NCBI GenBank assembly: GCA_028554795.2
Contig: CM068828.1
Span: 22,157,436 to 22,221,435, forward strand
From: Sinohyriopsis cumingii
Lineage: Eukaryota; Mollusca; Bivalvia; Unionida; Unionidae
Direction: 5' to 3'
Length of the DNA stretch: 64,000 bases
Positions 1 to 64,000 of this stretch are shown piece after piece; position 1 is the first letter of the stretch; the number at the start of each line of letters is the position of its first letter. Under the pieces are notes generated by a model that made no database searches, was not told the DNA's origin, and saw only the letters and a list, made by a program, of their open reading frames with translations. The position numbers were made by a program, and so were the translations under genes.

Positions 1-1817
1 TTCAATTGACTCGTCGTCACCATACAGTTGGGATACAGAATTTCAGCAGCAACTATTAGCAGCATTTGAACCTGTCTCTATGGATTTCGTACGTACAATC
101 CTGATGAAGAGTGCACCAAAGTCATGTGAACTAGATCCAATTCCAACATCACTGCTGCTTGAGTGCTTAGATCCAGTCTTCACTAACTGATGTTATTAAT
201 ACCTCTCTCTCATCAGGGGAATTCTCATCATTTTTCAAAACTGCCATTGTAAAGCCTCTGCTGAAGAAACCAACACTAGACCATAACGATTTAAAGAACT
301 ATCGCCCAGTGTATAATCTCCCATTCATATCAAAAATCTTAGAAAAGATTGTTCTATCCCAGCTTGTATCTCATCTGAATTCAAACAGTCTTTTTAGCAA
401 TGTACAATCTGCATCTCGCCCTTGCCACAGTACTGAAACTACTCTTCTAAAGGTAGTTAATGACATTCTCTCTGCCTTCGATAGTGGAAAGATTACAGAC
501 CTCACCCTCCTTGAGTTATCTGCAGCATTTGACACAACAGACCATGATATATTACTTCACCGTTTCCAGCATTTATTAGGCATTCATGATACAGTCTTAC
601 TGTGGTCCAAGTCCTACTTGGTCAACAGGACACAAATTGTGTCTGCAAATGGAATACACTCCAGCCCAGCTAATCTATGTTGTGGTGTTCCACAGGGGTC
701 TGTTCTTGGACCTGTTCTCTTCATTCTATACACTCAGTTGCTCTCAAGTGTCATAGATCATCATCCAGTGTCTCACCAATTGTACGCTGATGACACCCCA
801 AATATACAAATCTAGCCACCCAACTGACGTTGATGCTACCATCCAAGGTGTAGAGAGGTGCATTTCTGATATGAAGTCATGGATGACATGTAACAAGCTG
901 ATGATGAATGATGATAAAACTGAGGCCATTCTGATTACAACACAAAGACTTTCTCATTCACATCCTTAACCTCAAACAATAAATATCAGCAACACCAACA
1001 TTAAATTCACACAGTCAGTACGAAACCTATGTGTTACTCTGGACCGTTCCCTCACATTGCACCAACATGTCATGAACATATGCATGGCTGCATATCTTGA
1101 GCTGAGACGCATCAGCTCAGTTCGCAAATATCTTTCAGTTGATGCCACTAAAACACTTGTGTGTTCATTAGTACTTTCAAGACTGGCCAATTGTAACTCA
1201 ATTCTGTCTGGTTCATCTCAATATCTACTCCAAAAACATCAAAAAGTTCAAAACACAGCTGCTCGGATCATACTTAGAGTACCACGATCAGAGCACACCT
1301 CCCCGCTGCTCTGTACCCTATACTGGCTATCCATTCGATCCAGAATCAAAGACATAATGTGTTCTCTGTGCTACGTTTCACTGACGGACTCCAGTCCAAC
1401 ATACCTATCCGACCTCACCCATGTGTATACACCAGCAAGATACTTACGCTCCTCTTCTGAAAATCGTATACTCATTATTCCCACTATGAAAACAAAGTCA
1501 TATGGACAGCGTTCTTTTGCATACCAGGGCCCAGCAACGTGGAATGAATTGCCCACTGAATTTAGACACAAAGACACAGTGATCACATTCTAGTATGCTC
1601 TCAAAACTCACTTATTTCGACTGCAAGAACAAACTTAAAGACCTAATAATGTTTCCTACCTTAAATATTCTCATTATGTTTTTTTAATGTTTTCTAATTT
1701 CATAGTGTTTGTGTTTGTGTTTGTAATGATATCCTTATATATTTTTTATCTTATAGGTGTTGTCTAATGTTGTAAAGCACTTAGAGCTTCTAAAGATTAG
1801 GCGCTATACAAAGTCCC

Positions 1818-1860
<43 letters not shown>
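1..1860 (+). mobile_element. CR1/L2-like LINE, 3' part (runs in from the left edge)
   Basis: This is the 3' portion of a non-LTR retrotransposon. Reverse-transcriptase coding sequence runs to about 1640. A short 3' UTR ends in GGCGCTATACAAAG and an (ATT)n tail at 1822-1860, the kind of 3' end seen in CR1/L2-type LINEs. The same family, with a longer copy, is present in reverse orientation at 11490-15180, and both share the 3' UTR text around GCACTTAGAGCTTCTAAAG. The element begins outside the window. Confidence 0.9.
57..1638 (+). pseudogene. LINE ORF2 reverse transcriptase, frameshifted
   Basis: RT motifs are readable in order: LSAAFDTTDHDILL at about 506-550, GVPQGSVLGPVLFILYT at about 688-738 and YADD at 784-795. 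After that comes the C-terminal region common to CR1/L2 ORF2 (around RSFAYQGPATWNELP). The frame is lost near 180, where five bases present in the other copy are missing, again after about 800, and at a stop at 1591. Not functional. The nearest intact reading is 309-815 and 1057-1593. Confidence 0.9.
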
Positions 1861-1879
1861 GTTGTCATTATTATTTGAA

Positions 1880-2620
1880 ATGAATCAGTTTTATTGACAC
1901 TGTTGATCTTGGTATAGTCAGTACACATAGGATAAGTATTGTATGATTTAGACACATAAATACATTGTGTACTCCAGGTAACTTTACTTGCTTCTATGAA
2001 AGAATTCTCCAGTAAATATTGAATTTCCTTTCGCACATATTCCTGCTTGAGAGGATTCATCTTGTACGAATGATGTTTCACAGTTGTAGAATCGACAGCA
2101 TCAAAGTTATGGTAGATTATTGTTGCGTTAGAACATTTAGAAACAAATGCTCTTTTTCATGTAATAGCCGTTTTAGCTCATTTACTTGCTGTTATTGTCG
2201 TTTTGAATGTTTTGGTTCAGATTGTTTAAAAGGTCTGAATTTCGAAGTTTGGTTAAACCAGAGTCACTACAATCTGCAATTCGTGGTTTAAATTCTCACT
2301 ATTTGAGAAAGGTACATTAAATGAATCTCACTATCTGAGACATGCACAGCTTAATTGACATAGTAATTAACTGAGCTATGTCTATCAAAATACTCCTTTA
2401 ACATGTTTATGTCAGAACTATGCTTCTGTTTCCTCCTCTTAGGATTGTTAATGACATTAAGTAATTTACTTTCATACCAGTTGTACAGAGACCATAATAC
2501 CTAGCCCGAAGAGGATTTTCAGGGATGGGCAAGAAACCAAGCACTTTATCACCAGGGTGAAAACTGTTTTCTTGCATATTTCTGTCAAACCTTAATTTTG
2601 TGTTTGATTAAGTAAAGATC
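1880..2620 (-). mobile_element. Ty3/Gypsy pol fragments (integrase C-terminus, then RT)
   Basis: On the minus strand, 2580-2390 reads as the C-terminal part of a Gypsy integrase (GDKVLGFLPIPENPLRARYY, then a frameshift and INMLKEYFD). Downstream of it, 2081-1880 reads as the start of a Gypsy RT (NPLKQEYVRKEIQYLL ... MCTDYTKINSVNKTDSF). Integrase coding upstream of RT is the order known from Gmr1-like Ty3/Gypsy elements rather than the usual RT-RH-INT. The sequence is decayed, and two unrelated fragments lying side by side is the alternative. Confidence 0.7.
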
Positions 2621-3128
2621 AGCTCTTCCTACTTCACAAGCCTTTGACAACTCATGTTAGAAATCAGAGGCATAGTCAAGAAGACTGATTATTAAATCCT
2701 TATTTGAAGGAATCGTGTCTTTCAATAACTTTAATAGACCACGGACAGTGTGTCCAAAATAAGTTCAAAGGACCAACCTTTTAAGCGTCCTGAAATGATT
2801 CCTTAACAGCAAACAAAAACAAATGAATTTCCTCGTCCTAGTTCTTTCCTGAATAAAATAAAATGACCAAATCACATTCTTCAAAGTTTGAGGAAATCTT
2901 TCCAAAGCCATTTAACTTTCATGGTGGTGGGCAAAAGATTTAACCAGTTGGATGCCTTATTCATACATGGCTTCTTCAATAAATTCCAGGCATAAAATGT
3001 GATCCTTGATCAGGCTGGACAGATCTGGCAAGGCCAATAAGCGTAAAAATAAAATTTTACCAAAGATTTTACAATGCTTTAGTTTCAATATTTCTCATAG
3101 GAAAAAACCTCTGGAAATCTTGTGAACT
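2621..3128. other. no gene seen
   Basis: AT-rich sequence between the Gypsy fragment and a minisatellite. It may hold more of the decayed Gypsy element on the minus strand, but I could not read a domain. Confidence 0.4.
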
Positions 3129-3345
3129 CACTGGTAAACAGGTATCGACTGAATGATCGCACTGGTCAACACGTATCGACTGAATGAACGCACTGGTCAG
3201 CACGTATCGACTGAATGAACGCACTGGTCAACACGTATCGACTGAATGAACGCACTGGTCAACACGTATCGACTGAATGAACGCACTGGTCAGCACGTAT
3301 CGACTGAATGAACGCACTGGTCAACACGTATCGACTGAATGACAT
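3129..3345. repeat. 31-bp minisatellite, about 7 copies
   Basis: Head-to-tail copies of a 31-bp unit containing ACTGGTCAACACGTATCGAC and TGAATGAACGC. Copies differ by single bases (CAACACG or CAGCACG). There are no unique spacers between units, so this is a minisatellite. Confidence 0.95.
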
Positions 3346-5345
3346 GGCATAGGATAGGGACAGGATAGTCTACCATTATTCTGCTAAATAGTTCGTCAAA
3401 TGAATGTGTTGATAAAGAAAATACACACAGTACTTTCCACACACAATGGAATCTAATCCGTGTAATCTCATGTTATTTAACTGAGTCGATGCAGCATCTA
3501 TTCTTCCTCAGGAGGTAATCCAAAAGAATTAAAACATTCTTCTCTATGACTGTTGGGAAAGTAGAACAAGCATCACCTAGTATAATCGTCCTCAGTGGAG
3601 AGTTATGTATCAAATCATTAAATGGATATTTTTTTTTAAAAAGAAAGTCAATATAAGGTGTGAAAACTGAAATGCTGTTTTATGTAAATTTAGATTTTAA
3701 ACTTGTCAGGCTGCTAACTAGTTACCTTCTACTTACGTGTAGGCATTATATCTATCCCATCATTGAAAATAGTCTCTTCCAGAATTCGGAAAATTACATT
3801 TAAAAAAGACTCTTCCAGAATAAGGAAAATTGCATAGAAAATTTCAGTTTGCTTAGAAACTCAAAGACGACTAGGTCAGAGACCGTCTAGTGACAATCCA
3901 GTTTGAAATTATAATTCAATAAATGAAACAAATAAGCTTTGTATTCTTGATGCCTTTTGTTTTAAACATTGGAAGGGTAGTACAAGTTGCCGTGTGAGCA
4001 GACTGTGAATGTTTAATGAGAGTTCTGGAAAGCTTGTATCTTCAAATTCTTTACCTGTCCACACTCTGAAAGGTTTACTGGATTTTATTCCGTCCATGTG
4101 GCGTAACAAACTTTTTTATTAACCGATTTTGATTAATTGTGTGGCAATTGTTTGTCAGTGAAAACTTTATCCATATGATTCACCTGTAATTAAGGTTTTG
4201 CCTGGGTATACTCGATTGTATACTTTGGAACGGTTGCTGTGTCTTCTTCGAATGAAATTCGAGAGAAGTGTAGCAGTTTTCATGATTGTGTTAATACTGA
4301 TCGTATGACTTTAAATATTTCCTTGTTAAAGGTAGGAAGTTAGCCACCTGAAAATATTGTTTTGTATTTTTAGAATTATAATTGTTTCATCCAAAGAATA
4401 GACATTCCAAATGCATACATTCTCAGGTAATGGAATAGATTGCTCTGTACGTTCTACTGTTTTCACCTTTAATTGCTTAAAATGGAATCATGTATAATGA
4501 TCTATAATGAGTGTTATTTTAGTTACAAAATAGTTTTTATAATCTTCAGCCATATTCCATCATTAAATTGTAGTTTTTTCACTTATCGTCCTCTCATGAT
4601 ATGCCCCAAAAGCATTTTCCTTTTCCATTTCAGATTTTTATGCCCACTTAAAGTTTGAAAGACATTTGTAAAGGTCAAAATGTGTCAATGTCATATTCGT
4701 CTGCATGCCATTGATCCATTAAATGACATACGCACTTTAAAGGAGAATGTTGTTTCTCGCTGCTAGCGCGATGTTTAGTTAACTCAGATTTTTTTTTCTC
4801 CAGTTTATTATGTTTCATCAGTTGACTGAAATGTGTACATGTAACAAGATTTGTCCATGACCGTAGTAAATATTCTTTAAATAATGTTCATTTTTATAAA
4901 ACAGAAACGACAAAAATCGTCCTGATTATAATGTGTGTGCTTGTTATATTGTTTCTGGTTGTTAAGCCAAAACAAGGAAAGACTGAAACATCTATTTTTA
5001 TTTTCAGCAATTTGAAGCCTTCTTTGATCATTTCAAGCGAGTGAATGATTTCTGTTTCAAATTTTATAATTCTTACAGCTGATTCTAAAACAACGAACTT
5101 CATATACTGCTAGACTATGTATTGTTTAAACATAACCTTGATCCTCATGATTATAGCTCTTCTTTTTGCTGACTCATTGCATATAGATTTTGTGAACTTT
5201 CCGACACGTTCAAGTGTTTATCTATATTAAATTTGCTATGTATTCCCTCCTTATGTTGCAAAGTTCGAATTATGTTGCTATCATTGTTCATCATGAGGGT
5301 ATAGTCATTCTTGTAAAACTGTAAATCTGCAATAATTCTAAATAA
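3346..5345. other. no gene seen
   Basis: AT-rich sequence with only short chance reading frames. I recognise no domain, RNA gene or mobile element here. Confidence 0.5.
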
Positions 5346-5559
5346 TTGTTGGTTATCTGTTTCGCAAGTATGAAATCTATGAATGACGAATGCTATTTGG
5401 CTGACGCATTTCTTGATCAGGCTTTTGATGAGGTTACTTCTATTCCTGAAATCGATCAATCAAAAGGTATTCATGATTGTGATCCTCTTTTAACCACGCA
5501 TTATCTTATTTATAATGAATTTAACAAACAATGTTCAGTTGTCGCCAAACAAGGGAAAG

Positions 5560-6110
5560 TTAAGGAAATCTCCTGTTTGTTTCAGAGAGCTATTAGCAAA
5601 TCTGAAGCAGCATATGTAACAATGTGCTATTTTGTGAAAATGGAGTCTTTATGAGAAAATGGCGAACACCCGAGGTACCCGTTGGAGACAAGCGGTCGGT
5701 GAGCTATACAATTGTTGTTCGTAAGTCGTATCAAGAGAACATTCCTAACTTCGCCCATGAAATACCATTGGCTTGTCATTTAGGATTTAGTAAGACTTAT
5801 CAAGAGATCTTACTTTTCTTTTTTTCCTGAAATTAAAAATAATGTTTCCAAGTATTGTAGATCTTGTAAGTCTTGTCAATTTACATGTTGTACACCTTTT
5901 AAACCAGGATTTGAACATGCTGTCCGAGGATCATTGAAACTGATGAGATAGAAAAATTGATAAGTTAAATCTGTAGAACTTTCATCAGTAAAATTAAAAA
6001 TTAAAGTCAGAATTAGTTGAGATGTTGCAAGAATACAACGTCGACATTAGGTACATCAAGGGACAAGAAAATTGTATAGCAGATGCACTTTTTCGTGTAT
6101 ACAAGTTCTA
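5560..6110 (+). mobile_element. Ty3/Gypsy fragments (integrase zinc-binding domain, RNase H end)
   Basis: At 5715-5940 the plus strand reads as the H2C2 zinc-binding start of a Gypsy integrase: FAHEIPLACHLGFSKTYQ, then after a frame change a CRSCKSCQFTC-type pair of cysteines. At about 6012-6100 it reads as the end of a Gypsy RNase H (LQEYNVDIRYIKGQENCIADAL). Integrase again lies before RNase H, as in the fragment at 1880-2620, which suggests the same Gmr1-like family with an internal deletion. Not functional. Confidence 0.7.
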
Positions 6111-6237
6111 TACTGCTTTATTCTGTGTTCATAATTGTAGATCCATTATATATGGTCCTCTGAAATGTAATTATTATTATAATTCGTGTGTTTGAATACT
6201 ATGGAAAAAGAAAGATTTAATTTATAGATAAGGTGTT

Positions 6238-6239
6238 GA

Positions 6240-6299
<60 letters not shown>
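6238..6299. repeat. (TA)n microsatellite
   Basis: About 30 uninterrupted TA units. Confidence 0.98.
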
Positions 6300-6303
<4 letters not shown>

Positions 6304-7832
6304 GGTAAATTGTATTTATGACTGTATCGTGTAACGATTATCTTTAACTGAAATTTCGTACCTGCATAGGTTGAATTGTAAGAAGTTAAGAAAATAATAA
6401 TTTCATATGATCAATACGTACGTGTTTACAGTTTCTAATGATAAAAATATTAATAAATATGTTGACAAGTTTCGTGTTGTATCCCATTGGGCAGGTCGGT
6501 CAGGTGCGTTCTTAAAAAAATTATTTCCCATTGGATGGGTTAGACCATGTGAGTTGTTTGACAATGTTGGAAATTTGCAATTTGTCATGTAACAAGGAGG
6601 GACAAAATACATGTTTTGCCTTTTATGCCTATATATAAGTACATGTCGTTGGACAATTGTATCATTGTTATTTCTTTTGTTCTTGTTGTTAAATGAAGTT
6701 ATCAGACCTATTTGATGCCGTATTTAAAGATTATTTAAGAGGAAACATTTATTGTCAATATTGGTTGGAATTACAAAGTGCTCATTGGATTATACTATCA
6801 TTCTAGGAATATTGTCATACATTCAAAGGGTTCTAGACAACGTCATTTTGACACGTAGGAACTGTTGGAGAACTAATATGCTAGTGGATCTGAAATTTAT
6901 ATGGAACATGTCATAATGGAACATGTCACTATTTGCTTTTAAGGATTATTATGGATTCAGTTCATAATACTGTGAGTTCCTCTTAACTTTTCGTTTTGTA
7001 ACTTTTATAACTAAATTATTTGTTACGTTTTACAAAACTTGTTTGGTTTGCTTCTTTATGTTACTTAATTCATCACCATAGAGTCTTAAGAATTTAATTT
7101 CTACACGCAGCCAGGATATCAGACAAAACAACCTTTCGTTGCTATCTGACACCAGCGTTAGAGTTTGAAATATTATCGAGTGAACACAGGTCCCAAACTT
7201 TAGCTTATAATTCTCTCTGACTATTGTTTATTCTCTCAGCTATCAAAGATAACTAAGCTGAACTTGCCCACTATGAGCTGATTCTAACCCAGCATAAAGT
7301 TAAGAGGTCTAACTCTCTCTCTCCGTCTGAATGCAGATGAGGAAGTATGATAATACAAATAAATCAATGAAATCATTTACAATACCAGGGCATTTTGCTC
7401 TTGTTTCAGTCCATACAGTGACAAAACAATACCCATAATCTGGTTCTTTTAGACTGCGTCATTGAGACGGACTTGTTTTCTAACTTAAAAATTTGGAATC
7501 AAGTTAAGATTTACTTCTACTGTAAAGTTTTTAGTTTGTGCACGTTTTGGAAACAGTACACCTCGAATAGACTTTTCTTCTAGCCAAACTAAAGACAGAT
7601 TGTAAAATTTGTTGGCCGGTAATTTGAAACTAATGTAGCATAGCATTGTATTTGGCGTTATCGTTTCAGCTACGGCATGTTTTAGACGGACATCTTAAAA
7701 TGGAACATATTCAATTATGATTTAAATATAAATCATTCTAATGAACCCATTTGGATGTGTGTCTGTCTTTGAATATGGGTATGCGTATGTTGTTCTTTGT
7801 AACGGAGAGACGGTTATCTTGACGTAAAATGA

Positions 7833-7867
<35 letters not shown>

Positions 7868-9229
7868 CTCCAGTTTAATAAACCACGGAACTAACAATAT
7901 TTATTTCTCTTTCTCTGTTGGAAAAGAACTGTGGCCGTTAAATTGCAAAGGTGTTACAATTCGTTTTCAAATCCTGAACTCGTGATTTAAAACAAAAGTA
8001 TAACATATGACTATTAATACCAGTGTTTAGTTTGGATGTACGGTAATATTTTCTCTATGCTTGTTTTTTGTTTTTAATGGCAATCTAACGTTAGAGTATC
8101 TTACATACACTAACATAGGTCATTTTTTTGAAAACGGTAAACATTGGAGATACAAATTTTCCCCTGACACAAGTAAAGTTGAAACTTTATGCAAGTTTCA
8201 GAATTAAAGTCACTTGGCTTACTATTTCACGTATTAATTTCGACTTGGGAAAATTGATACACAAGAAGTCGTGATGACATTTGCAAACATAGGCAGAGAT
8301 AAAATAAGGCCCTATTTTTGTCGTCTCATTCCCTTGTGTACTTGTCTTTCTCATCACGAGATAATAATTCTGATAATTAATCTCTATAATATGTTACATT
8401 ATATAAAAGGTTATGTTTCTTGAGCTTTGTCATTTTCAGAAAATAAAACTGCACACCAAGCAAATGTGTAGAACCGTTTTTCCTGTTTTGGTAAATTTCA
8501 ATGATCCTATGAAATCTAGAGTTTGGCTTGGATTTGTTTATGTCGGAAATATTAGCCTGGATTTATGCGTTCGCAGGAATTTTTTTCCGGTGGAGGCGGA
8601 ATGAAAATTCAAACGATACCTACAATATTGTGAATTGAAATCCAAATAATCATAAATGTCATATTACAATGAACAAGAATTTAGAATGTTCCGAATTAAT
8701 TTCAGTATCCTGAATGTCCTGCCATTCCAGTAGTCTTGAATATACTGATTTGACAATAGTCTTAAATGTCCTGATGTACCAATGATGTAAACCGGAAAGA
8801 CCTCGAACGAATTCACAAAAATCCCTAGGAATGTTTTAATCTAAAGTCAATTAGCGCTTCAAAAGCTTGATTTCCTTGGAAATCATAGTTGAGGATTTTT
8901 GAATTGTATGCTTTATTGAAACACATTTTAATTGTAGCAGCCATATGGCTAGCTTAAAACGCGATGGTTTTAAGTAACCTTTCAGAAAAGACAGAGCCCG
9001 TCACGTAGACGGCATCATAGTATACATTTCTGATAAGCTAATTTGCAAACGTCTGAATGATTCGAACTGGCTGTTATGACATTGAACTAATGTGGGTTCA
9101 GATTAAGTAATCGTCACATAAAGTAGCCTTCGGGGTATGGGACAGATCAAGCGACTCACCTACCAATTTCTGGTAAAGTTGTAAAACTTTAATTAATATC
9201 GTAGTGACACGTATAAAAGATTATTATTA
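6300..9229. other. no gene seen; (GA)n at 7838-7866
   Basis: AT-rich non-coding sequence with one short GA microsatellite. The region after the Gypsy fragment (6300-7130) could hold an LTR, but I could not define its ends. Confidence 0.45.
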
Positions 9230-9232
9230 TGG

Positions 9233-10180
9233 GCTACTATAGTACTGATTTACTTATACCTTCTATTTCTGCAAATTGAATGGCACGATATTGTCTACTA
9301 AATGTGATAACAAATCCTACACGAGGTACTTCTACTACCAAGACCTTGCTTGATCCAGTCTTTGTTAGTATTGGTATAGCTATGCTTCCGACATACATTT
9401 TAAACATTGACAGAAACTTTAGTGACCATGATTCTCCTAATATAGAAATTACAGTTAATGCCATTAGGGCCCTGTCTGGATTTACAGCAACACTGGTTTT
9501 AATAAATTCAACCCTCTGATAACAGGAGCTAACAGGGCAGATCTTTTGCTAACACGATGTTGCATCTGATATATTCACAACCAAATTATATCAGAATTCT
9601 CAACTCTGTATATTCCTTGTAAAACTTACAATTTGCCCAATTAAAAACAAATGATACGAAAAAGGGGCGAAGCAAGCAAATTTGCCTTCATTTGTGGTAG
9701 GCATGATGGCCTAAGTCACATAATGCACAAAGGCGTAATTCAAACAACAGGATCACCACTAAACATTCTTTTAATCGATCGTTGAAGGAAAACAAATTTC
9801 CACATAAGTGGAAACCTGCGCATATTATTCCCATTCCTAAAAATGGTGTTTGACACACGGTAGCTAATTATAGACCGACATCTCGGCTTAGGTGTGTCGC
9901 CAAAAAGTTTAAAGATACATTTTTAAACAAATGTATAAATATTCTCATAAAATCTCTCTTTTCAAAGTTATACATCAGGATTCCTTCCGGGTCACTCCAC
10001 TGTTTTACAACGTCTTGAAATGTACCGTAATACATGCAAGTCTCTGGAACAAACAACATTTTCCCATTGTATTTTGTCATCTATCAAAAGCTTTTGATCG
10101 GGTCTGGCACATATGATTATTTTTAAATTGAACAGAGACAAAGAGCCCGACATTATCCAAAATATACTACAGCCCGTGTT
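9233..10180 (+). pseudogene. LINE endonuclease/RT fragment, Jockey/CR1-like, broken
   Basis: The open stretch 9280-9519 reads as the last third of an APE-type endonuclease, with NVITNPTRGTSTTKTLLDPV and the SDHD motif at about 9420. From 9780 to 10130, spread over three frames, are RT pieces: a KWKPAHIIPIPKNG-like start, an ANYRP motif and a SKAFDRVWH motif at 10084-10113. It is a different family from the LINEs at 1-1860 and 11490-15180. No intact frame remains. Confidence 0.7.
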
Positions 10181-10329
10181 GGTATTGTAGAGGTGAATCT
10201 GCCGTGGAATACTTACCCAGTGTAGCCAATGTTACTCACGGAACTGCATGAGCACGGTGGTCAAACAATCCGTCTGGCAAATATATTGACCGTTATCCAA
10301 AAAGATTTCATGTAGTTGGTTGGATGTCC

Positions 10330-11130
10330 GAATGTCATGTGGTTTATCAAGCAGATTATTCCTTCCACATAATCGTTTCCGCGATCGACAAAGCCGATTG
10401 CGCAGCTATAAATACGCTCTAATCTTTGTCGATGTGATTAGCACATACAAAGAACCTGCAACGTTGACATCAAAAGATGCCGAGAGTGGGGCAAACGTAC
10501 CCGAACGTATTTATGCACGAGGACCGCTCACATGGGACGATTATTACAAGTGGATCCTGGCAAAGAATTTTTCGGATATGTGACTGTGATGCTGGCCAAA
10601 AACCATGTGCGAGTACTGTCGGACATATCAGTGTACATCCTGACCAAGCTATTGAGGAACGACTCAATCGTAATCTTGCAGACTAGTTCTTTGGTCATCA
10701 GTACACACACAAATTGTTGATGAGGCCAGAGCGGTCTCAGGAATAGGTTGCACAACTTCCATTAGTGATAGCACGGTTAAAAATGAAGTCACGCACACGA
10801 ATGGATTAAAAACTGCCAATGCATATTTACAACAGACTGCTACGAAAGCTCCCCCCCCCCCTCCAGAAAATGATTTGATCGCTACAACCACTCGGAAACA
10901 AGCTTTGTTCGATATTTATATGCACCTGGAGAGTTGGAAGGTGGTCCGTAGACGAATCCACGATTTCGGAACTGATTGATACTCTAATACAACCAACACG
11001 TTACCGATTGGAGCCATGATCACCTGGTGGGATAAAACCTCCCAGCCATGCATTTGTGCGAGAGGAATTGCAAGTCTTTACATCAAATACGGAACTCCCA
11101 CCAGGACTTGTTTTGATAAGTTGATGGACT
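10330..11130 (+). pseudogene. rve-type (DDE) integrase, decayed
   Basis: Retroviral-type integrase core in two or more frames. First Asp in YKYALIFVDVISTYKEP (about 10405-10455), then LTSKDAES, RIYARGPLTW (10507-10536), second Asp in VDPGKEFFGYV (about 10548-10582, another frame) and the catalytic Glu in HPDQAIEERLNRNLAD (10633-10680). Downstream is a C-terminal part with a FVREELQV motif near 11055. Stops and frameshifts make it dead. It lies 4 kb from a Polinton-type PolB relic on the opposite strand (15200-17500), with a LINE between them, so I infer one old Polinton-like element. An LTR-retroelement origin is possible. Confidence 0.65.
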
Positions 11131-11488
11131 AACCAGTTTAAATTGTAAGTTGGTTCACAAAGCGCGTAAGTGGTGATCCATTGTGATTATGCATCGTTTG
11201 GTATCGAGCGCGAAAAAACTCACTTTGGTGCGTTGGTACACATGAATACAATGTTTCTTGGATCGGAACATATTTGTCGTGTGCGCTAATTCACTTCGGT
11301 ATCGAAGACATCCTAGGTACTGTTTATGTTTGAGATCTTTCTTTACAATAACCTATTGAAAATATTGAACACCTTTGGCCTTTTTATGTTCTTGCCACAG
11401 CTGTGCGGTCCTTCCACAACTTAGAACATTTTTCGATAAGTTTACCCTAGCATTCATTTTTGAACATATCAACCATGTATTCGTTCCC

Positions 11489-11489
<1 letters not shown>

Positions 11490-11534
<45 letters not shown>

Positions 11535-14500
11535 TTAATAATGAGGACTTTCTATAGCGCCTAATCTTTAGAAGCTCTAACCGCTTTACAACATTAGACA
11601 ACACCTATAAGATAAAAATCATATAATGATATGATTACAAAAACAAACACCATGAAATTAGAAAACATTAAAAAAAAAAAAAAAAAAAACTTGCTGAGAA
11701 TATTTAAGGTAGGAAACATTATGAGGTCTTTAAGTTTGTTCTTGCAGTCGAAATAAGTGAGTTTTGAGAGACCTCTTGAATGTAATCACTGTGTCTTTGT
11801 GTCTAAGTTCAGTGGGCAATTCATTCCACGTTGCTGGGCCCTGGTATGCAAAAGAACGCTGTCCATATGACTTTGTTTTCATAGTGGGAATAATGATTAT
11901 ACGATTGTCAGACGAGGAGCATAAGTATCTTGCTGGTGTGTACACATGGGTGAGGTCGGATAGGTATGTTGGACTAGAGTCCGACAGTGAAACGTAGCAC
12001 AGAGAACAAATTTTGTGTTTGATTCTGGATCGAATGGATAGCCAGTATAGGGTACAGAACAGCGAAGAGGTGTGCTCTGATCGTGGTACTCTAAGCATGA
12101 TCCGAGCAGCTGTGTTTTGAACTTTTTGAAGTTTCTGGAGCAGATATTGAGATGAACTAGACAGAATTAAGTTACAATAGTCCAGTCTTGAAAGTACTAA
12201 TGAACACACAAGTGTTTTAGTGGCATCAACTGAAAGATATTTGCAAATTGAGCTGATGCGTCTCAGCTCAAGATATGCAGCCTTGCATATGTTCATGACA
12301 TGTTGGTGCAATGTGAGAGTACTGTCCAGAGTAACACATAGGTTTCGTACTGACTGTGTGAATTTAACGTTGGTGTTGCTGATGCTTATTGTTTGAGGTA
12401 AAGGATGTGAATGAGAAAGTCTTTGTGTTGTGATCAGAATGGCCTCAGTTTTATCATCATTCATCATCAGCTTGTTACATGTCATCCATGATTTCACATC
12501 AGAAATGCACCTCTCTACACCTTGAATGGTAGCATCAACTTCAGTTTGGTGGCTAGATTTGTATATATGGGTATCATCAGCGTACTATGGGTGAGACACT
12601 GGATGATGATCTATGACACTTGAGAGCGACCGAGTGTACAGAATGAAGAGAGCAGGTCCAAAAACAGACCCCTGTGGAACACCACAACATAGATCAACTG
12701 GGCTGGAGTGTATTCCATTTGCAGATACGATTTATGTCCTGTTGACCAAGCAGGACTTGAACCACAGTAAGACTGTATCATGAATGCCAAATACATGCTG
12801 GGGACGGTGAAGTAATATATCATGATCTATTGTGTCAAATGCTGCAGACAAATCAAGGAGGGTGAGGACTGTAAGCTTTCCGCTATCCAACGCAGAGAGA
12901 ATGTCATTAACTACTTTTAGAAGAGTAGTTTCAGTACTGTGGCAAGGGCGATATGCAGATTGTACATTGCTATAAAGACTGTTTGAATTTAGATGAGATA
13001 CAAGCTGGGATAGAACAACCTTTTCTAAGATTTTTTATATGAATGGGAGATTATACACTGGGCGATAGTTCTTTAAATCGTTATGGTCTAGTGTTGGTTT
13101 CTTCAGCAGAGGCTTTATAATGGCAGTTTTGAAAAATGATGGGAATTCCCCTGATGAGAGAGAGGTATTAATAACATCAGTTAGTGAAGGCAATACTGGA
13201 TCTAAGCACTCAAGCAGCAATGATGTTGGAATTGGATCAAGTTCACATGACTTTGGTGCACTCTTCATCAGGATTGTACGTACGAAATCCATAGAGACAG
13301 GTTCAAATGCTGCTAATGGCTGCCGTTCAAATTCTGTATTCCAACAGTATGGTAACGACGAGTCAGTTGAAATTGTGGTGTCAAGCTTATCTCTAATGGT
13401 TTGTACTTTGTCACGGAAGAAATTTGCAAACATGTCCGGAAGGTCGACTGGAGAGAAGGTAATTGGAAGTGGTGTAGATTTGTTCCTTGACATTAGCTTG
13501 TTAGTAATCTCGAAGAGCTCTTTGCAGCTGAAACTTTCCATGATCTTAGTAGTGTAGTGGGCTGATTTCGCTGCATGGACTATATTTGTGACATTCTTCT
13601 TAGCGGCTTCATAGATTTGCGTATGAATAGTGAGTCTGGTGGAAGGGCAGAGCCTCTCAGCTTTACGGCGGTCTCTTTTAGCAGTGCGAAGTTGGTCCCT
13701 AACACTGCTTTACCATGGAGAACACTTTTGAATTGATACTCTGCACTTGGTAGCTGGGGCATGTTTGTCAAGCAATGAATGCAGGCAGTTATCGAGTTGT
13801 TCTGCAGTAGGAGATAAGCAAGTTGTTATGTTAGCTTGGATGTCGTGTATTAGTTTGGTTCTATTTATCATACGGAGGTTTCTCTTAGTAGCAGATAAAG
13901 GTGGAGGGTTAGGGACTGATACGTCAAGATGGCATATAATGCAGAGGTGATCTGATGCAAGTTCATGGGATACCAGGGAGGACCGTAGAATGTTATCATC
14001 AGGTCTATGAAGAATCCAGTCTAAAATGTGACCATGTTTATGGGTGGGTTGGTTAACTGACTGTTTGAGGTTGAATACATTAATGAAATCTATGAGTTTT
14101 GATGTATTTGAGTTTCAGGGACAGTCAAAGTGAAAGATGAAATCTCCAAGAATAATCAGGTTACCACCAACCGAATTTCCATAGTGCAGGAGATTCGGAA
14201 ACTGCTCCAAAAAGAGAGAGTCAGACAGCTTGTTTTTTTCTACTAGGAGGAGGGCGGTATCGGTAGAAAAAATGGACTGACCTTTCCTCCAGTATGAGTG
14301 TGGTTTGGACTAGTTCAAACGATGTGTGGTGGAAATTGAATGTTATGGTGTGGTTAAGACGTTTTATCATGGAGTTCTTTGTAATGACAGCAATTTCACC
14401 TCCGCAAGAATTACGGGGGAACGGCTTGATGGAATAACCTGTGGGTGTTAGATCCGCACACTTGGGCTCATCGCCTGATGTTTTAGCCATGTTTCTGTCA

Positions 14501-15180
14501 GGAAAAATAAGTCAATATTCTGGTCGTTGATAAAATTAACTATTTCTGTGCGCTTCTCCGGTAGTCCTACTGACTGGGCATTAAATAATGCAATGCGCAG
14601 AGGTATTTCTTGGATATTTGACACAAAGGTTGACGAATTAATAGGGATTCGAATTAGGTTATCTAAATTAACGGTCGAATTTCTTTTTTTTAAATTGTTG
14701 AGCCGAAATAAGGGAGATAACTGGAATTCTTCCTGTTCTACGCCGGCCAGCTTTGAAACGTTTCTTTTTTCGCTTCTGTTTACATTTAGGTAATGATGAA
14801 TGTAGTCCCATTTCGTTTAGTCTAGAGCACAATGTAGTGTGGAGAGCCAAGGAGTGATCATTTAAAGCAATTAATGAGGGTCCATCGTAGCATAAACGGG
14901 TTGTATGGCGAGTATCACGTGATGGCGGTTTGTTCAAAGGCAGTGGAGCAAGACAGCTGAGAAAAAGTCTAATTGTTCTCATTTCCGAAACAAGGAGATG
15001 AAGAAACACATACGAATTTAACAGCCAATACATAATAAACACAATAACGAAAATGATAGCAGGTAACAAGCACAAATATCATGAAAACGGCACTAAAAAA
15101 CGGAACGGCTGCTTCAAGCCGGTTAAGCGATAGCGGCCATCTTGTTTCTTGTATCATATCAACAGATGTTCTTTCGGACA
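11490..15180 (-). mobile_element. CR1/L2-like LINE, near full length, reverse orientation
   Basis: Second copy of the LINE at 1-1860, on the minus strand. Its (ATT)n tail is at 11491-11530, followed (reading leftwards to rightwards) by the shared 3' UTR, then ORF2. It extends to about 15180, where similarity to a LINE 5' region ends and the PolB relic begins. It is about 3.7 kb. It appears to have inserted into the older Polinton-like relic whose integrase and PolB lie on either side. Confidence 0.85.
11730..14660 (-). pseudogene. LINE ORF2: APE endonuclease plus reverse transcriptase, frameshifted
   Basis: Reading on the minus strand: endonuclease pieces at 14660-14221 (KTSGDEPKCADLTPTGYSIK, CGGEIAVITKNS), a linker, then an RT N-terminal region at 13541-13035 (LKKPTLDHNDLKNYRPVYN), the RT core broken around 13030-12500, and a long intact C-terminal block at 12497-11730 with RLDYCNLIL, RSFAYQGPATWNELPTEL and FKRSLKTHLF. 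Several frameshifts and stops separate the blocks. The domain order EN-RT-C-terminal domain fits CR1/L2 ORF2. Confidence 0.9.
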
Positions 15181-15199
15181 CTCGTTGGTATTACATTTG

Positions 15200-17500
15200 T
15201 TGATCAAACTTGATTTTGCCATGTCCTCTTACTTATAATCAGTTGTGATATTCATCGACTCGGTGTCGAACATCTTGACTCGTTACTGATAAAATGGTTT
15301 GATCTTGGCATAGTAAAACTCGTACATGAGCAACTTTGACACGTCCAGCACGGACAACCCAATATGGCTTTGTTATTTTGTGTTTTGATTTGTTTTACTG
15401 TGAGCAGCAAAAAACCCACCGTCAAAGATTTTTCTGGATTCAAAGGCCGGATCCGCAATGATCGTTCGAGGTTTGTTATGCTGATAATCATTGGCACGGT
15501 CGACTCGAATTCACTTGCGAAGATTCTCCATGATTTACAAAAACACGACATTCATCATGAGCTTAAAAAAGACCTTCTCTAAATCATTAGGGGCTTTTGC
15601 GTTTTGGTTTGTATTCGTCTGTAGCTTCGGGGTAATTGAAGCGCGCTGACGAAATTCAGGTACTCAATGACTCTTGAGTACAAGCATACCTAATCACAAA
15701 TTTCGCACATGCAGTACATAGCTGTGTTCGGTCCAAGTACTTTGCACAAGTTTAGTATATTCGATGTATTTGCGTCCTGACTCATCGATGATCGGTCACT
15801 GACAAAGGAACAACATGTTGTGTGCATCGTGTAAGTGTTTCAGAATATTCCAGATGAACTTCAATGAAATATCCGTGAAAACCGTGGATGTTTGAGCTCA
15901 ATGTTTTTATAGATCAGTTTGAGCAGGATTCATCCAATGAAGTCCACCAACCGGAAGTGTGTTTGTCATAGTCGAATCTTAAAGGTATATCTCTATATGT
16001 AATTTAACTGTTGGGGTCATAGAGGCCATAGAGCGTATATGTAACTTGACATGGATATGTCACCACCACGAAGTGATCGCTCGAACAAAAATGCTGATCA
16101 ATGTCACTGAGCAATTTCAACTCAGCTTTGGTCTTGGACAACAATACATCCCAATTCATACCTGGTGATGAGAAATAATGGGCGAGATTGAGTTTTTAAA
16201 CGTGAATGGCATTATCACAAAATGTAACACCAGCTATCAACAACACGTCAGTAAGCATATACAAATCGTGATAGTCACCCAGGTTTTCGCACTCGAATGC
16301 TGACCAAACCATCTTTGCAACTGTATTTCAGCAAATTTATTCCAGTAGTTCATGTACTCGGAATGATACACGCCATTTTTCGTCAGCAGGTCTGTACTTG
16401 GAGTGCTTGCACCCCGTGGACAGTATCGACAGTAATTTTGAAATTTTTTGCCATCAGATTATTTACTAACTTTTCTAAGGAAGAATGCAGTTGTCCAAGT
16501 CGAAGCGACCTGTATTTTTCCATGCAGGTGGGTATCCCTTATCTGGCAGTTTGATGCCTTGTCTACTGCTTGCATTATTAAGTGGTCATCATACCCACGC
16601 AAGTTATGAAACACCACAGGGATATTTTGTTTTGCTGGAGTACATTCGTAGTTTCAAATTACACGCGTTGTGTGGCTCCTCTTGTACGCACCTGTAATAT
16701 GGATGTGATCATAAACTATGGCATTGCTGGAAGTAAATCCAGCAATGAGTGGTTGCAAGGAACTAACGAATGTCATCATCCGTCATAATTTTGATCGCGA
16801 ACAATCCATTCGCTGCGACTTCGATCTATATGAGAAATACCATAATTGTGCTTAACGAGCGTGCATTCTTGGCACGATAACGAACAGGCGACTCTGTTTT
16901 TCGATCATATCGAACTACTAAGTAACAGAAACCAATATGGAATTAGTTCGGCAATTTGCGCTGTCTGATGACTCTCAGGAGTATCTTTGTTAGTGTCTGT
17001 AAAAGCATTAATTTTCTACTGAAACATTGAACGATTCAACGTCCGCGTAGATGATGTATGGGACGTTTATTATATCATTGTACTGCAGTACATTTAGTGT
17101 TTTAAAAAGACTCATGCATTATTGTGCTTTGTGGTTTTTAACTGATACCATCGCATTACAATTCATGACTGGTGAGCAGTCCCTGATTAGTATATATATG
17201 CCTGCAACGTTTGCATTGATATTTCTTGCGATGATTTTACTGTGCCTGTCATGCAGTCTAGCAAGATTATTTATCCATACATACTGCGATATCGATTCTG
17301 ATTTTTTCATTTCACTCAGCAAAAACAAATAAATCTGGGTTCGGCCGTTCTGTCTATTTGGAGATAGTGTCAGCGGTTAATAGTCTTTGTCGCTACGGAA
17401 CACATTAACAGCTGTACTTGATTTAAGTGTTTCAAATTTGTTCATTGTGGCTTTGGTAACCTGCACAGGAAATTCCATGTCACTAAAGCTGAGTTTACCC
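15200..17500 (-). pseudogene. protein-primed type B DNA polymerase relic (second Polinton-like lineage)
   Basis: Decayed PolB read across all three minus frames. In order: zinc-finger stretch KKYQCKRCRHIYTN at about 17240-17200; exonuclease I motif YIIYADVESFNVSV at 17066-17020; a HNACNLKLRM segment at about 16665-16625; exonuclease III region NLGDYHDLYMLTDVLL at about 16285-16235; SSPGMNWDVLLSKTKAELKL at about 16175-16110; GYFIEVHLEYSETL at about 15865-15820; motif B region KVFFKLMMNVVF at about 15580-15545; and LSVLDVSKLLMYEFYYAKIK at 15368-15305. Together these identify a Polinton-type PolB of another subfamily than the copy at 37004. Many stops; truncated at the LINE. Confidence 0.85.
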
Positions 17501-18042
17501 ATTGTGACGCTGATATTTTCGGGCTAAGTCTTGATTGTCATTGACTGAATATAACGCTGACAAATTTGCCAATTCAAAACAATGATTATCAAAGATATGT
17601 ACGTAGATAACCAACCTTAGGGGCAGCGAGTCTTGTGTTGGTATGCACCTGGATCCACGAAACGGCAGATACTGTGAGAGATGAATCTCCACATGCGAAC
17701 TTCTTGGAGCCCATCGCTTCCCTGCATTCGTGTATTTCTCCAGCGTTTCGAAAATCTTTATAATTCTTCTGCCAATATCATCATTGAAGACCCTGTTGTC
17801 TTTGCGGTTCAGGATTACGCATGCACCATTGTAAATCCACTGAGAAGTAGTGGTTGGTTTAATCTAGTCTTGCCACGACTTAGCGGCATTTTAAAGAATG
17901 TCTGATTTGACTAGAGCGTGAACAAAGTTTTGTACCACCGTTACGATTCCAGAAATTATAATTGTCAATAGTTGTCAAGTTTCTTTGCCCGGTGTCTATG
18001 TAGGTGGAATAATTTACAACTCACCACTATGTTTTTGAAATT

Positions 18043-18315
18043 TTAATTCCGATACATGTGATTGATTTTGTTTTCACGAACATACTCAGCTGCTTCAGTA
18101 GTGGTAGCAGGGGCATGACGTTGTTGTTCATCCTCAATACGCAGACGGTTTCGTTCACACTCGTCTATTACTGCAAGGGTGTCGGCTTCTCTTGTACCAT
18201 TGGGTATTCGGATGTTATGCTCCGGTGCAAATTTTCTTAGTTGTGTTACCGTTGGTTCTTTTTGTCGGTAATTGTTGCTGTTACTGCTGTAAAGACAACA
18301 TTTGGTGGAGGTCAT
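18043..18315 (-). pseudogene. possible SAP-like N-terminal fragment of the same relic
   Basis: An open minus-strand stretch with LRKFAPEHNIRIPNGTREAD and TLAVIDECERNRLRIEDEQQ, which has the spacing of a SAP/HeH DNA-binding helix pair followed by a charged helix. It lies just upstream of the PolB relic on the same strand. The function is a guess. The longer overlapping plus-strand frame (18241-18660) has no recognisable domain. Confidence 0.35.
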
Positions 18316-18660
18316 ACATGTGGATTCAGTACCAATATGGGTCTCAATTATTCCAGTATGTCTGTTTTCTTGGTACTACTTGGCAGGTATATTCCATTAT
18401 GCCGTGCGATCTGTTTTAGCTGTAACAGAGTAGGCATACTCATAACAAAGGAGGATGAAGCGTCTTTCTCACTGAGAAATTATGTGAATTACTTTGTTTT
18501 GTACTTTGCCATAAACTTGCTCATTGCGCAGATTTGTCTGTCGCCGCTTTACTATCTCCTCCTTTGCAATGTCTTTAAGACTGGTCTGAAAGAAAACATC
18601 ATATTATCATCCCACGAATATATAGTAAATCGAGGTTTTGAAATTGATATTCTCAGATAA

Positions 18661-19120
18661 ATCTCCCAAATGTTTTTGACATTATCGAAAAGATATCGAA
18701 AGCAATTTCCTTTTCCTGTTATTTTCCTATTTTACTTCGTTCTTTTTCAAAGGTAACTATCAAATTCATCAAATTATCAAAGTGTTATGAATTTTTTCAT
18801 AGAATCACACAACACCTTTTGTGCCTCTTTGATAAACCTATATGATGCAATCAAGCAATACAACGAGATTGTATCGATCACATTTTGACATTCCAGTCTT
18901 TTTTTCAGGTTTACGCCACTATTGCAAATTTCTATAAATTCCTTCATTATACTTTGTGAATCAAGTGTTCGGCTGCATTACTTTTGTATAATAAATCACC
19001 ACAGGCATTTCTTTAATGTGAACTATTCACAAAGCAACTCTACTTTTCAATTTTGTCAGTCCAAAATCATGACATGCTATAGAAAATATACTACACTATG
19101 GTAAAGTCCTGCTCTGACGA
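18661..19120. other. no gene seen
   Basis: AT-rich sequence without recognisable features. Confidence 0.5.
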
Positions 19121-19341
19121 AAATCAATACAAAGATTTATTTATAATAATACGTGTCTGTTTGTAAACGTTATTTGATTTGATTTGATTAGTTAGCAGGC
19201 TGGAGTATGGGTCTTATAGTCCCCACCGAAAGTCAATACAACGATTTATTTATAATAATACGTGTCTGTTTGTAAACGTTATTTCATTTGATTTGATTAG
19301 TTAGCAGGCTGGAGTATGGGTCTTATAGTCCCCACCGAAAG
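19121..19341. repeat. 109-bp tandem duplication
   Basis: Two nearly identical copies of a block containing ACGTGTCTGTTTGTAAACGT and GGCTGGAGTATGGGTCTTAT, offset by 109 bp. Confidence 0.9.
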
Positions 19342-19758
19342 TTGCCAAAAATATTAGTACTTGTTGGTATAGTGTGTGTGTGTGAGTGCGTGAGTGCGCG
19401 CGCGTACGTGTGTGTATGTATGTGTATATATTTTTGCTTGTGTTTGTATTTGTTTGCGTGCGCACACTTCTGTGTATGTGTGCCTTTCCCTTAACAAAAC
19501 CCTTGTCCCTGCACTAAAGAATATTTGTCAAAGTGAAGTAGTGTAACTATAAACACTAACTCCTTTTCTGATGCGATTATAGGTGAGGAGGTGATGATGT
19601 GTTTTGTAAATAAAAAAGCCCTTTTCCACTATGTATTGAAAGAAAGTATAGTGCTTTTTGTTATTATTAGTGTGTTGCTTTGTATACAAATTTAGTTTAG
19701 GTTAGCAATCAAATCACTATGGGCTGTTTGGTATGTGATATGGGTAGTTGGTAAAAGT

Positions 19759-19797
19759 GGTTGTTTTCCTGCACGTCCGTGCTTGAGACGTATAAAG
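19759..19797 (+). promoter_or_regulatory. right-end promoter block, relic copy
   Basis: GGTTGTTTTCCTGCACGTCC followed by GTGCTTGA and GTATAAAG, the counterpart of the blocks at 51849, 52731 and 53599. It sits about 57 nt before the ATG at 19842. Confidence 0.7.
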
Positions 19798-19841
19798 TGT
19801 AGCGTTCATCATTCGCACCATGCAACATTGAATAATTAAAA

Positions 19842-20250
19842 ATGGCATGGAACTACGTTGACAAGATGGAGAAGCCACAAGTGGCAGTGGACTCCATAGG
19901 GATAGTGGAAGAGATGCATGTCAGGGCTGAGTATGGTTTCTATAGCCCCCATCGATTGAAAATGGAAATCAATAACTTAAGGAGAGGGAAGGAAGTATTG
20001 AGCGAGTTTATCAAGGAGGACAAAGAATGAAAGAAAGACCAGCACGAAAAAGAGCAATTTAGAAGATAGAATGATAAGCTTGAAAAAGGAGAAAATTAAA
20101 AGAAGAAAAAAATGAGGAAGAGGAGAAGGAGGAGACGAAGCAAGAAAATGGATGACAGAAGAAGACAAATGTAATAGAGAAGATGAAACGTTGGAGAAGA
20201 AGAAGAAGAAGAAGAAGCAGCAGCAGCAGAAGAAGAAGAAGAAGAAGAAA
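19842..20250 (+). pseudogene. small charged right-end protein, relic
   Basis: ATG at 19842 opens a 62-residue frame (MEINNLRRGKEVLSEFIKED near its end) that stops at 20028. Charged Lys/Arg/Glu coding then continues to about 20250. The position, promoter block and following stem-loop match the right-end genes of the complete Polinton, most like the one at 53688. Probably broken. Function unknown. Confidence 0.5.
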
Positions 20251-20256
20251 ACAAAA

Positions 20257-20272
20257 GGACCTTTACAGGGCC
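20257..20272 (+). terminator. degraded histone-type 3' stem-loop
   Basis: GGACCTTTACAGGGCC with one mismatch in the stem, preceded by ACAAAA and followed by ACTCC and CGAAAAGATG. It corresponds to the intact stem-loops at 36143 and 54282. Confidence 0.6.
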
Positions 20273-20864
20273 ACTCCATTTCTCCGAAAAGATGCATATT
20301 CTCTCTTGCCTACAACATTTTTTAGTTGGTTGTATAGTTGTTTGTTTGATAGATTTATGTGCATAAATATATGTATGTCTATGTCTCTCTGTCTCTAACC
20401 CTGTCTCTAACCAGGTCCCTATGTCTATGTCTCTATTTGTCCCGACTGAGGTCAGCCCCTTGCCACACTGTTCCACCCGATTGAGGTCATCCACTTACAA
20501 CAGTGTTGCCATTGTTTCCCCAGTGTCTGTACCATGACGTCACCCATGTTAAAATGCCTTTTGTCCCTTTAGCGCCGGGACCCTGTCTGTAATGCTAATT
20601 CCCATTGTCTTTATAAATCTTGACCCTATACGTCCGCGGCACTTTTTTACATGGAAGTCCCATAGTTCCTATTTGGCCCCCCCCCCCCATCACTACTGTA
20701 GTCGCTCTAACGCATTTTCCACATGTTTGATGTTTTCGGATACACCTTATTTTTTCAGGCATTTAACATATCAGATTAACTTTAATTCCTTTCTTTTTTA
20801 TTGCACGGACTTTTAATATTTGTGACGTAATAGGGTCTCATTATCTTCGAAAGTTTATGCTCCT

Positions 20865-21105
20865 TAAACTGTTTTTCAAGAATTTGGTTTCCAATGTTAT
20901 ATATTAAAAAGCACTAGAATTTGTTTTCCAATGTCATATATTAAATAGCATTATATTTTGGTTTCCAATGTCATATATTAAATAATATTAGAATTTAGTT
21001 TCCAATGTCATATATTAAATAGCATTAGAATTTGGTTTCTAATGTTATATATTAAATAATATTAGAATTTAGTTTCCAATGTCATATATTAAATAGCAGG
21101 TAATT
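20865..21105. repeat. about 41-bp minisatellite
   Basis: Five to six copies of a unit with TTTCCAATGTCATATATTAA and ATAGCATTAGAATTTGG. Confidence 0.9.
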
Positions 21106-22440
21106 TTATTTTCAGGAAATTTTGAAGCGTTATTGTCTCCTTTCAAGGGAGTGAATAAGTTATAACATTACCTTAGGCACGGTAATTGGAATTCTTCGCG
21201 GGTAGATTACAGCAGTGGATGCAAGTCATAATCCGGGTTGGGGGTGTGGGGGAGAAACTGCACAATGGGCATGGGTTTTCATATTTTGTCACTGCGATAT
21301 AGAATGAAAAAAAATTGACATTCGGTTTTTACTGCCTCGCAGAACATCTGTACTTTCACACGTTAGTTTACAATAAATCTTTTCCTTGGCGATACACAGT
21401 ATTTTCCACTGCTTGCTTTGAATGTAGAGCCAAACGATAAATACCTCAAACAATGTAACAATGGAAAATGATCCTCATTTGCTTTCAGACAGTAGCAGAT
21501 ATATAATACAAAAACCGCTTCGTTCCACGCTTAACTTGGGGGTAGTTCTAATGCAAATAGGTTAAACATGATAGGTTGGTGTGCTATAGCCAAATATAAC
21601 GTATAATATGCAGTAAGTAAACTTTTATAAATTATTAGCTTATAAACTGTAATTTAAACGTTTAACGACAATTTTTGGCGTAAAATATATTTATAAGAGC
21701 TAAAAATAGGCAATTTGATATTTTATTTTATGTGAGATAGTTGCAAAGAGCGTTGTATTTCAATACACTGGATTCTACAGTGTGTTGAATAGCTCTTTAG
21801 AGAGAAAATGTTAACACCATCTTGTGGAATTAGATATATACCGATTAGTGATGATTTAGTCACATATCTCTGTACTTGTGATCAATAGCTATTATAGTGT
21901 TTTGTGTATGACATTTGAAAACTGGGTAAATCAGACTTTTATCGTGCTTACAGTGTAGTTATTTGCAAATATACGTGGTCGTTTAGAAATCAGGATACAA
22001 GGAGCTAGATTCATGTAGTTAATGGTCAACATAAAAGGGAATTACTATACTAAAGTCTAGCATTTTATCCATTTTGTATTGATCCCATTACTAGGATTTC
22101 AACAAAGTAGTTAAAGATTTAAACTCAAGATTCATTAATTAATAAAATATTAAAAAAAACTAAATTACCAATTGTGTTAGAATAGATGGACACATGAACA
22201 GCATGTACAAAAGACAGCTGAGCAGAAACTATGAAAATATTCCAATCTGTTCATTTCAAGGATCAAATATTTGGGACTAAATATTTTGTCATTGTTGTTT
22301 TTATCAAAGGTCATGGAGAATTGAGTTGTTGTCTTCATCAAAATACGCTACTTATAATCGATACATTCCTTCCAACCCTTTTTTAGGAACTACCGTCAAG
22401 GCTGTTAAGGGCTGTACAAAAACGAAATTCACTAGTTTGA
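21106..22440. other. no gene seen
   Basis: AT-rich sequence without recognisable genes or repeats. Confidence 0.5.
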
Positions 22441-22464
22441 ATATAAAAAATGCCAAATAATATT

Positions 22465-22527
<63 letters not shown>
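22465..22527. repeat. (CT)n(TA)n compound microsatellite
   Basis: CT repeats to 22500 then TA repeats. The same compound arrangement occurs at 32668-32774. Confidence 0.97.
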
Positions 22528-22611
22528 GACCGAGTATACAAAGACTACGTGACAAGTGTTTTGTCAGCTTCAAAACGCAAACAAATAATGTTACAGTTTA
22601 ATATTTAACCT

Positions 22612-22742
22612 TTAAACTGGAGTCAAGTGATAGTAGGGAACTGTAACATTGTCATCTTATGGAACACGTCATTGCCAGCTGGAGTCAGACCATAGTAGGG
22701 AACTGTAACAATGTCGTCTTATGGAACACGTTATTGCCAGTT
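22612..22742. repeat. about 62-bp tandem duplication
   Basis: Two copies of a block with TAGTAGGGAACTGTAACA and CTTATGGAACACGT. Confidence 0.9.
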
Positions 22743-22948
22743 AAAAGTGCAACGTGACAGGCTTTTAGACGTAAATCTGACACACGCCTAATTTTACAGC
22801 GTTGGAATATTTATTTAAAAAAAAACACGTTTGTTTTGTATTAAAGAAAAGAGAGTGTACGGCCATTATGGAGGAGGTTGAGATTTTAGCTTTATTTATA
22901 AATTGGATCATGAAGGCGTCATATGGAAGATATTTCTATTTATACCTT

Positions 22949-23072
22949 CTGTTGCATCCAGGCTTATGTGACGAGTAAGTGAACGAATTTTAGTCGTTGC
23001 ACACGGCACTTTACATCCAGGCTTATGTGACGAGTAAGTGACTGAATTTTAGTCGTTACACACGGCACTTTA
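22949..23072. repeat. about 60-bp tandem duplication
   Basis: Two copies of a block with ATCCAGGCTTATGTGACGAG and TTTTAGTCGTT. Confidence 0.9.
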
Positions 23073-23658
23073 AATAGTAAGTGTGGTGTTGTCATTCGTG
23101 TCCAAAGTGTTATATATCACTTCATGCGCGTGTGTGTGTGCATACAACAAATCATCTAATTTCATTTCACTTTATACAACGTACACATCTTCTGTTAATT
23201 TTGTATTATTACACTACCATAAAGGACCATGCATTTTCCTACACAAATATAAATATGATTCAATAAATGCACAAATCACACAATTAAATATTTTTTTAAA
23301 TAGGATATCTTTTGCAGTCTTCAAGGGATAAATGAGAATATAAAAATGTAGACTATATTGCCAAACTCCAGAATTACTTTATGACCCATTGACACAAAGA
23401 AATATTAAAGCAAATAATTGTTTCAAAGCCCTGAATTATACATCACACATTTAATTTATTCTGAAGCTCTGGAATATACATGACACATTTAAATACAAAA
23501 GAAAAGAGTCAAGAATACACCATCAAATATAAGCTTATTCAAGGCATTATGTCATTTTAGTTTCTAAAAATAAGCTACAAAATTAACTATTCACAAAACT
23601 CTTTAAACAAGTACAACGATATTGTTTATTTATTCGTGAATACATGTGTGCTTGAAAT
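23073..23658. other. no gene seen
   Basis: AT-rich, no recognisable feature. Confidence 0.5.
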
Positions 23659-23885
23659 TCTGTTCAAAACAACTTTCACACACTCTGTTCAAAATAAATT
23701 TCACACACTCTGATGAAACCGACTTTCACACTCTGTTCAAAACGACTCTCACACACTCTGTTCAAAACGACTTTCGCACACTCTGTTCAAAACAATTTTC
23801 ACACACTCTGTTCAAAACGACTTTCACACACTCTGTTCAAAACGACTTTCACACACTCTGTTCAAAACGACTTTTACACACTCTT
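23659..23885. repeat. 25-bp minisatellite, about 9 copies
   Basis: Units of TTCAAAACGACTTTCACACA plus CTCTG. The overlapping open frames (HTLFKTTFTHSVQND) are a by-product of a stop-free 25-bp unit and not a gene. Confidence 0.95.
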
Positions 23886-24140
23886 GCATGATATTTGTAG
23901 AGATGTGAAATAAACAATTCGAAAACTTTCTAGGATTTTCAATTTTGTTCACTGTCTTCGTCCATGAAGAAGAAAGAGGCCACAAATCCCGAAAGAGATG
24001 TAAATGATACAATTAAAATTGCACACATACACGTTTGAAAATTTAACTTAACTCGACAATAAAGAACAATTCTTTTTAAAACAAAAGTATTTCAGTTGTA
24101 CAGTATTCTGATATATTTGAAGGAGCTGTTACAACTTTGC

Positions 24141-24590
24141 AATATTTTCGCATGTTATATTATTGTAATACACCAGAGTGCTTATATTATTGCAATAAGC
24201 CTGGATGTTAATATCATTGTATTAAGCCTGGTTGCCTATATTATTGATATAAGCCTGTGTGTTTCTTTTTATTGTTGCAATAACCTTGGGTGCTTATATT
24301 ATTGTAATAAACATGGGTGCATGCATTATTGTAATAAGCCACGGTGCTTTAATTATTGTAATAATCATGGTTGCTTTTATTATTGTAATAAGCCAGGGTG
24401 ATGTTATTAGTGTAATAAGCCTGGGTGCTTTTATTATTGTAATAAGAACTGGTGCTTTATTATTGTCATAAGCCTGGGTGCTTATATTATTGTAATAAAC
24501 CTGGATGCTTATATTATTGTAATAAGCCGGGGTGCTTATATTATTGTAATAAGCCGCGTGCTTATATTACTGTAATAAGAGTTGGTCAGT
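24141..24590. repeat. 27-bp minisatellite, about 16 copies
   Basis: Units of TGCTTATATTATTGTAATAA plus GCCTGGG. Because 27 is a multiple of three, each frame repeats a 9-residue string; I do not regard this as coding. Confidence 0.95.
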
Positions 24591-24738
24591 GCTATTGGTA
24601 TTTATGTCTCATTTTAAAGTATTTTCAAGTTTTAGTTATTATTTTTGTTGGCACGGAGTCGCTGTTTGGAATATATTTGTCAAACCGACTAGTTTGCCAA
24701 TTATTTTTCTGCAGACATCCTAATGCATAGCATTCACG

Positions 24739-26150
24739 AGACTATTTGGTACCATGGATTGGTTTAGTAAAATGGCAGTCACTAATTTCTAAACATAAAT
24801 TTTTGCGATATTTTGATGTATAAGTGCTTATTAATTTCACATAGGAATAATTCTTTATACTTAGATGTTTAGCTTGGTTGCGAACTTCCATTCTTTTTCC
24901 CGGAAGGGCTTATGCATGTCGTATTGATTTGCTCGTTCATGAGACCCATTGCAGGTTACATTATATTACATGACATTCCGTTATATGATATGATATGATA
25001 TGATATGATATGATATTATATTATATTATATTGTATTATATTATATTATACTGTGTTATATTATATTATATTATATTATATTATATTATATTATATTATA
25101 TTATATTATATTATATTATATTATATTATATTATATTATATTATATTATATTATATTATATTACATCACATTCCGTTATATTATATTATATTATATTATA
25201 TTGTATTGTATTATATTATATTACGGTACCTAAATATGCACACAGTTCTTTTGTTAACTACTTTTAATGAGTTTATTCAGATATATATTTCTGTGAGATC
25301 GTCCATCTATGTGTATGTCTCGGGGCTCTCAGCTTCGTACTTATACAGCCAAACTGTGCTGAGATACACATACATACGTACATACATACATACATACATA
25401 CATACAGTAATATAAGCACGCACGCACGCACTATTTGGTACCATGGATTGGTTTAGTAAAATGGCAGTCACTAATTTCTAAACATAAATTTTTGCGATAT
25501 TTTGATGTATAAGTGCTTATTAATTTCACATAGGAATAATTCTTTATACTTAGATGTTTAGCTTGGTTGCGAATTTCCATTCTTTTTCCTGGAAGGGCTT
25601 ATGCATGTCGTATTGATTTGCTCGTTCATGAGACCCATTGCAGGTTACATTATATTACATGACATTCCGTTATATGATATGATATGATATGATATGATAT
25701 GATATGATATGATATGATATGAGATGAGATGAGATGATATGATATGATATGATATGATATTATATTATATTGTATTATGTTATGTTATATTATGTTATAT
25801 TATATTATATTATATTATATTATATTATATTATATTATATTATATTATATTTTATGACATTCCGTTATATTATATTATATTATATTATATTATATTATAT
25901 TATATTATATTATATTATATTATATTATATTATATTATATTATATTATATTATATTGTATTACATTATATTACGGTACCTAAATATGCACACATTTCTTT
26001 TGTTAACTACTTTTAATGAGTTTAATCAGATATATATTTCTGTGAGATCGTCCATCTATGTGTATGTCTCGGGGCTCTCAGCTTCGTACTTATACAGCCA
26101 AACTGTGCTGAGATACACATACATACATACATACATACATACATGCATTC
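24739..26150. repeat. about 700-bp tandem duplication containing pentanucleotide arrays
   Basis: Two near-identical blocks. Both start at CTATTTGGTACCATGGATTG (24740 and 25431), share the 200 bp up to CCGTTATATGATATG, then (GATAT)n and (ATTAT)n arrays of different lengths, then GGTACCTAAATATGCACACA and the tail to CAAACTGTGCTGAGATACAC. The long open frames across it come from the 5-bp arrays. Confidence 0.95.
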
Positions 26151-26187
26151 ATACATACCTGCATGGATGCATGGATGCATGCACGCA

Positions 26188-26247
<60 letters not shown>

Positions 26248-26308
26248 TACATACATACATACATACATACATACATGCATACATGCATACATACATACAT
26301 ACATACAT
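26116..26308. repeat. (CATA)n, (CACG)n and (CA)n microsatellites
   Basis: Successive tetranucleotide and dinucleotide runs between the duplicated block and the SINE. Confidence 0.95.
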
Positions 26309-26560
26309 GACCGCTCCGACGGCCTAGTGGTTAGAGCGTCCACCTCGGATGCGGGAGGTCGTGAGTTCGATCTCCGACCGAGTCATACCAAAGACTTGTA
26401 AAAATGGTACTAACAGCTGCCTGGCTAGTCGCTCAGCATCAACAGGTTAGTGTTAGGACTGCACGGCCTGGTGCCAAGATAATGTGTCTGGGTGGGACAT
26501 CATGCTACATATCTGCAGCATGATGTCCCACTGCTAGGCATCACTATAAACTGCCACACT
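26309..26560 (+). mobile_element. tRNA-derived SINE
   Basis: The first 75 bases resemble a tRNA gene with a Pol III A box (GGCCTAGTGG) at about 26320-26330 and a B box (GAGTTCGATCTCC) at 26363-26375, followed by a tRNA-unrelated body with CATACCAAAGACTTGTAAAA. This body resembles, from memory, SINE families widespread in bivalves and other lophotrochozoans. It is not a functional tRNA gene, because the acceptor stem does not close. Confidence 0.8.
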
Positions 26561-28280
26561 GCAGAAATTGTAGCGATACGACTGAGAAATTGTTAAAGGT
26601 ACGATAAAATTCCAAATCACACACACATACATACATACATTGATACAGACATACAGACAGACAGATAGAGTACCAATGACAGTAACCCCTCCCCCGAGAA
26701 GGTACACTAATGCATTTCAGAAGAAAAAAAACAAATATCGGAAGAAATGTTTCGTTGGTATTTAGGTTATATTTCAAGCTAAAACATCAAGTCAATGCTA
26801 TAATTAGCTCTTAAGTGAAACGTAAATAAGACACATGATTATATATATATATATATATATGTATGATATACATGTATGCATTCACACATGCACGCACAAC
26901 TAGTTTAATCATATCGAGCCGTAATTATAACGTGTAGTATCTATACTGTGATCCGATTAAGAAACTTTATGATTTACAGCTAATGTTACTTAGGTAGAGA
27001 ATACAACGTTCAGGACAAAAGAATATAGAATATATAAAAACGTCAAAAATGAATAATTTATGTTACTAAAAGAAATCAAATATGCAGTATGATGTTGAAG
27101 TGTATGGGAAAAATGTTATTCCAAGCAATTCCAAGCAATTCAAGTAAATTTCCATTTGTATTACATGCTAGGAAACGTGGACGTGGCAGGATGCAAAACA
27201 TTTCCATGACGTTTTGTGGTATTCTTCTTGTGTTCCTCTCCGCGGTCCATTATATAAAAAATTCTGAAGTCAATAGGGGCATTAATATAGTGATATATAT
27301 ATCTACATTATGTGTATTATCTTCATAATAATACTTTTAGTAAGGGATTTTTAAGAAATGACGTTTTTAATACTAATATCCTATGATTGTAGTTCCCACT
27401 TGTAAGATAAGTCATGTATAATGCGTAAATTGATTCATTTCTAAAAGTTCCTGGGTTAATTAGCACCACAAGTACAAGTAAATATCACGTGATCCGACAA
27501 GGGCATGAACTCTGGTAAAATGCCAAGTTCACCTAATTTCTGATTAGTCAGAATTAGTACAGCTGATCTTTTTACTGAAGAAGTATTTCGAAATGTCAAA
27601 ATTATTCATTCATTGACTCATACTGCATTTTTTTTTGTACTGCGTGTTAGCATTCTGCATAAGAGAATTAATGCTTAGAATTATTCTTATTAGTACTATT
27701 AGTCCTGGAAGAGCTATTCACTGAGACAATTTTTTAATTTAATTTAATCATTAGTTGGAATTGTAGTGTTCTAACATTCATTTAAAGATGAGCTGCATAT
27801 ATAACAGCTGTACGGAATTTTGGATTTATAATTTTAAGAAATTACTGTGAATTCATTTAAAGACATTTGGGATTATATCATAGTGATTTCTTCTGTGCTT
27901 TTGACACGCCCGTACATTACTATTATTCGGAACACCTTTGGAACTCATTCTGGTCTCTATGAACTACTTGAATTGATAGAACAATTAGGATTTTAGGTTT
28001 TCATTTACCATCCTGTAAGTTATTTTCAATTCTTTCAGTTATATTTTAGAGAAATAATTTAATATTGTCAATTATACAAAATTCGTTGGTTTTGCTCTGT
28101 CTTGTTATTTATTTTAAAGTCGTAGCTAAAGCTACTCTCCTGATTCTACGTCCTAAGTCAATACTATGAGGACCTATAGCTAAACGTAGAACACTAAGAA
28201 AATATCCATAGACGCTACAGAGATTATTTTTTCCAGGAAAAGTCATGAACATTTCTAAATCTTACCGAATGTATTCTTAC
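26561..28280. other. no gene seen
   Basis: AT-rich sequence with a short (TA)n at about 26841-26860. The end of this stretch is intron or downstream sequence of the MFS gene on the minus strand. Confidence 0.5.
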
Positions 28281-28475
28281 AATACCGTAGGCGATACCAA
28301 GGTAAGAAGCCCCGTAGAGTTTAGAAAGAGTGGCTGGAACAGTGCTGTAAGTCCCGCACACACAGAAGTATACGGCGCATACCCAGATTGCAAAAAGGTT
28401 CTTCCCCTCCCACTCCGAGGCCAAAATTGTCATCAGTAGACATGCCGACCCTGCTGTGATGCATTGAATGGCAAC
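28281..28475 (-). CDS. MFS transporter, internal exon (C-terminal half)
   Basis: Open for 65 codons and bounded by an acceptor (CACTAG before GTTGCC) and a donor (GTAAGAAT after GGTATT). It encodes membrane helices with LASEWEGKNLFAIWVCAVYF and PATLSKLYGASYLGIAYGI, the last being the conserved run before the penultimate helices of oxalate/formate- or lactate-type MFS transporters. The phase (0/0) joins directly to the exon at 28741-28863. Later exons would lie below 28281, but I could not identify them. Confidence 0.8.
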
Positions 28476-28740
28476 CTAGTGAAACGATCAAAAGATATTA
28501 AATAAAACACAGGGTAGTCTCCTTTTTAAAAACATTTCTGAAGATCGCGCTAGTTTTACTGCTTCAAAGATCTTGATACATCACGTTAACATGTTTCATA
28601 AACTTCAAGAGAAATAGACAGTGTACGGACAGCCACACAGACAGACAGAGGGACGATCAATAGATACATGGTCAGAGAGCAACAAATCGATTATCAGGTA
28701 CAAATACACAAAAGGAAGTACGGTCAGGAAATTTACCCAC

Positions 28741-28863
28741 TTTGAATCGGAAACGGTCCATAATGGCTCCCCAAAACAGTCTTCCAACAAAATTAAACAC
28801 AGAAGAGAGTGACCCAACCAGGGCGAGAAAATGATCATCGAGGATGAATGTCTGACCGTATGC
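28741..28863 (-). CDS. MFS transporter, internal exon (helix 7-8 region)
   Basis: 41 codons starting AYGQTFILDDHFLALVGSLS and ending GRLFWGAIMDRFRFK, the conserved loop and helix of OFA/lactate-like MFS proteins (G-R-x-x-W-G-x-x-x-D-R). The acceptor is excellent: a long pyrimidine tract ending GGTCAG just upstream on the minus strand. The donor is GTGGGT. Both ends are phase 0. A small exon for the start of helix 7 is missing between here and 56317. Confidence 0.85.
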
Positions 28864-28949
28864 CTGACCAAAAAGAAGCAGCAAAATGTAGAGAAACAGA
28901 AACACAACAGTGAACAGGTAATTCATTCTTTTTGAAGGCCAGTTATTAC

Positions 28950-29215
28950 TTTTATGATTTTTCTTTTCTGCCACTAGAATATAGGATAAGCCAGTTATTA
29001 CTTTTGTACCACTAGAATATCGGATAAGCCAGTTATTACTTTTCTACCAGTAGAATATATGATAAGCCAGTTATTACTTTTCTACCACGAGAATATCGGA
29101 TAAGCCAGTTATTACTTTTCTACCAGTAGAATATAGGATAAGCCAGTTATTACTTTTCTACCACTAGAATATAAATAAGCCAGTTATTACTTTTCTACTA
29201 TTAGAATATAAGATT
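28950..29215. repeat. 44-bp minisatellite beside the MFS exon
   Basis: About 6 copies of a unit with GATAAGCCAGTTATTACTTT and TCTACCACTAGAATAT. The first, imperfect unit overlaps sequence just upstream of the exon. Confidence 0.95.
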
Positions 29216-30835
29216 ATGACGCAGCTAGTATTATCTATTGAATTTCGATCACCAATCACTAAGATGGTTGCGACTGTGTATTTATTAGGAGGAATTACTA
29301 TTTACTCACACGCATATTTACTTAGCGGGTCAGTGTGTGGCAGGTGGAGGTGGGCGTGTTTTATGTCGAGATTGTATGCGATATCAGTAGATCTGACGGT
29401 TCCGCTGATGGTGTTATCATATTGTTAAGTAGGAACTCTTCCAGATCTGCTTAAATCCGGTTTATGATCTAGGACAAATATATTATAAATAGCATACATT
29501 CAGTATTACTATGTCCCTGTTCTGACAAAACAAAAACAAAAAAATCCTGGATTTTCACTTAGAAAGAGATTTAAGTACACCTATTTGCTGTTATCTAAAC
29601 CGAAATTTCACCATCTAAACGATTTAAAATTTGATCTCAAATATTTAATACATATTTTACATTATAAAATCTAAACGATTTAAAATTGCGTCGAAAATAT
29701 TTGATACATATTTTGCATTATAAAACCTAACATTCCCTCCAAGCTCATAGTGTTGCATTCAACCACAGGGTGTAATCAGACTGCCTTATTAATTGTTTCT
29801 TACTAATTCAAGGCTTTTTAAAAATTAAAGAAATACAAGTTCCTATCTTTAAGATATTTATTCTTCCCGGAATATTATATTCATCCCGCCGATTTGGTCA
29901 TTTATCCGAATGTATGCACTTAATGATTTCAATAACGGGTTAAAAGGCATCTTTTATAGTTCATCTAAACGGCATTTTTTAAAGGTTCAAGACATTTGGA
30001 GATGGATCCCTTTTAGATCGTGCTTACAATAGATGATAAAGGAAGATAAATATGTCCTTAACTAATTTGCAAAGAAAGAAAGAAAGAAAAGACACAAGTA
30101 AAGAACAAATAAATTAATTATTTCATTCAGTTATTTTTAATCAACCAGAAGACTTGTATGAATAAATCGGCCATCAGTTAAAAACAAGTAGCATATCACA
30201 TTGAAAAATGTCCAGCTTTTCCATTATAACTAAAAAATAAATAAATAAATAAATACAGTTTTACTATACACTTAGGACCGGATTATATTACTGGAAAATT
30301 AAAATGCATGTATTTAAATACAAATTAAATGAAAATAGTGAATACATTTGTGTAAAATGCATCACAAGTAATCTATCTATCATCAGAATTTCATAAGTAC
30401 AATCGCTGATATTATCTTAACAGCAAAGTACATTTCCAAAACAAGAAAATTACGTGCGTCAGAAATCAATATGACAGATAAGACGAAAAATATATGCGTC
30501 AAAAACAAAACGACGAGACGTCTGCAAACTTTTATCACATCGACATCTGGAAATTATTTATTTATCAAATTGTTCTTGGAACAACCGAATTGATTGTATA
30601 ATTCATGCAATATTTATGCATATTGGACGGCTAAAGAAACAAAAACAGGCGTTTTAAAACATGACCTTAGTAAATAACGGACATTCGACCAATTTTGGAA
30701 TATGCGTATGAAGCATGGTATTCCTGTTGTAACCAATGATTGCCAAATTTCTGTATCGACGTAGCACCACTCAGTTAAAAAAGTCATTTATACCATGACT
30801 TATCGACACATGGAACAATCTGCTACAATCTAACA
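29216..30835. other. no gene seen; 57-bp tandem duplication at 29613-29727
   Basis: AT-rich, probably intronic to the MFS gene. The duplication contains ATCTAAACGATTTAAAATT twice. Confidence 0.5.
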
Positions 30836-31352
30836 GAAACTGCTCATCCTGTATACTAACCTTCAAAATCTGTTCATCTATACTAACCTTTAAAAACAGC
30901 TTATGTATACTAACCTTCAAAAACTGCTCATCTATAGTAACCTTCAAAAACTGCTCCTCTATACTAGCCTTCAAAAACTGCTCCTCTATACTAACCTTCA
31001 AAAACTGCTCCTCTATACTAGCCTTCAAAAACTGCTCCTCTATACTAGCCTTCAAAAACTGCTCCTCTATACTAGCCTTCAAAAACTGCTCCTCTATACT
31101 AGCCTTCAAAAACTGCTCCTCTATACTAGCCTTCAAAAACTGCTCCTCTATACTAGCCTTCAAAAACTGCTCCTCTATACTAGCCTTCAAAAACTGCTCC
31201 TCTATACTAGCCTTCAAAACTGCTCCTCTATACTAGCCTTCAAAAACTGCTCCTCTATACTAGCCTTCAAAAACTGCTCCTCTATACTAGCCTTCAAAAA
31301 CTGCTCATCTATATTAACCTTAAAAAACTGCTCATCTATACTAACCTTCAAA
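30836..31352. repeat. 27-bp minisatellite, about 19 copies
   Basis: Units of CTGCTCCTCTATACTAGCCT plus TCAAAAA. It is stop-free on both strands (KASIEEQFL on the minus strand), so long frames appear on both. One unit is 26 bp (near 31215), which shifts the frame. Confidence 0.97.
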
Positions 31353-31564
31353 AATGCTTTTAACGAGCGTCACATGTCTACTTCCAGCTATCTAGCACTT
31401 GCTAACAGACAAGATTGTGTGCCGCTAAAGCCAAATGAAACAAGAAAGCAGTTCTCTCAGATATCATCATTTTAGATATAATTTTATCGTTGATCAGTCC
31501 AGTTCTTGCAAATTTTTTCGCCATCATTTCTTTAGACGCAGTTTGTTTAATAACACAAAAAACT
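31353..31564. other. no gene seen
   Basis: Spacer between two minisatellites. Confidence 0.5.
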
Positions 31565-32520
31565 AACTTTTTAATACAGACTGTTTAAAAACACAAGAAA
31601 TGAGAGTTTTGAATGCAGACTGCTTAATAGCACAAAAAATGAGAGTTTTGAATGGAGTCTGCTTAATAGCACAAGAAATGAATGTTTTGAATGCAGACTG
31701 CTTAATAACACAAGACATGAGAGTTTTTAATGCAGACTGCTTAATAGCACAAGAAATGAGAGTTTTGAATGCAGACTGCTTAATAACACAAGAAATGAAA
31801 GTTTTGAATGCAGGCTGCTTAATAACACAAGAAATGAGAGTTTCGAATGCAGACTGCTTAATAGCACAAGAAATGAGAGTTTTGAATACAGACTGCTTAG
31901 TAACCCAAGAAATGAGAGTTTCGAATGCAGACAGCTTGCTAACACAAGACATGAGAGTTTCGAATGGAGTCTGCTAAATAACACAAGAAATGAAAGTTTT
32001 GAATGCAGGCTGCTTAATAACACAAGAAATGAGAGTTTCGAATGCAGACTGCTTAATAACACAAGAAATGAAAGTTTTGAATGCAGGCTGCTTAATAACA
32101 CAAGAAATGAGAGTTTCTAATGCAGACTGCTTAATAACACAAGAAATGAGAGTTTTGAATGCAGACTGCTTAATAACACAAGAAATGAGCTTTTCAGAGG
32201 CTATCATTGATAAACATTGATCTTGATTCTAATGTATTTTTATTTTGTAACGAACTTCCACATCAGACAAGACATTTTCCTTTTAAAAATGGGATTTTTG
32301 AAGGCAGACTGTTTAATAAGGCATACATGGGAGACTATTGACTATATATATATTTAATAAGAACAGAAATTAACTTACTGAATGCAGATTGTTTAATAAT
32401 GTGTGAAATGGGCTTTATGATTGCAGACTGTTTTTATAGTATTGCAGTAAATGAGCTTTTTGAATGCAGACTGTTTAATAAGGAGTGAAATAAGCTTTAT
32501 GAACGCAGACTGTTTCACAA
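31565..32520. repeat. 39-bp minisatellite, about 16 copies plus degenerate units
   Basis: Units of ATGAGAGTTTTGAATGCAGA plus CTGCTTAATAACACAAGAA, tight to 32200 and degenerate to 32520. Open in both directions (MRVLNADCLITQE forward). Confidence 0.95.
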
Positions 32521-32665
32521 GAAATTAGCATTTCAGAGAATGTCATTGATACATATTAATATTGATTATGTTATGCTTTTATTTGGCAACGACGTTTAAC
32601 AGCAAGTCAAGACATTTTGTTGCAAAAGTAATTTGCACAAAACGATTAAACGATACACAAACATA

Positions 32666-32775
<110 letters not shown>

Positions 32776-32924
32776 TATAATTCGTTCTTATTATCCACGT
32801 ACATTCTAAATGCGGTACATACATTGATACGTACATATAAAATTCAGGTATCTTGATTAACTACAAGGATGAAACAAAAGAAACACTAATAGTTCAATAC
32901 ACACACACACACACACACACACAT

Positions 32925-34435
32925 TTTAATTACTTACCATTCTACAGGGTATCCTTGTAAGTAACATATGCTACATAAAAGTTTCATTTCCAATTTGGCC
33001 CTTTTCCACCATTAATGTCTTGAATTAATTATAAAACATTTTGCTAGTTCCGAATATTTCCAACCTGTATTTTTAGTTGATGATCCAAAACTAACAATTC
33101 GAACGCAGACAACCTGACATAATTTCAAGATGCTGAAATCGTATTTGTCCCAGGTGTTTTCTGTTACATGTTTTTACCATAAAAATGTTAACTTAAAAAG
33201 TTCCATCTTTGCAAGGAATGCAGTGAACGTCCTGAAGTTTATTACATTTTCTTAGACGTTATTCAAATATACCCCACTCAGACAAGTGATACATAACTTT
33301 CTATAGCATGGTGAGATATCATTACCTTAGAAGTCATGAGCAGTCGATTCACACTACTAGTCAGTATTGCTGTGTAAACAACATGTGTAATGATACATTT
33401 CTACCTTAACATCTAACTAATCGAATCAGACTTTAGATGTATTCAGTTTTAATTTGAGAGGATTTATTTATTTTAATTATTCACTGGAATTACAAAACGA
33501 TCAGTAATACTTTCGGACAAAAGCACTATTTCGGGCTTATTGTGAATCCATTTAGAGATATTGTGTATTATATCATTGTGATACATAAATAGTACATCAA
33601 TACTATTGGCCATTGGTACTTCAACACTTTTAAGACTGTAATTCATTCGAAACACCAATTAAATTCATTCGGATTATTCTATACTTTGGGGAATTGTGAT
33701 AGAACTTTTAGGACCATTTGGGATTTAATTTACAATACTATAAAGTTCCTTTTAAATTTTCACTTTGCTTTCTATTGAAATAAATTATTTGTTGAATGTT
33801 GATGTTCAATATTGTTTGCTCGTCCAGACTTTCCATATTATTTACTTGCGGTAGCAATCCTATAAGTGTAAGGTTATACATGTTTGGGATACCTTTGCAG
33901 CTTCCTATAAGGTGTGATGTCATTCATATATGGAATACATTTTCAGTTTTCATGTAAGGTGAGGTCATAGCTATTTTGGGATGCCTTTGCTGCTTTATGT
34001 AAGGTGAGGTCATTCATATAAGGCATGTCTTCTTTCAATTCCAATTTTTAACGATCGTTATGAAGAGAAGAACAAATGTGAATGAGGAGGAGAGGGATGG
34101 GTAAGAAGGTAAAATGAATGTTATGACGATCACATAATGTTTATGTTGCTATTTCGTCCAAAAGGTAGATCAATCAGGTCATCATAATTGTTTTAAGTTG
34201 ACATTTTACAGACTTTGGAAAGCAATTTAAACACGATGCAATTGCATCTATAATGTTGTTCATGAGTCGTTAAACTGGTAACAGGGATAATTGATTTATA
34301 TTTTGTTTGAGAACTCCGGCCTCACTCTCTTAATCACGTCATGTGCGAGGAAAGGTAATGTGAACTTTGTATCCTTTAGTACAACTTGTCATGTTAAAAG
34401 CTTAACCTGTATAGTTTTACTCTTAGAACGCGTAT
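32925..34435. other. no gene seen
   Basis: AT-rich, with a few imperfect direct repeats of TATGTAAGGTGAGGTCAT near 33900-34020. Probably intronic. Confidence 0.5.
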
Positions 34436-34711
34436 TGTTTAGGTTATATAAGGTCATATTACTGTAACTTTTATAAATTAATTGTATAGGATTGATAATG
34501 CCAAATTACCGTAACTATTATAAAGCACTTGTATGGGATTGATAATGCCAAATTGTTGTAACTATTATAACGGGGGAGTCAGCGACATATTAACGTAACT
34601 ATTGTGGCTGAACTTGTGCAGGGTAGATATTGTCATGTGGCCTTGACCTTTTTAACGTACATTGTATATGATAGCTAAGGTCAGATTACTGTAACTATTA
34701 TAGCATGCTTA
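34436..34711. repeat. degenerate minisatellite, left of the Polinton insertion
   Basis: Diverged units with TAACGTAACTATTATAA and GGGTAGATA, the same family as the array at 54670-55085 on the other side of the Polinton. The element therefore inserted inside this array. Confidence 0.85.
34706..34711. repeat. target site duplication (left)
   Basis: TGCTTA, identical to 54660-54665. Polintons make 6-bp duplications. Confidence 0.95.
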
Positions 34712-35080
34712 AGTAGTGAATAGGGTCACCCTAGCGTCAATGGGAATTAGCATTACAGACCCCCCCCCCCGGGTCAATCTAGCGTCAAGGGAAAATTAAC
34801 ATGGAGAAAATTCGTGGGTCAATCTAGCGTCAAGGGGAATTTAACATGGAGAAAAATCGTGGGTCAATCTAGCGTCAAGGGGAATTTAACATGGAGTCAC
34901 TCTAGCGTCAAGAGGAATTGAATATGGAGAAAAAATCGCGGGACTGTCTAGCGTCAAGGGAAATTGAATATGGGATTTTTTTTTTTTAAAAATAAAAAAG
35001 TTTTTTTGTAAAAAAGGGGTAGGCAATCGAAAGTCATTCTATTTTCTAGAAATATGGGTGGCCCTGAAAAGGGCCTTTGG
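34712..35080. repeat. left terminal inverted repeat
   Basis: Matches the reverse complement of 54277-54659. Internally it is a ladder of about six units built on CTAGCGTCAAGGGGAATTTA and ACATGGAG, then a T/A-rich tract and GGTAGGCAATCGAAAGTC, ending in the stem-loop at 35060. One unit is shorter than in the right copy. Confidence 0.97.
35060..35075 (-). terminator. histone-type 3' stem-loop for the leftmost gene
   Basis: On the minus strand GGCCCTTTTCAGGGCC, preceded by CCCAAA and followed by ACCCATA, then TAGAAAATAGAATGAC about 14 nt on. It lies 24 nt after the stop of the gene at 35100-35330. Identical stem to 36143 and 54282. Confidence 0.85.
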
Positions 35081-35099
35081 GTTTATGTTAATGTATGCA

Positions 35100-35330
35100 T
35101 TAACATAAAGGGCATCTGCGGCATCTTCTTGTCCTCAAGCTGCGTCTTACTCGAGGGCCATAAATCAGTGTCCTCTTGAGGCAACCTTGTCTTTCTACGT
35201 ACACTCTTCGTATCCACAGACTGGTGTCTGACTTGTCGACAACGGTCCACTTGGACCGGACATACATGAGCATGTCCGTCCTAAACATCATGGAAGACAC
35301 AAGGGTGGATGATTCGACTGTGGTCCACAT
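35100..35330 (-). CDS. small basic Cys-rich left-end protein
   Basis: 76 residues, unknown family. It has a basic centre (SLWIRRVYVERQGCLKRTL) and ends RRCRRCPLC. A TTATAAATA box lies about 50 nt upstream on the same strand (35376-35384), and the histone-type stem-loop follows directly. It is real rather than chance because the copy at 61661 has a homologous frame (62201-62001) that keeps the protein, including the RRRRCCRCPLC tail, while differing in DNA. The spaced cysteines at the end could bind a metal or an SH-reactive partner; no function can be assigned. Confidence 0.7.
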   Translation of the reverse strand: MWTTVESSTLVSSMMFRTDMLMYVRSKWTVVDKSDTSLWIRRVYVERQGCLKRTLIYGPRVRRSLRTRRCRRCPLC

Positions 35331-35375
35331 CTTGAAGCGACGAGAACAGGTGAATCAATGCAGTGAACTGCGCTT

Positions 35376-35501
35376 ATTTATAAGTAGAGGAAGGATTGAA
35401 ACGGATTGAGTTCATTGACCAATCCGAACACGCGTTACAAAATTCAGTCAGCCCGCATCCAATCCGAAGAGAGCAGTCTGTGACGTCACGTGGTCTATAT
35501 A
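35376..35501. promoter_or_regulatory. divergent left-end promoter region with CRE, E-box and TATA
   Basis: Leftward TATA at 35376-35384 for the gene at 35330. Rightward CRE (TGACGTCA, 35481-35488) overlapping an E-box (CACGTG, 35487-35492) and a TATATA at 35496-35501, 49 nt before the ATG at 35550. The CRE/E-box/TATA string is kept unchanged in the second copy (62382-62403), which argues for function. Confidence 0.7.
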
Positions 35502-35549
35502 GATTCGCTAGCGCTTGTGTACAGTCAATCTATGCGACAGTGATTCAAC

Positions 35550-36074
35550 ATGACGGAAACTCAGAAAACGATCCATTGGGGTGCACCAGGAGGGGAGACT
35601 GCCCAAGGGAACCCGGACTTACTTTCAGAAGAGGTGAATTGGCATTTTGTGGATTTTCTTACCTCGCAAGAATTTGTTCCGGAACCTTCGTTACCTTCTT
35701 CATTACTGCAAGTGGAGAATTTTAGACAGAGACAGAAAGAAGAATTGGAGAAATTTATACAACGACAAAAGGAAGCGGAACAAGCTTTTCTCCTACAACA
35801 GCAGCAAGAAGAAGAGGTAAGAAAAAAACAACAGCAACAACAGCAAGAAGAAGTAGCAGCAAAGAAACAAGAGGGTGAAAATCAAACGGTCACGGTACTG
35901 TTGGACATTTTAGCGGAGTTAAGAAGTCTGAAACAAATGTATCAGACTTCTTTATTACGACCGAAGAGAATACAACCTTTCCGAGCTAAACACGTTAACC
36001 CTGTGACTAAGCCTACCGTACCACCCTTAGTGATTCAACCCAATCATCATCATCATTACGCAGTCCAGAAGTAG
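35550..36074 (+). CDS. Gln/Glu-rich coiled-coil protein
   Basis: 174 residues, no recognised family. The first 60 residues are acidic (PDLLSEEVNWHFVDFLTSQE). Residues about 63-110 are a Q/E/K-rich helix with heptad-like spacing, and the tail is basic and His-rich (NHHHHYAVQK). The start follows a CRE and TATA box; the stop is followed 69 nt later by a perfect histone-type stem-loop and downstream element. In the second copy the gene is interrupted by a nonsense codon and then a deletion. It could be an early regulatory or scaffold protein, but this is inference. Confidence 0.7.
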   Translation: MTETQKTIHWGAPGGETAQGNPDLLSEEVNWHFVDFLTSQEFVPEPSLPSSLLQVENFRQRQKEELEKFIQRQKEAEQAFLLQQQQEEEVRKKQQQQQQEEVAAKKQEGENQTVTVLLDILAELRSLKQMYQTSLLRPKRIQPFRAKHVNPVTKPTVPPLVIQPNHHHHYAVQK

Positions 36075-36142
36075 GCCTTGGCCGTGGCAAAGGCTTAAGG
36101 CAGTTAAAGTTGATTGCTTAAACTCACCCCTACACCAAAAAA

Positions 36143-36183
36143 GGCCCTTTTCAGGGCCACCCACATTTCTCGAAAAGAGATAG
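36143..36183 (+). terminator. histone-type 3' end: stem-loop plus downstream element
   Basis: CACCAAAAAA, then GGCCCTTTTCAGGGCC (6-bp stem, 4-nt loop), then ACCCACA, then 13 nt later GAAAAGAGATAG. This matches the metazoan histone mRNA consensus (ACCAAA, GG-YYY stem, ACCCA, purine-rich U7 site) almost base for base. It ends the gene at 35550-36074. Confidence 0.85.
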
Positions 36184-36352
36184 CCTTTCAATTTGCCAAT
36201 AACTCAAAAAAAAAAAAACCCAACCCATTTTACCCCTATAGTACGTGTCTGTGTATGAGTGCGTGAGTGTACGTTCTTATTTTAAAATCATAACTCAAAG
36301 ACACTTACCTTATATCATTAATTTATTCTTTTATCCATTGTTACAATCCAAT

Positions 36353-36869
36353 TCAGAATTCACAACAGAACACTTTAATTAAAAGTTCATTTACTTCTTC
36401 TGTCTCCTTGTTTAGTTTCTGTTTTTTAAATTTCTTCACCGTCTTTTCCTCTTCTTCCTCCTCACTTTCTTCCCTTCTTCTTTTCTTCTCCTGTTTCTTT
36501 GCCTCTTCTAAATATAATTGTTTTCTTTCTTCCTCTTCTTCCTCTGAAGAATCCCTCTCTTCTTCTGAAGAATTCCTCTTTTCTTCTGACTCCTCTTGTT
36601 TCTTTTTTGGGCAATCTGGAGACCAATGTCCTTTTTCTTGACAATAATAACAGGTATCTTGACTTTTGTCTTTTTTAGCCCTTTTTTTTTCTTTTTTGAC
36701 GGTCTGGACACTCTGAAGACCAATGCCCTTTCTTCTGACAGATATAGCAAGTATCTTGACTTTTATCTCGAAAGGAAGGAGAGTAGTCCGTGGGCTGGTC
36801 TGAAGAGAATTTTCTAATGACCCCTCGCAAAGCTCTGACGAAACGTTCGATTTGGCTAGTCTCTTCCAT
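36353..36869 (-). pseudogene. zinc-knuckle (CCHC) protein, frameshifted
   Basis: Minus-strand gene starting at 36869 (MEETSQIERFVRALRGVIRK). It has one CCHC knuckle (CYICQKKGHWSSEC) in the first frame, then a 9-A run at about 36681-36690 after which the second knuckle (CYYCQEKGHWSPDC) and an acidic/basic tail lie in the next frame, ending at 36353. Knuckles of this spacing bind single-stranded nucleic acid. A TATATAAAAG box lies about 50 nt before the start (near 36926) and a minus-strand AATAAA at 36322-36327, so this gene, unlike the end genes, looks polyadenylated. The frame break could be an assembly error, mutation or slippage in the A run. Confidence 0.7.
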
Positions 36870-37003
36870 CGTTGTGCTCGGCTTGAGAGTGAAATGAATA
36901 GTGAAAGGTCAAGACACACACCCTTTTATATACGCTGGTCTGCCAGGACTATAAATTAGTCCATGGTGTTTAAACTTGAGTCATTTGACGTTTTTCACTC
37001 AAG
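36870..37003. promoter_or_regulatory. bidirectional promoter between zinc-knuckle gene and PolB
   Basis: A 134-bp gap between divergent ATGs. It has a leftward TATATAAAAG (minus strand, near 36922-36931) and a rightward TATAAATTAG at about 36953, each about 50 nt before its ATG. Confidence 0.6.
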
Positions 37004-40000
37004 ATGAAACGATCTTATTCATTCGAGAAGAAAGAAGAAGAAGAAGAAGAAAGTAAGAGGCAGAAACGTGATCTATCGCCTCGTACCAGGGCTGAAATCT
37101 TGGCACAAATTCATGCCAGTGATTTTGAAGAGGACACGAGTGAACCAGAATCCGAACCCTCTAAACCAAGTTCACCACCCTTAGTCAACCCTGAAAAATA
37201 CTATTCCATTCGAGAGACGGAAAAGCGCTCCTCTAGAAAATTTAGAACCACGACTTACAAATACACGGTGAAGTTTAAAGATTTCAAGGCTGAAGTGCCG
37301 TTAGAGAAAGCAGAAGTGTTTATCACTGGGGTGTGGGATTCTTTGCTCACCACACTCAAGCGACAATGTCAACCCAAAGAAGACGATCGCTTGAGACTTT
37401 CCATACAACACGACGGTTTGAAATCCCCTGTTTGGATGGAGTTTAGCACCCCTGCAGAATTGACCGCTTCCAAAGTCATGGACAAGATTCAACACGTACA
37501 ACAATCTAATGATCAGTTTGACATCACCGATGGTAAAGCCACACTGGACATGACCCATGTCTCTCCTCCTCAAGGGACTGGACGCAAAAAGATGTTATTG
37601 GTGGACGATCTTCGCAACACCAAAACAAGTCTCGTCCGAATTCACAACCCTCATGACCAGATGTGTTTAGCCCGTGCCATCGTGGTGGGACGAACCTATG
37701 CCAACAAGAACGACACGGTAGAATGGAAAAGAACCCGGAGAACTATTCAACAATCCGACCGAGCCAAACAACGAAACGAAGCAGAACTCCTGTTACAACA
37801 AGCCGGACTATCCAAAAACACACCCTGTGGCATTCCTGAGATGCAAAAATTGCAAGATGTCCTAGCTCCTCGCTACACCTTGAAAGTGCACCCTCAAGAA
37901 ATGCGTGGGCCTCTGTTGTTTCGAGGCCAAGATTTTAAGGATGGAAAATACATTCATGTTTATTATCACGATGACCATTTCGATACCATTACCACCATCA
38001 CCGGATTCCTGGGATATGTTTATTATTGTGAGAAATGTGACCGTGGTTATAATAATCGAGAGCAACACAAACATTGTGGATCGAAATGCCCAGGATGTTT
38101 GGCCTCTCCACCCTGTCTGAGCGAAAGACCAGTGCCTTGTTCAACTTGTCTGCGCACGTTTGTCAGCCCTACCTGTCACCAACAGCATTTGAAGACGCAT
38201 GGTTCACAGAAGAAATGTGCTTGTCAACTCCTGAGATTGTGCCCTACGTGTGGACAAGGCATATGTACCAATACTGCCAAGGCACACGTATGTCGAGGAA
38301 AGAAAAAATGTCACATTTGTCACCACATCGTGGACTTGGAACACCAATGCTACGTGCAAAAATACCAACCCCCACCAGAGAAAGAGGACGGTCACAAGAA
38401 GAAAGGCAATTTCATCTTTTTCGATTTCGAATGCATGCAAGAGACCGGCATTCACATTCCTAATTTCTGCGTGGCTCATTGAGCGTGCGAGAAGTGCATT
38501 CAAGAACCTATTTTCAGTCATTGCCCTCACTGCAGCAAGATTCCTGGAGGGCGTGAAAAAATCTTTCGGGGACCGAACACGTTAGCCGATTTTGCCCAAT
38601 GGGTCTTAGACCCCATCGACAAGATGTGGAGCCAAGAGGACATCGAACGTTAGGGAGATTGTCATCGTCATGCCACGGTGATGGCTCACAATTTTTCCGG
38701 ATACGATGGACAGTTTCTTTTGAGATACTATACGGAACAAGGCACCGAGCGTCCTAAAGTGACTTTGAACGGAGCCAAGATCATTTTCATGCAAGTGGGA
38801 CAAGTACAGTTTAAAGATTCGATGAGCTATTTGGCCATGCCTTTGAGCCGAATGCCTAAAACGTTTGGAATGACAGAAATGGCTAAAGGGTACTTTCCAC
38901 ACTTTTTCAATTCGGAAGCCAATCAACACGCCGTTCTACCCCATTTACCTGAGGCTCACTACTACGACCCCGACAACATGCGTACCGAACAACGAGAAGC
39001 TTTCTACGCTTGGTACCAGGCTCACGCCTCGGACCCTTTCGACTTTCAGGAAGAAATGCTAAAGTATTGTCGTTCCGACGTGGACATTTTATGGCGTTGC
39101 TGTGGAAAATTTCGAGAACTGTTCATGGAAGACGGAGGGGTCGATCCTTTGAAAGAAGCTTGCACCATTGCCAAAGCGTGTTCCTTAGTGTACCGGCAAC
39201 GATTCATGCCTGAAAACACCGTGGCTGTCATCAGCCCTCAAACGACCCACTATGTCAAACGTCAATACTCGGTCAAAGCCCTACGTTGGTTACATTACTT
39301 GTGCGACAAGGAAGACAAGTGGATTCAGCATGCTCGCAACGGAGGGGGTGAAAAGACCATCGGAACGTATTCGGTCGATGGCTGGGACTTAGAAAACCCC
39401 AAGATCGTGTACGAGTTTAACGGTTGCTTATTTCACGGATGTCCCGTTTGTTACCCTGATCGTAGCACTAAAAATCAGTTTTTACAACGAACCATGGAAG
39501 ACTTGTACCAGGACACTTGTCAGCGGCGCCTAAAGTTGGAACAAGAAGGATACCAAGTGGTGGAAATGTGGGAACACGAGTACGATCACCGTATGAAAAC
39601 CGATCCCGAGTTTAAACGCCTCGTGGAAAGTTACCAGTTCATGGACCCGCTGAACCCGAGGGATAGTTTGTACGGAGGAAGGACCAATGCCACCTGTTTG
39701 CTGTACCAAGCCGACGAAGAGAAAGGAGAAGAAATCAAATACTTGGACGTGTGTTCGCTGTATCCCTACGTGTGCAAATATTGTCGCTTTCCTGTAGGGC
39801 ACCCGCAATTGTTGACGGAACACATCGACCTGAAAAACATTTGACAATACGAAGGCTTGATCAAGTGTAAAGTTTTGCCTCCCACGAACCTATACCATCC
39901 CGTCTTACCTCACCATTGTCAAGGCAAACTGATGTTTCCATTGTGCCGTACTTGTGCCGAAACGTGCAACCAAGACCAACCTTGTCAGCACACCCAGGAA

Positions 40001-41074
40001 GAACGTGCCTTGACGGGAACCTGGGTCAGCGTAGAATTGTTCAAAGCTCTGGACATGGGATACCAACTGTTAGAAGTGTACGAAATTTGCCACTTTCCCG
40101 AGACACAACAATACCACGAGGGTGATCCCAGTCAGAAAGGCATTTTCGCTGACTACGTGGATGCCTTTTTGAAACTGAAACAAGAAGCCAGCGGCTATAC
40201 TTCCTGGTGTCACACTCCCGAAGACCAAATACAATTCAAAGAAAAATACTATGAACAAGAAGGCATCACTTTAGACCAGATCGAGAAAAACGAAGGCAGG
40301 CGATCGTTTGTCAAAGTGATGTTAAATTGCTTGTGGGGTAAAATGGCACAACGACCATGTTTACCCAAGACGGAATATTTGACAGAACCTTCCCGCTACT
40401 TCCAGATGATTCACGACAAAACCAAATACATGAAACACGTGGACGTCGTTCGCGAGGATTTGATCTTAGTCAATTACGAAGAAGATCTGGACTTTGTACA
40501 AGACGACCCTTTTGGAAATGTCATCATTGCGGCTTACGTGACAGCCCATGCTCGCTTAAAATTGTACGAAGCTTTAGAACTGTTAGGGGAACGCGTTCTA
40601 TACTTTGACACGGACAGTTGCATTTACATTCATCACCCGAGTCAACAGCACCCTGACATCGAAGGAGACCGTTTAGGAGCCTGGACAGACGAGCATCCCG
40701 ACGACAAGATTCTAAGTTTCGTCAGTGGCGGTCCTAAAAATTACGGCTACGAATACCGAGACAAACAAGGAGAAGTGCACACGACGTGCAAAGTGAAAGG
40801 ACTGACTCTGAATTATCGTACCAGTCGTGTGGTCAACTTTGGGGTATTGAAAGAAGCCTTGCAATCCGGAGAGGATGGAAACTTTAAAGTAACCACCTAT
40901 CAACCGAACAAGATTGTACTTTTACCCACTCATCACATCGTCAGTCGACCCTTGGAAAAAGTCTATCAAATCGTGTACCAGAAGCGAGTGCGACTTCCCA
41001 GTCATTTCACCTTACCGTATGGACACGTTGGTATTGGTCTGTATATAAAAAGGAACCCCAGGCAAGATCGATAG
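37004..41074 (+). pseudogene. polB: protein-primed type B DNA polymerase (PolB), three nonsense codons
   Basis: Copies the element from its termini by protein priming. One continuous frame of 1,356 codons is cut by TGA at 38480 (codon 493), TAG at 38651 (codon 550) and TGA at 39842 (codon 947). The second copy has sense codons at the latter two sites. Visible in order: acidic N-terminus; the Polinton N-terminal domain (NPHDQMCLARAIVVGRTY); cysteine/histidine fingers about 340-460; Exo I D474-x-E476; Exo II NFSGYD (563-568); Exo III YCRSD (688-692); motif A DVCSLYP (915-921); motif B KVMLNCLWG (from 1104); motif C FDTDS (D1202, D1204). All catalytic residues are intact. The length is usual for the family. 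The stops make it non-functional unless read through. Confidence 0.95.
41041..41051 (+). promoter_or_regulatory. TATA box for the BIR gene
   Basis: GTATATAAAAAGG inside the last codons of PolB, about 60 nt before the ATG at 41107. Confidence 0.6.
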
Positions 41075-41106
41075 TTCATTGTGACTACCAAGACCGAGCG
41101 AACAAG

Positions 41107-41745
41107 ATGAATACTTTCAGAGGAACACGAACCAAGTTGTTTAGAAAGGCACAATTCAAGTGTGAGGCTTCTGAAGTGGAATGCGATTGTGAGCCTTGCG
41201 ATGGGTACGATGCTGTACCTTGTGACCTTAGCGATGGCGTAAAGCATCATGGGAACTTTAGTGTCATTACCACTATCATGGAAAGTGATGCTGTGCGTGT
41301 CAAACCTGAGGGATGCGAAAGTGATGCCGCTCGTCCTCTTGGACATTTTACTGGGTTTCGTTTTAAAGGGGAATGTTCACCTTTACGTCTACCCCCCTAC
41401 GGATGTCATCCAGCCCTGAGCAAACTCCTGTTCATGTCACCCAACCCTCATCGAAACGAACCTGTGAAAGACGAATATTCGTTTCATGTGCGTTTGTCGG
41501 AATACTGCGACTTTGAAAATCGTCTTCAATTGTTCAAAGGAAAATGGCCTAAGTATCTGGGAGGACCGACCCCCGAAGAATTAGCCAGAGCCGGATTTTT
41601 CTACTTGGGCGAAGGAGATAAACTCAAGTGCTTCAGTTGCGGTGTGTCACTTCACCACTGGGAACCGCAAGATTCGGCCTACGTAGAACATGCTCGATGG
41701 TCACCGAATTGTCATTACTTACCCTTAGTGGGACAGAGACATTGA
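41107..41745 (+). CDS. BIR-domain (IAP-type) protein
   Basis: 212 residues. The C-terminal part (about 134-207) is a baculovirus IAP repeat: RLQLFKGKWPKYLGGPTPEE, ARAGFFYLGEGDKLKCFSCG and a zinc set C175-x2-C178-x16-H195-x6-C202 with exact BIR spacing. BIR proteins bind caspases or IAP-binding-motif proteins and can block apoptosis. The N-terminal 130 residues hold a Cys-rich stretch (CDCEPCDGYDAVPC) of unknown role. There is no RING finger. It starts 33 nt after PolB with its own TATA box and is intact, unlike PolB. A captured host or viral gene is the likely origin; whether it inhibits cell death is inference. Confidence 0.9.
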   Translation: MNTFRGTRTKLFRKAQFKCEASEVECDCEPCDGYDAVPCDLSDGVKHHGNFSVITTIMESDAVRVKPEGCESDAARPLGHFTGFRFKGECSPLRLPPYGCHPALSKLLFMSPNPHRNEPVKDEYSFHVRLSEYCDFENRLQLFKGKWPKYLGGPTPEELARAGFFYLGEGDKLKCFSCGVSLHHWEPQDSAYVEHARWSPNCHYLPLVGQRH

Positions 41746-41767
41746 AGTAACTTACCATAATCTGTTC

Positions 41768-42184
41768 ATGGATACTTTACAGGAGAACATTCGTGCTTTG
41801 CCTGTGGAGTTGAGAGAACGCATTTACCGAGAACTGGTGAAAATACAAGTGAAACGTAAAGAACAATTGCATCCGTTACGTCACCGGTGTTTGAACCACT
41901 GGTACCTGAAGGCTATACAAGGACTGATTGAGTTGAAAGTGTTCCATTGGACAGACATTGATCAACGACCCCCTGGTTTTAAAAAGGAATGGTTTGCTCT
42001 GGATGATTCTATCTACTACATTGTAAACGTACTGCATCGAATTCCAGAGGAAGAGTTAACGAATTACCAACATCTTTTACGCAATGTCGACTTAGTGAAA
42101 GAGGAAACTTCTGAACGAATTGTAACGTGTAAATTAGTAACTAAACGATTTAGATTCGACAATGAATTAAAACCATGTCTGTGA
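41768..42184 (+). CDS. F-box-like small protein, tandem copy 1
   Basis: 138 residues. It begins MDTLQENIRALPVELRERIY, whose LPVELRERIYREL segment resembles the first helix of an F-box (LPxELxxxIxxxL). The rest (IDQRPPGFKKEWFALDDSIY) is unrecognised. It is the longest of three neighbouring genes sharing the first 35 residues. If it is an F-box it would recruit an SCF ubiquitin ligase, but the call rests on one short motif. Confidence 0.6.
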   Translation: MDTLQENIRALPVELRERIYRELVKIQVKRKEQLHPLRHRCLNHWYLKAIQGLIELKVFHWTDIDQRPPGFKKEWFALDDSIYYIVNVLHRIPEEELTNYQHLLRNVDLVKEETSERIVTCKLVTKRFRFDNELKPCL

Positions 42185-42235
42185 AAACAGTACATGTCTT
42201 GTGTCAGACAAAAGAGGATTTAGTATGACCTATTC

Positions 42236-42508
42236 ATGGATACTTTGCTAGAGAACATTCGTGCTTTGCTTGTGGAGTTGAGAGAACGCATTTACCGAGA
42301 ACTGATCAAAATACAAGTGAAACGCAAACGCAAAGTTATTGAACCGTTTTTAAATTATGCTCTGTTCCAAAGTATAAGAAGACTGATTATGAGTGGATAT
42401 TACATCAGGCACAAAGGTAAACGAGGCTATTGGCCACCACCCAAGGATTCCAAAAACAGTGTATATACTTATGGATACTTTACAAGAGAACATTTTGGGC
42501 TTGCCTGA
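42236..42508 (+). CDS. F-box-like small protein, tandem copy 2
   Basis: 90 residues, starting MDTLLENIRALLVELRERIY. The N-terminus and the DNA before the ATG (TATTCATGGATACTTTGC) are shared with copy 1; the C-terminal half is different. The expected Pro of the LPxEL motif is Leu here. Its end overlaps the start of copy 3. Confidence 0.5.
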   Translation: MDTLLENIRALLVELRERIYRELIKIQVKRKRKVIEPFLNYALFQSIRRLIMSGYYIRHKGKRGYWPPPKDSKNSVYTYGYFTREHFGLA

Positions 42509-42716
42509 GGAGTTGAGAGAAAGGATTTACCGAGAGCTGGTGAAAATACAAGTCAAACGTAAAGAACAATTGCATCCGAAAAGAGAATATAAAAACAGGC
42601 TGCCATGCCACGACTTATGTCACATGTCATTGAATAGATTCCGTGGAAGGAACTCAATGACCATATTCAAACCGTGGATCATTGCCATCGATTATTACAA
42701 GAACTGTATCCATTAA
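42471..42716 (+). CDS. F-box-like small protein, tandem copy 3
   Basis: 81 residues from the internal ATG at 42471 (MDTLQENILGLPEELRERIY). Shares KIQVKRKEQLHP with copy 1, then diverges. The frame overlaps a possible small gene at 42605-42829, so the true end of this protein is uncertain. Confidence 0.5.
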   Translation: MDTLQENILGLPEELRERIYRELVKIQVKRKEQLHPKREYKNRLPCHDLCHMSLNRFRGRNSMTIFKPWIIAIDYYKNCIH

Positions 42717-42829
42717 ATTTGGGTCGACAAGTGGTGTGTGTCTTAGTGACTTGTTTTCTGGGATTTCGTTTACCAGCCGATTCTTTGTGGACTCTTTACG
42801 ATCAGTACTTACCACCTCAATGGCCTTAA
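42605..42829 (+). pseudogene. small hidden reading frame with one nonsense codon
   Basis: In a frame different from the flanking genes, an ATG at 42605 opens 74 codons ending at TAA 42827, with a TAG at codon 11 (42635). The segment after the stop (IPWKELNDHIQTVDHCHRLL, then VVCVLVTCFLGFRLP) is protein-like, and its end overlaps the next start at 42820 as in compact genomes. No family recognised. It could also be chance. Confidence 0.35.
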
Positions 42830-43249
42830 ATGGTCACGAAAAACTCCTTTTGCTCAAAGCCTTGAGTTTTCATCTGGATACTTCTCGACCTCAACAGGAA
42901 AAAAAGATTCGTCAACTTTTAGCTACCCAAGACGTGTATGACGATGTGTGTGTAGCTTGTGACTTACATCCCCACTGGACAGATGTCCGTGCCTGGAAAA
43001 AAAGGGGTTTTGAGGCTTGGACCCAAGAAGTAGCCCAGTATGCACGAGAGTTGTTCAAGGAAAAAAGTTACTTTTCAACCCGTGTTAGTGACGGTGCCAG
43101 AAGAACCCGTCACCCAGGACGGTACTGTCGTGGACAGGCCTGAAAGACCCTTTCGGGAGGACACTTGTGTGACCTTACCCCCTACTATAGAACTGGTTAG
43201 AACATTACCCAAAACATGTTGTACAGACACTGTGTTTATTCCACGTTAA
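42820..43249 (+). pseudogene. unknown Polinton protein, frameshifted in an A run
   Basis: Starts MALNGHEKLLLLKALSFHLD, continues through DVCVACDLHPHWTDVRAWKK to FKEK. At the six-A run at about 43062-43067 the better coding frame changes: the downstream frame reads KVTFQPVLVTVPEEPVTQDG to 43249. Without the shift the protein ends at 43143 in Arg-rich nonsense. No family recognised. Confidence 0.45.
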
Positions 43250-43333
43250 TGGTTATCATGTGCCTTTTATCCTTGTACTTAAGCCTTTGGCTTTTATGTA
43301 TTTTTGTCTTTCGTATTCATGTTTGAAACATTC

Positions 43334-43364
43334 AATAAACGTGTTCTGAAAAAAAGTATATAAA
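43334..43364 (+). promoter_or_regulatory. poly(A) signal and next-gene TATA box
   Basis: AATAAA at 43334-43339, then GTTCTGAAAAAAAG, then TATATAAA at 43357-43364, 54 nt before the ATPase ATG. The same AATAAA-x-TTCTGAAAAAAA-x-TATA succession occurs at 51716-51770, marking boundaries of polyadenylated units. Confidence 0.6.
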
Positions 43365-43410
43365 CTCTTGTCTTGTTTGTTTTCGTGTCACAAGTGACAT
43401 TTCTCACACT

Positions 43411-44139
43411 ATGGCTACCTCTGCTGTCTCTGCTCCCTCTTCCTCTACTGTCAAAGTCATCGACGAACACTTAGATCGTGCCAGTTGGGAGGCTTTGTAT
43501 CTTCGCCATCCCTTTAACATGCTCATTGCCGGACCTAGCGGTTCAGGCAAAACCGAATTCGTCAAACGTTTGATCGAACATAAACATCATTTGATCGATC
43601 GGCCACCTCAGCGGATCGTGTGGTGTTACAAAGAGTGGCAATCGGCGTACAGCCTCTTGCGAGAAAGTCAAGGCGATTCCATCGTGTTTGTGGAAGGCAT
43701 TCCTAAAGAAGACGACGGCATCGTCTCTGACTCCCGTCAAACCCATTTGGTCATTTTTGACGACATGTTAGGAGAAGACGAAGAAGAAATTAAATTGTGG
43801 TTCACGCGCAAAGGGCATCACCGTAATGCCAGTGTCGTTTACATCACCCAAAATTTGTTTCAACAAAGTAAAGCCCATCGCACCATCAGTCTCAATGCGC
43901 ATTACGTGGTCTTGTTTAAAAGCCCTTGAGAAAAATCGCAAGTGCAAGTCTTAGCCAAACAGTTAGGAACGCCTTGGCTGACTCAGGCGTACGACGATGC
44001 CACTCAAACGCCACACGCCTATTTACTCGTCGATTTGAAACCTACAACCCCCGAGGACTTGCGATTTCGTACCCACTTGTTTCACCACTGGTGCCAAGAC
44101 GGAGGGCCTGTCCTGTACACGTCTCCGTCCTCGACTTAA
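43411..44139 (+). pseudogene. FtsK/HerA-type genome packaging ATPase, one nonsense codon
   Basis: Powers packaging of DNA into capsids in the PRD1-adenovirus-like lineage. Walker A GPSGSGKT at residues 41-48, a WCYKEWQSAY segment, Walker B HLVIFDDM (112-119) and a YITQNLF sensor-like motif (about 151-157). A TGA at 43927 (codon 173) stops the frame, but the same frame continues with LAKQLGTPWLTQAYDDAT to 44139, as expected for a family member of about 240 residues. The conserved ATP-binding motifs are present; the C-terminal 70 residues would be lost. Confidence 0.9.
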
Positions 44140-44207
44140 TTTCACTCCACATAAAAAAATCTATAAAAACCTCAGACCCTTTTTCGTCTGTCTCACACAA
44201 CGCCAAC

Positions 44208-45156
44208 ATGACGTCCCTTCAGTCGCATCTTCCCGTCAAATTGATTCGTGCCTTGTATGGCATCAGTCGAGAAAAAAATCCACAGATACGAGCTCGTGTC
44301 TTAGAAGCTAGTCTCAAAGAAGTCTTACGATGGTTCACGGTGACGGCACGTCAATTACTCCAAGGAATCATTCAGATTCCTCATCAAACAAACGCTTTTT
44401 CGATCGAAACAAAGTCGATTTGGTCCAACTGGCCGATCCCCGCATCGACACTCAAACCAAAAAACAAATCATTTTGAAACCTGGAGGGAGCGGTACTCTA
44501 TGAGGGGTCATCATTCGCTCTCTCTTAAGATGGGATCCTAATGCCCCCAAAGTTATACCCAAGAAGAAAGTCCAACGAAGCCCCAAGAAGAAAAAGAAAA
44601 AGACCAGGTCCCCAAGGAGAACTTCTCCAGTGGCGGGACCCTCCTCTTACCAGACACCACCCCGGAAAAAGAAAAGAAGCCCCCAGAAAAAGAAACAGAG
44701 AAAAAGTCCCTAGAAAAAGAAAAGTCCACAGAAGAAAACTAGTCGCAAGAGAGGCACTTCGGCCAGGACGCAACTTTACACTCGCAAACCACGACCTGCC
44801 ACGGCAGTGACTGCGTCTCCGGCATCCTCACGTTCATCCACTTCTCCGTTGATGACACCAAGAACTGAAGAGTACTTGGAGACGTTGATCACACCAAGAA
44901 CTTCTCCGTTATTGACCCCAAAAGAACTTCCCCAGTGGCAGGACCCTCCAATTTAGCGGCAGTGGCTGCTGCTCACAAAGTACCTTCTCCCAAAATCAAA
45001 GTTCAAGAAAGATCGGGCATGTTACAAAGTTTACTGGATTTGTCCAAGCAAGAACTGGCTCGATTTTGTCCGTTGCGTACCCCTGCACGACGTGTCATGC
45101 CTGTCCTCAAACTAATACGACGTAAAGACAATCAGTGGCGACGCGTTCCAGTATAA
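44208..45156 (+). pseudogene. basic GG-motif protein, paralogue of 45215 gene, heavily broken
   Basis: TATA box (TATAAAAA) at about 44163, ATG at 44208 (MTSLQSHLPVKLIRALYGIS). After about 60 residues the coding moves to another frame (DLVQLADPRIDTQTKKQIIL, KPGG), which has a TGA at 44501 and a TAG at 44711 and encodes a long Lys/Arg/Ser/Pro tail. A third frame from about 44930 to 45156 has SLLDLSKQELARFCPLRTPA. The K-x-I-L-x-x-GG segment matches the MLVQRGG segment of the intact next gene, so the two look like old duplicates. A basic virion-core role is inferred. Confidence 0.55.
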
Positions 45157-45214
45157 AAAATGCCTGTGACCAAGTAGGGGTATCAGTGTTTTTGGTGCTC
45201 CTGAAGACTCAAAG

Positions 45215-45601
45215 ATGTCACCCTCCAGAAAACGCCAAGGAAAGAAAAGGAAAGGACTGCCACCACGTTTAGTCAAACATGGGGACATGTTATCTGTCCT
45301 GTCCAAAGCTTCTCCACCTCTACGAAAAAAACTCATTCAATCGGCCTCCAAAGAGGTCATCGATACCGTGTGTGAATGTTGTTTGAAAGTCTTGAAAGGC
45401 ACGATCCCTTTGTCCAAACACCAGAAACAATGCTTAGGCAAACATCGTCACGTTCTTCGCCAAATGGTTCAAAAGAAAATTCCCATTCGTCAAAAAAAGA
45501 AGATGTTGGTCCAACGTGGAGGCATTTTACCCCTCTTGTTAGGTCCCATACTGAAAGGAGTCTTGGGAACCATGTTGGGAGGACTGGTGGGAGCAAGATA
45601 A
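45215..45601 (+). CDS. conserved Polinton basic protein with hydrophobic Gly-rich C-terminus
   Basis: 128 residues. Basic start (SRKRQGKKRKGLPPRLVKHG), a helical middle (LRKKLIQSASKEVIDTVCEC), then QKKKMLVQRGGILPLLLGPI and a Gly/Leu tail. This family, with its VQRGG-hydrophobic ending, is recurrent next to capsid genes in animal Polintons and adintoviruses; a minor virion component (membrane-active or core) is the usual guess. A TATAAAAAA at about 45154 precedes it by about 60 nt. Intact. Confidence 0.7.
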   Translation: MSPSRKRQGKKRKGLPPRLVKHGDMLSVLSKASPPLRKKLIQSASKEVIDTVCECCLKVLKGTIPLSKHQKQCLGKHRHVLRQMVQKKIPIRQKKKMLVQRGGILPLLLGPILKGVLGTMLGGLVGAR

Positions 45602-45650
45602 AAAGGCCCTCGGAAGTCCCAAGATCTCAGAATCGACCCCTGACAACCCC

Positions 45651-46259
45651 ATGGAAGGACGAAAACCAGCTTTAGTGCCTTACAAACGATGGATGGAATA
45701 CCATCGGTGGCAAGAACAACGCACCCCTCATTTACCTCCCAATCCCAATTTGAGCGAGATGTCCCAGTTACAACACGAATTGCAGTCCTTGATGGATCGC
45801 CAAGATTTGTCCGAAACAGAAAAATCGCAAAAGTACGGTCAACTCTTGCAACGACTGCAACTCTTTCACCAGAAAGCTTTAGACCAAACAGCCCTACCCA
45901 CTTTGAAAGATTTTAAGACCTTGATGAAAAGTCCAGCACCATCACCAGTACCAGTACCAGTACCAGTACCACCACTACCAGTGACCAAGACAGAAAAAGG
46001 AGAAGAAGAAGAAGAAGAAGGGTTTCAAACTCCACCAGAAAAAGTACGCAAGTTAACAACACCACCTACCTCCAGAATTGGATGGATTAAAAAGATGATG
46101 GCCACCCCTTCTTCATCACAAGAGAAAAAGAAAGTGAAGACAGTAGTGACATCCTCCTCTTCAACACCTATTGCCGATCGCACACGCAAAGCATTGCAAT
46201 CCAAGAAAATACCCCAAGAGAAAAAGAGCAGCATCCTCCAAGAGTGGATGCCTTATTAA
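45651..46259 (+). CDS. conserved Polinton protein, Pro/Lys-rich, unknown function
   Basis: 202 residues. Contains LVPYKRWMEYHRWQEQ and a helical block SLMDRQDLSETEKSQKYGQL, a pattern I associate with a conserved Polinton protein encoded beside the integrase, then a (PV)n stretch at about 100-108, an acidic run and a Lys/Ser-rich tail (SILQEWMPY). Intact. Likely a structural or assembly protein, but no function is established by sequence. Confidence 0.6.
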   Translation: MEGRKPALVPYKRWMEYHRWQEQRTPHLPPNPNLSEMSQLQHELQSLMDRQDLSETEKSQKYGQLLQRLQLFHQKALDQTALPTLKDFKTLMKSPAPSPVPVPVPVPPLPVTKTEKGEEEEEEGFQTPPEKVRKLTTPPTSRIGWIKKMMATPSSSQEKKKVKTVVTSSSSTPIADRTRKALQSKKIPQEKKSSILQEWMPY

Positions 46260-46288
46260 CACACCAACCAACACAAAAAAAATAAAAA

Positions 46289-47374
46289 ATGGAAAAAGTC
46301 TTAGCCAGCATTTACTACGATCCCTCCCATCCTGCAGGTTACGCAGGAGTTCAAAAATTGTATCGTGCTGCCAAAACTCGATTGAAAAGTCTCCGTTTAC
46401 TTCAAGTGCAACGATGGTTACAAGAACAAGCTACCTACACTTTGCACAAACCCATTCGACGCAAGTTTGCCAGAAGTCGCACCCGAGTGGAAGGCATCGA
46501 TCATCAATGGCAAGCCGATTTAGCCGATGTCTCTCATTTGGCCAGCTACAATCGTGGCTATAAATATTTGTTTTGTGTCATCGACGTCTTTTCCAAATTT
46601 GCCTGGGTCGTGCCCTTGACTTCCAAATCGAGCAGCGAGTTAGTGCAAAGCGGTCGTCACCCTCTTCGATGGCAAACGGACAAAGGCACCGAATTTCTGA
46701 ACCAAGCTTTCCAAAAAGAATTAAAGAAACGTGACATTCATTTTTTTACCACCGAGAATCCCGAAACCAAAGCCAGCATCGTGGAACGTTTTCAACGCAC
46801 TTTGAAAGAACGCATGTGGAAATATTTTACGCATCACCACACTCTGAAGTACATCTACATCTTACCGCACCTGGTGCAAGCGTACAACCAATCTTACCAT
46901 CGAAGCATCGGACGTGCCCCGCAAGAAGTGACTCCCGACAACGAAGTGCTGGTGTTTGAGCGCCTGTTTGGTACGTCCCCGACGAGGGCTGTCCCCAAGA
47001 AAAGTGGAGAGTTGGCCGTAGGAGATTGGGTGCGCATTGGCAAAACCAAACGCACTTTCGACAAAGGTTACTTACCTAACTGGACGACCGAATTGTTTCG
47101 TGTCACTGGACGAGTGCATGGCCGTCATCCTGCCGTCTATAAATTGAAAGACATGAACGGAGAAGTGCTCAAAGGAACGTTTTATTTGCCCGAGTTACAA
47201 CGTGTCACCAAAAAAGAAGACGACGTGTACGACATCGAAAGCATTCTCGAACGCAGAACCCGTAAAGCGGGCAAACGACGTGTCAAAGAAGTCAAAGTAC
47301 GTTGGAAAGGATATCCACCCAGTTTTGATTCTTGGATCGAGGCTTCGCAAGTTATCGACTATAAAAAGAAATGA
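46289..47374 (+). CDS. int: rve-family integrase with chromodomain
   Basis: 361 residues, catalyses insertion of the element into host DNA with 6-bp staggered cuts. Catalytic triad: D77 (WQADLAD), D131 (QTDKGTEF) and E166 (ASIVERFQRTLK). Downstream of the core are a YHRSIGRAPQEVT segment and an SH3-like part (GELAVGDWVRIGKTKRTFDK). Residues about 315-357 are a chromodomain (YDIESILERR, VRWKGYPPSFDSWIEASQVI), which may direct insertion to modified chromatin. Compared with relatives, the stretch between PLTSKSSSELV and SGRHPLRWQTDKG looks about 8-10 residues short, perhaps a small deletion before the second Asp. Otherwise intact. Its stop overlaps the next ATG. Confidence 0.95.
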   Translation: MEKVLASIYYDPSHPAGYAGVQKLYRAAKTRLKSLRLLQVQRWLQEQATYTLHKPIRRKFARSRTRVEGIDHQWQADLADVSHLASYNRGYKYLFCVIDVFSKFAWVVPLTSKSSSELVQSGRHPLRWQTDKGTEFLNQAFQKELKKRDIHFFTTENPETKASIVERFQRTLKERMWKYFTHHHTLKYIYILPHLVQAYNQSYHRSIGRAPQEVTPDNEVLVFERLFGTSPTRAVPKKSGELAVGDWVRIGKTKRTFDKGYLPNWTTELFRVTGRVHGRHPAVYKLKDMNGEVLKGTFYLPELQRVTKKEDDVYDIESILERRTRKAGKRRVKEVKVRWKGYPPSFDSWIEASQVIDYKKK

Positions 47375-47790
47375 CCATCATGCCCTTTCACACAGACGCA
47401 GCTACGTCGACCACTCCTTCACCTAGTTCTTCTGTGCAAGATTTACAAAAACAACCCTTGTGGGTGTGGTGTGGAGAACGTGTGCCTAAAACGCAGATCG
47501 TCTTTTTCTGCCAAATCTTCGTGGTGTATTGTGTCATCGGGGCAGCCATTGCCAATTTGAGTTTGCAACAAGGAGACAAACAATTGTGGACCATTTTATT
47601 GAGCAGTTGCATCGGTTACCTGCTTCCCAATCCCTCCCTGAAATTCACCTCGAACGGAAACCACGGGAACCTTGTGTTCAGTGCCAGTCACAACTCCAAC
47701 AACAACCACAACCAGAACCCCATTTTGGGCGGAGACACGCCTCTGACGTCCAGTAACCCCTCGGACAGCCACAGAACTCTGGAATTATGA
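47371..47790 (+). CDS. two-transmembrane protein of Polintons
   Basis: 139 residues. Hydrophobic segments at about 42-63 (QIVFFCQIFVVYCVIGAAIA) and 72-86 (LWTILLSSCIGYLLP), then a Asn/His-rich soluble tail. ATGA overlap with the integrase stop and with the next gene start suggests translation coupling or, more likely in a eukaryote, very tight packing. A membrane protein in this place is typical of animal Polintons. Intact. Confidence 0.7.
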   Translation: MTIMPFHTDAATSTTPSPSSSVQDLQKQPLWVWCGERVPKTQIVFFCQIFVVYCVIGAAIANLSLQQGDKQLWTILLSSCIGYLLPNPSLKFTSNGNHGNLVFSASHNSNNNHNQNPILGGDTPLTSSNPSDSHRTLEL

Positions 47791-48750
47791 GTCACCAAAA
47801 CCAATTTTACTTAACCTTACCCAGTGACAGTTCCATGGAGGTGTTTCCCCACAACATGTTGTGCTGTTACACGGCCAAATTACCTCAGGCTATCCCCTTA
47901 GATCACGAAGCCCATTGGGAAGTGGCTTTGGTAGAAATGATTCACCCAACACAAATCAAAAACATCACTGAAACTCAAAACACTTTTGACGTCGAAATTC
48001 TGGACCCAGCAGTGCAGCAACAGATGACGGGCAGTCCTCAACATAAATCACATCTTGCGAAGGACCCAATACCCGGTAACAGCAGTGACACTTCTCCTCC
48101 TCTTTACGTTTATCACTTTATAATTAACTCAGGCCATTATTTTAGTGGTCAACATCTGGTGGAGGCCATCGCTGACAAATTCTATGCAACACTTGACAAA
48201 GTTCTGACCAAAGTAGGTAAACGTGTCACCATGGAGTACCACAAACTGTCTCACCGTCTAGTCATCAGTTGTGAAAATGAGGAAAAAAAGTATACGTATT
48301 AAATTTTGCCCTGGATTGTATGACATTTTGGGTGGAGACCTCAATTTGGTCACGGATAAGCAGACCAAAGCGATTCACATCGCAGAAATTGACAACAACA
48401 TGCATTTTACGAGGTATTTTCGTTTCCCGGTAGAACTGAACCAGGGACTCAATTTGATCTTTGTGTACTCCGATGTGGTGGAGTACAACGTGGTGGGACA
48501 CACTTCCGTGCCATTGCTACGTGTCATTCCTTTCAAAGTAAATTTTGCCACGGTCACTGACGAGGAAGGTGGAAACACTTACCACGTCCACCGCGAATTT
48601 GTACATCCTCACTATTTGCCTGTCAGCAAGTCGTATTTGGACACGGTCAACATTGCTATAAAAGGAGATCTGGGACAAAATATTCCATTCACCAAAGGAA
48701 AAGTCACGGTGAAACTCCATTTTCGAAAACGGTTCTCTCACGGCTCGTAA
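47787..48750 (+). pseudogene. minor capsid (penton-like) protein, frameshifted in an A run
   Basis: Expected to form the capsid vertices with a jelly-roll fold. First part 47787 to about 48290 (MSHQNQFYLTLPSDSSMEVF, ... WEVALVEMIHP). At the seven-A run at 48282-48288 the coding moves to the next frame and continues FCPGLYDILGGDLNLVTDKQ to VTVKLHFRKRF at 48750. The combined span of about 320 codons is the normal size. The single break is in a homopolymer, so an assembly error is as likely as mutation. Confidence 0.85.
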
Positions 48751-48753
48751 GTC

Positions 48754-49179
48754 ATGTATCCAGTGTACCGAGGGGTTGCTCGACAGCGAGGACACTGTTT
48801 AGGAGATATGTTAAAATCGGCCTTTCGTTCGGTGGCTCAGGTGTTGAAACCGATGGTGACACGCGGATTGCACGCCTTGAAAGATGCGGCACTGACGCAA
48901 GGCAAAGAATTTCTCCAAAATGTCATCATCGACAAACAAAACCCCAAAGAAGCCTTCATGAGGGCAGGCAAAAATGTCTTGCTGCATACGGGTAAAGACC
49001 TTTTGGGTCGACCAGACACACCTATAAATGCCCTGCACGCTACCGAGTCAGGCATTCAGCAAGGACAAGGCAGAAAGAGACGACGAAGAAAACACCCTTT
49101 CACCAGACTTCACGCGTCTAAAGCGAGAAAGACCAAGAAAAGAAGAACCGTTCGAGACTTAGACGTTTTCGATTATTGA
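48754..49179 (+). CDS. basic pX/pVI-like virion protein
   Basis: 141 residues. An amphipathic start (LGDMLKSAFRSVAQVLKPMV) and helix (GLHALKDAALTQGKEFLQNV) followed by a strongly basic tail (GRKRRRRKHPF, KARKTKKRRTVRD). This helix-plus-basic layout between the minor and major capsid genes is characteristic of the Polinton counterpart of adenovirus core/lytic peptides. Intact; it ends 17 nt before the major capsid ATG. Confidence 0.7.
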   Translation: MYPVYRGVARQRGHCLGDMLKSAFRSVAQVLKPMVTRGLHALKDAALTQGKEFLQNVIIDKQNPKEAFMRAGKNVLLHTGKDLLGRPDTPINALHATESGIQQGQGRKRRRRKHPFTRLHASKARKTKKRRTVRDLDVFDY

Positions 49180-49196
49180 GACACAGCAATAAAAAA

Positions 49197-50516
49197 ATGA
49201 TGCACCGAGAGTCTTGCGCCTGTTCCAAGTCGGAACTGGATCTGTTTGCCATGCCCCCCACCATGATGACCATGCAAGAATCCCAATGGGTGGAATTTAA
49301 CCCCGTCTCCTCATTGGCCGATTCCGCTCCCATCGAGTTTGACATCAAAGGACAGCCCGAAGATTACATCGATCTGAATAGCAGTTACTTGTACTTGAAA
49401 GTCAAAGTTCTAGATAAGGATGGTAATAGAGTAGAAGACAGTGAGAATATAGCTCCCGTCAACAATTTCATGCATTCCTTGTTCAGCTCAGTGGACTTGT
49501 ACTTGAATAACAAACTGGTCAGCAGCAGCATGGATACTTACCCTTACCGTGCCTACCTGGAAAATCTCTTGACGTACGGAATAGATGCCAAGAATACTCA
49601 TCTCAATGCTTGTGTGCTATGGGAACCTGACGAAGCGGACAAGTTCGACAAAACAGATGGAAGCAATGACGACTTTGTGGAAAGAGAAAAGAAAATCTTA
49701 GATGGAAAGAGTTTAGAACTGATGGATCGTTTGCATTTGGACATGTGGTTGCAAGAGAAATATTTGCTGAACGGGGTAAATGTTCGCTTGAGACTGAATC
49801 GTAGCAGTGCCGCTTTTCATTTGTTGGCTGATGGTGATGCTATTAAGAATGGCAATCCTAAAAGCAAAATCGAGGAGGCCAAACTCTACGTACGACGCGT
49901 GGAAGTGTTACCTAAAGTGGGAAACAACATCAGTCAAACGTTGAGCAGAACGACCGCCAAGTATCCCATACGACGCGTGGAAGTGAAAACGTTCACCATT
50001 CCTAGTGGACAGCTATCCATGATGGAAGATCATCTGTTCCAAGGACAGTTACCCAAACGTTTAATCCTTGGTATCGTCAAGAATTCAGCCTTCAACGGAG
50101 ACTTCACTCAAAATCCTTTCAACTTTCATCACTTCAACGTGTCCAAGATTGAAGTCAGTCGCGATGGAAAGACCTTGTGTACCCGACCTTTCGAACCTAA
50201 CTTTGATCCCACAAAGATGAATTACTTGAGATCGTACTTGTCGCTGTACGAAGCCACGGGACAGTTAGGGACCAACACCAGTCACGGCATTACGTACGAG
50301 GATTATGCAGGAGGCTATGTTTTGTGGGCTTTCGATTTCACTCCAGACCAAGGCAGCGACGAGGGACATTTCCACCCTATAAAATCCGGCCAAATTCGTG
50401 TGGAAATTCAGTTTGCAAAACGAGACCCTGATGTAACGTTGAACGTCATCCTGTATGCAGAATTCGATAATACGATAGAAATCAACACTTTGAAAAAAGT
50501 CATTCTAGATTATTAG
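49197..50516 (+). CDS. double jelly-roll major capsid protein
   Basis: 439 residues from the first ATG (MMHRESCACSKSELDLFAMP). Forms trimeric hexon-like capsomers. Recognised by family-typical stretches: IEFDIKGQPEDYIDLNSSYL, VNNFMHSLFSSVDLYLNNKL, YPYRAYLENLLTYG, TFTIPSGQL, QLPKRLILGIVKNSAFNGDF, NPFNFHHFNVSKIEVSRDGK and, at the end, GQIRVEIQFA. It is the best-preserved gene of the element, full length and without breaks. It identifies the element as virus-like, that is, potentially able to form particles when all genes are intact. Confidence 0.95.
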   Translation: MMHRESCACSKSELDLFAMPPTMMTMQESQWVEFNPVSSLADSAPIEFDIKGQPEDYIDLNSSYLYLKVKVLDKDGNRVEDSENIAPVNNFMHSLFSSVDLYLNNKLVSSSMDTYPYRAYLENLLTYGIDAKNTHLNACVLWEPDEADKFDKTDGSNDDFVEREKKILDGKSLELMDRLHLDMWLQEKYLLNGVNVRLRLNRSSAAFHLLADGDAIKNGNPKSKIEEAKLYVRRVEVLPKVGNNISQTLSRTTAKYPIRRVEVKTFTIPSGQLSMMEDHLFQGQLPKRLILGIVKNSAFNGDFTQNPFNFHHFNVSKIEVSRDGKTLCTRPFEPNFDPTKMNYLRSYLSLYEATGQLGTNTSHGITYEDYAGGYVLWAFDFTPDQGSDEGHFHPIKSGQIRVEIQFAKRDPDVTLNVILYAEFDNTIEINTLKKVILDY

Positions 50517-50521
50517 AAGCC

Positions 50522-51025
50522 ATGGAAGACTGTTATCCCTCTTTACCTAGTGGAGAAACTTTGGAGATGGAATGTAAGGAGACCGTGGAAGGAGAATCCC
50601 AAGACAAAGACGAAGAAGTTGTCATGATGAAGTCGAGATGGCCAGAACAAGAAGCCCATTTAGTCTCCTGTTTTGCCAAACACTTCGTGGAAAAAATGAC
50701 GGAATTGATCAAGAAAGATTGCTATGGATGTCAAAACGATCATCTCAGTCTAATTCAACACAATAAATGCCTGATGTTGAGTCAAGAAGAAAAATTGGAC
50801 GAGTATCTGGACGAGGCTTGGAGTCTCATCTCGGACGAAGACGTGTTGCACCAGTGGTATAAAGACTTGCGTGAACATTCTTGTCCACCATTAACCACTC
50901 AAGAGATCCATCGTATCGAAACTCTCCTGAATCAGAGTGAGGAGACGAAACGAAGAAACGGTTATTTGTCAGACATTTTCAAGCAAAAAGTCAGGATCGA
51001 ATTGATGACTTATTATTACCTGTGA
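50522..51025 (+). CDS. conserved Polinton Cys/His protein
   Basis: 167 residues. The signature CYGCQNDHLSLIQHNKCLM gives ligands C67, C70, H74, H80, C83, a likely zinc site known as a recurrent motif of an uncharacterised Polinton protein. It has an acidic start and a helical remainder (EEKLDEYLDEAWSLISDEDV). Begins 5 nt after the capsid stop. Intact; function unknown. Confidence 0.7.
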   Translation: MEDCYPSLPSGETLEMECKETVEGESQDKDEEVVMMKSRWPEQEAHLVSCFAKHFVEKMTELIKKDCYGCQNDHLSLIQHNKCLMLSQEEKLDEYLDEAWSLISDEDVLHQWYKDLREHSCPPLTTQEIHRIETLLNQSEETKRRNGYLSDIFKQKVRIELMTYYYL

Positions 51026-51055
51026 AGAAGAAGAAAAAAAAACACACACAAATCA

Positions 51056-51601
51056 ATGGATACCTGGGAACTTTATTACCTTTTGAACCACAGTTCGTAT
51101 ACGGCTTCTTGGAATCCTGTCGTCTGTGCTAAAGATGAACTCCCTCATCGCAAACCTTACGTGATCAACACGGACGACAGTCATGTCCCAGGAACCCACT
51201 GGTTAGACGTTTACTTTCCTCAAGAAGGATGTGTGGAATATTTCGATTCGTACGGATTGCCTCCTTTGGAAGACGATATCATCGACTTTATGAGAAGAAA
51301 TGCTCAGACCACCCGATTCAATAATGTGAAATTACAAGGCACAGATTCCTTGGTGTGTGGACAATATTGTGTGTATTTTCTGCATCATCGCAGCCTGGGC
51401 TATTCCTTAGAACATTTAGTGACTCATTTTGATCCTCGTTCTTCTTCAAGAAATGATGTGAAAGTAGATCGATGGTTTTGTGACCATTATGCTTATCTTT
51501 TGTCTCAAGCTAGGAAACGTAGTGTCCATCAATGGCCTAATGACTTCCAACAGTGGAAATCACAATTTCATTCACAACGTTGTCAGCCCTGTTTAAAGTA
51601 G
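51056..51601 (+). CDS. adenain-type cysteine protease
   Basis: 181 residues, the maturation protease that trims capsid precursors. Catalytic set by comparison with adenovirus protease (C5 family): H48 in GTHWLDVYF, D64 in EYFDSYG, Q94 in LQGTDSLVCGQYC and C101, with the Q-x6-C spacing of the family. Length fits. Intact. Last gene of the core cluster; a poly(A) signal follows at 51716. Confidence 0.92.
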   Translation: MDTWELYYLLNHSSYTASWNPVVCAKDELPHRKPYVINTDDSHVPGTHWLDVYFPQEGCVEYFDSYGLPPLEDDIIDFMRRNAQTTRFNNVKLQGTDSLVCGQYCVYFLHHRSLGYSLEHLVTHFDPRSSSRNDVKVDRWFCDHYAYLLSQARKRSVHQWPNDFQQWKSQFHSQRCQPCLK

Positions 51602-51812
51602 ACTGTAAATTGGAAAAAATGTTGTGTTTTGAAGAAAAAAATGTTTGATGTTATAGGGTTGGATTATTGTTAAAAATGTTAGAGTTGTTGTTGGTTAGTG
51701 TTAAGTGATTTTTTGAATAAAAAATGTTGTATTCTGAAAAAAAATGCCTTTGTCTTTTGTTTGGCTATAAGAATGTTTGATTCATGCTCTTTGACGTCTT
51801 ACTATCCCTCTC
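51602..51812 (+). promoter_or_regulatory. 3' end of core cluster: AATAAA at 51716, then a TATA box
   Basis: T/G-rich 3' UTR with AATAAA at 51716-51721, TTCTGAAAAAAAA and CTATAA at 51765-51770. The TATA box is 48 nt before an ATG at 51813 that is in frame with the next gene, so a longer N-terminal form is possible. Confidence 0.5.
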
Positions 51813-51848
51813 ATGACACTCATTGAACGTTGCGACTCGAAAACCGTA

Positions 51849-51888
51849 GAGGGATGTTTTCCTTCACGTCCGCGCTTTGAGTTTAAGA
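51849..51888 (+). promoter_or_regulatory. right-end promoter block 1
   Basis: GAGGGATGTTTTCCTTCACG, then TCCGCGCTTT and GTTTAAGAACC. Repeated before the next two genes and in the relic at 19759. Confidence 0.75.
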
Positions 51889-51941
51889 ACCGAGCAAGTT
51901 TCCAGTCTTACCATCCATTGTCGACTCATCCTCCTACGAAG

Positions 51942-52316
51942 ATGTGCTCCAAACTAGCTAAGCTAAACGAAGCCTACGTGAATTTGCATAGGGTCAGACA
52001 CAGTCTGATACCGAAGCCAGAAGAGACAGAGAATGTGAGAATGTTAAAAGTCACTGAAGACCTGATAGAAGACCTCTTCAGAGAAGAAGTGAACAGGGAG
52101 AAAGAAGAATGGACAGAGAAGTACAGACTTCAGAGACAGCAGCAGCAGCAAGAGCAGCAACAACAACAACAACAACATCAGCAGCAGCAACCTGAACCTG
52201 ACAGAGGCTTTGTCGATTGTCGTATCGACACCAAAGAGTTCTTCTTCTCTTTCCGAAGAAGCAGACCTATCGCCAGAAAGTCCATCCTCAGAGGACATCG
52301 CATTCTTAGAAACTAA
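51942..52316 (+). CDS. right-end gene 1: Gln-rich coiled-coil protein
   Basis: 124 residues from the ATG at 51942, chosen because it sits 64 nt after the promoter block, as in its two neighbours; an upstream in-frame ATG at 51813 is the alternative. Charged helix (MCSKLAKLNEAYVNLHRVRH, TEDLIEDLFREEVNREKEEW), then a Gln run from CAG/CAA codons, then a basic end. Followed 28 nt later by a histone-type stem-loop. Unknown family. Confidence 0.6.
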   Translation: MCSKLAKLNEAYVNLHRVRHSLIPKPEETENVRMLKVTEDLIEDLFREEVNREKEEWTEKYRLQRQQQQQEQQQQQQQHQQQQPEPDRGFVDCRIDTKEFFFSFRRSRPIARKSILRGHRILRN

Positions 52317-52343
52317 AAGATTGCCATAGCAAACAAAAAAAAC

Positions 52344-52387
52344 AGCCCTTCTCAGGGCTACCCCAATACTCTAGAAAAGAAATAACC
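52344..52387 (+). terminator. histone-type 3' end of right-end gene 1
   Basis: ACAAAAAAAAC, then AGCCCTTCTCAGGGCT, ACCCCA and, about 14 nt on, GAAAAGAAATAACC. The outer pair is A-T instead of G-C. Confidence 0.8.
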
Positions 52388-52730
52388 GTCAATTTGCCAA
52401 TGTGTGCAGGTAGAGTAGTGTGAATATAAACACTAACTCTTTTTTATAGTGTGAGGGTATGTGTTTGTGTATAGGACTGTGTGTTAGTAAGTGCTCACGT
52501 ACGTTGGTGTGGATAGTAGATTAAGATCATGTCTTTTTTTGGTGTTAGAGGTGTGGGGAGAGTAGATTTGGGGTTGGATTGGATTGCTTTGCGTATGTGA
52601 ATAGTATATTATTTGTTTAATAAATTTTTTTAGAATAGTGATGGGTAGCATAAAAAAAGTGAGTGAGTGTTTCTTTTAGGTCCGCGCGTTGTTTGGTCAT
52701 GATCTAGGTAAGATCAATTTTATGTTTTTA
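52388..52730. repeat. intergenic block duplicated at 53202-53598
   Basis: Shared text includes TTTGCCAATGTGTG, GTAGAGTAGTGTGAATATAA and ACACTAACTCTTTTTTATAG, then T/G-rich sequence, then TGGTCATGATCTAGGTAAGA. The right end therefore grew by duplication of a gene-plus-control unit. A partial promoter block (TCCGCGCGTT at 52681) lies in it. Confidence 0.85.
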
Positions 52731-52770
52731 GAGGGATGTTTTCCTTCACGTCCGCGCTTTCACTATAAAT
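52731..52770 (+). promoter_or_regulatory. right-end promoter block 2
   Basis: GAGGGATGTTTTCCTTCACG, TCCGCGCTTT and CTATAAATTG, 60 nt before the ATG at 52820. Confidence 0.8.
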
Positions 52771-52819
52771 TGAAACTCGCTGGACAGTCTAGCTACCCTG
52801 TTCATTCGTTGACAAAACA

Positions 52820-53134
52820 ATGAATACCAGAATTGTGAAACTCCTAGAACTCCAGATGCACCTGGAATATGCCAGGCGCATACTAAATGAACTGGCCGCG
52901 GAGGCCATTGTAGAAGAAGCAAGAATGAAAGAGGTCGAGGAGGAAAGAAGAAGAAAAGAAGAGGAGGAGAGAAGAAACAAAGAAGAGGAGAGAGGAAATT
53001 TCAGAATCCCAGAGACAGAAAATTGGGATTCTGAAGCCACATATCCCGCCTCTGCACTCCCAAGAAGAAAGGTGAAAGGAGACTGGGGAAGAAGATGCGT
53101 GTGTGGCGCCAGGCCAGGAAGGTGCCGTCATTAG
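52820..53134 (+). CDS. right-end gene 2: Glu/Arg-rich coiled-coil protein
   Basis: 104 residues. Helical start (MNTRIVKLLELQMHLEYARR), an uninterrupted charged coil (EEERRRKEEEERRNKEEERG) and a C-terminal CVCGARPGRCRH with closely spaced cysteines. Followed 33 nt later by a histone-type stem-loop. No family recognised. Same promoter and 3' end as its neighbours. Confidence 0.6.
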   Translation: MNTRIVKLLELQMHLEYARRILNELAAEAIVEEARMKEVEEERRRKEEEERRNKEEERGNFRIPETENWDSEATYPASALPRRKVKGDWGRRCVCGARPGRCRH

Positions 53135-53166
53135 ATAGGTGCATCTGGAGTTAAAAAAAAAACAAC

Positions 53167-53209
53167 AGCCCTTTTCAGGGCTACCCAATACTCTAGAAAA
53201 GAAATAACC
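53167..53209 (+). terminator. histone-type 3' end of right-end gene 2
   Basis: AAAACAAC, AGCCCTTTTCAGGGCT, ACCCA and GAAAAGAAATAACC. Confidence 0.85.
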
Positions 53210-53530
53210 ATCAATTTGCCAATGTGTGTAGGTAGAGTAGTGTGAATATAAACACTAACTCTTTTTTATAGTGTGAGGGTATGTGTTTGTGTGTTTGTGT
53301 TTGTAAGCGCTCACGTAAGTTTGTGTGAATAGTAGATTATGGGTTGGTTTATTGTTTCTTAGCGTATGTAGAGAGTATAGTTTGGGTTTTGTAAAAGCTA
53401 AAGTAGGATTGTGTGGATAGTAGATTATGGATTAGGTTTTAATGATTTGGGTGTGTAAATACTAGATTTGGGGATTGTTCATTGATGGTTAACGTATGTG
53501 GATAGTAGATTATATGAAATGAGAAAAGTA

Positions 53531-53637
53531 GGGGATGTTTTCCTTCACGTCCGCGCGTTGCTTGGTCATGATCTAGGTAAGATCAATTTTATGTCTTAGG
53601 GGGATGTTTTCCTTCACGCCCGCGCTTTTCGTATAAG
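53531..53637 (+). promoter_or_regulatory. right-end promoter block 3 (two tandem copies)
   Basis: A first copy at 53532-53559 ends in CCGCGCGTTG and has no TATA box; the second at 53599-53628 (GGGGGATGTTTTCCTTCACG, CCCGCGCTTT) is followed by GTATAAGAAC, 60 nt before the ATG at 53688. Confidence 0.8.
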
Positions 53638-53687
53638 AACTCACCACGTTCGTCGTTCGAACCATTCTACGGAATAACAGATACAAG

Positions 53688-54269
53688 ATGGAAGTGTCGG
53701 CGTTGTTTAATGACTTAAGAAATGTTTACTTTTGGATGATAGATGGAGAATATACTATTGAAAGGATAGAAAAAGAATGGAGGTTGAGAAAAAGTCTTGA
53801 CTATGTCAATGAACTAAAATTAGCGAGGAAGATGATAGAGGAGATGATAGAAGAAGAAGTTAAGAGATTGAGAGGATTGATTCAACCAGAGTATGTAAGA
53901 GTGGGGACTATAAAAGAGTCTATGGACAAGGTAAAAGGAGTGAGATGCTATTTAGAAGAGCTAGAGAAATGGTCAGAGTGGAAGTTGGTGAAAAGGGGCA
54001 GTGAACAACTAAAGAAAGCGGAAGAAAAGATGAAAAAGATAATAGAGGAAGAAGTGCAGAAAATTAAGGACAGGTGGGCAAAAGATAGAAAAGAACAAGA
54101 GAATAGAAAGAAAAAAGAAGAATATGAGAGACTGAACAATAACTGGATAAAAATCCAACAGAAGTTCCGAGCCATGGGTCACCCGGACTGGATACCGGAA
54201 AATGAAAAGAAGAAGAACAAAGGAATTTGGGGAAAGATTAGGGGCTGGATGAGGAAATGGAGGAAATAG
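53688..54269 (+). CDS. right-end gene 3: charged helical protein
   Basis: 193 residues, predicted almost fully helical: NDLRNVYFWMIDGEYTIERI, SLDYVNELKLARKMIEEMIE, then a Lys/Glu coil (QENRKKKEEYERLNNNWIKI) and a basic Trp-rich end (GIWGKIRGWMRKWRK). The stop lies 12 nt before the stem-loop that forms the inner edge of the right TIR. Related in layout, and probably by descent, to the relic gene at 19842. Unknown function. Confidence 0.65.
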   Translation: MEVSALFNDLRNVYFWMIDGEYTIERIEKEWRLRKSLDYVNELKLARKMIEEMIEEEVKRLRGLIQPEYVRVGTIKESMDKVKGVRCYLEELEKWSEWKLVKRGSEQLKKAEEKMKKIIEEEVQKIKDRWAKDRKEQENRKKKEEYERLNNNWIKIQQKFRAMGHPDWIPENEKKKNKGIWGKIRGWMRKWRK

Positions 54270-54276
54270 AAGAAAG

Positions 54277-54659
54277 CCAAAGGCCCTTTTCAGGGCCACC
54301 CATATTTCTTGAAAAGAGAATGACTTTCGATTGCTTACCCCTTTTTTTTTAAAAAAAAAATTTTATTTTAAAAAAAAATAATCCCATATTCAATTTCCCT
54401 TGACGCTAGACAGTCCCACGATTTTTTCTCCATATTCAATTCCTCTTGACGCTAGAGTGACCCAGGGTTTTTTCTCCATGTTAAATTCCCCTTGACGCTA
54501 GATTGACCCACGATTTTTCTCCATGTTAAATTCCCTTTGACGCTAGATTGACCCACGATTTTTCTCCATGTTAATTTTCCCTTGACGCTAGATTGACCCG
54601 GGGGGGGGGGGTCTGTAATGATAATTCCCATTGACGCTAGGGTGACCCTATTCACTACT
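54277..54659. repeat. right terminal inverted repeat
   Basis: Inverted match of 34712-35080, with an additional unit where the left TIR has lost one. Outermost bases end CACTACT, then the target duplication. Confidence 0.97.
54282..54320 (+). terminator. histone-type 3' end of right-end gene 3
   Basis: GCCAAA, GGCCCTTTTCAGGGCC, ACCCATA and, 13 nt on, GAAAAGAGAATGAC. It lies inside the TIR, so the same sequence serves leftward transcription at 35060. Confidence 0.85.
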
Positions 54660-54665
54660 TGCTTA
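54660..54665. repeat. target site duplication (right)
   Basis: TGCTTA, identical to 34706-34711. Confidence 0.95.
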
Positions 54666-54669
54666 ACAT

Positions 54670-55085
54670 AAAGTACTTACACTCATATTAACGTAACTAC
54701 TATAATGTATCTTGTATTGGGTAGATAGTGTAATATTAACGTAACTACTATAATGTATCTTGTATTGGTAGATAGTGTAATATTAACGTAACTACTATAA
54801 TGTATCTTGTATTGGGTAGATAGCGTAATATTAACGTAACTATTATAATGTATCTTGTATTGGGTAGATAACGTAATATTAACGTAACTACTATAATGTA
54901 TCTTGTATTGGGTAGATAGCGTAATATTAACGTAACTGCTATAATGTATCTTGTAGTGGGTAGATAGCGTAATATTAACGTAACTACTATAATGCATATT
55001 GCATTGGGTAGATAGCGTAATATTAACGTAACTGCTATAATGTATCTTGTAGTGGGTAGATAGCGTAATATTAACGTAACTATTA
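54670..55085. repeat. about 58-bp minisatellite, right of the Polinton
   Basis: Seven to eight copies of a unit with TAATATTAACGTAACTACTA and TAATGTATCTTGTATTGGGT. Continues the array at 34436-34711 across the insertion. Confidence 0.95.
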
Positions 55086-56316
55086 AAACGTGCCAAGTAC
55101 AGGGCAGCTGTATCAGATATAGATGATCTCAGATGGTAATGATTTAACATTGAATTTATTAAACGAGTTGAGCAACAGTTAGAGAGCAAAAGCTGGACAT
55201 TATTCAACGGGTTTCATAAATTTAATATTAAATCATTGCCCATTTCAGATTCTTTTATCACATAATTTTTATCTGAGTGGAAATTATTTAGACAGAAAAA
55301 AGAAGGAAACATTTCGTTTATTCTGACACGCGCTGCACCTTTCATTTGTTGTGCGTAAAAAATAGTCCTAAATAAAGCTGAACTAGTATTTACATTTATA
55401 AGTAGATTATACTTTTCTTACAAACTGTTAAGTCAAAGAACAAGCGTCCTTCCTAATAGAGAGAACATTTTACACAGACAAAATAATTTTTCAACACAGA
55501 ATGTCCAATGCGCGTGATGTCGCATTGTTTCATGCAGAATCCGGTTAGTGTGCAGTAGACGATCCATGTTTACTTAACGTAACATGTCACACTCACAACT
55601 AAATATTACATTGTTAGAATATTCACGTAAAAGAAGGTTTACTGGATGCAGAAATTCTATATTTACTGTAATGTATTTGTGACCGGATATTCGCAATACT
55701 TGGAAAAACAGACTACAGAATATGTAAACACATTTCTGTCAGTTTGGAGACCTGTTTATGCCTACATTTTTCTGTGAAAAGAGGTGAGTTTATTTACTTC
55801 CGTAAGTTAACATTTGAACCACACTTGTATGTATGGTGGATTCCATGCTACAGGTGTACCGATCCACTCGAACCCCACCCTACACACCCGCTATGAAATG
55901 AGCAGTACTCTTAGTTTTACTTCTTGTTGTTGTTCTTTTCTTAAACTTTTACGCCATTTCTCTTAAGATGATATTATTATACATGACATTAAAAATCCCT
56001 GTTGGGATAAATTGTCAATACTCAGACAGCTGAGATAATTTTTCCTCAATTTCCTTTCGCGAGTCGAGTTGAAAAATGGCCGTCAAAATATTCACTGAAA
56101 ACAAAACATTTATGAAGGCGAGGTTAAAAGAGTTTTCCAACGATCACAGCCAATCGGTAAAGAGAATATTGCACAATAATATCATGGACTTTTTTGGACC
56201 AATCAGAATCACATAAAGTGATATGTTCATATGTTATAATATCAAAAATGTGAAACTGCATACATTATAGGGAAGTGTACCGACTATGTGATAATAACCT
56301 AACTATTATAATGTAC
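55086..56316. other. no gene seen
   Basis: Probably intron of the MFS gene. A lone minisatellite-like unit (CCTAACTATTATAATGTAC) ends exactly at the donor of the exon at 56317. Confidence 0.5.
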
Positions 56317-56669
56317 CTAACAAGGATGATGGAAAAAATATAGAAATTCCTAGACACCATCAGCTGTTTAATCAGTTGAAGAACAGTACCATCTTTCTGA
56401 GCATTTCCTGCCGACGATGTCCTCTCACTTTTAGTGTTTCCTTCTTCAACTTCTAAATTAGAATTTGACTGAGACATGTCTACGAGGATTTCTATATTAC
56501 TGTTCTTGACTGACGTTTCGCCATTATTGATATCAGGCGTTCCTTCTCTTTTTTCTTGGGTTTTTATAGTATTGTCATTGACGGATGAGTCCCTGTCTTT
56601 ATTTTCGGTTCTTCTTTCTTCACTGAAGTCGGTGGTGCTCCTCTTGTTGTGTGTGATAATGACCTTGGG
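56317..56669 (-). CDS. probable MFS transporter exon: central loop and start of helix 7
   Basis: Open for 117 codons plus 2 nt, with acceptor TTTAG before CCCAAGG and donor GTACAT after GTTAG. It encodes a long hydrophilic acidic/Ser-rich segment (RRTENKDRDSSVNDNTIKTQ) and then LQLIKQLMVSRNFYIFSIIL, which looks like the cytoplasmic loop and first half of helix 7 of an MFS protein. It is on the same strand and upstream of the exons at 28741 and 28281, so I infer one gene with the Polinton in its intron. The 5' exons are not found. Confidence 0.55.
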
Positions 56670-57242
56670 CTAAATATAGAAAACAATTACTACATTGGTT
56701 CAACATTTGGACTGATGCAACACAAAAAGCAAGCATTTATGGTCCATACGGAGTTTCTATTACTGTTTTTAACTAAATTAACATCGAATTTTTTCATCGA
56801 ACACATGTTAAGATAATATACAGTCTGCCTTAGACTGGATGCCAGTTCATTTGACTTTGCAGCTCTTTTGACATGGCGTGCTGAAAATAAGTGTCATGTG
56901 TCAGTTTGTTTAATAGAAGAAAGAATATTATTTTAAGATCTATCTAACATGAAGTGAGACAGCAAATCTGACTATCAGTACAAAGTTTTCAAAATGCAGA
57001 TCAAAAAGTAATTTTGCTTCATACCTTGCAAGTTTCAAACCATCCCCACTTCATCGTTGCAAATATAACTATTACAACTATATGATCTTAAACAAAGTAA
57101 GATAAAAGATCGAAAACCAATAAGTTTTGTAAACTACAATAAATAACTTATTTCCGTAAAACATGAAGTGAAACTAAAAAAGAAAAAGAACTTAAGAATT
57201 GCAAATTAAATTCCAAATAATCCAGAAATTAATAATCCTATT
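56670..57242. other. no gene seen
   Basis: AT-rich; presumably upstream intron of the MFS gene. Confidence 0.45.
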
Positions 57243-57540
57243 GAATAAAAATTAGTGGTATTCTAAAATAAATCCAACGCGGTTGATGTATCTGTGATGA
57301 CCTGAATAGTAACGATGTGCCGATCGTCGTTTGTTGAAAAACTGCAGTAATATCCAGGAATATATCTTAATTTGAATTTCACTATCAATCCAATTCTCCA
57401 TTTCCATGAATAAAAATTAGTGGTATTCTAAAATAAATCCAATGACCTGAATAGCAACGATGTGCCGATCGTCTTTTGTTGAATATCTGCAGTAATATCC
57501 AGGAATATATCTTAATTTCAATCCAAGTCTCCATTTCCAT
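57243..57540. repeat. about 150-bp imperfect tandem duplication
   Basis: Two blocks with AAAATTAGTGGTATTCTAAA, GATGTGCCGATCGTC and GCAGTAATATCCAGGAATAT; the second lacks an internal segment. Confidence 0.9.
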
Positions 57541-59045
57541 GAATATTAGTTTAGATGAGCACTTTGTTAATTCAGTGACAAAATAAATTTTATAAATAAG
57601 TTCCAGCCCAAATGAAATACTGGACACAACAACAAGACTGATTTGAGCTTCTGATGTTATTGTAGGAATAATTCATTTTCCCAATAAATACGATTTTGTA
57701 CTTCTCTACCTGACCTAGGTCACATCTCGCATTTCCAGACAAAAATATTACCTAATGGAAAAGTTCATTCTAGAAGGTTCTAAACGTTTTCAAGATAAAA
57801 TGTTAGTTATAAGGTCTGTTACCAACATTAGAATAAAAAGCATGGCAAACACAATGTCCTTGACTCAGACCAAGATAATAATCCATATATTTATCCTTCA
57901 GTCAGAAAAAGGTAAACAATGTTGTTTACAAAACTGTCACTGATTTTGGACAAGGTCAGCTACTAAAATACAGTTTTACATAACCCACAGCATATCATGC
58001 ATAAATAATATGAATAACTAACAAACAATGCAAATAAAATATGCATCATAATAACACAGACATGGATCTTTTGTGGTCATCTTTCGATCTTTATGTGTCG
58101 ACTTTACATCCAGTTTTTGAAGAATAAATCTGTTTTAGTTTGTTTATTGATGCTTTTTTAGAATTTGTTTTCTATTTTTTTAATTGAAATATAGCCTTTA
58201 GCAAAGTGGATAATATTTCATCAGCATGATTTGTGACATGAGTTGCTCCTCCTTGGAGACTAATACTTAAAATCAGAACATCTCGGTTGTGCGTACGAGA
58301 AGGTGAAAACCTTTTTGGATCTTTGTCTTGGGATGGGATTGGCAAGTTGCATTATTTGTGCTTGTATTGAGGAGAATAGGTTGACACCAACGGCAGTAGT
58401 AAAAGTGGTTGTTTGCTTACTCCCGGTGACCCTGTGAGGGATTCGGTTTGATGGCCAACTGTCAGCCGCTTCTTGGACCATCGGTTATCCGCGCTAGCGC
58501 TAGCTAAGAGCCTTGTCCGAAGGCGATTGGAAAATGCCTGCGTGTAAGGCGAATCCCTCAACCCCACTCACTTCGAGGCAGGTGCCAAATAGGTCTTTCA
58601 CGATGCAGTCCTTCCAATCTCTCAGATATGAAACTGATACAAGATTATAAGCGCAAATTATGAAAGTATCCATTTCTTTCATTTAGAGATACAGTTATGC
58701 TTTGTTATATCTGATAGCTCCAGGGCTGCATACACGTACAAAAAAGGCTAGTTGCGAAAAATACGTGTGTTTGGATACTGAGTACAGACCTGTCCTGCCA
58801 TCCATGTGCTGCAAATGTTTTAGTAAGCATGTGACACCTTTAAGGAAAGTCAGCATTATGTCAATAGCGTGTCGTGTTTCTGGGATTTTATTCAGGGTCT
58901 TCTGTGCATTCGATGTGCGGGAAATATAGCAATACATGACGTCAGAAGAAGCAGATGTGCTAGGAAATACTTCAAGAGAGTGCAAATGGGCTTGCTCCAC
59001 TTTGTTTATCAGCCCCATAAATAGTTCCATCTGCGTGGCCTATTC
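57541..59045. other. no gene seen
   Basis: Non-coding as far as I can read; short frames near 58260-58680 have no recognisable domain. Confidence 0.45.
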
Positions 59046-59210
59046 CAACATCAAGTCGTAATCTGGAGAGGCCTGTTCTACAGGCACATCTCAAGTCGTG
59101 ATGTCGAGAGGCCTGTTCTACAGGGCACATCTCAAGTCGTAATCTGGAGAGGCCTGTTTTACAGGGCACATCTGAAGTAGTGATGTCGAGAATACTGGTC
59201 TACAGGGCAC
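59046..59210. repeat. about 40-bp minisatellite, 4 copies
   Basis: Units with GAGAGGCCTGTTCTACAGGG and CACATCTCAAGTCGTAAT. Confidence 0.9.
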
Positions 59211-61660
59211 ATTTGGCGATTTGTTAGAAAAACATTTTAATGATGTGCAGATAATAAATTTAAATCCAGCTGGACAAAAGAACATGAAACCAAGCAATGT
59301 AGGGAGTTACCGGCCTTTGTGAACCTAGGCACTAGCACAGCTATTCTATCACGCCAATCTGCCAGAAAAGCGGTAAGAGGATAATACTCTCACAACGACA
59401 AAAGCATACTGACAATACACCCATAGGACTTTAATTCTCCGAACAATAATACCCAAGGTTAATAATTCCCTACATCAATAACCCCCTGGACACCCCCCCC
59501 CCCCCCATTATGTAAAAATATCTTAAGAATGTTAATTAACTTGTCAAACCCGATTACCAGAGTAGAAATGAATTGCTGTTACGGGATATGGATTAACTGG
59601 TCATACTAGCAACTGCAGACGTCATTCATAGAAAATAAGCATTTCATTTACCAGAATTTAATTTAATTAATTGAATGAGCACGGTTTACTACCATAGATA
59701 CATTGAAACGCTCGCTATTACCAAGCAGTGAAATTTTCTGGTCACTTTTTATACAGCCATGGAGGACGTTCATCAACTAAAGATGGAATAAATATTGTGT
59801 TGCGTGGTTTTCCTTTAAAAGATCTGTCAGCAGCCTTGTCAAATATACTTAGCATTTAAAGTAAAATCAAAAGTCAAAGATTTATGGATATCTTCATGAT
59901 CACAGTAATACTCCTGCTATATGAAAGCGAATCTTGTTCGATCTATCTCTGATCTTCCACGCACCGATAACGCTGTTTAGGACTTGCATAGGCATTTCCA
60001 AACTAATGTTAGTTGCTCTCATTCCTATATTTAGAAATGATTGTATTCCAGTTTCTGGAAATGGTTTTCCGTTGTACAACTGAAACCAAAGGGGCCTTCG
60101 AAAAAAGCATTCTGCTGTTTACAATGCAATTATTGTTGGGGTTTTCTTGTTGTTGTATTTTTTGGTTCAAGAATATACGAACAGGTTCTATATTACTTAA
60201 CAGGAATAGCGCACACATTTCTTACTAAATGTTTTATGTCGGAGCAAATATGTTGACAATGTATTCATCGTGTCTGTACGGAACGAAATCACACGTATTT
60301 AAAATGTTTGAAGACTTTCGATTACCTTAAACATTTAAACTTTTCATATTGAACGTCAGCAGACTGTATTTTTTTGGAATAATTGTCCATTTGTTTAACA
60401 TAGTGCGAATATATCGTTTTGTTTGTATACTGAATAGACAATATATCATTTTAGAACAGTTGCTATAACCTCTGGAATATTGCTGTCTAGGGCTATTTAA
60501 TCCTGTGATTTATTCTCCTGGGGTTTAATCGGGGTGGGTTGGGGGTAATTTCCTAGGACAACATTGCCGGTGGGGGGAGAGGGTGGTCCTTGGAGTATTT
60601 TAATTTTTTTCTTGACCAAGTGTGAGTGGGGATTGCGCAGGTTTTTTCGGACAATCAAAGCCGACACTTCAATACTTCTTAAAACTATGGAGTCTAGCGA
60701 CGAATAACCGTCCATAAGGAACTTAATTACCTAGATGGGTAGAGGTTTAGCCTGGTGTTGATGAGACAGCTGAGAAAGCTATACCAGTCCTGGAAAATGT
60801 ATGTGACAAAACCAGACACCATTAAATTGAATGCCTTTTCCAGAATACTTCCACAGCTACATGCGTAATGATTAGATTGAGCAGCTCGTTGCACCAGTTA
60901 ATACCACCATTTAAGTCACATTGAAGGCTACATGCGAGAGTGGGAGCTGCATTCTAAGACAAAAATGAATACCATAATTGCTGTAACATTAATGAGAAGA
61001 AAAAGAACAGCCACTGTTTTCCGTGGTCGGAAACTGATCATCCATCAAAGTTACAACAAAAAATAACCAAGCCCGACTTTGCCTGTATCAACTTTCCCTT
61101 GAAGATAAGTGACATTAACAAGTCTGAGCGAAACGAATTGGAAATCGCGGTTATTTTCTTTGACTGAAAACAATGGTCCTTAACCTCCATGCATTAATGA
61201 GTCTCAAAACGAAGGCAACGTTCGGTAAGTATGTTATTGCGCACTTGTGAAACACGGATAATAAGTTAGGAAAAGAGACACCATGTCTCGATTAAAAGCC
61301 TTAGCCAGATGATCAGACCTCACAGAAAGAACAATGTGCCACGGACCGACCAAATGGAAGACCTTTCCAATGTGTCACGGACCGACCAAATGGATGACCT
61401 TTCCAATAACTGGTAGGTATAGGCGATAAACCTTACGGGAGACAGGAACGATTATCCAATTTTTAGAATCTGCACTGACCGATGCGCGTCCCGCATATCA
61501 TATATGGCGATTTATATGAATATAACGTGTCAGTGGGGCTGCTGAATGAATAATTGGGCTATCCGGATTAAAGTTGCACGCTGAAAATCGATGGCCAGGT
61601 CATGTGAAGCCTCTGCTACTAAGTCGTCAGCTGAGGCAGAGTCTCCAGTAAACTGGTGTT
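59211..61660. other. no gene seen
   Basis: AT-rich with a C-run at about 59490 and a small duplicated block (CACGGACCGACCAAATGGA) at 61335-61400. No gene, RNA or element identified. Confidence 0.45.
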
Positions 61661-61981
61661 AGTAGTGAATGGGGGCACCCTAGGGACAATGGGACTTACC
61701 ATTAAAAACAGGGTCCCGGCACTCTGGGGACTATGTAAATTTAACATGGGGAAAACTGGCCGGGCAGTCTTGTGACAATGGGAATTAACATGGGAATCTA
61801 TTTTGGGTCAGTCTAGGGACAAGGGAAATATAACATGGGAGAAAAAAAGCAATTCTAGGGACAAGGGGAATTTAACGTGGGATTTTTTTTTTGTTTTTTT
61901 TTTAAAATAAAAAAAGAAGGGTAGGCAACTGAAAGTCTATCTCTTTTCGAGAGATTGGAGTGGCCCTGAAAAGGGCCTTTG
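61661..61981. repeat. left TIR of the second copy
   Basis: Same plan as 34712-35080 but with the internal units reading CTAGGGACAAGGGGAATTTA where the complete copy has CTAGCGTCAAGG. Ends at the shared GGCCCTGAAAAGGGCC. Confidence 0.9.
61962..61977 (-). terminator. histone-type 3' stem-loop, second copy
   Basis: Minus strand GGCCCTTTTCAGGGCC followed by ACTCCAATCTCTC and GAAAAGAGATAGAC; the stem is perfectly conserved although the surrounding TIR has diverged. Confidence 0.85.
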
Positions 61982-62000
61982 GGTTTATGTTAATATGGTC

Positions 62001-62240
62001 TTAACATAAAGGACATCTGCAACATCTTCTTCGTCTTAGGCTTCGTCTAATGGTAGGTCCATAGACTAAAACTCTTTTGAGGCATCCTTGCCTCTCCTCG
62101 TAAATCCTACGTATCCATAGGCTTGTGGCGGTCCTATGGACAACTTTCCACTCGGATCGGACATACATCGGTATGTCCGTCCTGAACAACATCGTTGACA
62201 CAAGCGTAGAAGATTACACATCGGTCCACATGTTGAGGCG
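62001..62240 (-). pseudogene. small basic Cys-rich left-end protein, second copy
   Basis: Homologue of the gene at 35100-35330, ending RRRRCCRCPLC. The first ATG of the longer reading (about 62237) meets a TAA after five codons; the conserved part is open from about 62201. It may be truncated or use a later ATG. Confidence 0.6.
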
Positions 62241-62381
62241 CCGAGAACAAGTGAAGGAATGCAGTGAACTGCACTTATTTATAGGAAGAGGAAGGATTGA
62301 AACGGATTGAGTTCGTTGACCAATCCAAACACGCGTTACATAAGTCAGTCAGCCCGCATCCAATCCGAAGAGAGCAGTCTG

Positions 62382-62403
62382 TGACGTCACGTGGTCTATA
62401 TAG
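62382..62403 (+). promoter_or_regulatory. CRE, E-box and TATA of the second copy
   Basis: TGACGTCACGTGG then TCTATATAG, unchanged from 35481-35502. Confidence 0.7.
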
Positions 62404-62450
62404 ATTCGCTAGCGCCTGTGCGCAGTCAATTCATGCGACAGTTTTTCAAC

Positions 62451-62633
62451 ATGACGGAAACTCAGAAAACGATCAATTGGGGTGCACCAGCAGTGGAGAC
62501 CGCCCAAGGGAACCCGGACTTACTTTCAGAAGAGGTGAATTGGGATTTTGTGGATTTTCTTACCTCGCAAGAATTTGTTCCGGAACCTTCGTCACCTTCA
62601 TTACCGCACGTGGAGAATTTTAGACAGAGATAG
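62451..62633 (+). pseudogene. left-end coiled-coil protein, truncated by a nonsense codon
   Basis: Homologue of 35550-36074 (MTETQKTINWGAP start). A TAG at 62631 ends it at 60 residues, one base different from the intact copy. The coding text continues to about 62745, where the deletion joins it to PolB. Confidence 0.85.
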
Positions 62634-62745
62634 AAAGAATTGGAGAAATTTATACAACAGCAAAAGGAAGCGGAACGAGCTTTTCTACCACAGCAACAAC
62701 AGCAAGAAGAAGAGGTAAGAAAAAAACAAGAAGGAGAAGAAGCAG

Positions 62746-64000
62746 CAAGATTCCCGGAGGACGTGAAAAAATCTTTCGGGGACCGAACACGCTAGCCGAT
62801 TTCGCACAATGGGTCTTTGACCCCATCGACAAGACGTGGAGCCAAGAGGACATCGAACGTTACCGAGATTGTCATCGTCATGCCACGGTGATGGCTCACA
62901 ATTTCTCCGGATACGATGGACAGTTTCTTTTGAGGTACTATACAGAACATGGCACCGACCGTCCTAAAGTGATTTTGAACGGAGCCAAAATCATTTTCAT
63001 GCAAGTGGGACAAGTGCAGTTTAAAGATTCGATGAGCAATTTGGCCATGCCTTTGAGTCCAATGCCTAAAACGCTTGAAATGACAGGAATGGCTAAAGGG
63101 TACTTTCCACACTTTTTCAATACGGAAGCCAATCAACACACCGTTCTACCTCATTTGCCTGAGGCTCACTATTACGACCCTGACAACATGCGTACCGAAC
63201 AACGAGAAGCTTTCTACGCTTGGTACCAGGCTCACGCCTCGGACCCTTTCGACTTTCAGGAAGAAATGCTAAAGTATTGTCGTTCCGACGTGGACATTTT
63301 ACGGCGTTGCTGTGGAAAATTTCGAGAACTGTTCATGGAACACGGAGGGGTCGATCCTTTGAAAGAAGCTTGCACCATTGCCAAAGCGTGTTCCTTAGTG
63401 TACCGCCAACGATTCATGCCTGAAAACATCGTGGCTGTCATCAGTCCTCAAACGACCAACTATGTCAAACGTCAATACTCGGTCAAAGCCCTACGCTGGT
63501 TACATTACTTGTGCGACAAGGAAGACAAGTGGATTCAGCATGCCTGCAACGGAGGGGGCGAAAAGACCATCGGAACGCATTCGGTCGGTGGCTGGGACTT
63601 AGAAAACCCCAAGATCGTGAACGAGTTTAACGGTTGCTTATTTCACGGATGCCCCGTCTGTTACCCTGACCGTGGCACTAAAAATCAGCTTTTACAACGA
63701 ACCATGGAAGACTTGTACCAGGCCACTTGTCAGCGACGCCTAAAGTTAGAACAGGAAGGATACCAAGTGGTGGAAATGTGGAAAACACGAGTACGATCAC
63801 CGTTTGAAAACCGATCCCGAGTTTAAACGTCTCGTGGAAAGCTACCAGTTCATGGACCCGCTGAACCCGAGGGATAGTTTGTACGGAGGAAGGACCAATG
63901 CCACCTGTTTGCTGTACCAAGCATCGACTTGAAAAACATTCGACAATACGAAGGCTTGATCAAGTGCAAAGTTTTGCCTCCCACGAACCTATACCATCCC
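62746..64000 (+). pseudogene. polB: PolB, second copy, lacking its N-terminus
   Basis: Begins inside the PolB exonuclease domain at the point matching 38533 of the complete copy, keeps Exo II (NFSGYD, about 62900) and Exo III (YCRSDVDIL, about 63275), and is open in one frame from 62888 to about 63780, where an extra A shifts the frame. A deletion near 63922 removes the motif A region. Polymerase motifs B and C lie outside the window. Confidence 0.9.

Follow-up and report, generated by a model that had tools for sequence, protein, structure and literature searches.

Histone-type 3′ end signals behind the outer genes of a Polinton element

Introduction

In giant viruses and virophages, hairpins direct transcript ends at the gene ends of these related DNA viruses; such hairpins are used by viral machinery and are not known to have a histone-type sequence or a U7 site. 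A different kind of hairpin terminates the replication-dependent histone mRNAs of animals. According to PMC10388802, SLBP needs a G at the second stem position, two A before the stem and one A after it. The cleavage context at histone 3′ ends is ACCCA or ACCCACA (PMC6303110) and, in the mouse, the purine core AAAGAG pairs with the U7 sequence CUCUUU (PMC7026596). In Polinton/Maverick elements, an AGT-repeat end motif and a TSD of 6 bp have been described (PMC8097293). No precedent for histone-type 3′ ends on Polintons was found in the open-licence literature, and a word search of the Maverick survey PMC8097293 for histone, stem-loop, hairpin and polyadenylation gave 0 occurrences. Here we describe a Polinton, probably of a mollusc genome, that carries those sequence signals for 3′ processing of metazoan replication-dependent histone mRNAs which can be recognised in DNA.

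Results

A Polinton with five outer genes

The window (the whole 64-kb stretch of DNA that was analysed) contains a Polinton/Maverick element, identified by its TIRs, ends, TSD, integrase and PolB.

34712..54659, no strand: Polinton/Maverick element, with AGTAGT...ACTACT ends, 6-bp TSD and core genes
34712..35080, plus strand: left TIR, from alignment to the right TIR
54277..54659, minus strand: right TIR, its inner edge being the first base of an RF00032 match

The TSD is TGCTTA, at 34706-34711 and 54660-54665. Pfam matches place an integrase (rve, PF00665) with a chromodomain (PF00385) at 46289-47371 and pieces of a type B polymerase of the protein-primed type (PF03175) at 38681-39841 and 39932-41071, and also identify an A32-like ATPase (PF04665, E 2.9e-8). 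A candidate protease shows a weak likeness to ASFV S273R (E 0.0086). The capsid candidate has no match of its own in Pfam or PDB; it belongs to a large protein family whose animal relatives are named F54H12.2-like, which we take to be the Polinton capsid. Among its relatives, P0001-P0004 are 75-81% identical to it. Five small genes lie at the outer ends of the element.

35100..35330, minus strand: gene 1, 76 aa, pointing outward, with its transcript entering the left TIR
35550..36074, plus strand: gene 2, 174 aa in the present copy
51845..51873, plus strand: shared upstream motif with core TTTTCCTTCACGTCCGCGC, preceding gene 3
51942..52316, plus strand: gene 3, 124 aa from the ATG at 51942 (167 aa from 51813), Q-rich
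52820..53134, plus strand: gene 4, 104 aa
53688..54269, plus strand: gene 5, 193 aa, pointing outward, with its transcript entering the right TIR

Gene 5 has 4 full-length relatives (51-57% identity; family members P0121-P0124 are encoded on contigs of 628-1010 nt) and a predicted all-helical structure (mean pLDDT 78); this model had no match in PDB or BFVD at E up to 0.001, so no function is given. Any homology of genes 3 and 4 to gene 5 is weak (18-25% identity). Four relatives of gene 2 have a common, different and longer C-terminus, with a stop that corresponds to 36119-36121 here; the gene 2 family members P0125-P0128 are encoded on contigs of 925-1172 nt. Between gene 1 and its second copy, differences at the three codon positions number 16, 9 and 37 (of 77 each). 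The protein relatives of genes 2 and 5, and the concentration of gene 1 changes on the third position, mark these three as real genes. No histone family was among the Pfam matches of genes 1-5 at E up to 0.1. The upstream motif recurs at 52739, 53538 and 53607, with a variant at 19764 in a relic element.

A histone-type hairpin follows each outer gene

An earlier note on this DNA had placed a hairpin behind each of the five outer genes; all five are there, in sense orientation and at the positions claimed. Each has a 6-bp stem and a 4-nt loop, and the gaps from stop to hairpin are 24, 68, 27, 32 and 12 nt for genes 1-5, the gene 2 hairpin lying 21 nt past the stop codon position used by the relatives. 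Two further hairpins are found in the window, in an internally deleted second copy and in the relic.

20257..20272, plus strand: decayed hairpin of the relic element, with core GAAAAGATG at the same distance
35060..35075, minus strand: gene 1 hairpin GGCCCTTTTCAGGGCC, then ACCCATA and GAAAATAGA
36143..36158, plus strand: gene 2 hairpin, then ACCCACA and GAAAAGAGA
52344..52359, plus strand: gene 3 hairpin AGCCCTTCTCAGGGCT, then ACCCCA and GAAAAGAAA; under the Rfam cut-off
53167..53182, plus strand: gene 4 hairpin AGCCCTTTTCAGGGCT, then ACCCA and GAAAAGAAA; under the Rfam cut-off
54282..54297, plus strand: gene 5 hairpin, then ACCCATA and GAAAAGAGA
61962..61977, minus strand: gene 1 hairpin of the second copy, then ACTCCA and GAAAAGAGA

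Two sequences differ from those first reported: the hairpin at 52344 reads AGCCCTTCTCAGGGCT and the downstream element of gene 1 reads GAAAATAGA. The proposed likeness to the histone stem-loop was borne out by the covariance model RF00032 (gathering score 34): genes 1-5 scored, in order, 42.2, 41.8, 28.4, 31.2 and 42.0 bits. The second copy, in which the stem was said to be kept, also passed the threshold, at 35.9 bits. Genes 3 and 4 fall short of it, yet have E values of 5.7e-4 and 5.2e-5, within a range of 4e-9 to 6e-4 obtained from a single 64-kb search with 4227 families.

Could the hairpins instead work at the DNA level, in TIR recognition, replication or packaging, or terminate transcription of the element, and resemble histone hairpins by chance? 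Two of the five do sit at inner TIR edges, but three are outside the TIRs, and loop, flanks and purine core together fit the histone model over the E range just given, which makes this explanation highly improbable.

The second stem base (G7 in SLBP numbering) is G in 7/7 hairpins and an A directly follows the stem in 7/7. The sequence before the stem, described as A-rich, is AA in five of the seven, but genes 3 and 4 carry AC there; in these two genes the outer pair of the hairpin is A-U. The ACC reported after the stem holds for genes 1-5, whereas the second copy and the relic have ACTCC.

Cleavage context and purine core

A CA dinucleotide ends 5 nt past the stem in genes 1, 2, 4 and 5 and 6 nt past it in gene 3, the second copy and the relic. 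The purine element claimed about 13-14 nt downstream was confirmed: a GAAAAGAGA-like core starts 13-14 nt past the hairpin in 7/7 cassettes, with 0-1 mismatch in six and 2 mismatches in the relic. Such a core with at most one mismatch at +12-14 follows 0.1% of the element's positions. With the mouse U7 sequence CUCUUU as the yardstick, AAAGAG at +15/16 is exact in 3/7 and has one mismatch in 4/7. The three best cassettes match the mouse H2a features AAAGAG and ACCCA, that of gene 1 with a single change in its core. A second hairpin predicted to hold the purine core in genes 1, 2 and 5 and in the second copy could hide it there; we rejected this fold as a true conserved feature, since genes 3 and 4 and the relic have no comparable fold and the purine core stays.

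Specificity of the signals

Hairpins with up to 2 mismatches number 7 in the 64-kb window against 0.06 expected, and 0/100 dinucleotide shuffles reached 7. Within 12-68 nt past the stop, a hairpin follows 5/5 accessory genes versus 0/22 other listed ORFs. Hairpin, AC and purine core combined, as a search pattern defined after the sites were seen, occur 5 times in the element, while simulations (n = 300) gave a mean of 0.007 and a maximum of 1. The same pattern has 0 occurrences in a set of 109 other loci, 995,869 bases in all, that includes 101 stretches picked for the bare hairpin. This bare hairpin, GGCYCTTTTCAGRGCC, was found in those 101 stretches of IMG/VR viral contigs (80 among the matches listed), and a pattern requiring AC and AAAGAR gave a single stretch, L109. 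A slightly wider hairpin pattern had 102 matches in the 109 loci; AC came next in one of them (L109, selected for AC) and none passed the AC-plus-purine test. A phage-like contig (L001), drawn in by one degenerate hairpin pattern, has no RF00032 match.

Polyadenylation signals

A scan limited to 300 nt from the stop found no A[A/T]TAAA behind the five annotated outer-gene stops. The contrasting claim, that the core genes have AATAAA, stands only in part: A[A/T]TAAA occurs at up to 300 nt in 7 of the 22 other ORFs, and the rest are without it. Just beyond the limit, an ATTAAA begins 304 nt past the gene 2 stop (257 nt past the relatives' stop) and an AATAAA 303 nt past the gene 3 stop, so back-up polyadenylation is possible at these two genes. 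These signals favour a dual use of the 3′ ends, in which the SLBP hairpin would serve export, stability or translation and many transcripts would be polyadenylated downstream, the gain being expression and not S-phase timing; C. elegans histone genes, which have a hairpin plus AATAAA (PMC1924863), offer a parallel. We regard dual use as unlikely, given that the position of the U7-type purine core is kept in 7/7 cassettes and that the sense strand behind genes 1, 4 and 5 has no A[A/T]TAAA before the next gene begins or the element stops.

Copies, relic and independence of the cassettes

Each TIR contains one of the hairpins, that of gene 1 on the left and that of gene 5 on the right. The RF00032 matches span 35080-35036 on the gene 1 side and 54277-54322 on the gene 5 side; steady identity between the TIRs stops at the first base of the match, and the histone-type cassette is therefore the innermost part of the TIR. 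Behind genes 3 and 4, two stretches of 109 nt, one beginning at 52362 and the other at 53184, share 98% identity. With two hairpins in TIRs and two 3′ ends that are duplicates, about three cassettes are independent, and the cassettes were perhaps spread by duplication within the element. Compensatory change is limited to one pair, seen in genes 3 and 4, which are duplicates, and the covariation score was reached by 27/500 shuffles; covariation was discarded as proof of the hairpin because the copies vary too little.

Sharing of this kind could also mean that the element on a single occasion picked up part of a host histone 3′ end, which then multiplied along with the TIR and through tandem duplication and does nothing for the genes of the element. 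The 54-nt cassette units are indeed alike (74-89% identical), two being in TIRs and two in duplicates, and covariation is weak. Such passive copying nevertheless seems a poor explanation, with only a slim chance of being right: the cassette is always in sense, 12-68 nt past the stop, in 5/5 genes, and the second copy shows no difference over 35 nt around the hairpin, against 169/231 identical positions in the gene 1 ORF. In addition, the changes sit at places that SLBP tolerates, namely the outer pair and the second loop base. Change at the latter is known to be accepted by SLBP. The relic, which has diverged further, retains the purine core with unchanged spacing. Its stem had been called traceable, and a hairpin lies at the position claimed; this hairpin has a broken pair, its fold is no more stable than that of shuffled versions (z 0.41), and RF00032 gave no hit there with E values of up to 1 allowed.

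Diverged relatives

A genome-contig scan recovered 6 diverged Polinton pieces from symbiont or metagenome bins (capsid identity 25-42%). None of them matched RF00032, even with E values of up to 1 allowed, a point against the histone-type reading. No TIR-like inverted repeat was found in the five searched for one (L002, L003, L004, L006 and L007), so their outer genes are perhaps not covered; the sixth piece, L005, measures 3.6 kb. L003 has one A/T-rich 43-nt repeat pair. Among IMG/VR viral contigs, no relative was found by capsid protein, polymerase piece or capsid alignment A1.

Discussion

Judged from the DNA, the outer genes end in a complete histone-type cassette, and their mRNAs are probably (about 0.8) processed by SLBP and U7 without polyadenylation; we infer that they accumulate mainly in S phase. 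Host SLBP would bind the hairpin behind the five outer genes and the host U7 snRNP would pair with the downstream purine core, with cleavage of the transcript behind the CA that lies 5-6 nt beyond the stem. Such mRNAs would be short, intronless and free of a poly(A) tail, and their accumulation in S phase would coincide with replication of the cell and, presumably, of the element. With genes 1 and 5 pointing outward and their cassettes at the inner TIR edge, cleavage would also end these transcripts before the host flank. This suggests that the element borrows the cell's S-phase message-processing machinery. A wider reading, to which we give even odds, is that histone-type 3′ ends are the accessory-gene rule in an animal Polinton lineage, where mRNAs without poly(A) would be confined to S phase through SLBP/U7 and so timed to host replication.

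If true, animals would have a non-histone class of histone-type mRNAs, the histone pathway would have a viral user, and a DNA virus would have a new way to follow the host cell cycle. A mobile, virus-like element with this signal behind several of its non-histone genes would be an exception to the rule given in the introduction of PMC10388802. The five cassettes would be naturally occurring variants on which to test how specific SLBP and U7 are, and RF00032 at outer genes is a simple mark with which other Polintons can be searched.

The 3′ ends described here share with C. elegans histone genes a hairpin plus a downstream element, but there AATAAA directly follows (PMC1924863) and here none lies at up to 300 nt from the five stops. 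They resemble the metazoan replication-dependent histone 3′ end in the 6-bp/4-nt hairpin, the flanking A (AA before the stem in five of the seven hairpins) and AC, the CA context, a purine core placed where U7 would pair, the nearby stop codon and the lack of a close AATAAA. Unlike metazoan histone genes, the Polinton outer genes have no histone Pfam match and sit on a mobile virus-like element, and the hairpins of genes 3 and 4 depart from the histone form in their A-U outer pair. The element itself is like other Polintons/Mavericks (adintovirus-like) in its TIRs, AGTAGT ends, 6-bp TSD, chromodomain integrase, PolB pieces, A32-like ATPase, putative protease and candidate capsid family, and is set apart by the histone-type 3′ ends of its outer genes, for which the word search of PMC8097293 gave no mention.

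A Polinton with five outer genes

The element studied here resembles vertebrate Mavericks, as described in passages of PMC8097293, in its AGT-repeat ends (AGTAGT/ACTACT) and its 6-bp duplication.

Features of the Polinton, its relatives in the window and the upstream motif

34712-54659: Polinton/Maverick, 19,948 bp, starts AGTAGT, ends ACTACT, TGCTTA (6 bp) on both flanks
35100-35330, minus: gene 1, left end, diverges from gene 2; hairpin 35060-35075
35550-36074, plus: gene 2, left end, diverges from gene 1; hairpin 36143-36158
51942-52316, plus: gene 3, right end, after the protease; hairpin 52344-52359
52820-53134, plus: gene 4, right end, after the protease; hairpin 53167-53182
53688-54269, plus: gene 5, right end, after the protease; hairpin 54282-54297
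61962-61977, minus: gene 1 hairpin of the second, internally deleted Polinton copy
20257-20272, plus: hairpin of the relic, a decayed element
51857, 52739, 53538, 53607, plus: upstream motif TTTTCCTTCACGTCCGCGC; variant at 19764, plus, in the relic

Pfam searches identified an integrase with rve and chromodomain, type B polymerase pieces and an A32-like ATPase, and the protease has a weak likeness to ASFV S273R (E 0.0086). At E up to 0.001 the capsid candidate has 2402 relatives; among the best 120 of these, named relatives are mostly bivalve (Mercenaria, Ostrea, Crassostrea, Saccostrea) plus the snail Littorina, the best named one being 53% identical and the four closest overall 75-81%. These relatives make a molluscan host probable. 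The Polinton also carries a BIR-domain (IAP-like) gene (41107-41745, E 7.4e-22) and, at 41752-42563, three tandem copies of a 109-nt unit, each opening a short ORF that starts MDTLQENI or MDTLLENI. A related tandem repeat of ~48 nt lies in both host flanks (34416-34702 and 54624-55150), so the insertion is within or next to a satellite-like array. Translations of 171-1593 (plus) and 11730-13709 (minus), read by eye, show remnants of non-LTR reverse-transcriptase ORFs.

Genes 1-5 have no Pfam match above family cut-off, and no histone family is among their matches at E up to 0.1. They look like real genes, judging from relatives of gene 5 (four full-length, 51-57% identity) and gene 2 (four, 48-95% over the part searched) and from gene 1, which differs from the second copy at 16/77, 9/77 and 37/77 of codon positions 1, 2 and 3, though in the second copy an early stop interrupts the gene 1 frame. 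That copy (61661-64000) has its AGTAGT end at 61661, and its gene 2 passes directly into polymerase sequence at ~62745, the intervening part having thus been deleted. An upstream motif (core TTTTCC[T/C][T/G]CACG[T/C]CCG[C/T]GC) is common to the relic gene and genes 3, 4 and 5. It occurs five times in the window, always on the plus strand and mostly a short way 5' of a TATA-like sequence; the accessory genes may share it as a promoter element. Between genes 1 and 2 (35380-35550) lie several CCAATCCG-like boxes, facing either way, as well as TGACGTCACGTGG, and the second copy retains them; this putative CCAAT-box divergent promoter recalls histone and cell-cycle genes.

Histone-type 3' ends follow the outer genes

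The earlier note had claimed a histone-type hairpin after all five outer genes, and a covariance search (Rfam, 4227 families, both strands, whole window) found RF00032, the histone 3' UTR stem-loop, at each: 42.2, 41.8, 28.4, 31.2 and 42.0 bits for genes 1-5, with genes 3 and 4 below the 34-bit cut-off. These were the sole Rfam matches inside the Polinton; apart from the second copy's hairpin (35.9 bits), the window yielded repeat-like miRNA/snoRNA models and one weak sRNA, all under cut-offs. The hairpins begin 24, 68, 27, 32 and 12 nt past the stop codons. Gene 2 stands out only because its relatives are longer: their stop maps to 36119-36121, 21 nt upstream of the hairpin. The single loop change, TTTC to TCTC in gene 3, falls at a position that varies among histone loops.

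AC directly follows the stem. CA comes next, 5 nt past the stem in genes 1, 2, 4 and 5 and 6 nt past it in gene 3, the second copy and the relic. The predicted U7-type element was also borne out, a purine core starting 13-14 nt past the stem in all seven cassettes (genes 1-5, second copy, relic): GAAAAGAGA in genes 2 and 5 and the second copy, GAAAAGAAA in genes 3 and 4, GAAAATAGA in gene 1 and GAAAAGATG in the relic. With z -2.05 to -4.13, six of the seven fold better than their own shuffles. The relic, whose stem had been called traceable, keeps the purine core at the usual distance, but one stem pair is broken and it folds no better than its shuffles (z 0.41). Conservation in the second copy held, with a 35-nt run around the hairpin unchanged, against 169/231 identical positions in the gene 1 ORF and 16/24 between hairpin and purine core. 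One stem pair is changed on both sides, in the duplicated genes 3 and 4; the covariation score was reached by 27 of 500 shuffles and is weak support for the hairpin. In the second copy and in genes 1, 2 and 5, the preceding pyrimidines are predicted to pair with the purine core, giving a further small hairpin that might make the core inaccessible to U7; fold prediction gave none around the core in genes 3 and 4.

Identity between the TIRs ends at 35080 on the left and 54277 on the right, where in each case the RF00032 match has its first base, so the cassette lies innermost in both TIRs; genes 1 and 5 are oriented outward into it. As parts of the TIRs their two hairpins are copies of one another, and the stretches 3' of the gene 3 and gene 4 hairpins are duplicates (98% identical). 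The sequence thus points to about three independent cassettes (TIR, gene 2, genes 3/4), which may descend from one.

Selectivity, rarity and relatives

The hairpin was absent after all 22 other ORFs listed. No AATAAA or ATTAAA lies within 300 nt of the annotated stops of genes 1-5, a limit that matters for gene 3 (AATAAA starting at 303 nt) and gene 2 (ATTAAA at 304 nt, 257 nt past its relatives' stop). The claim that core genes instead have AATAAA held in part: A[A/T]TAAA occurs within 300 nt of the end in 7 of the 22 but not in the rest, the end of one zinc-knuckle ORF being set by eye at 36400 (its stop is at 36675). This small CCHC ORF (36675-36869, minus) is convergent with gene 2 and has ATTAAA/AATAAA near 36379 and 36327 on its strand.

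With up to 2 mismatches permitted, the window has 7 hairpins where chance predicts 0.06. A looser pattern, in which AC and, at 10-24 nt, GAAAA or AAAGA follow any 6-bp hairpin that has the key bases, is present five times in the Polinton, against a mean of 0.007 and a maximum of 1 in 300 first-order simulations and none in 995,869 bases of 109 other loci; it was defined after the sites were seen, so its rarity overstates the case. The Rfam scores are free of this weakness. The bare hairpin is not rare in large collections (101 IMG/VR stretches); among the 109 loci, AC followed the stem in one, L109, chosen for it, and none passed the purine test.

The proposed covariance search gave above-cut-off scores in genes 1, 2 and 5 but no RF00032 match (E up to 1) in six other Polinton pieces, whose capsids are 25-42% identical and which come from animal-associated bins. 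One of these, L006, carries an almost complete core set and no cassette. Five of the pieces were searched for TIRs and none showed one, so the lack of RF00032 matches neither supports nor refutes generality. The pieces are animal Polintons within public bacterial genome bins (tubeworm/mussel symbionts, others), hence host contamination.

Comparison with known histone 3' ends

The cis signal is real and complete, and its presence on a mobile element is unexpected. Host SLBP and U7 would process the transcripts of genes 1-5 as they do histone mRNAs, a reading that the analysis makes probable (roughly 0.8). S-phase restriction would follow from how SLBP works in animals, and to the full reading, in which these mRNAs would also be restricted to S phase, we give even odds. 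The matches listed from the open-licence literature include no description of a histone-type 3' end in a Polinton, another transposon or a virus. Word searches found histone, stem-loop, hairpin and polyadenylation nowhere in PMC8097293; in PMC11071296 histone occurs twice (one mention, among the best 12 of 20 places, concerns histone-like proteins of adomaviruses) and stem-loop or polyadenylation never.

According to passages of PMC10388802, SLBP requires G at position 7 (the second stem base), two A 5' and one A 3' of the stem. The stem G and the A after the stem are kept in all seven cassettes; of the A-rich bases claimed before the hairpin, AA stands in five and is replaced by AC in genes 3 and 4. 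In mouse H2a, ACCCA precedes the cleavage site and the downstream purine core AAAGAG pairs with U7 CUCUUU (passages of PMC7026596), the major and minor cuts being placed after ACCCA and ACCCACA (passages of PMC6303110). Measured against this mouse U7, gene 2 has ACCCACA and AAAGAG, and gene 5 ACCCATA and AAAGAG. According to passages of PMC6303110 and PMC10388802, no metazoan mRNAs other than those of histones are known to be of this type; the Polinton cassettes join two known kinds, the histone-type 3' end and the Polinton.
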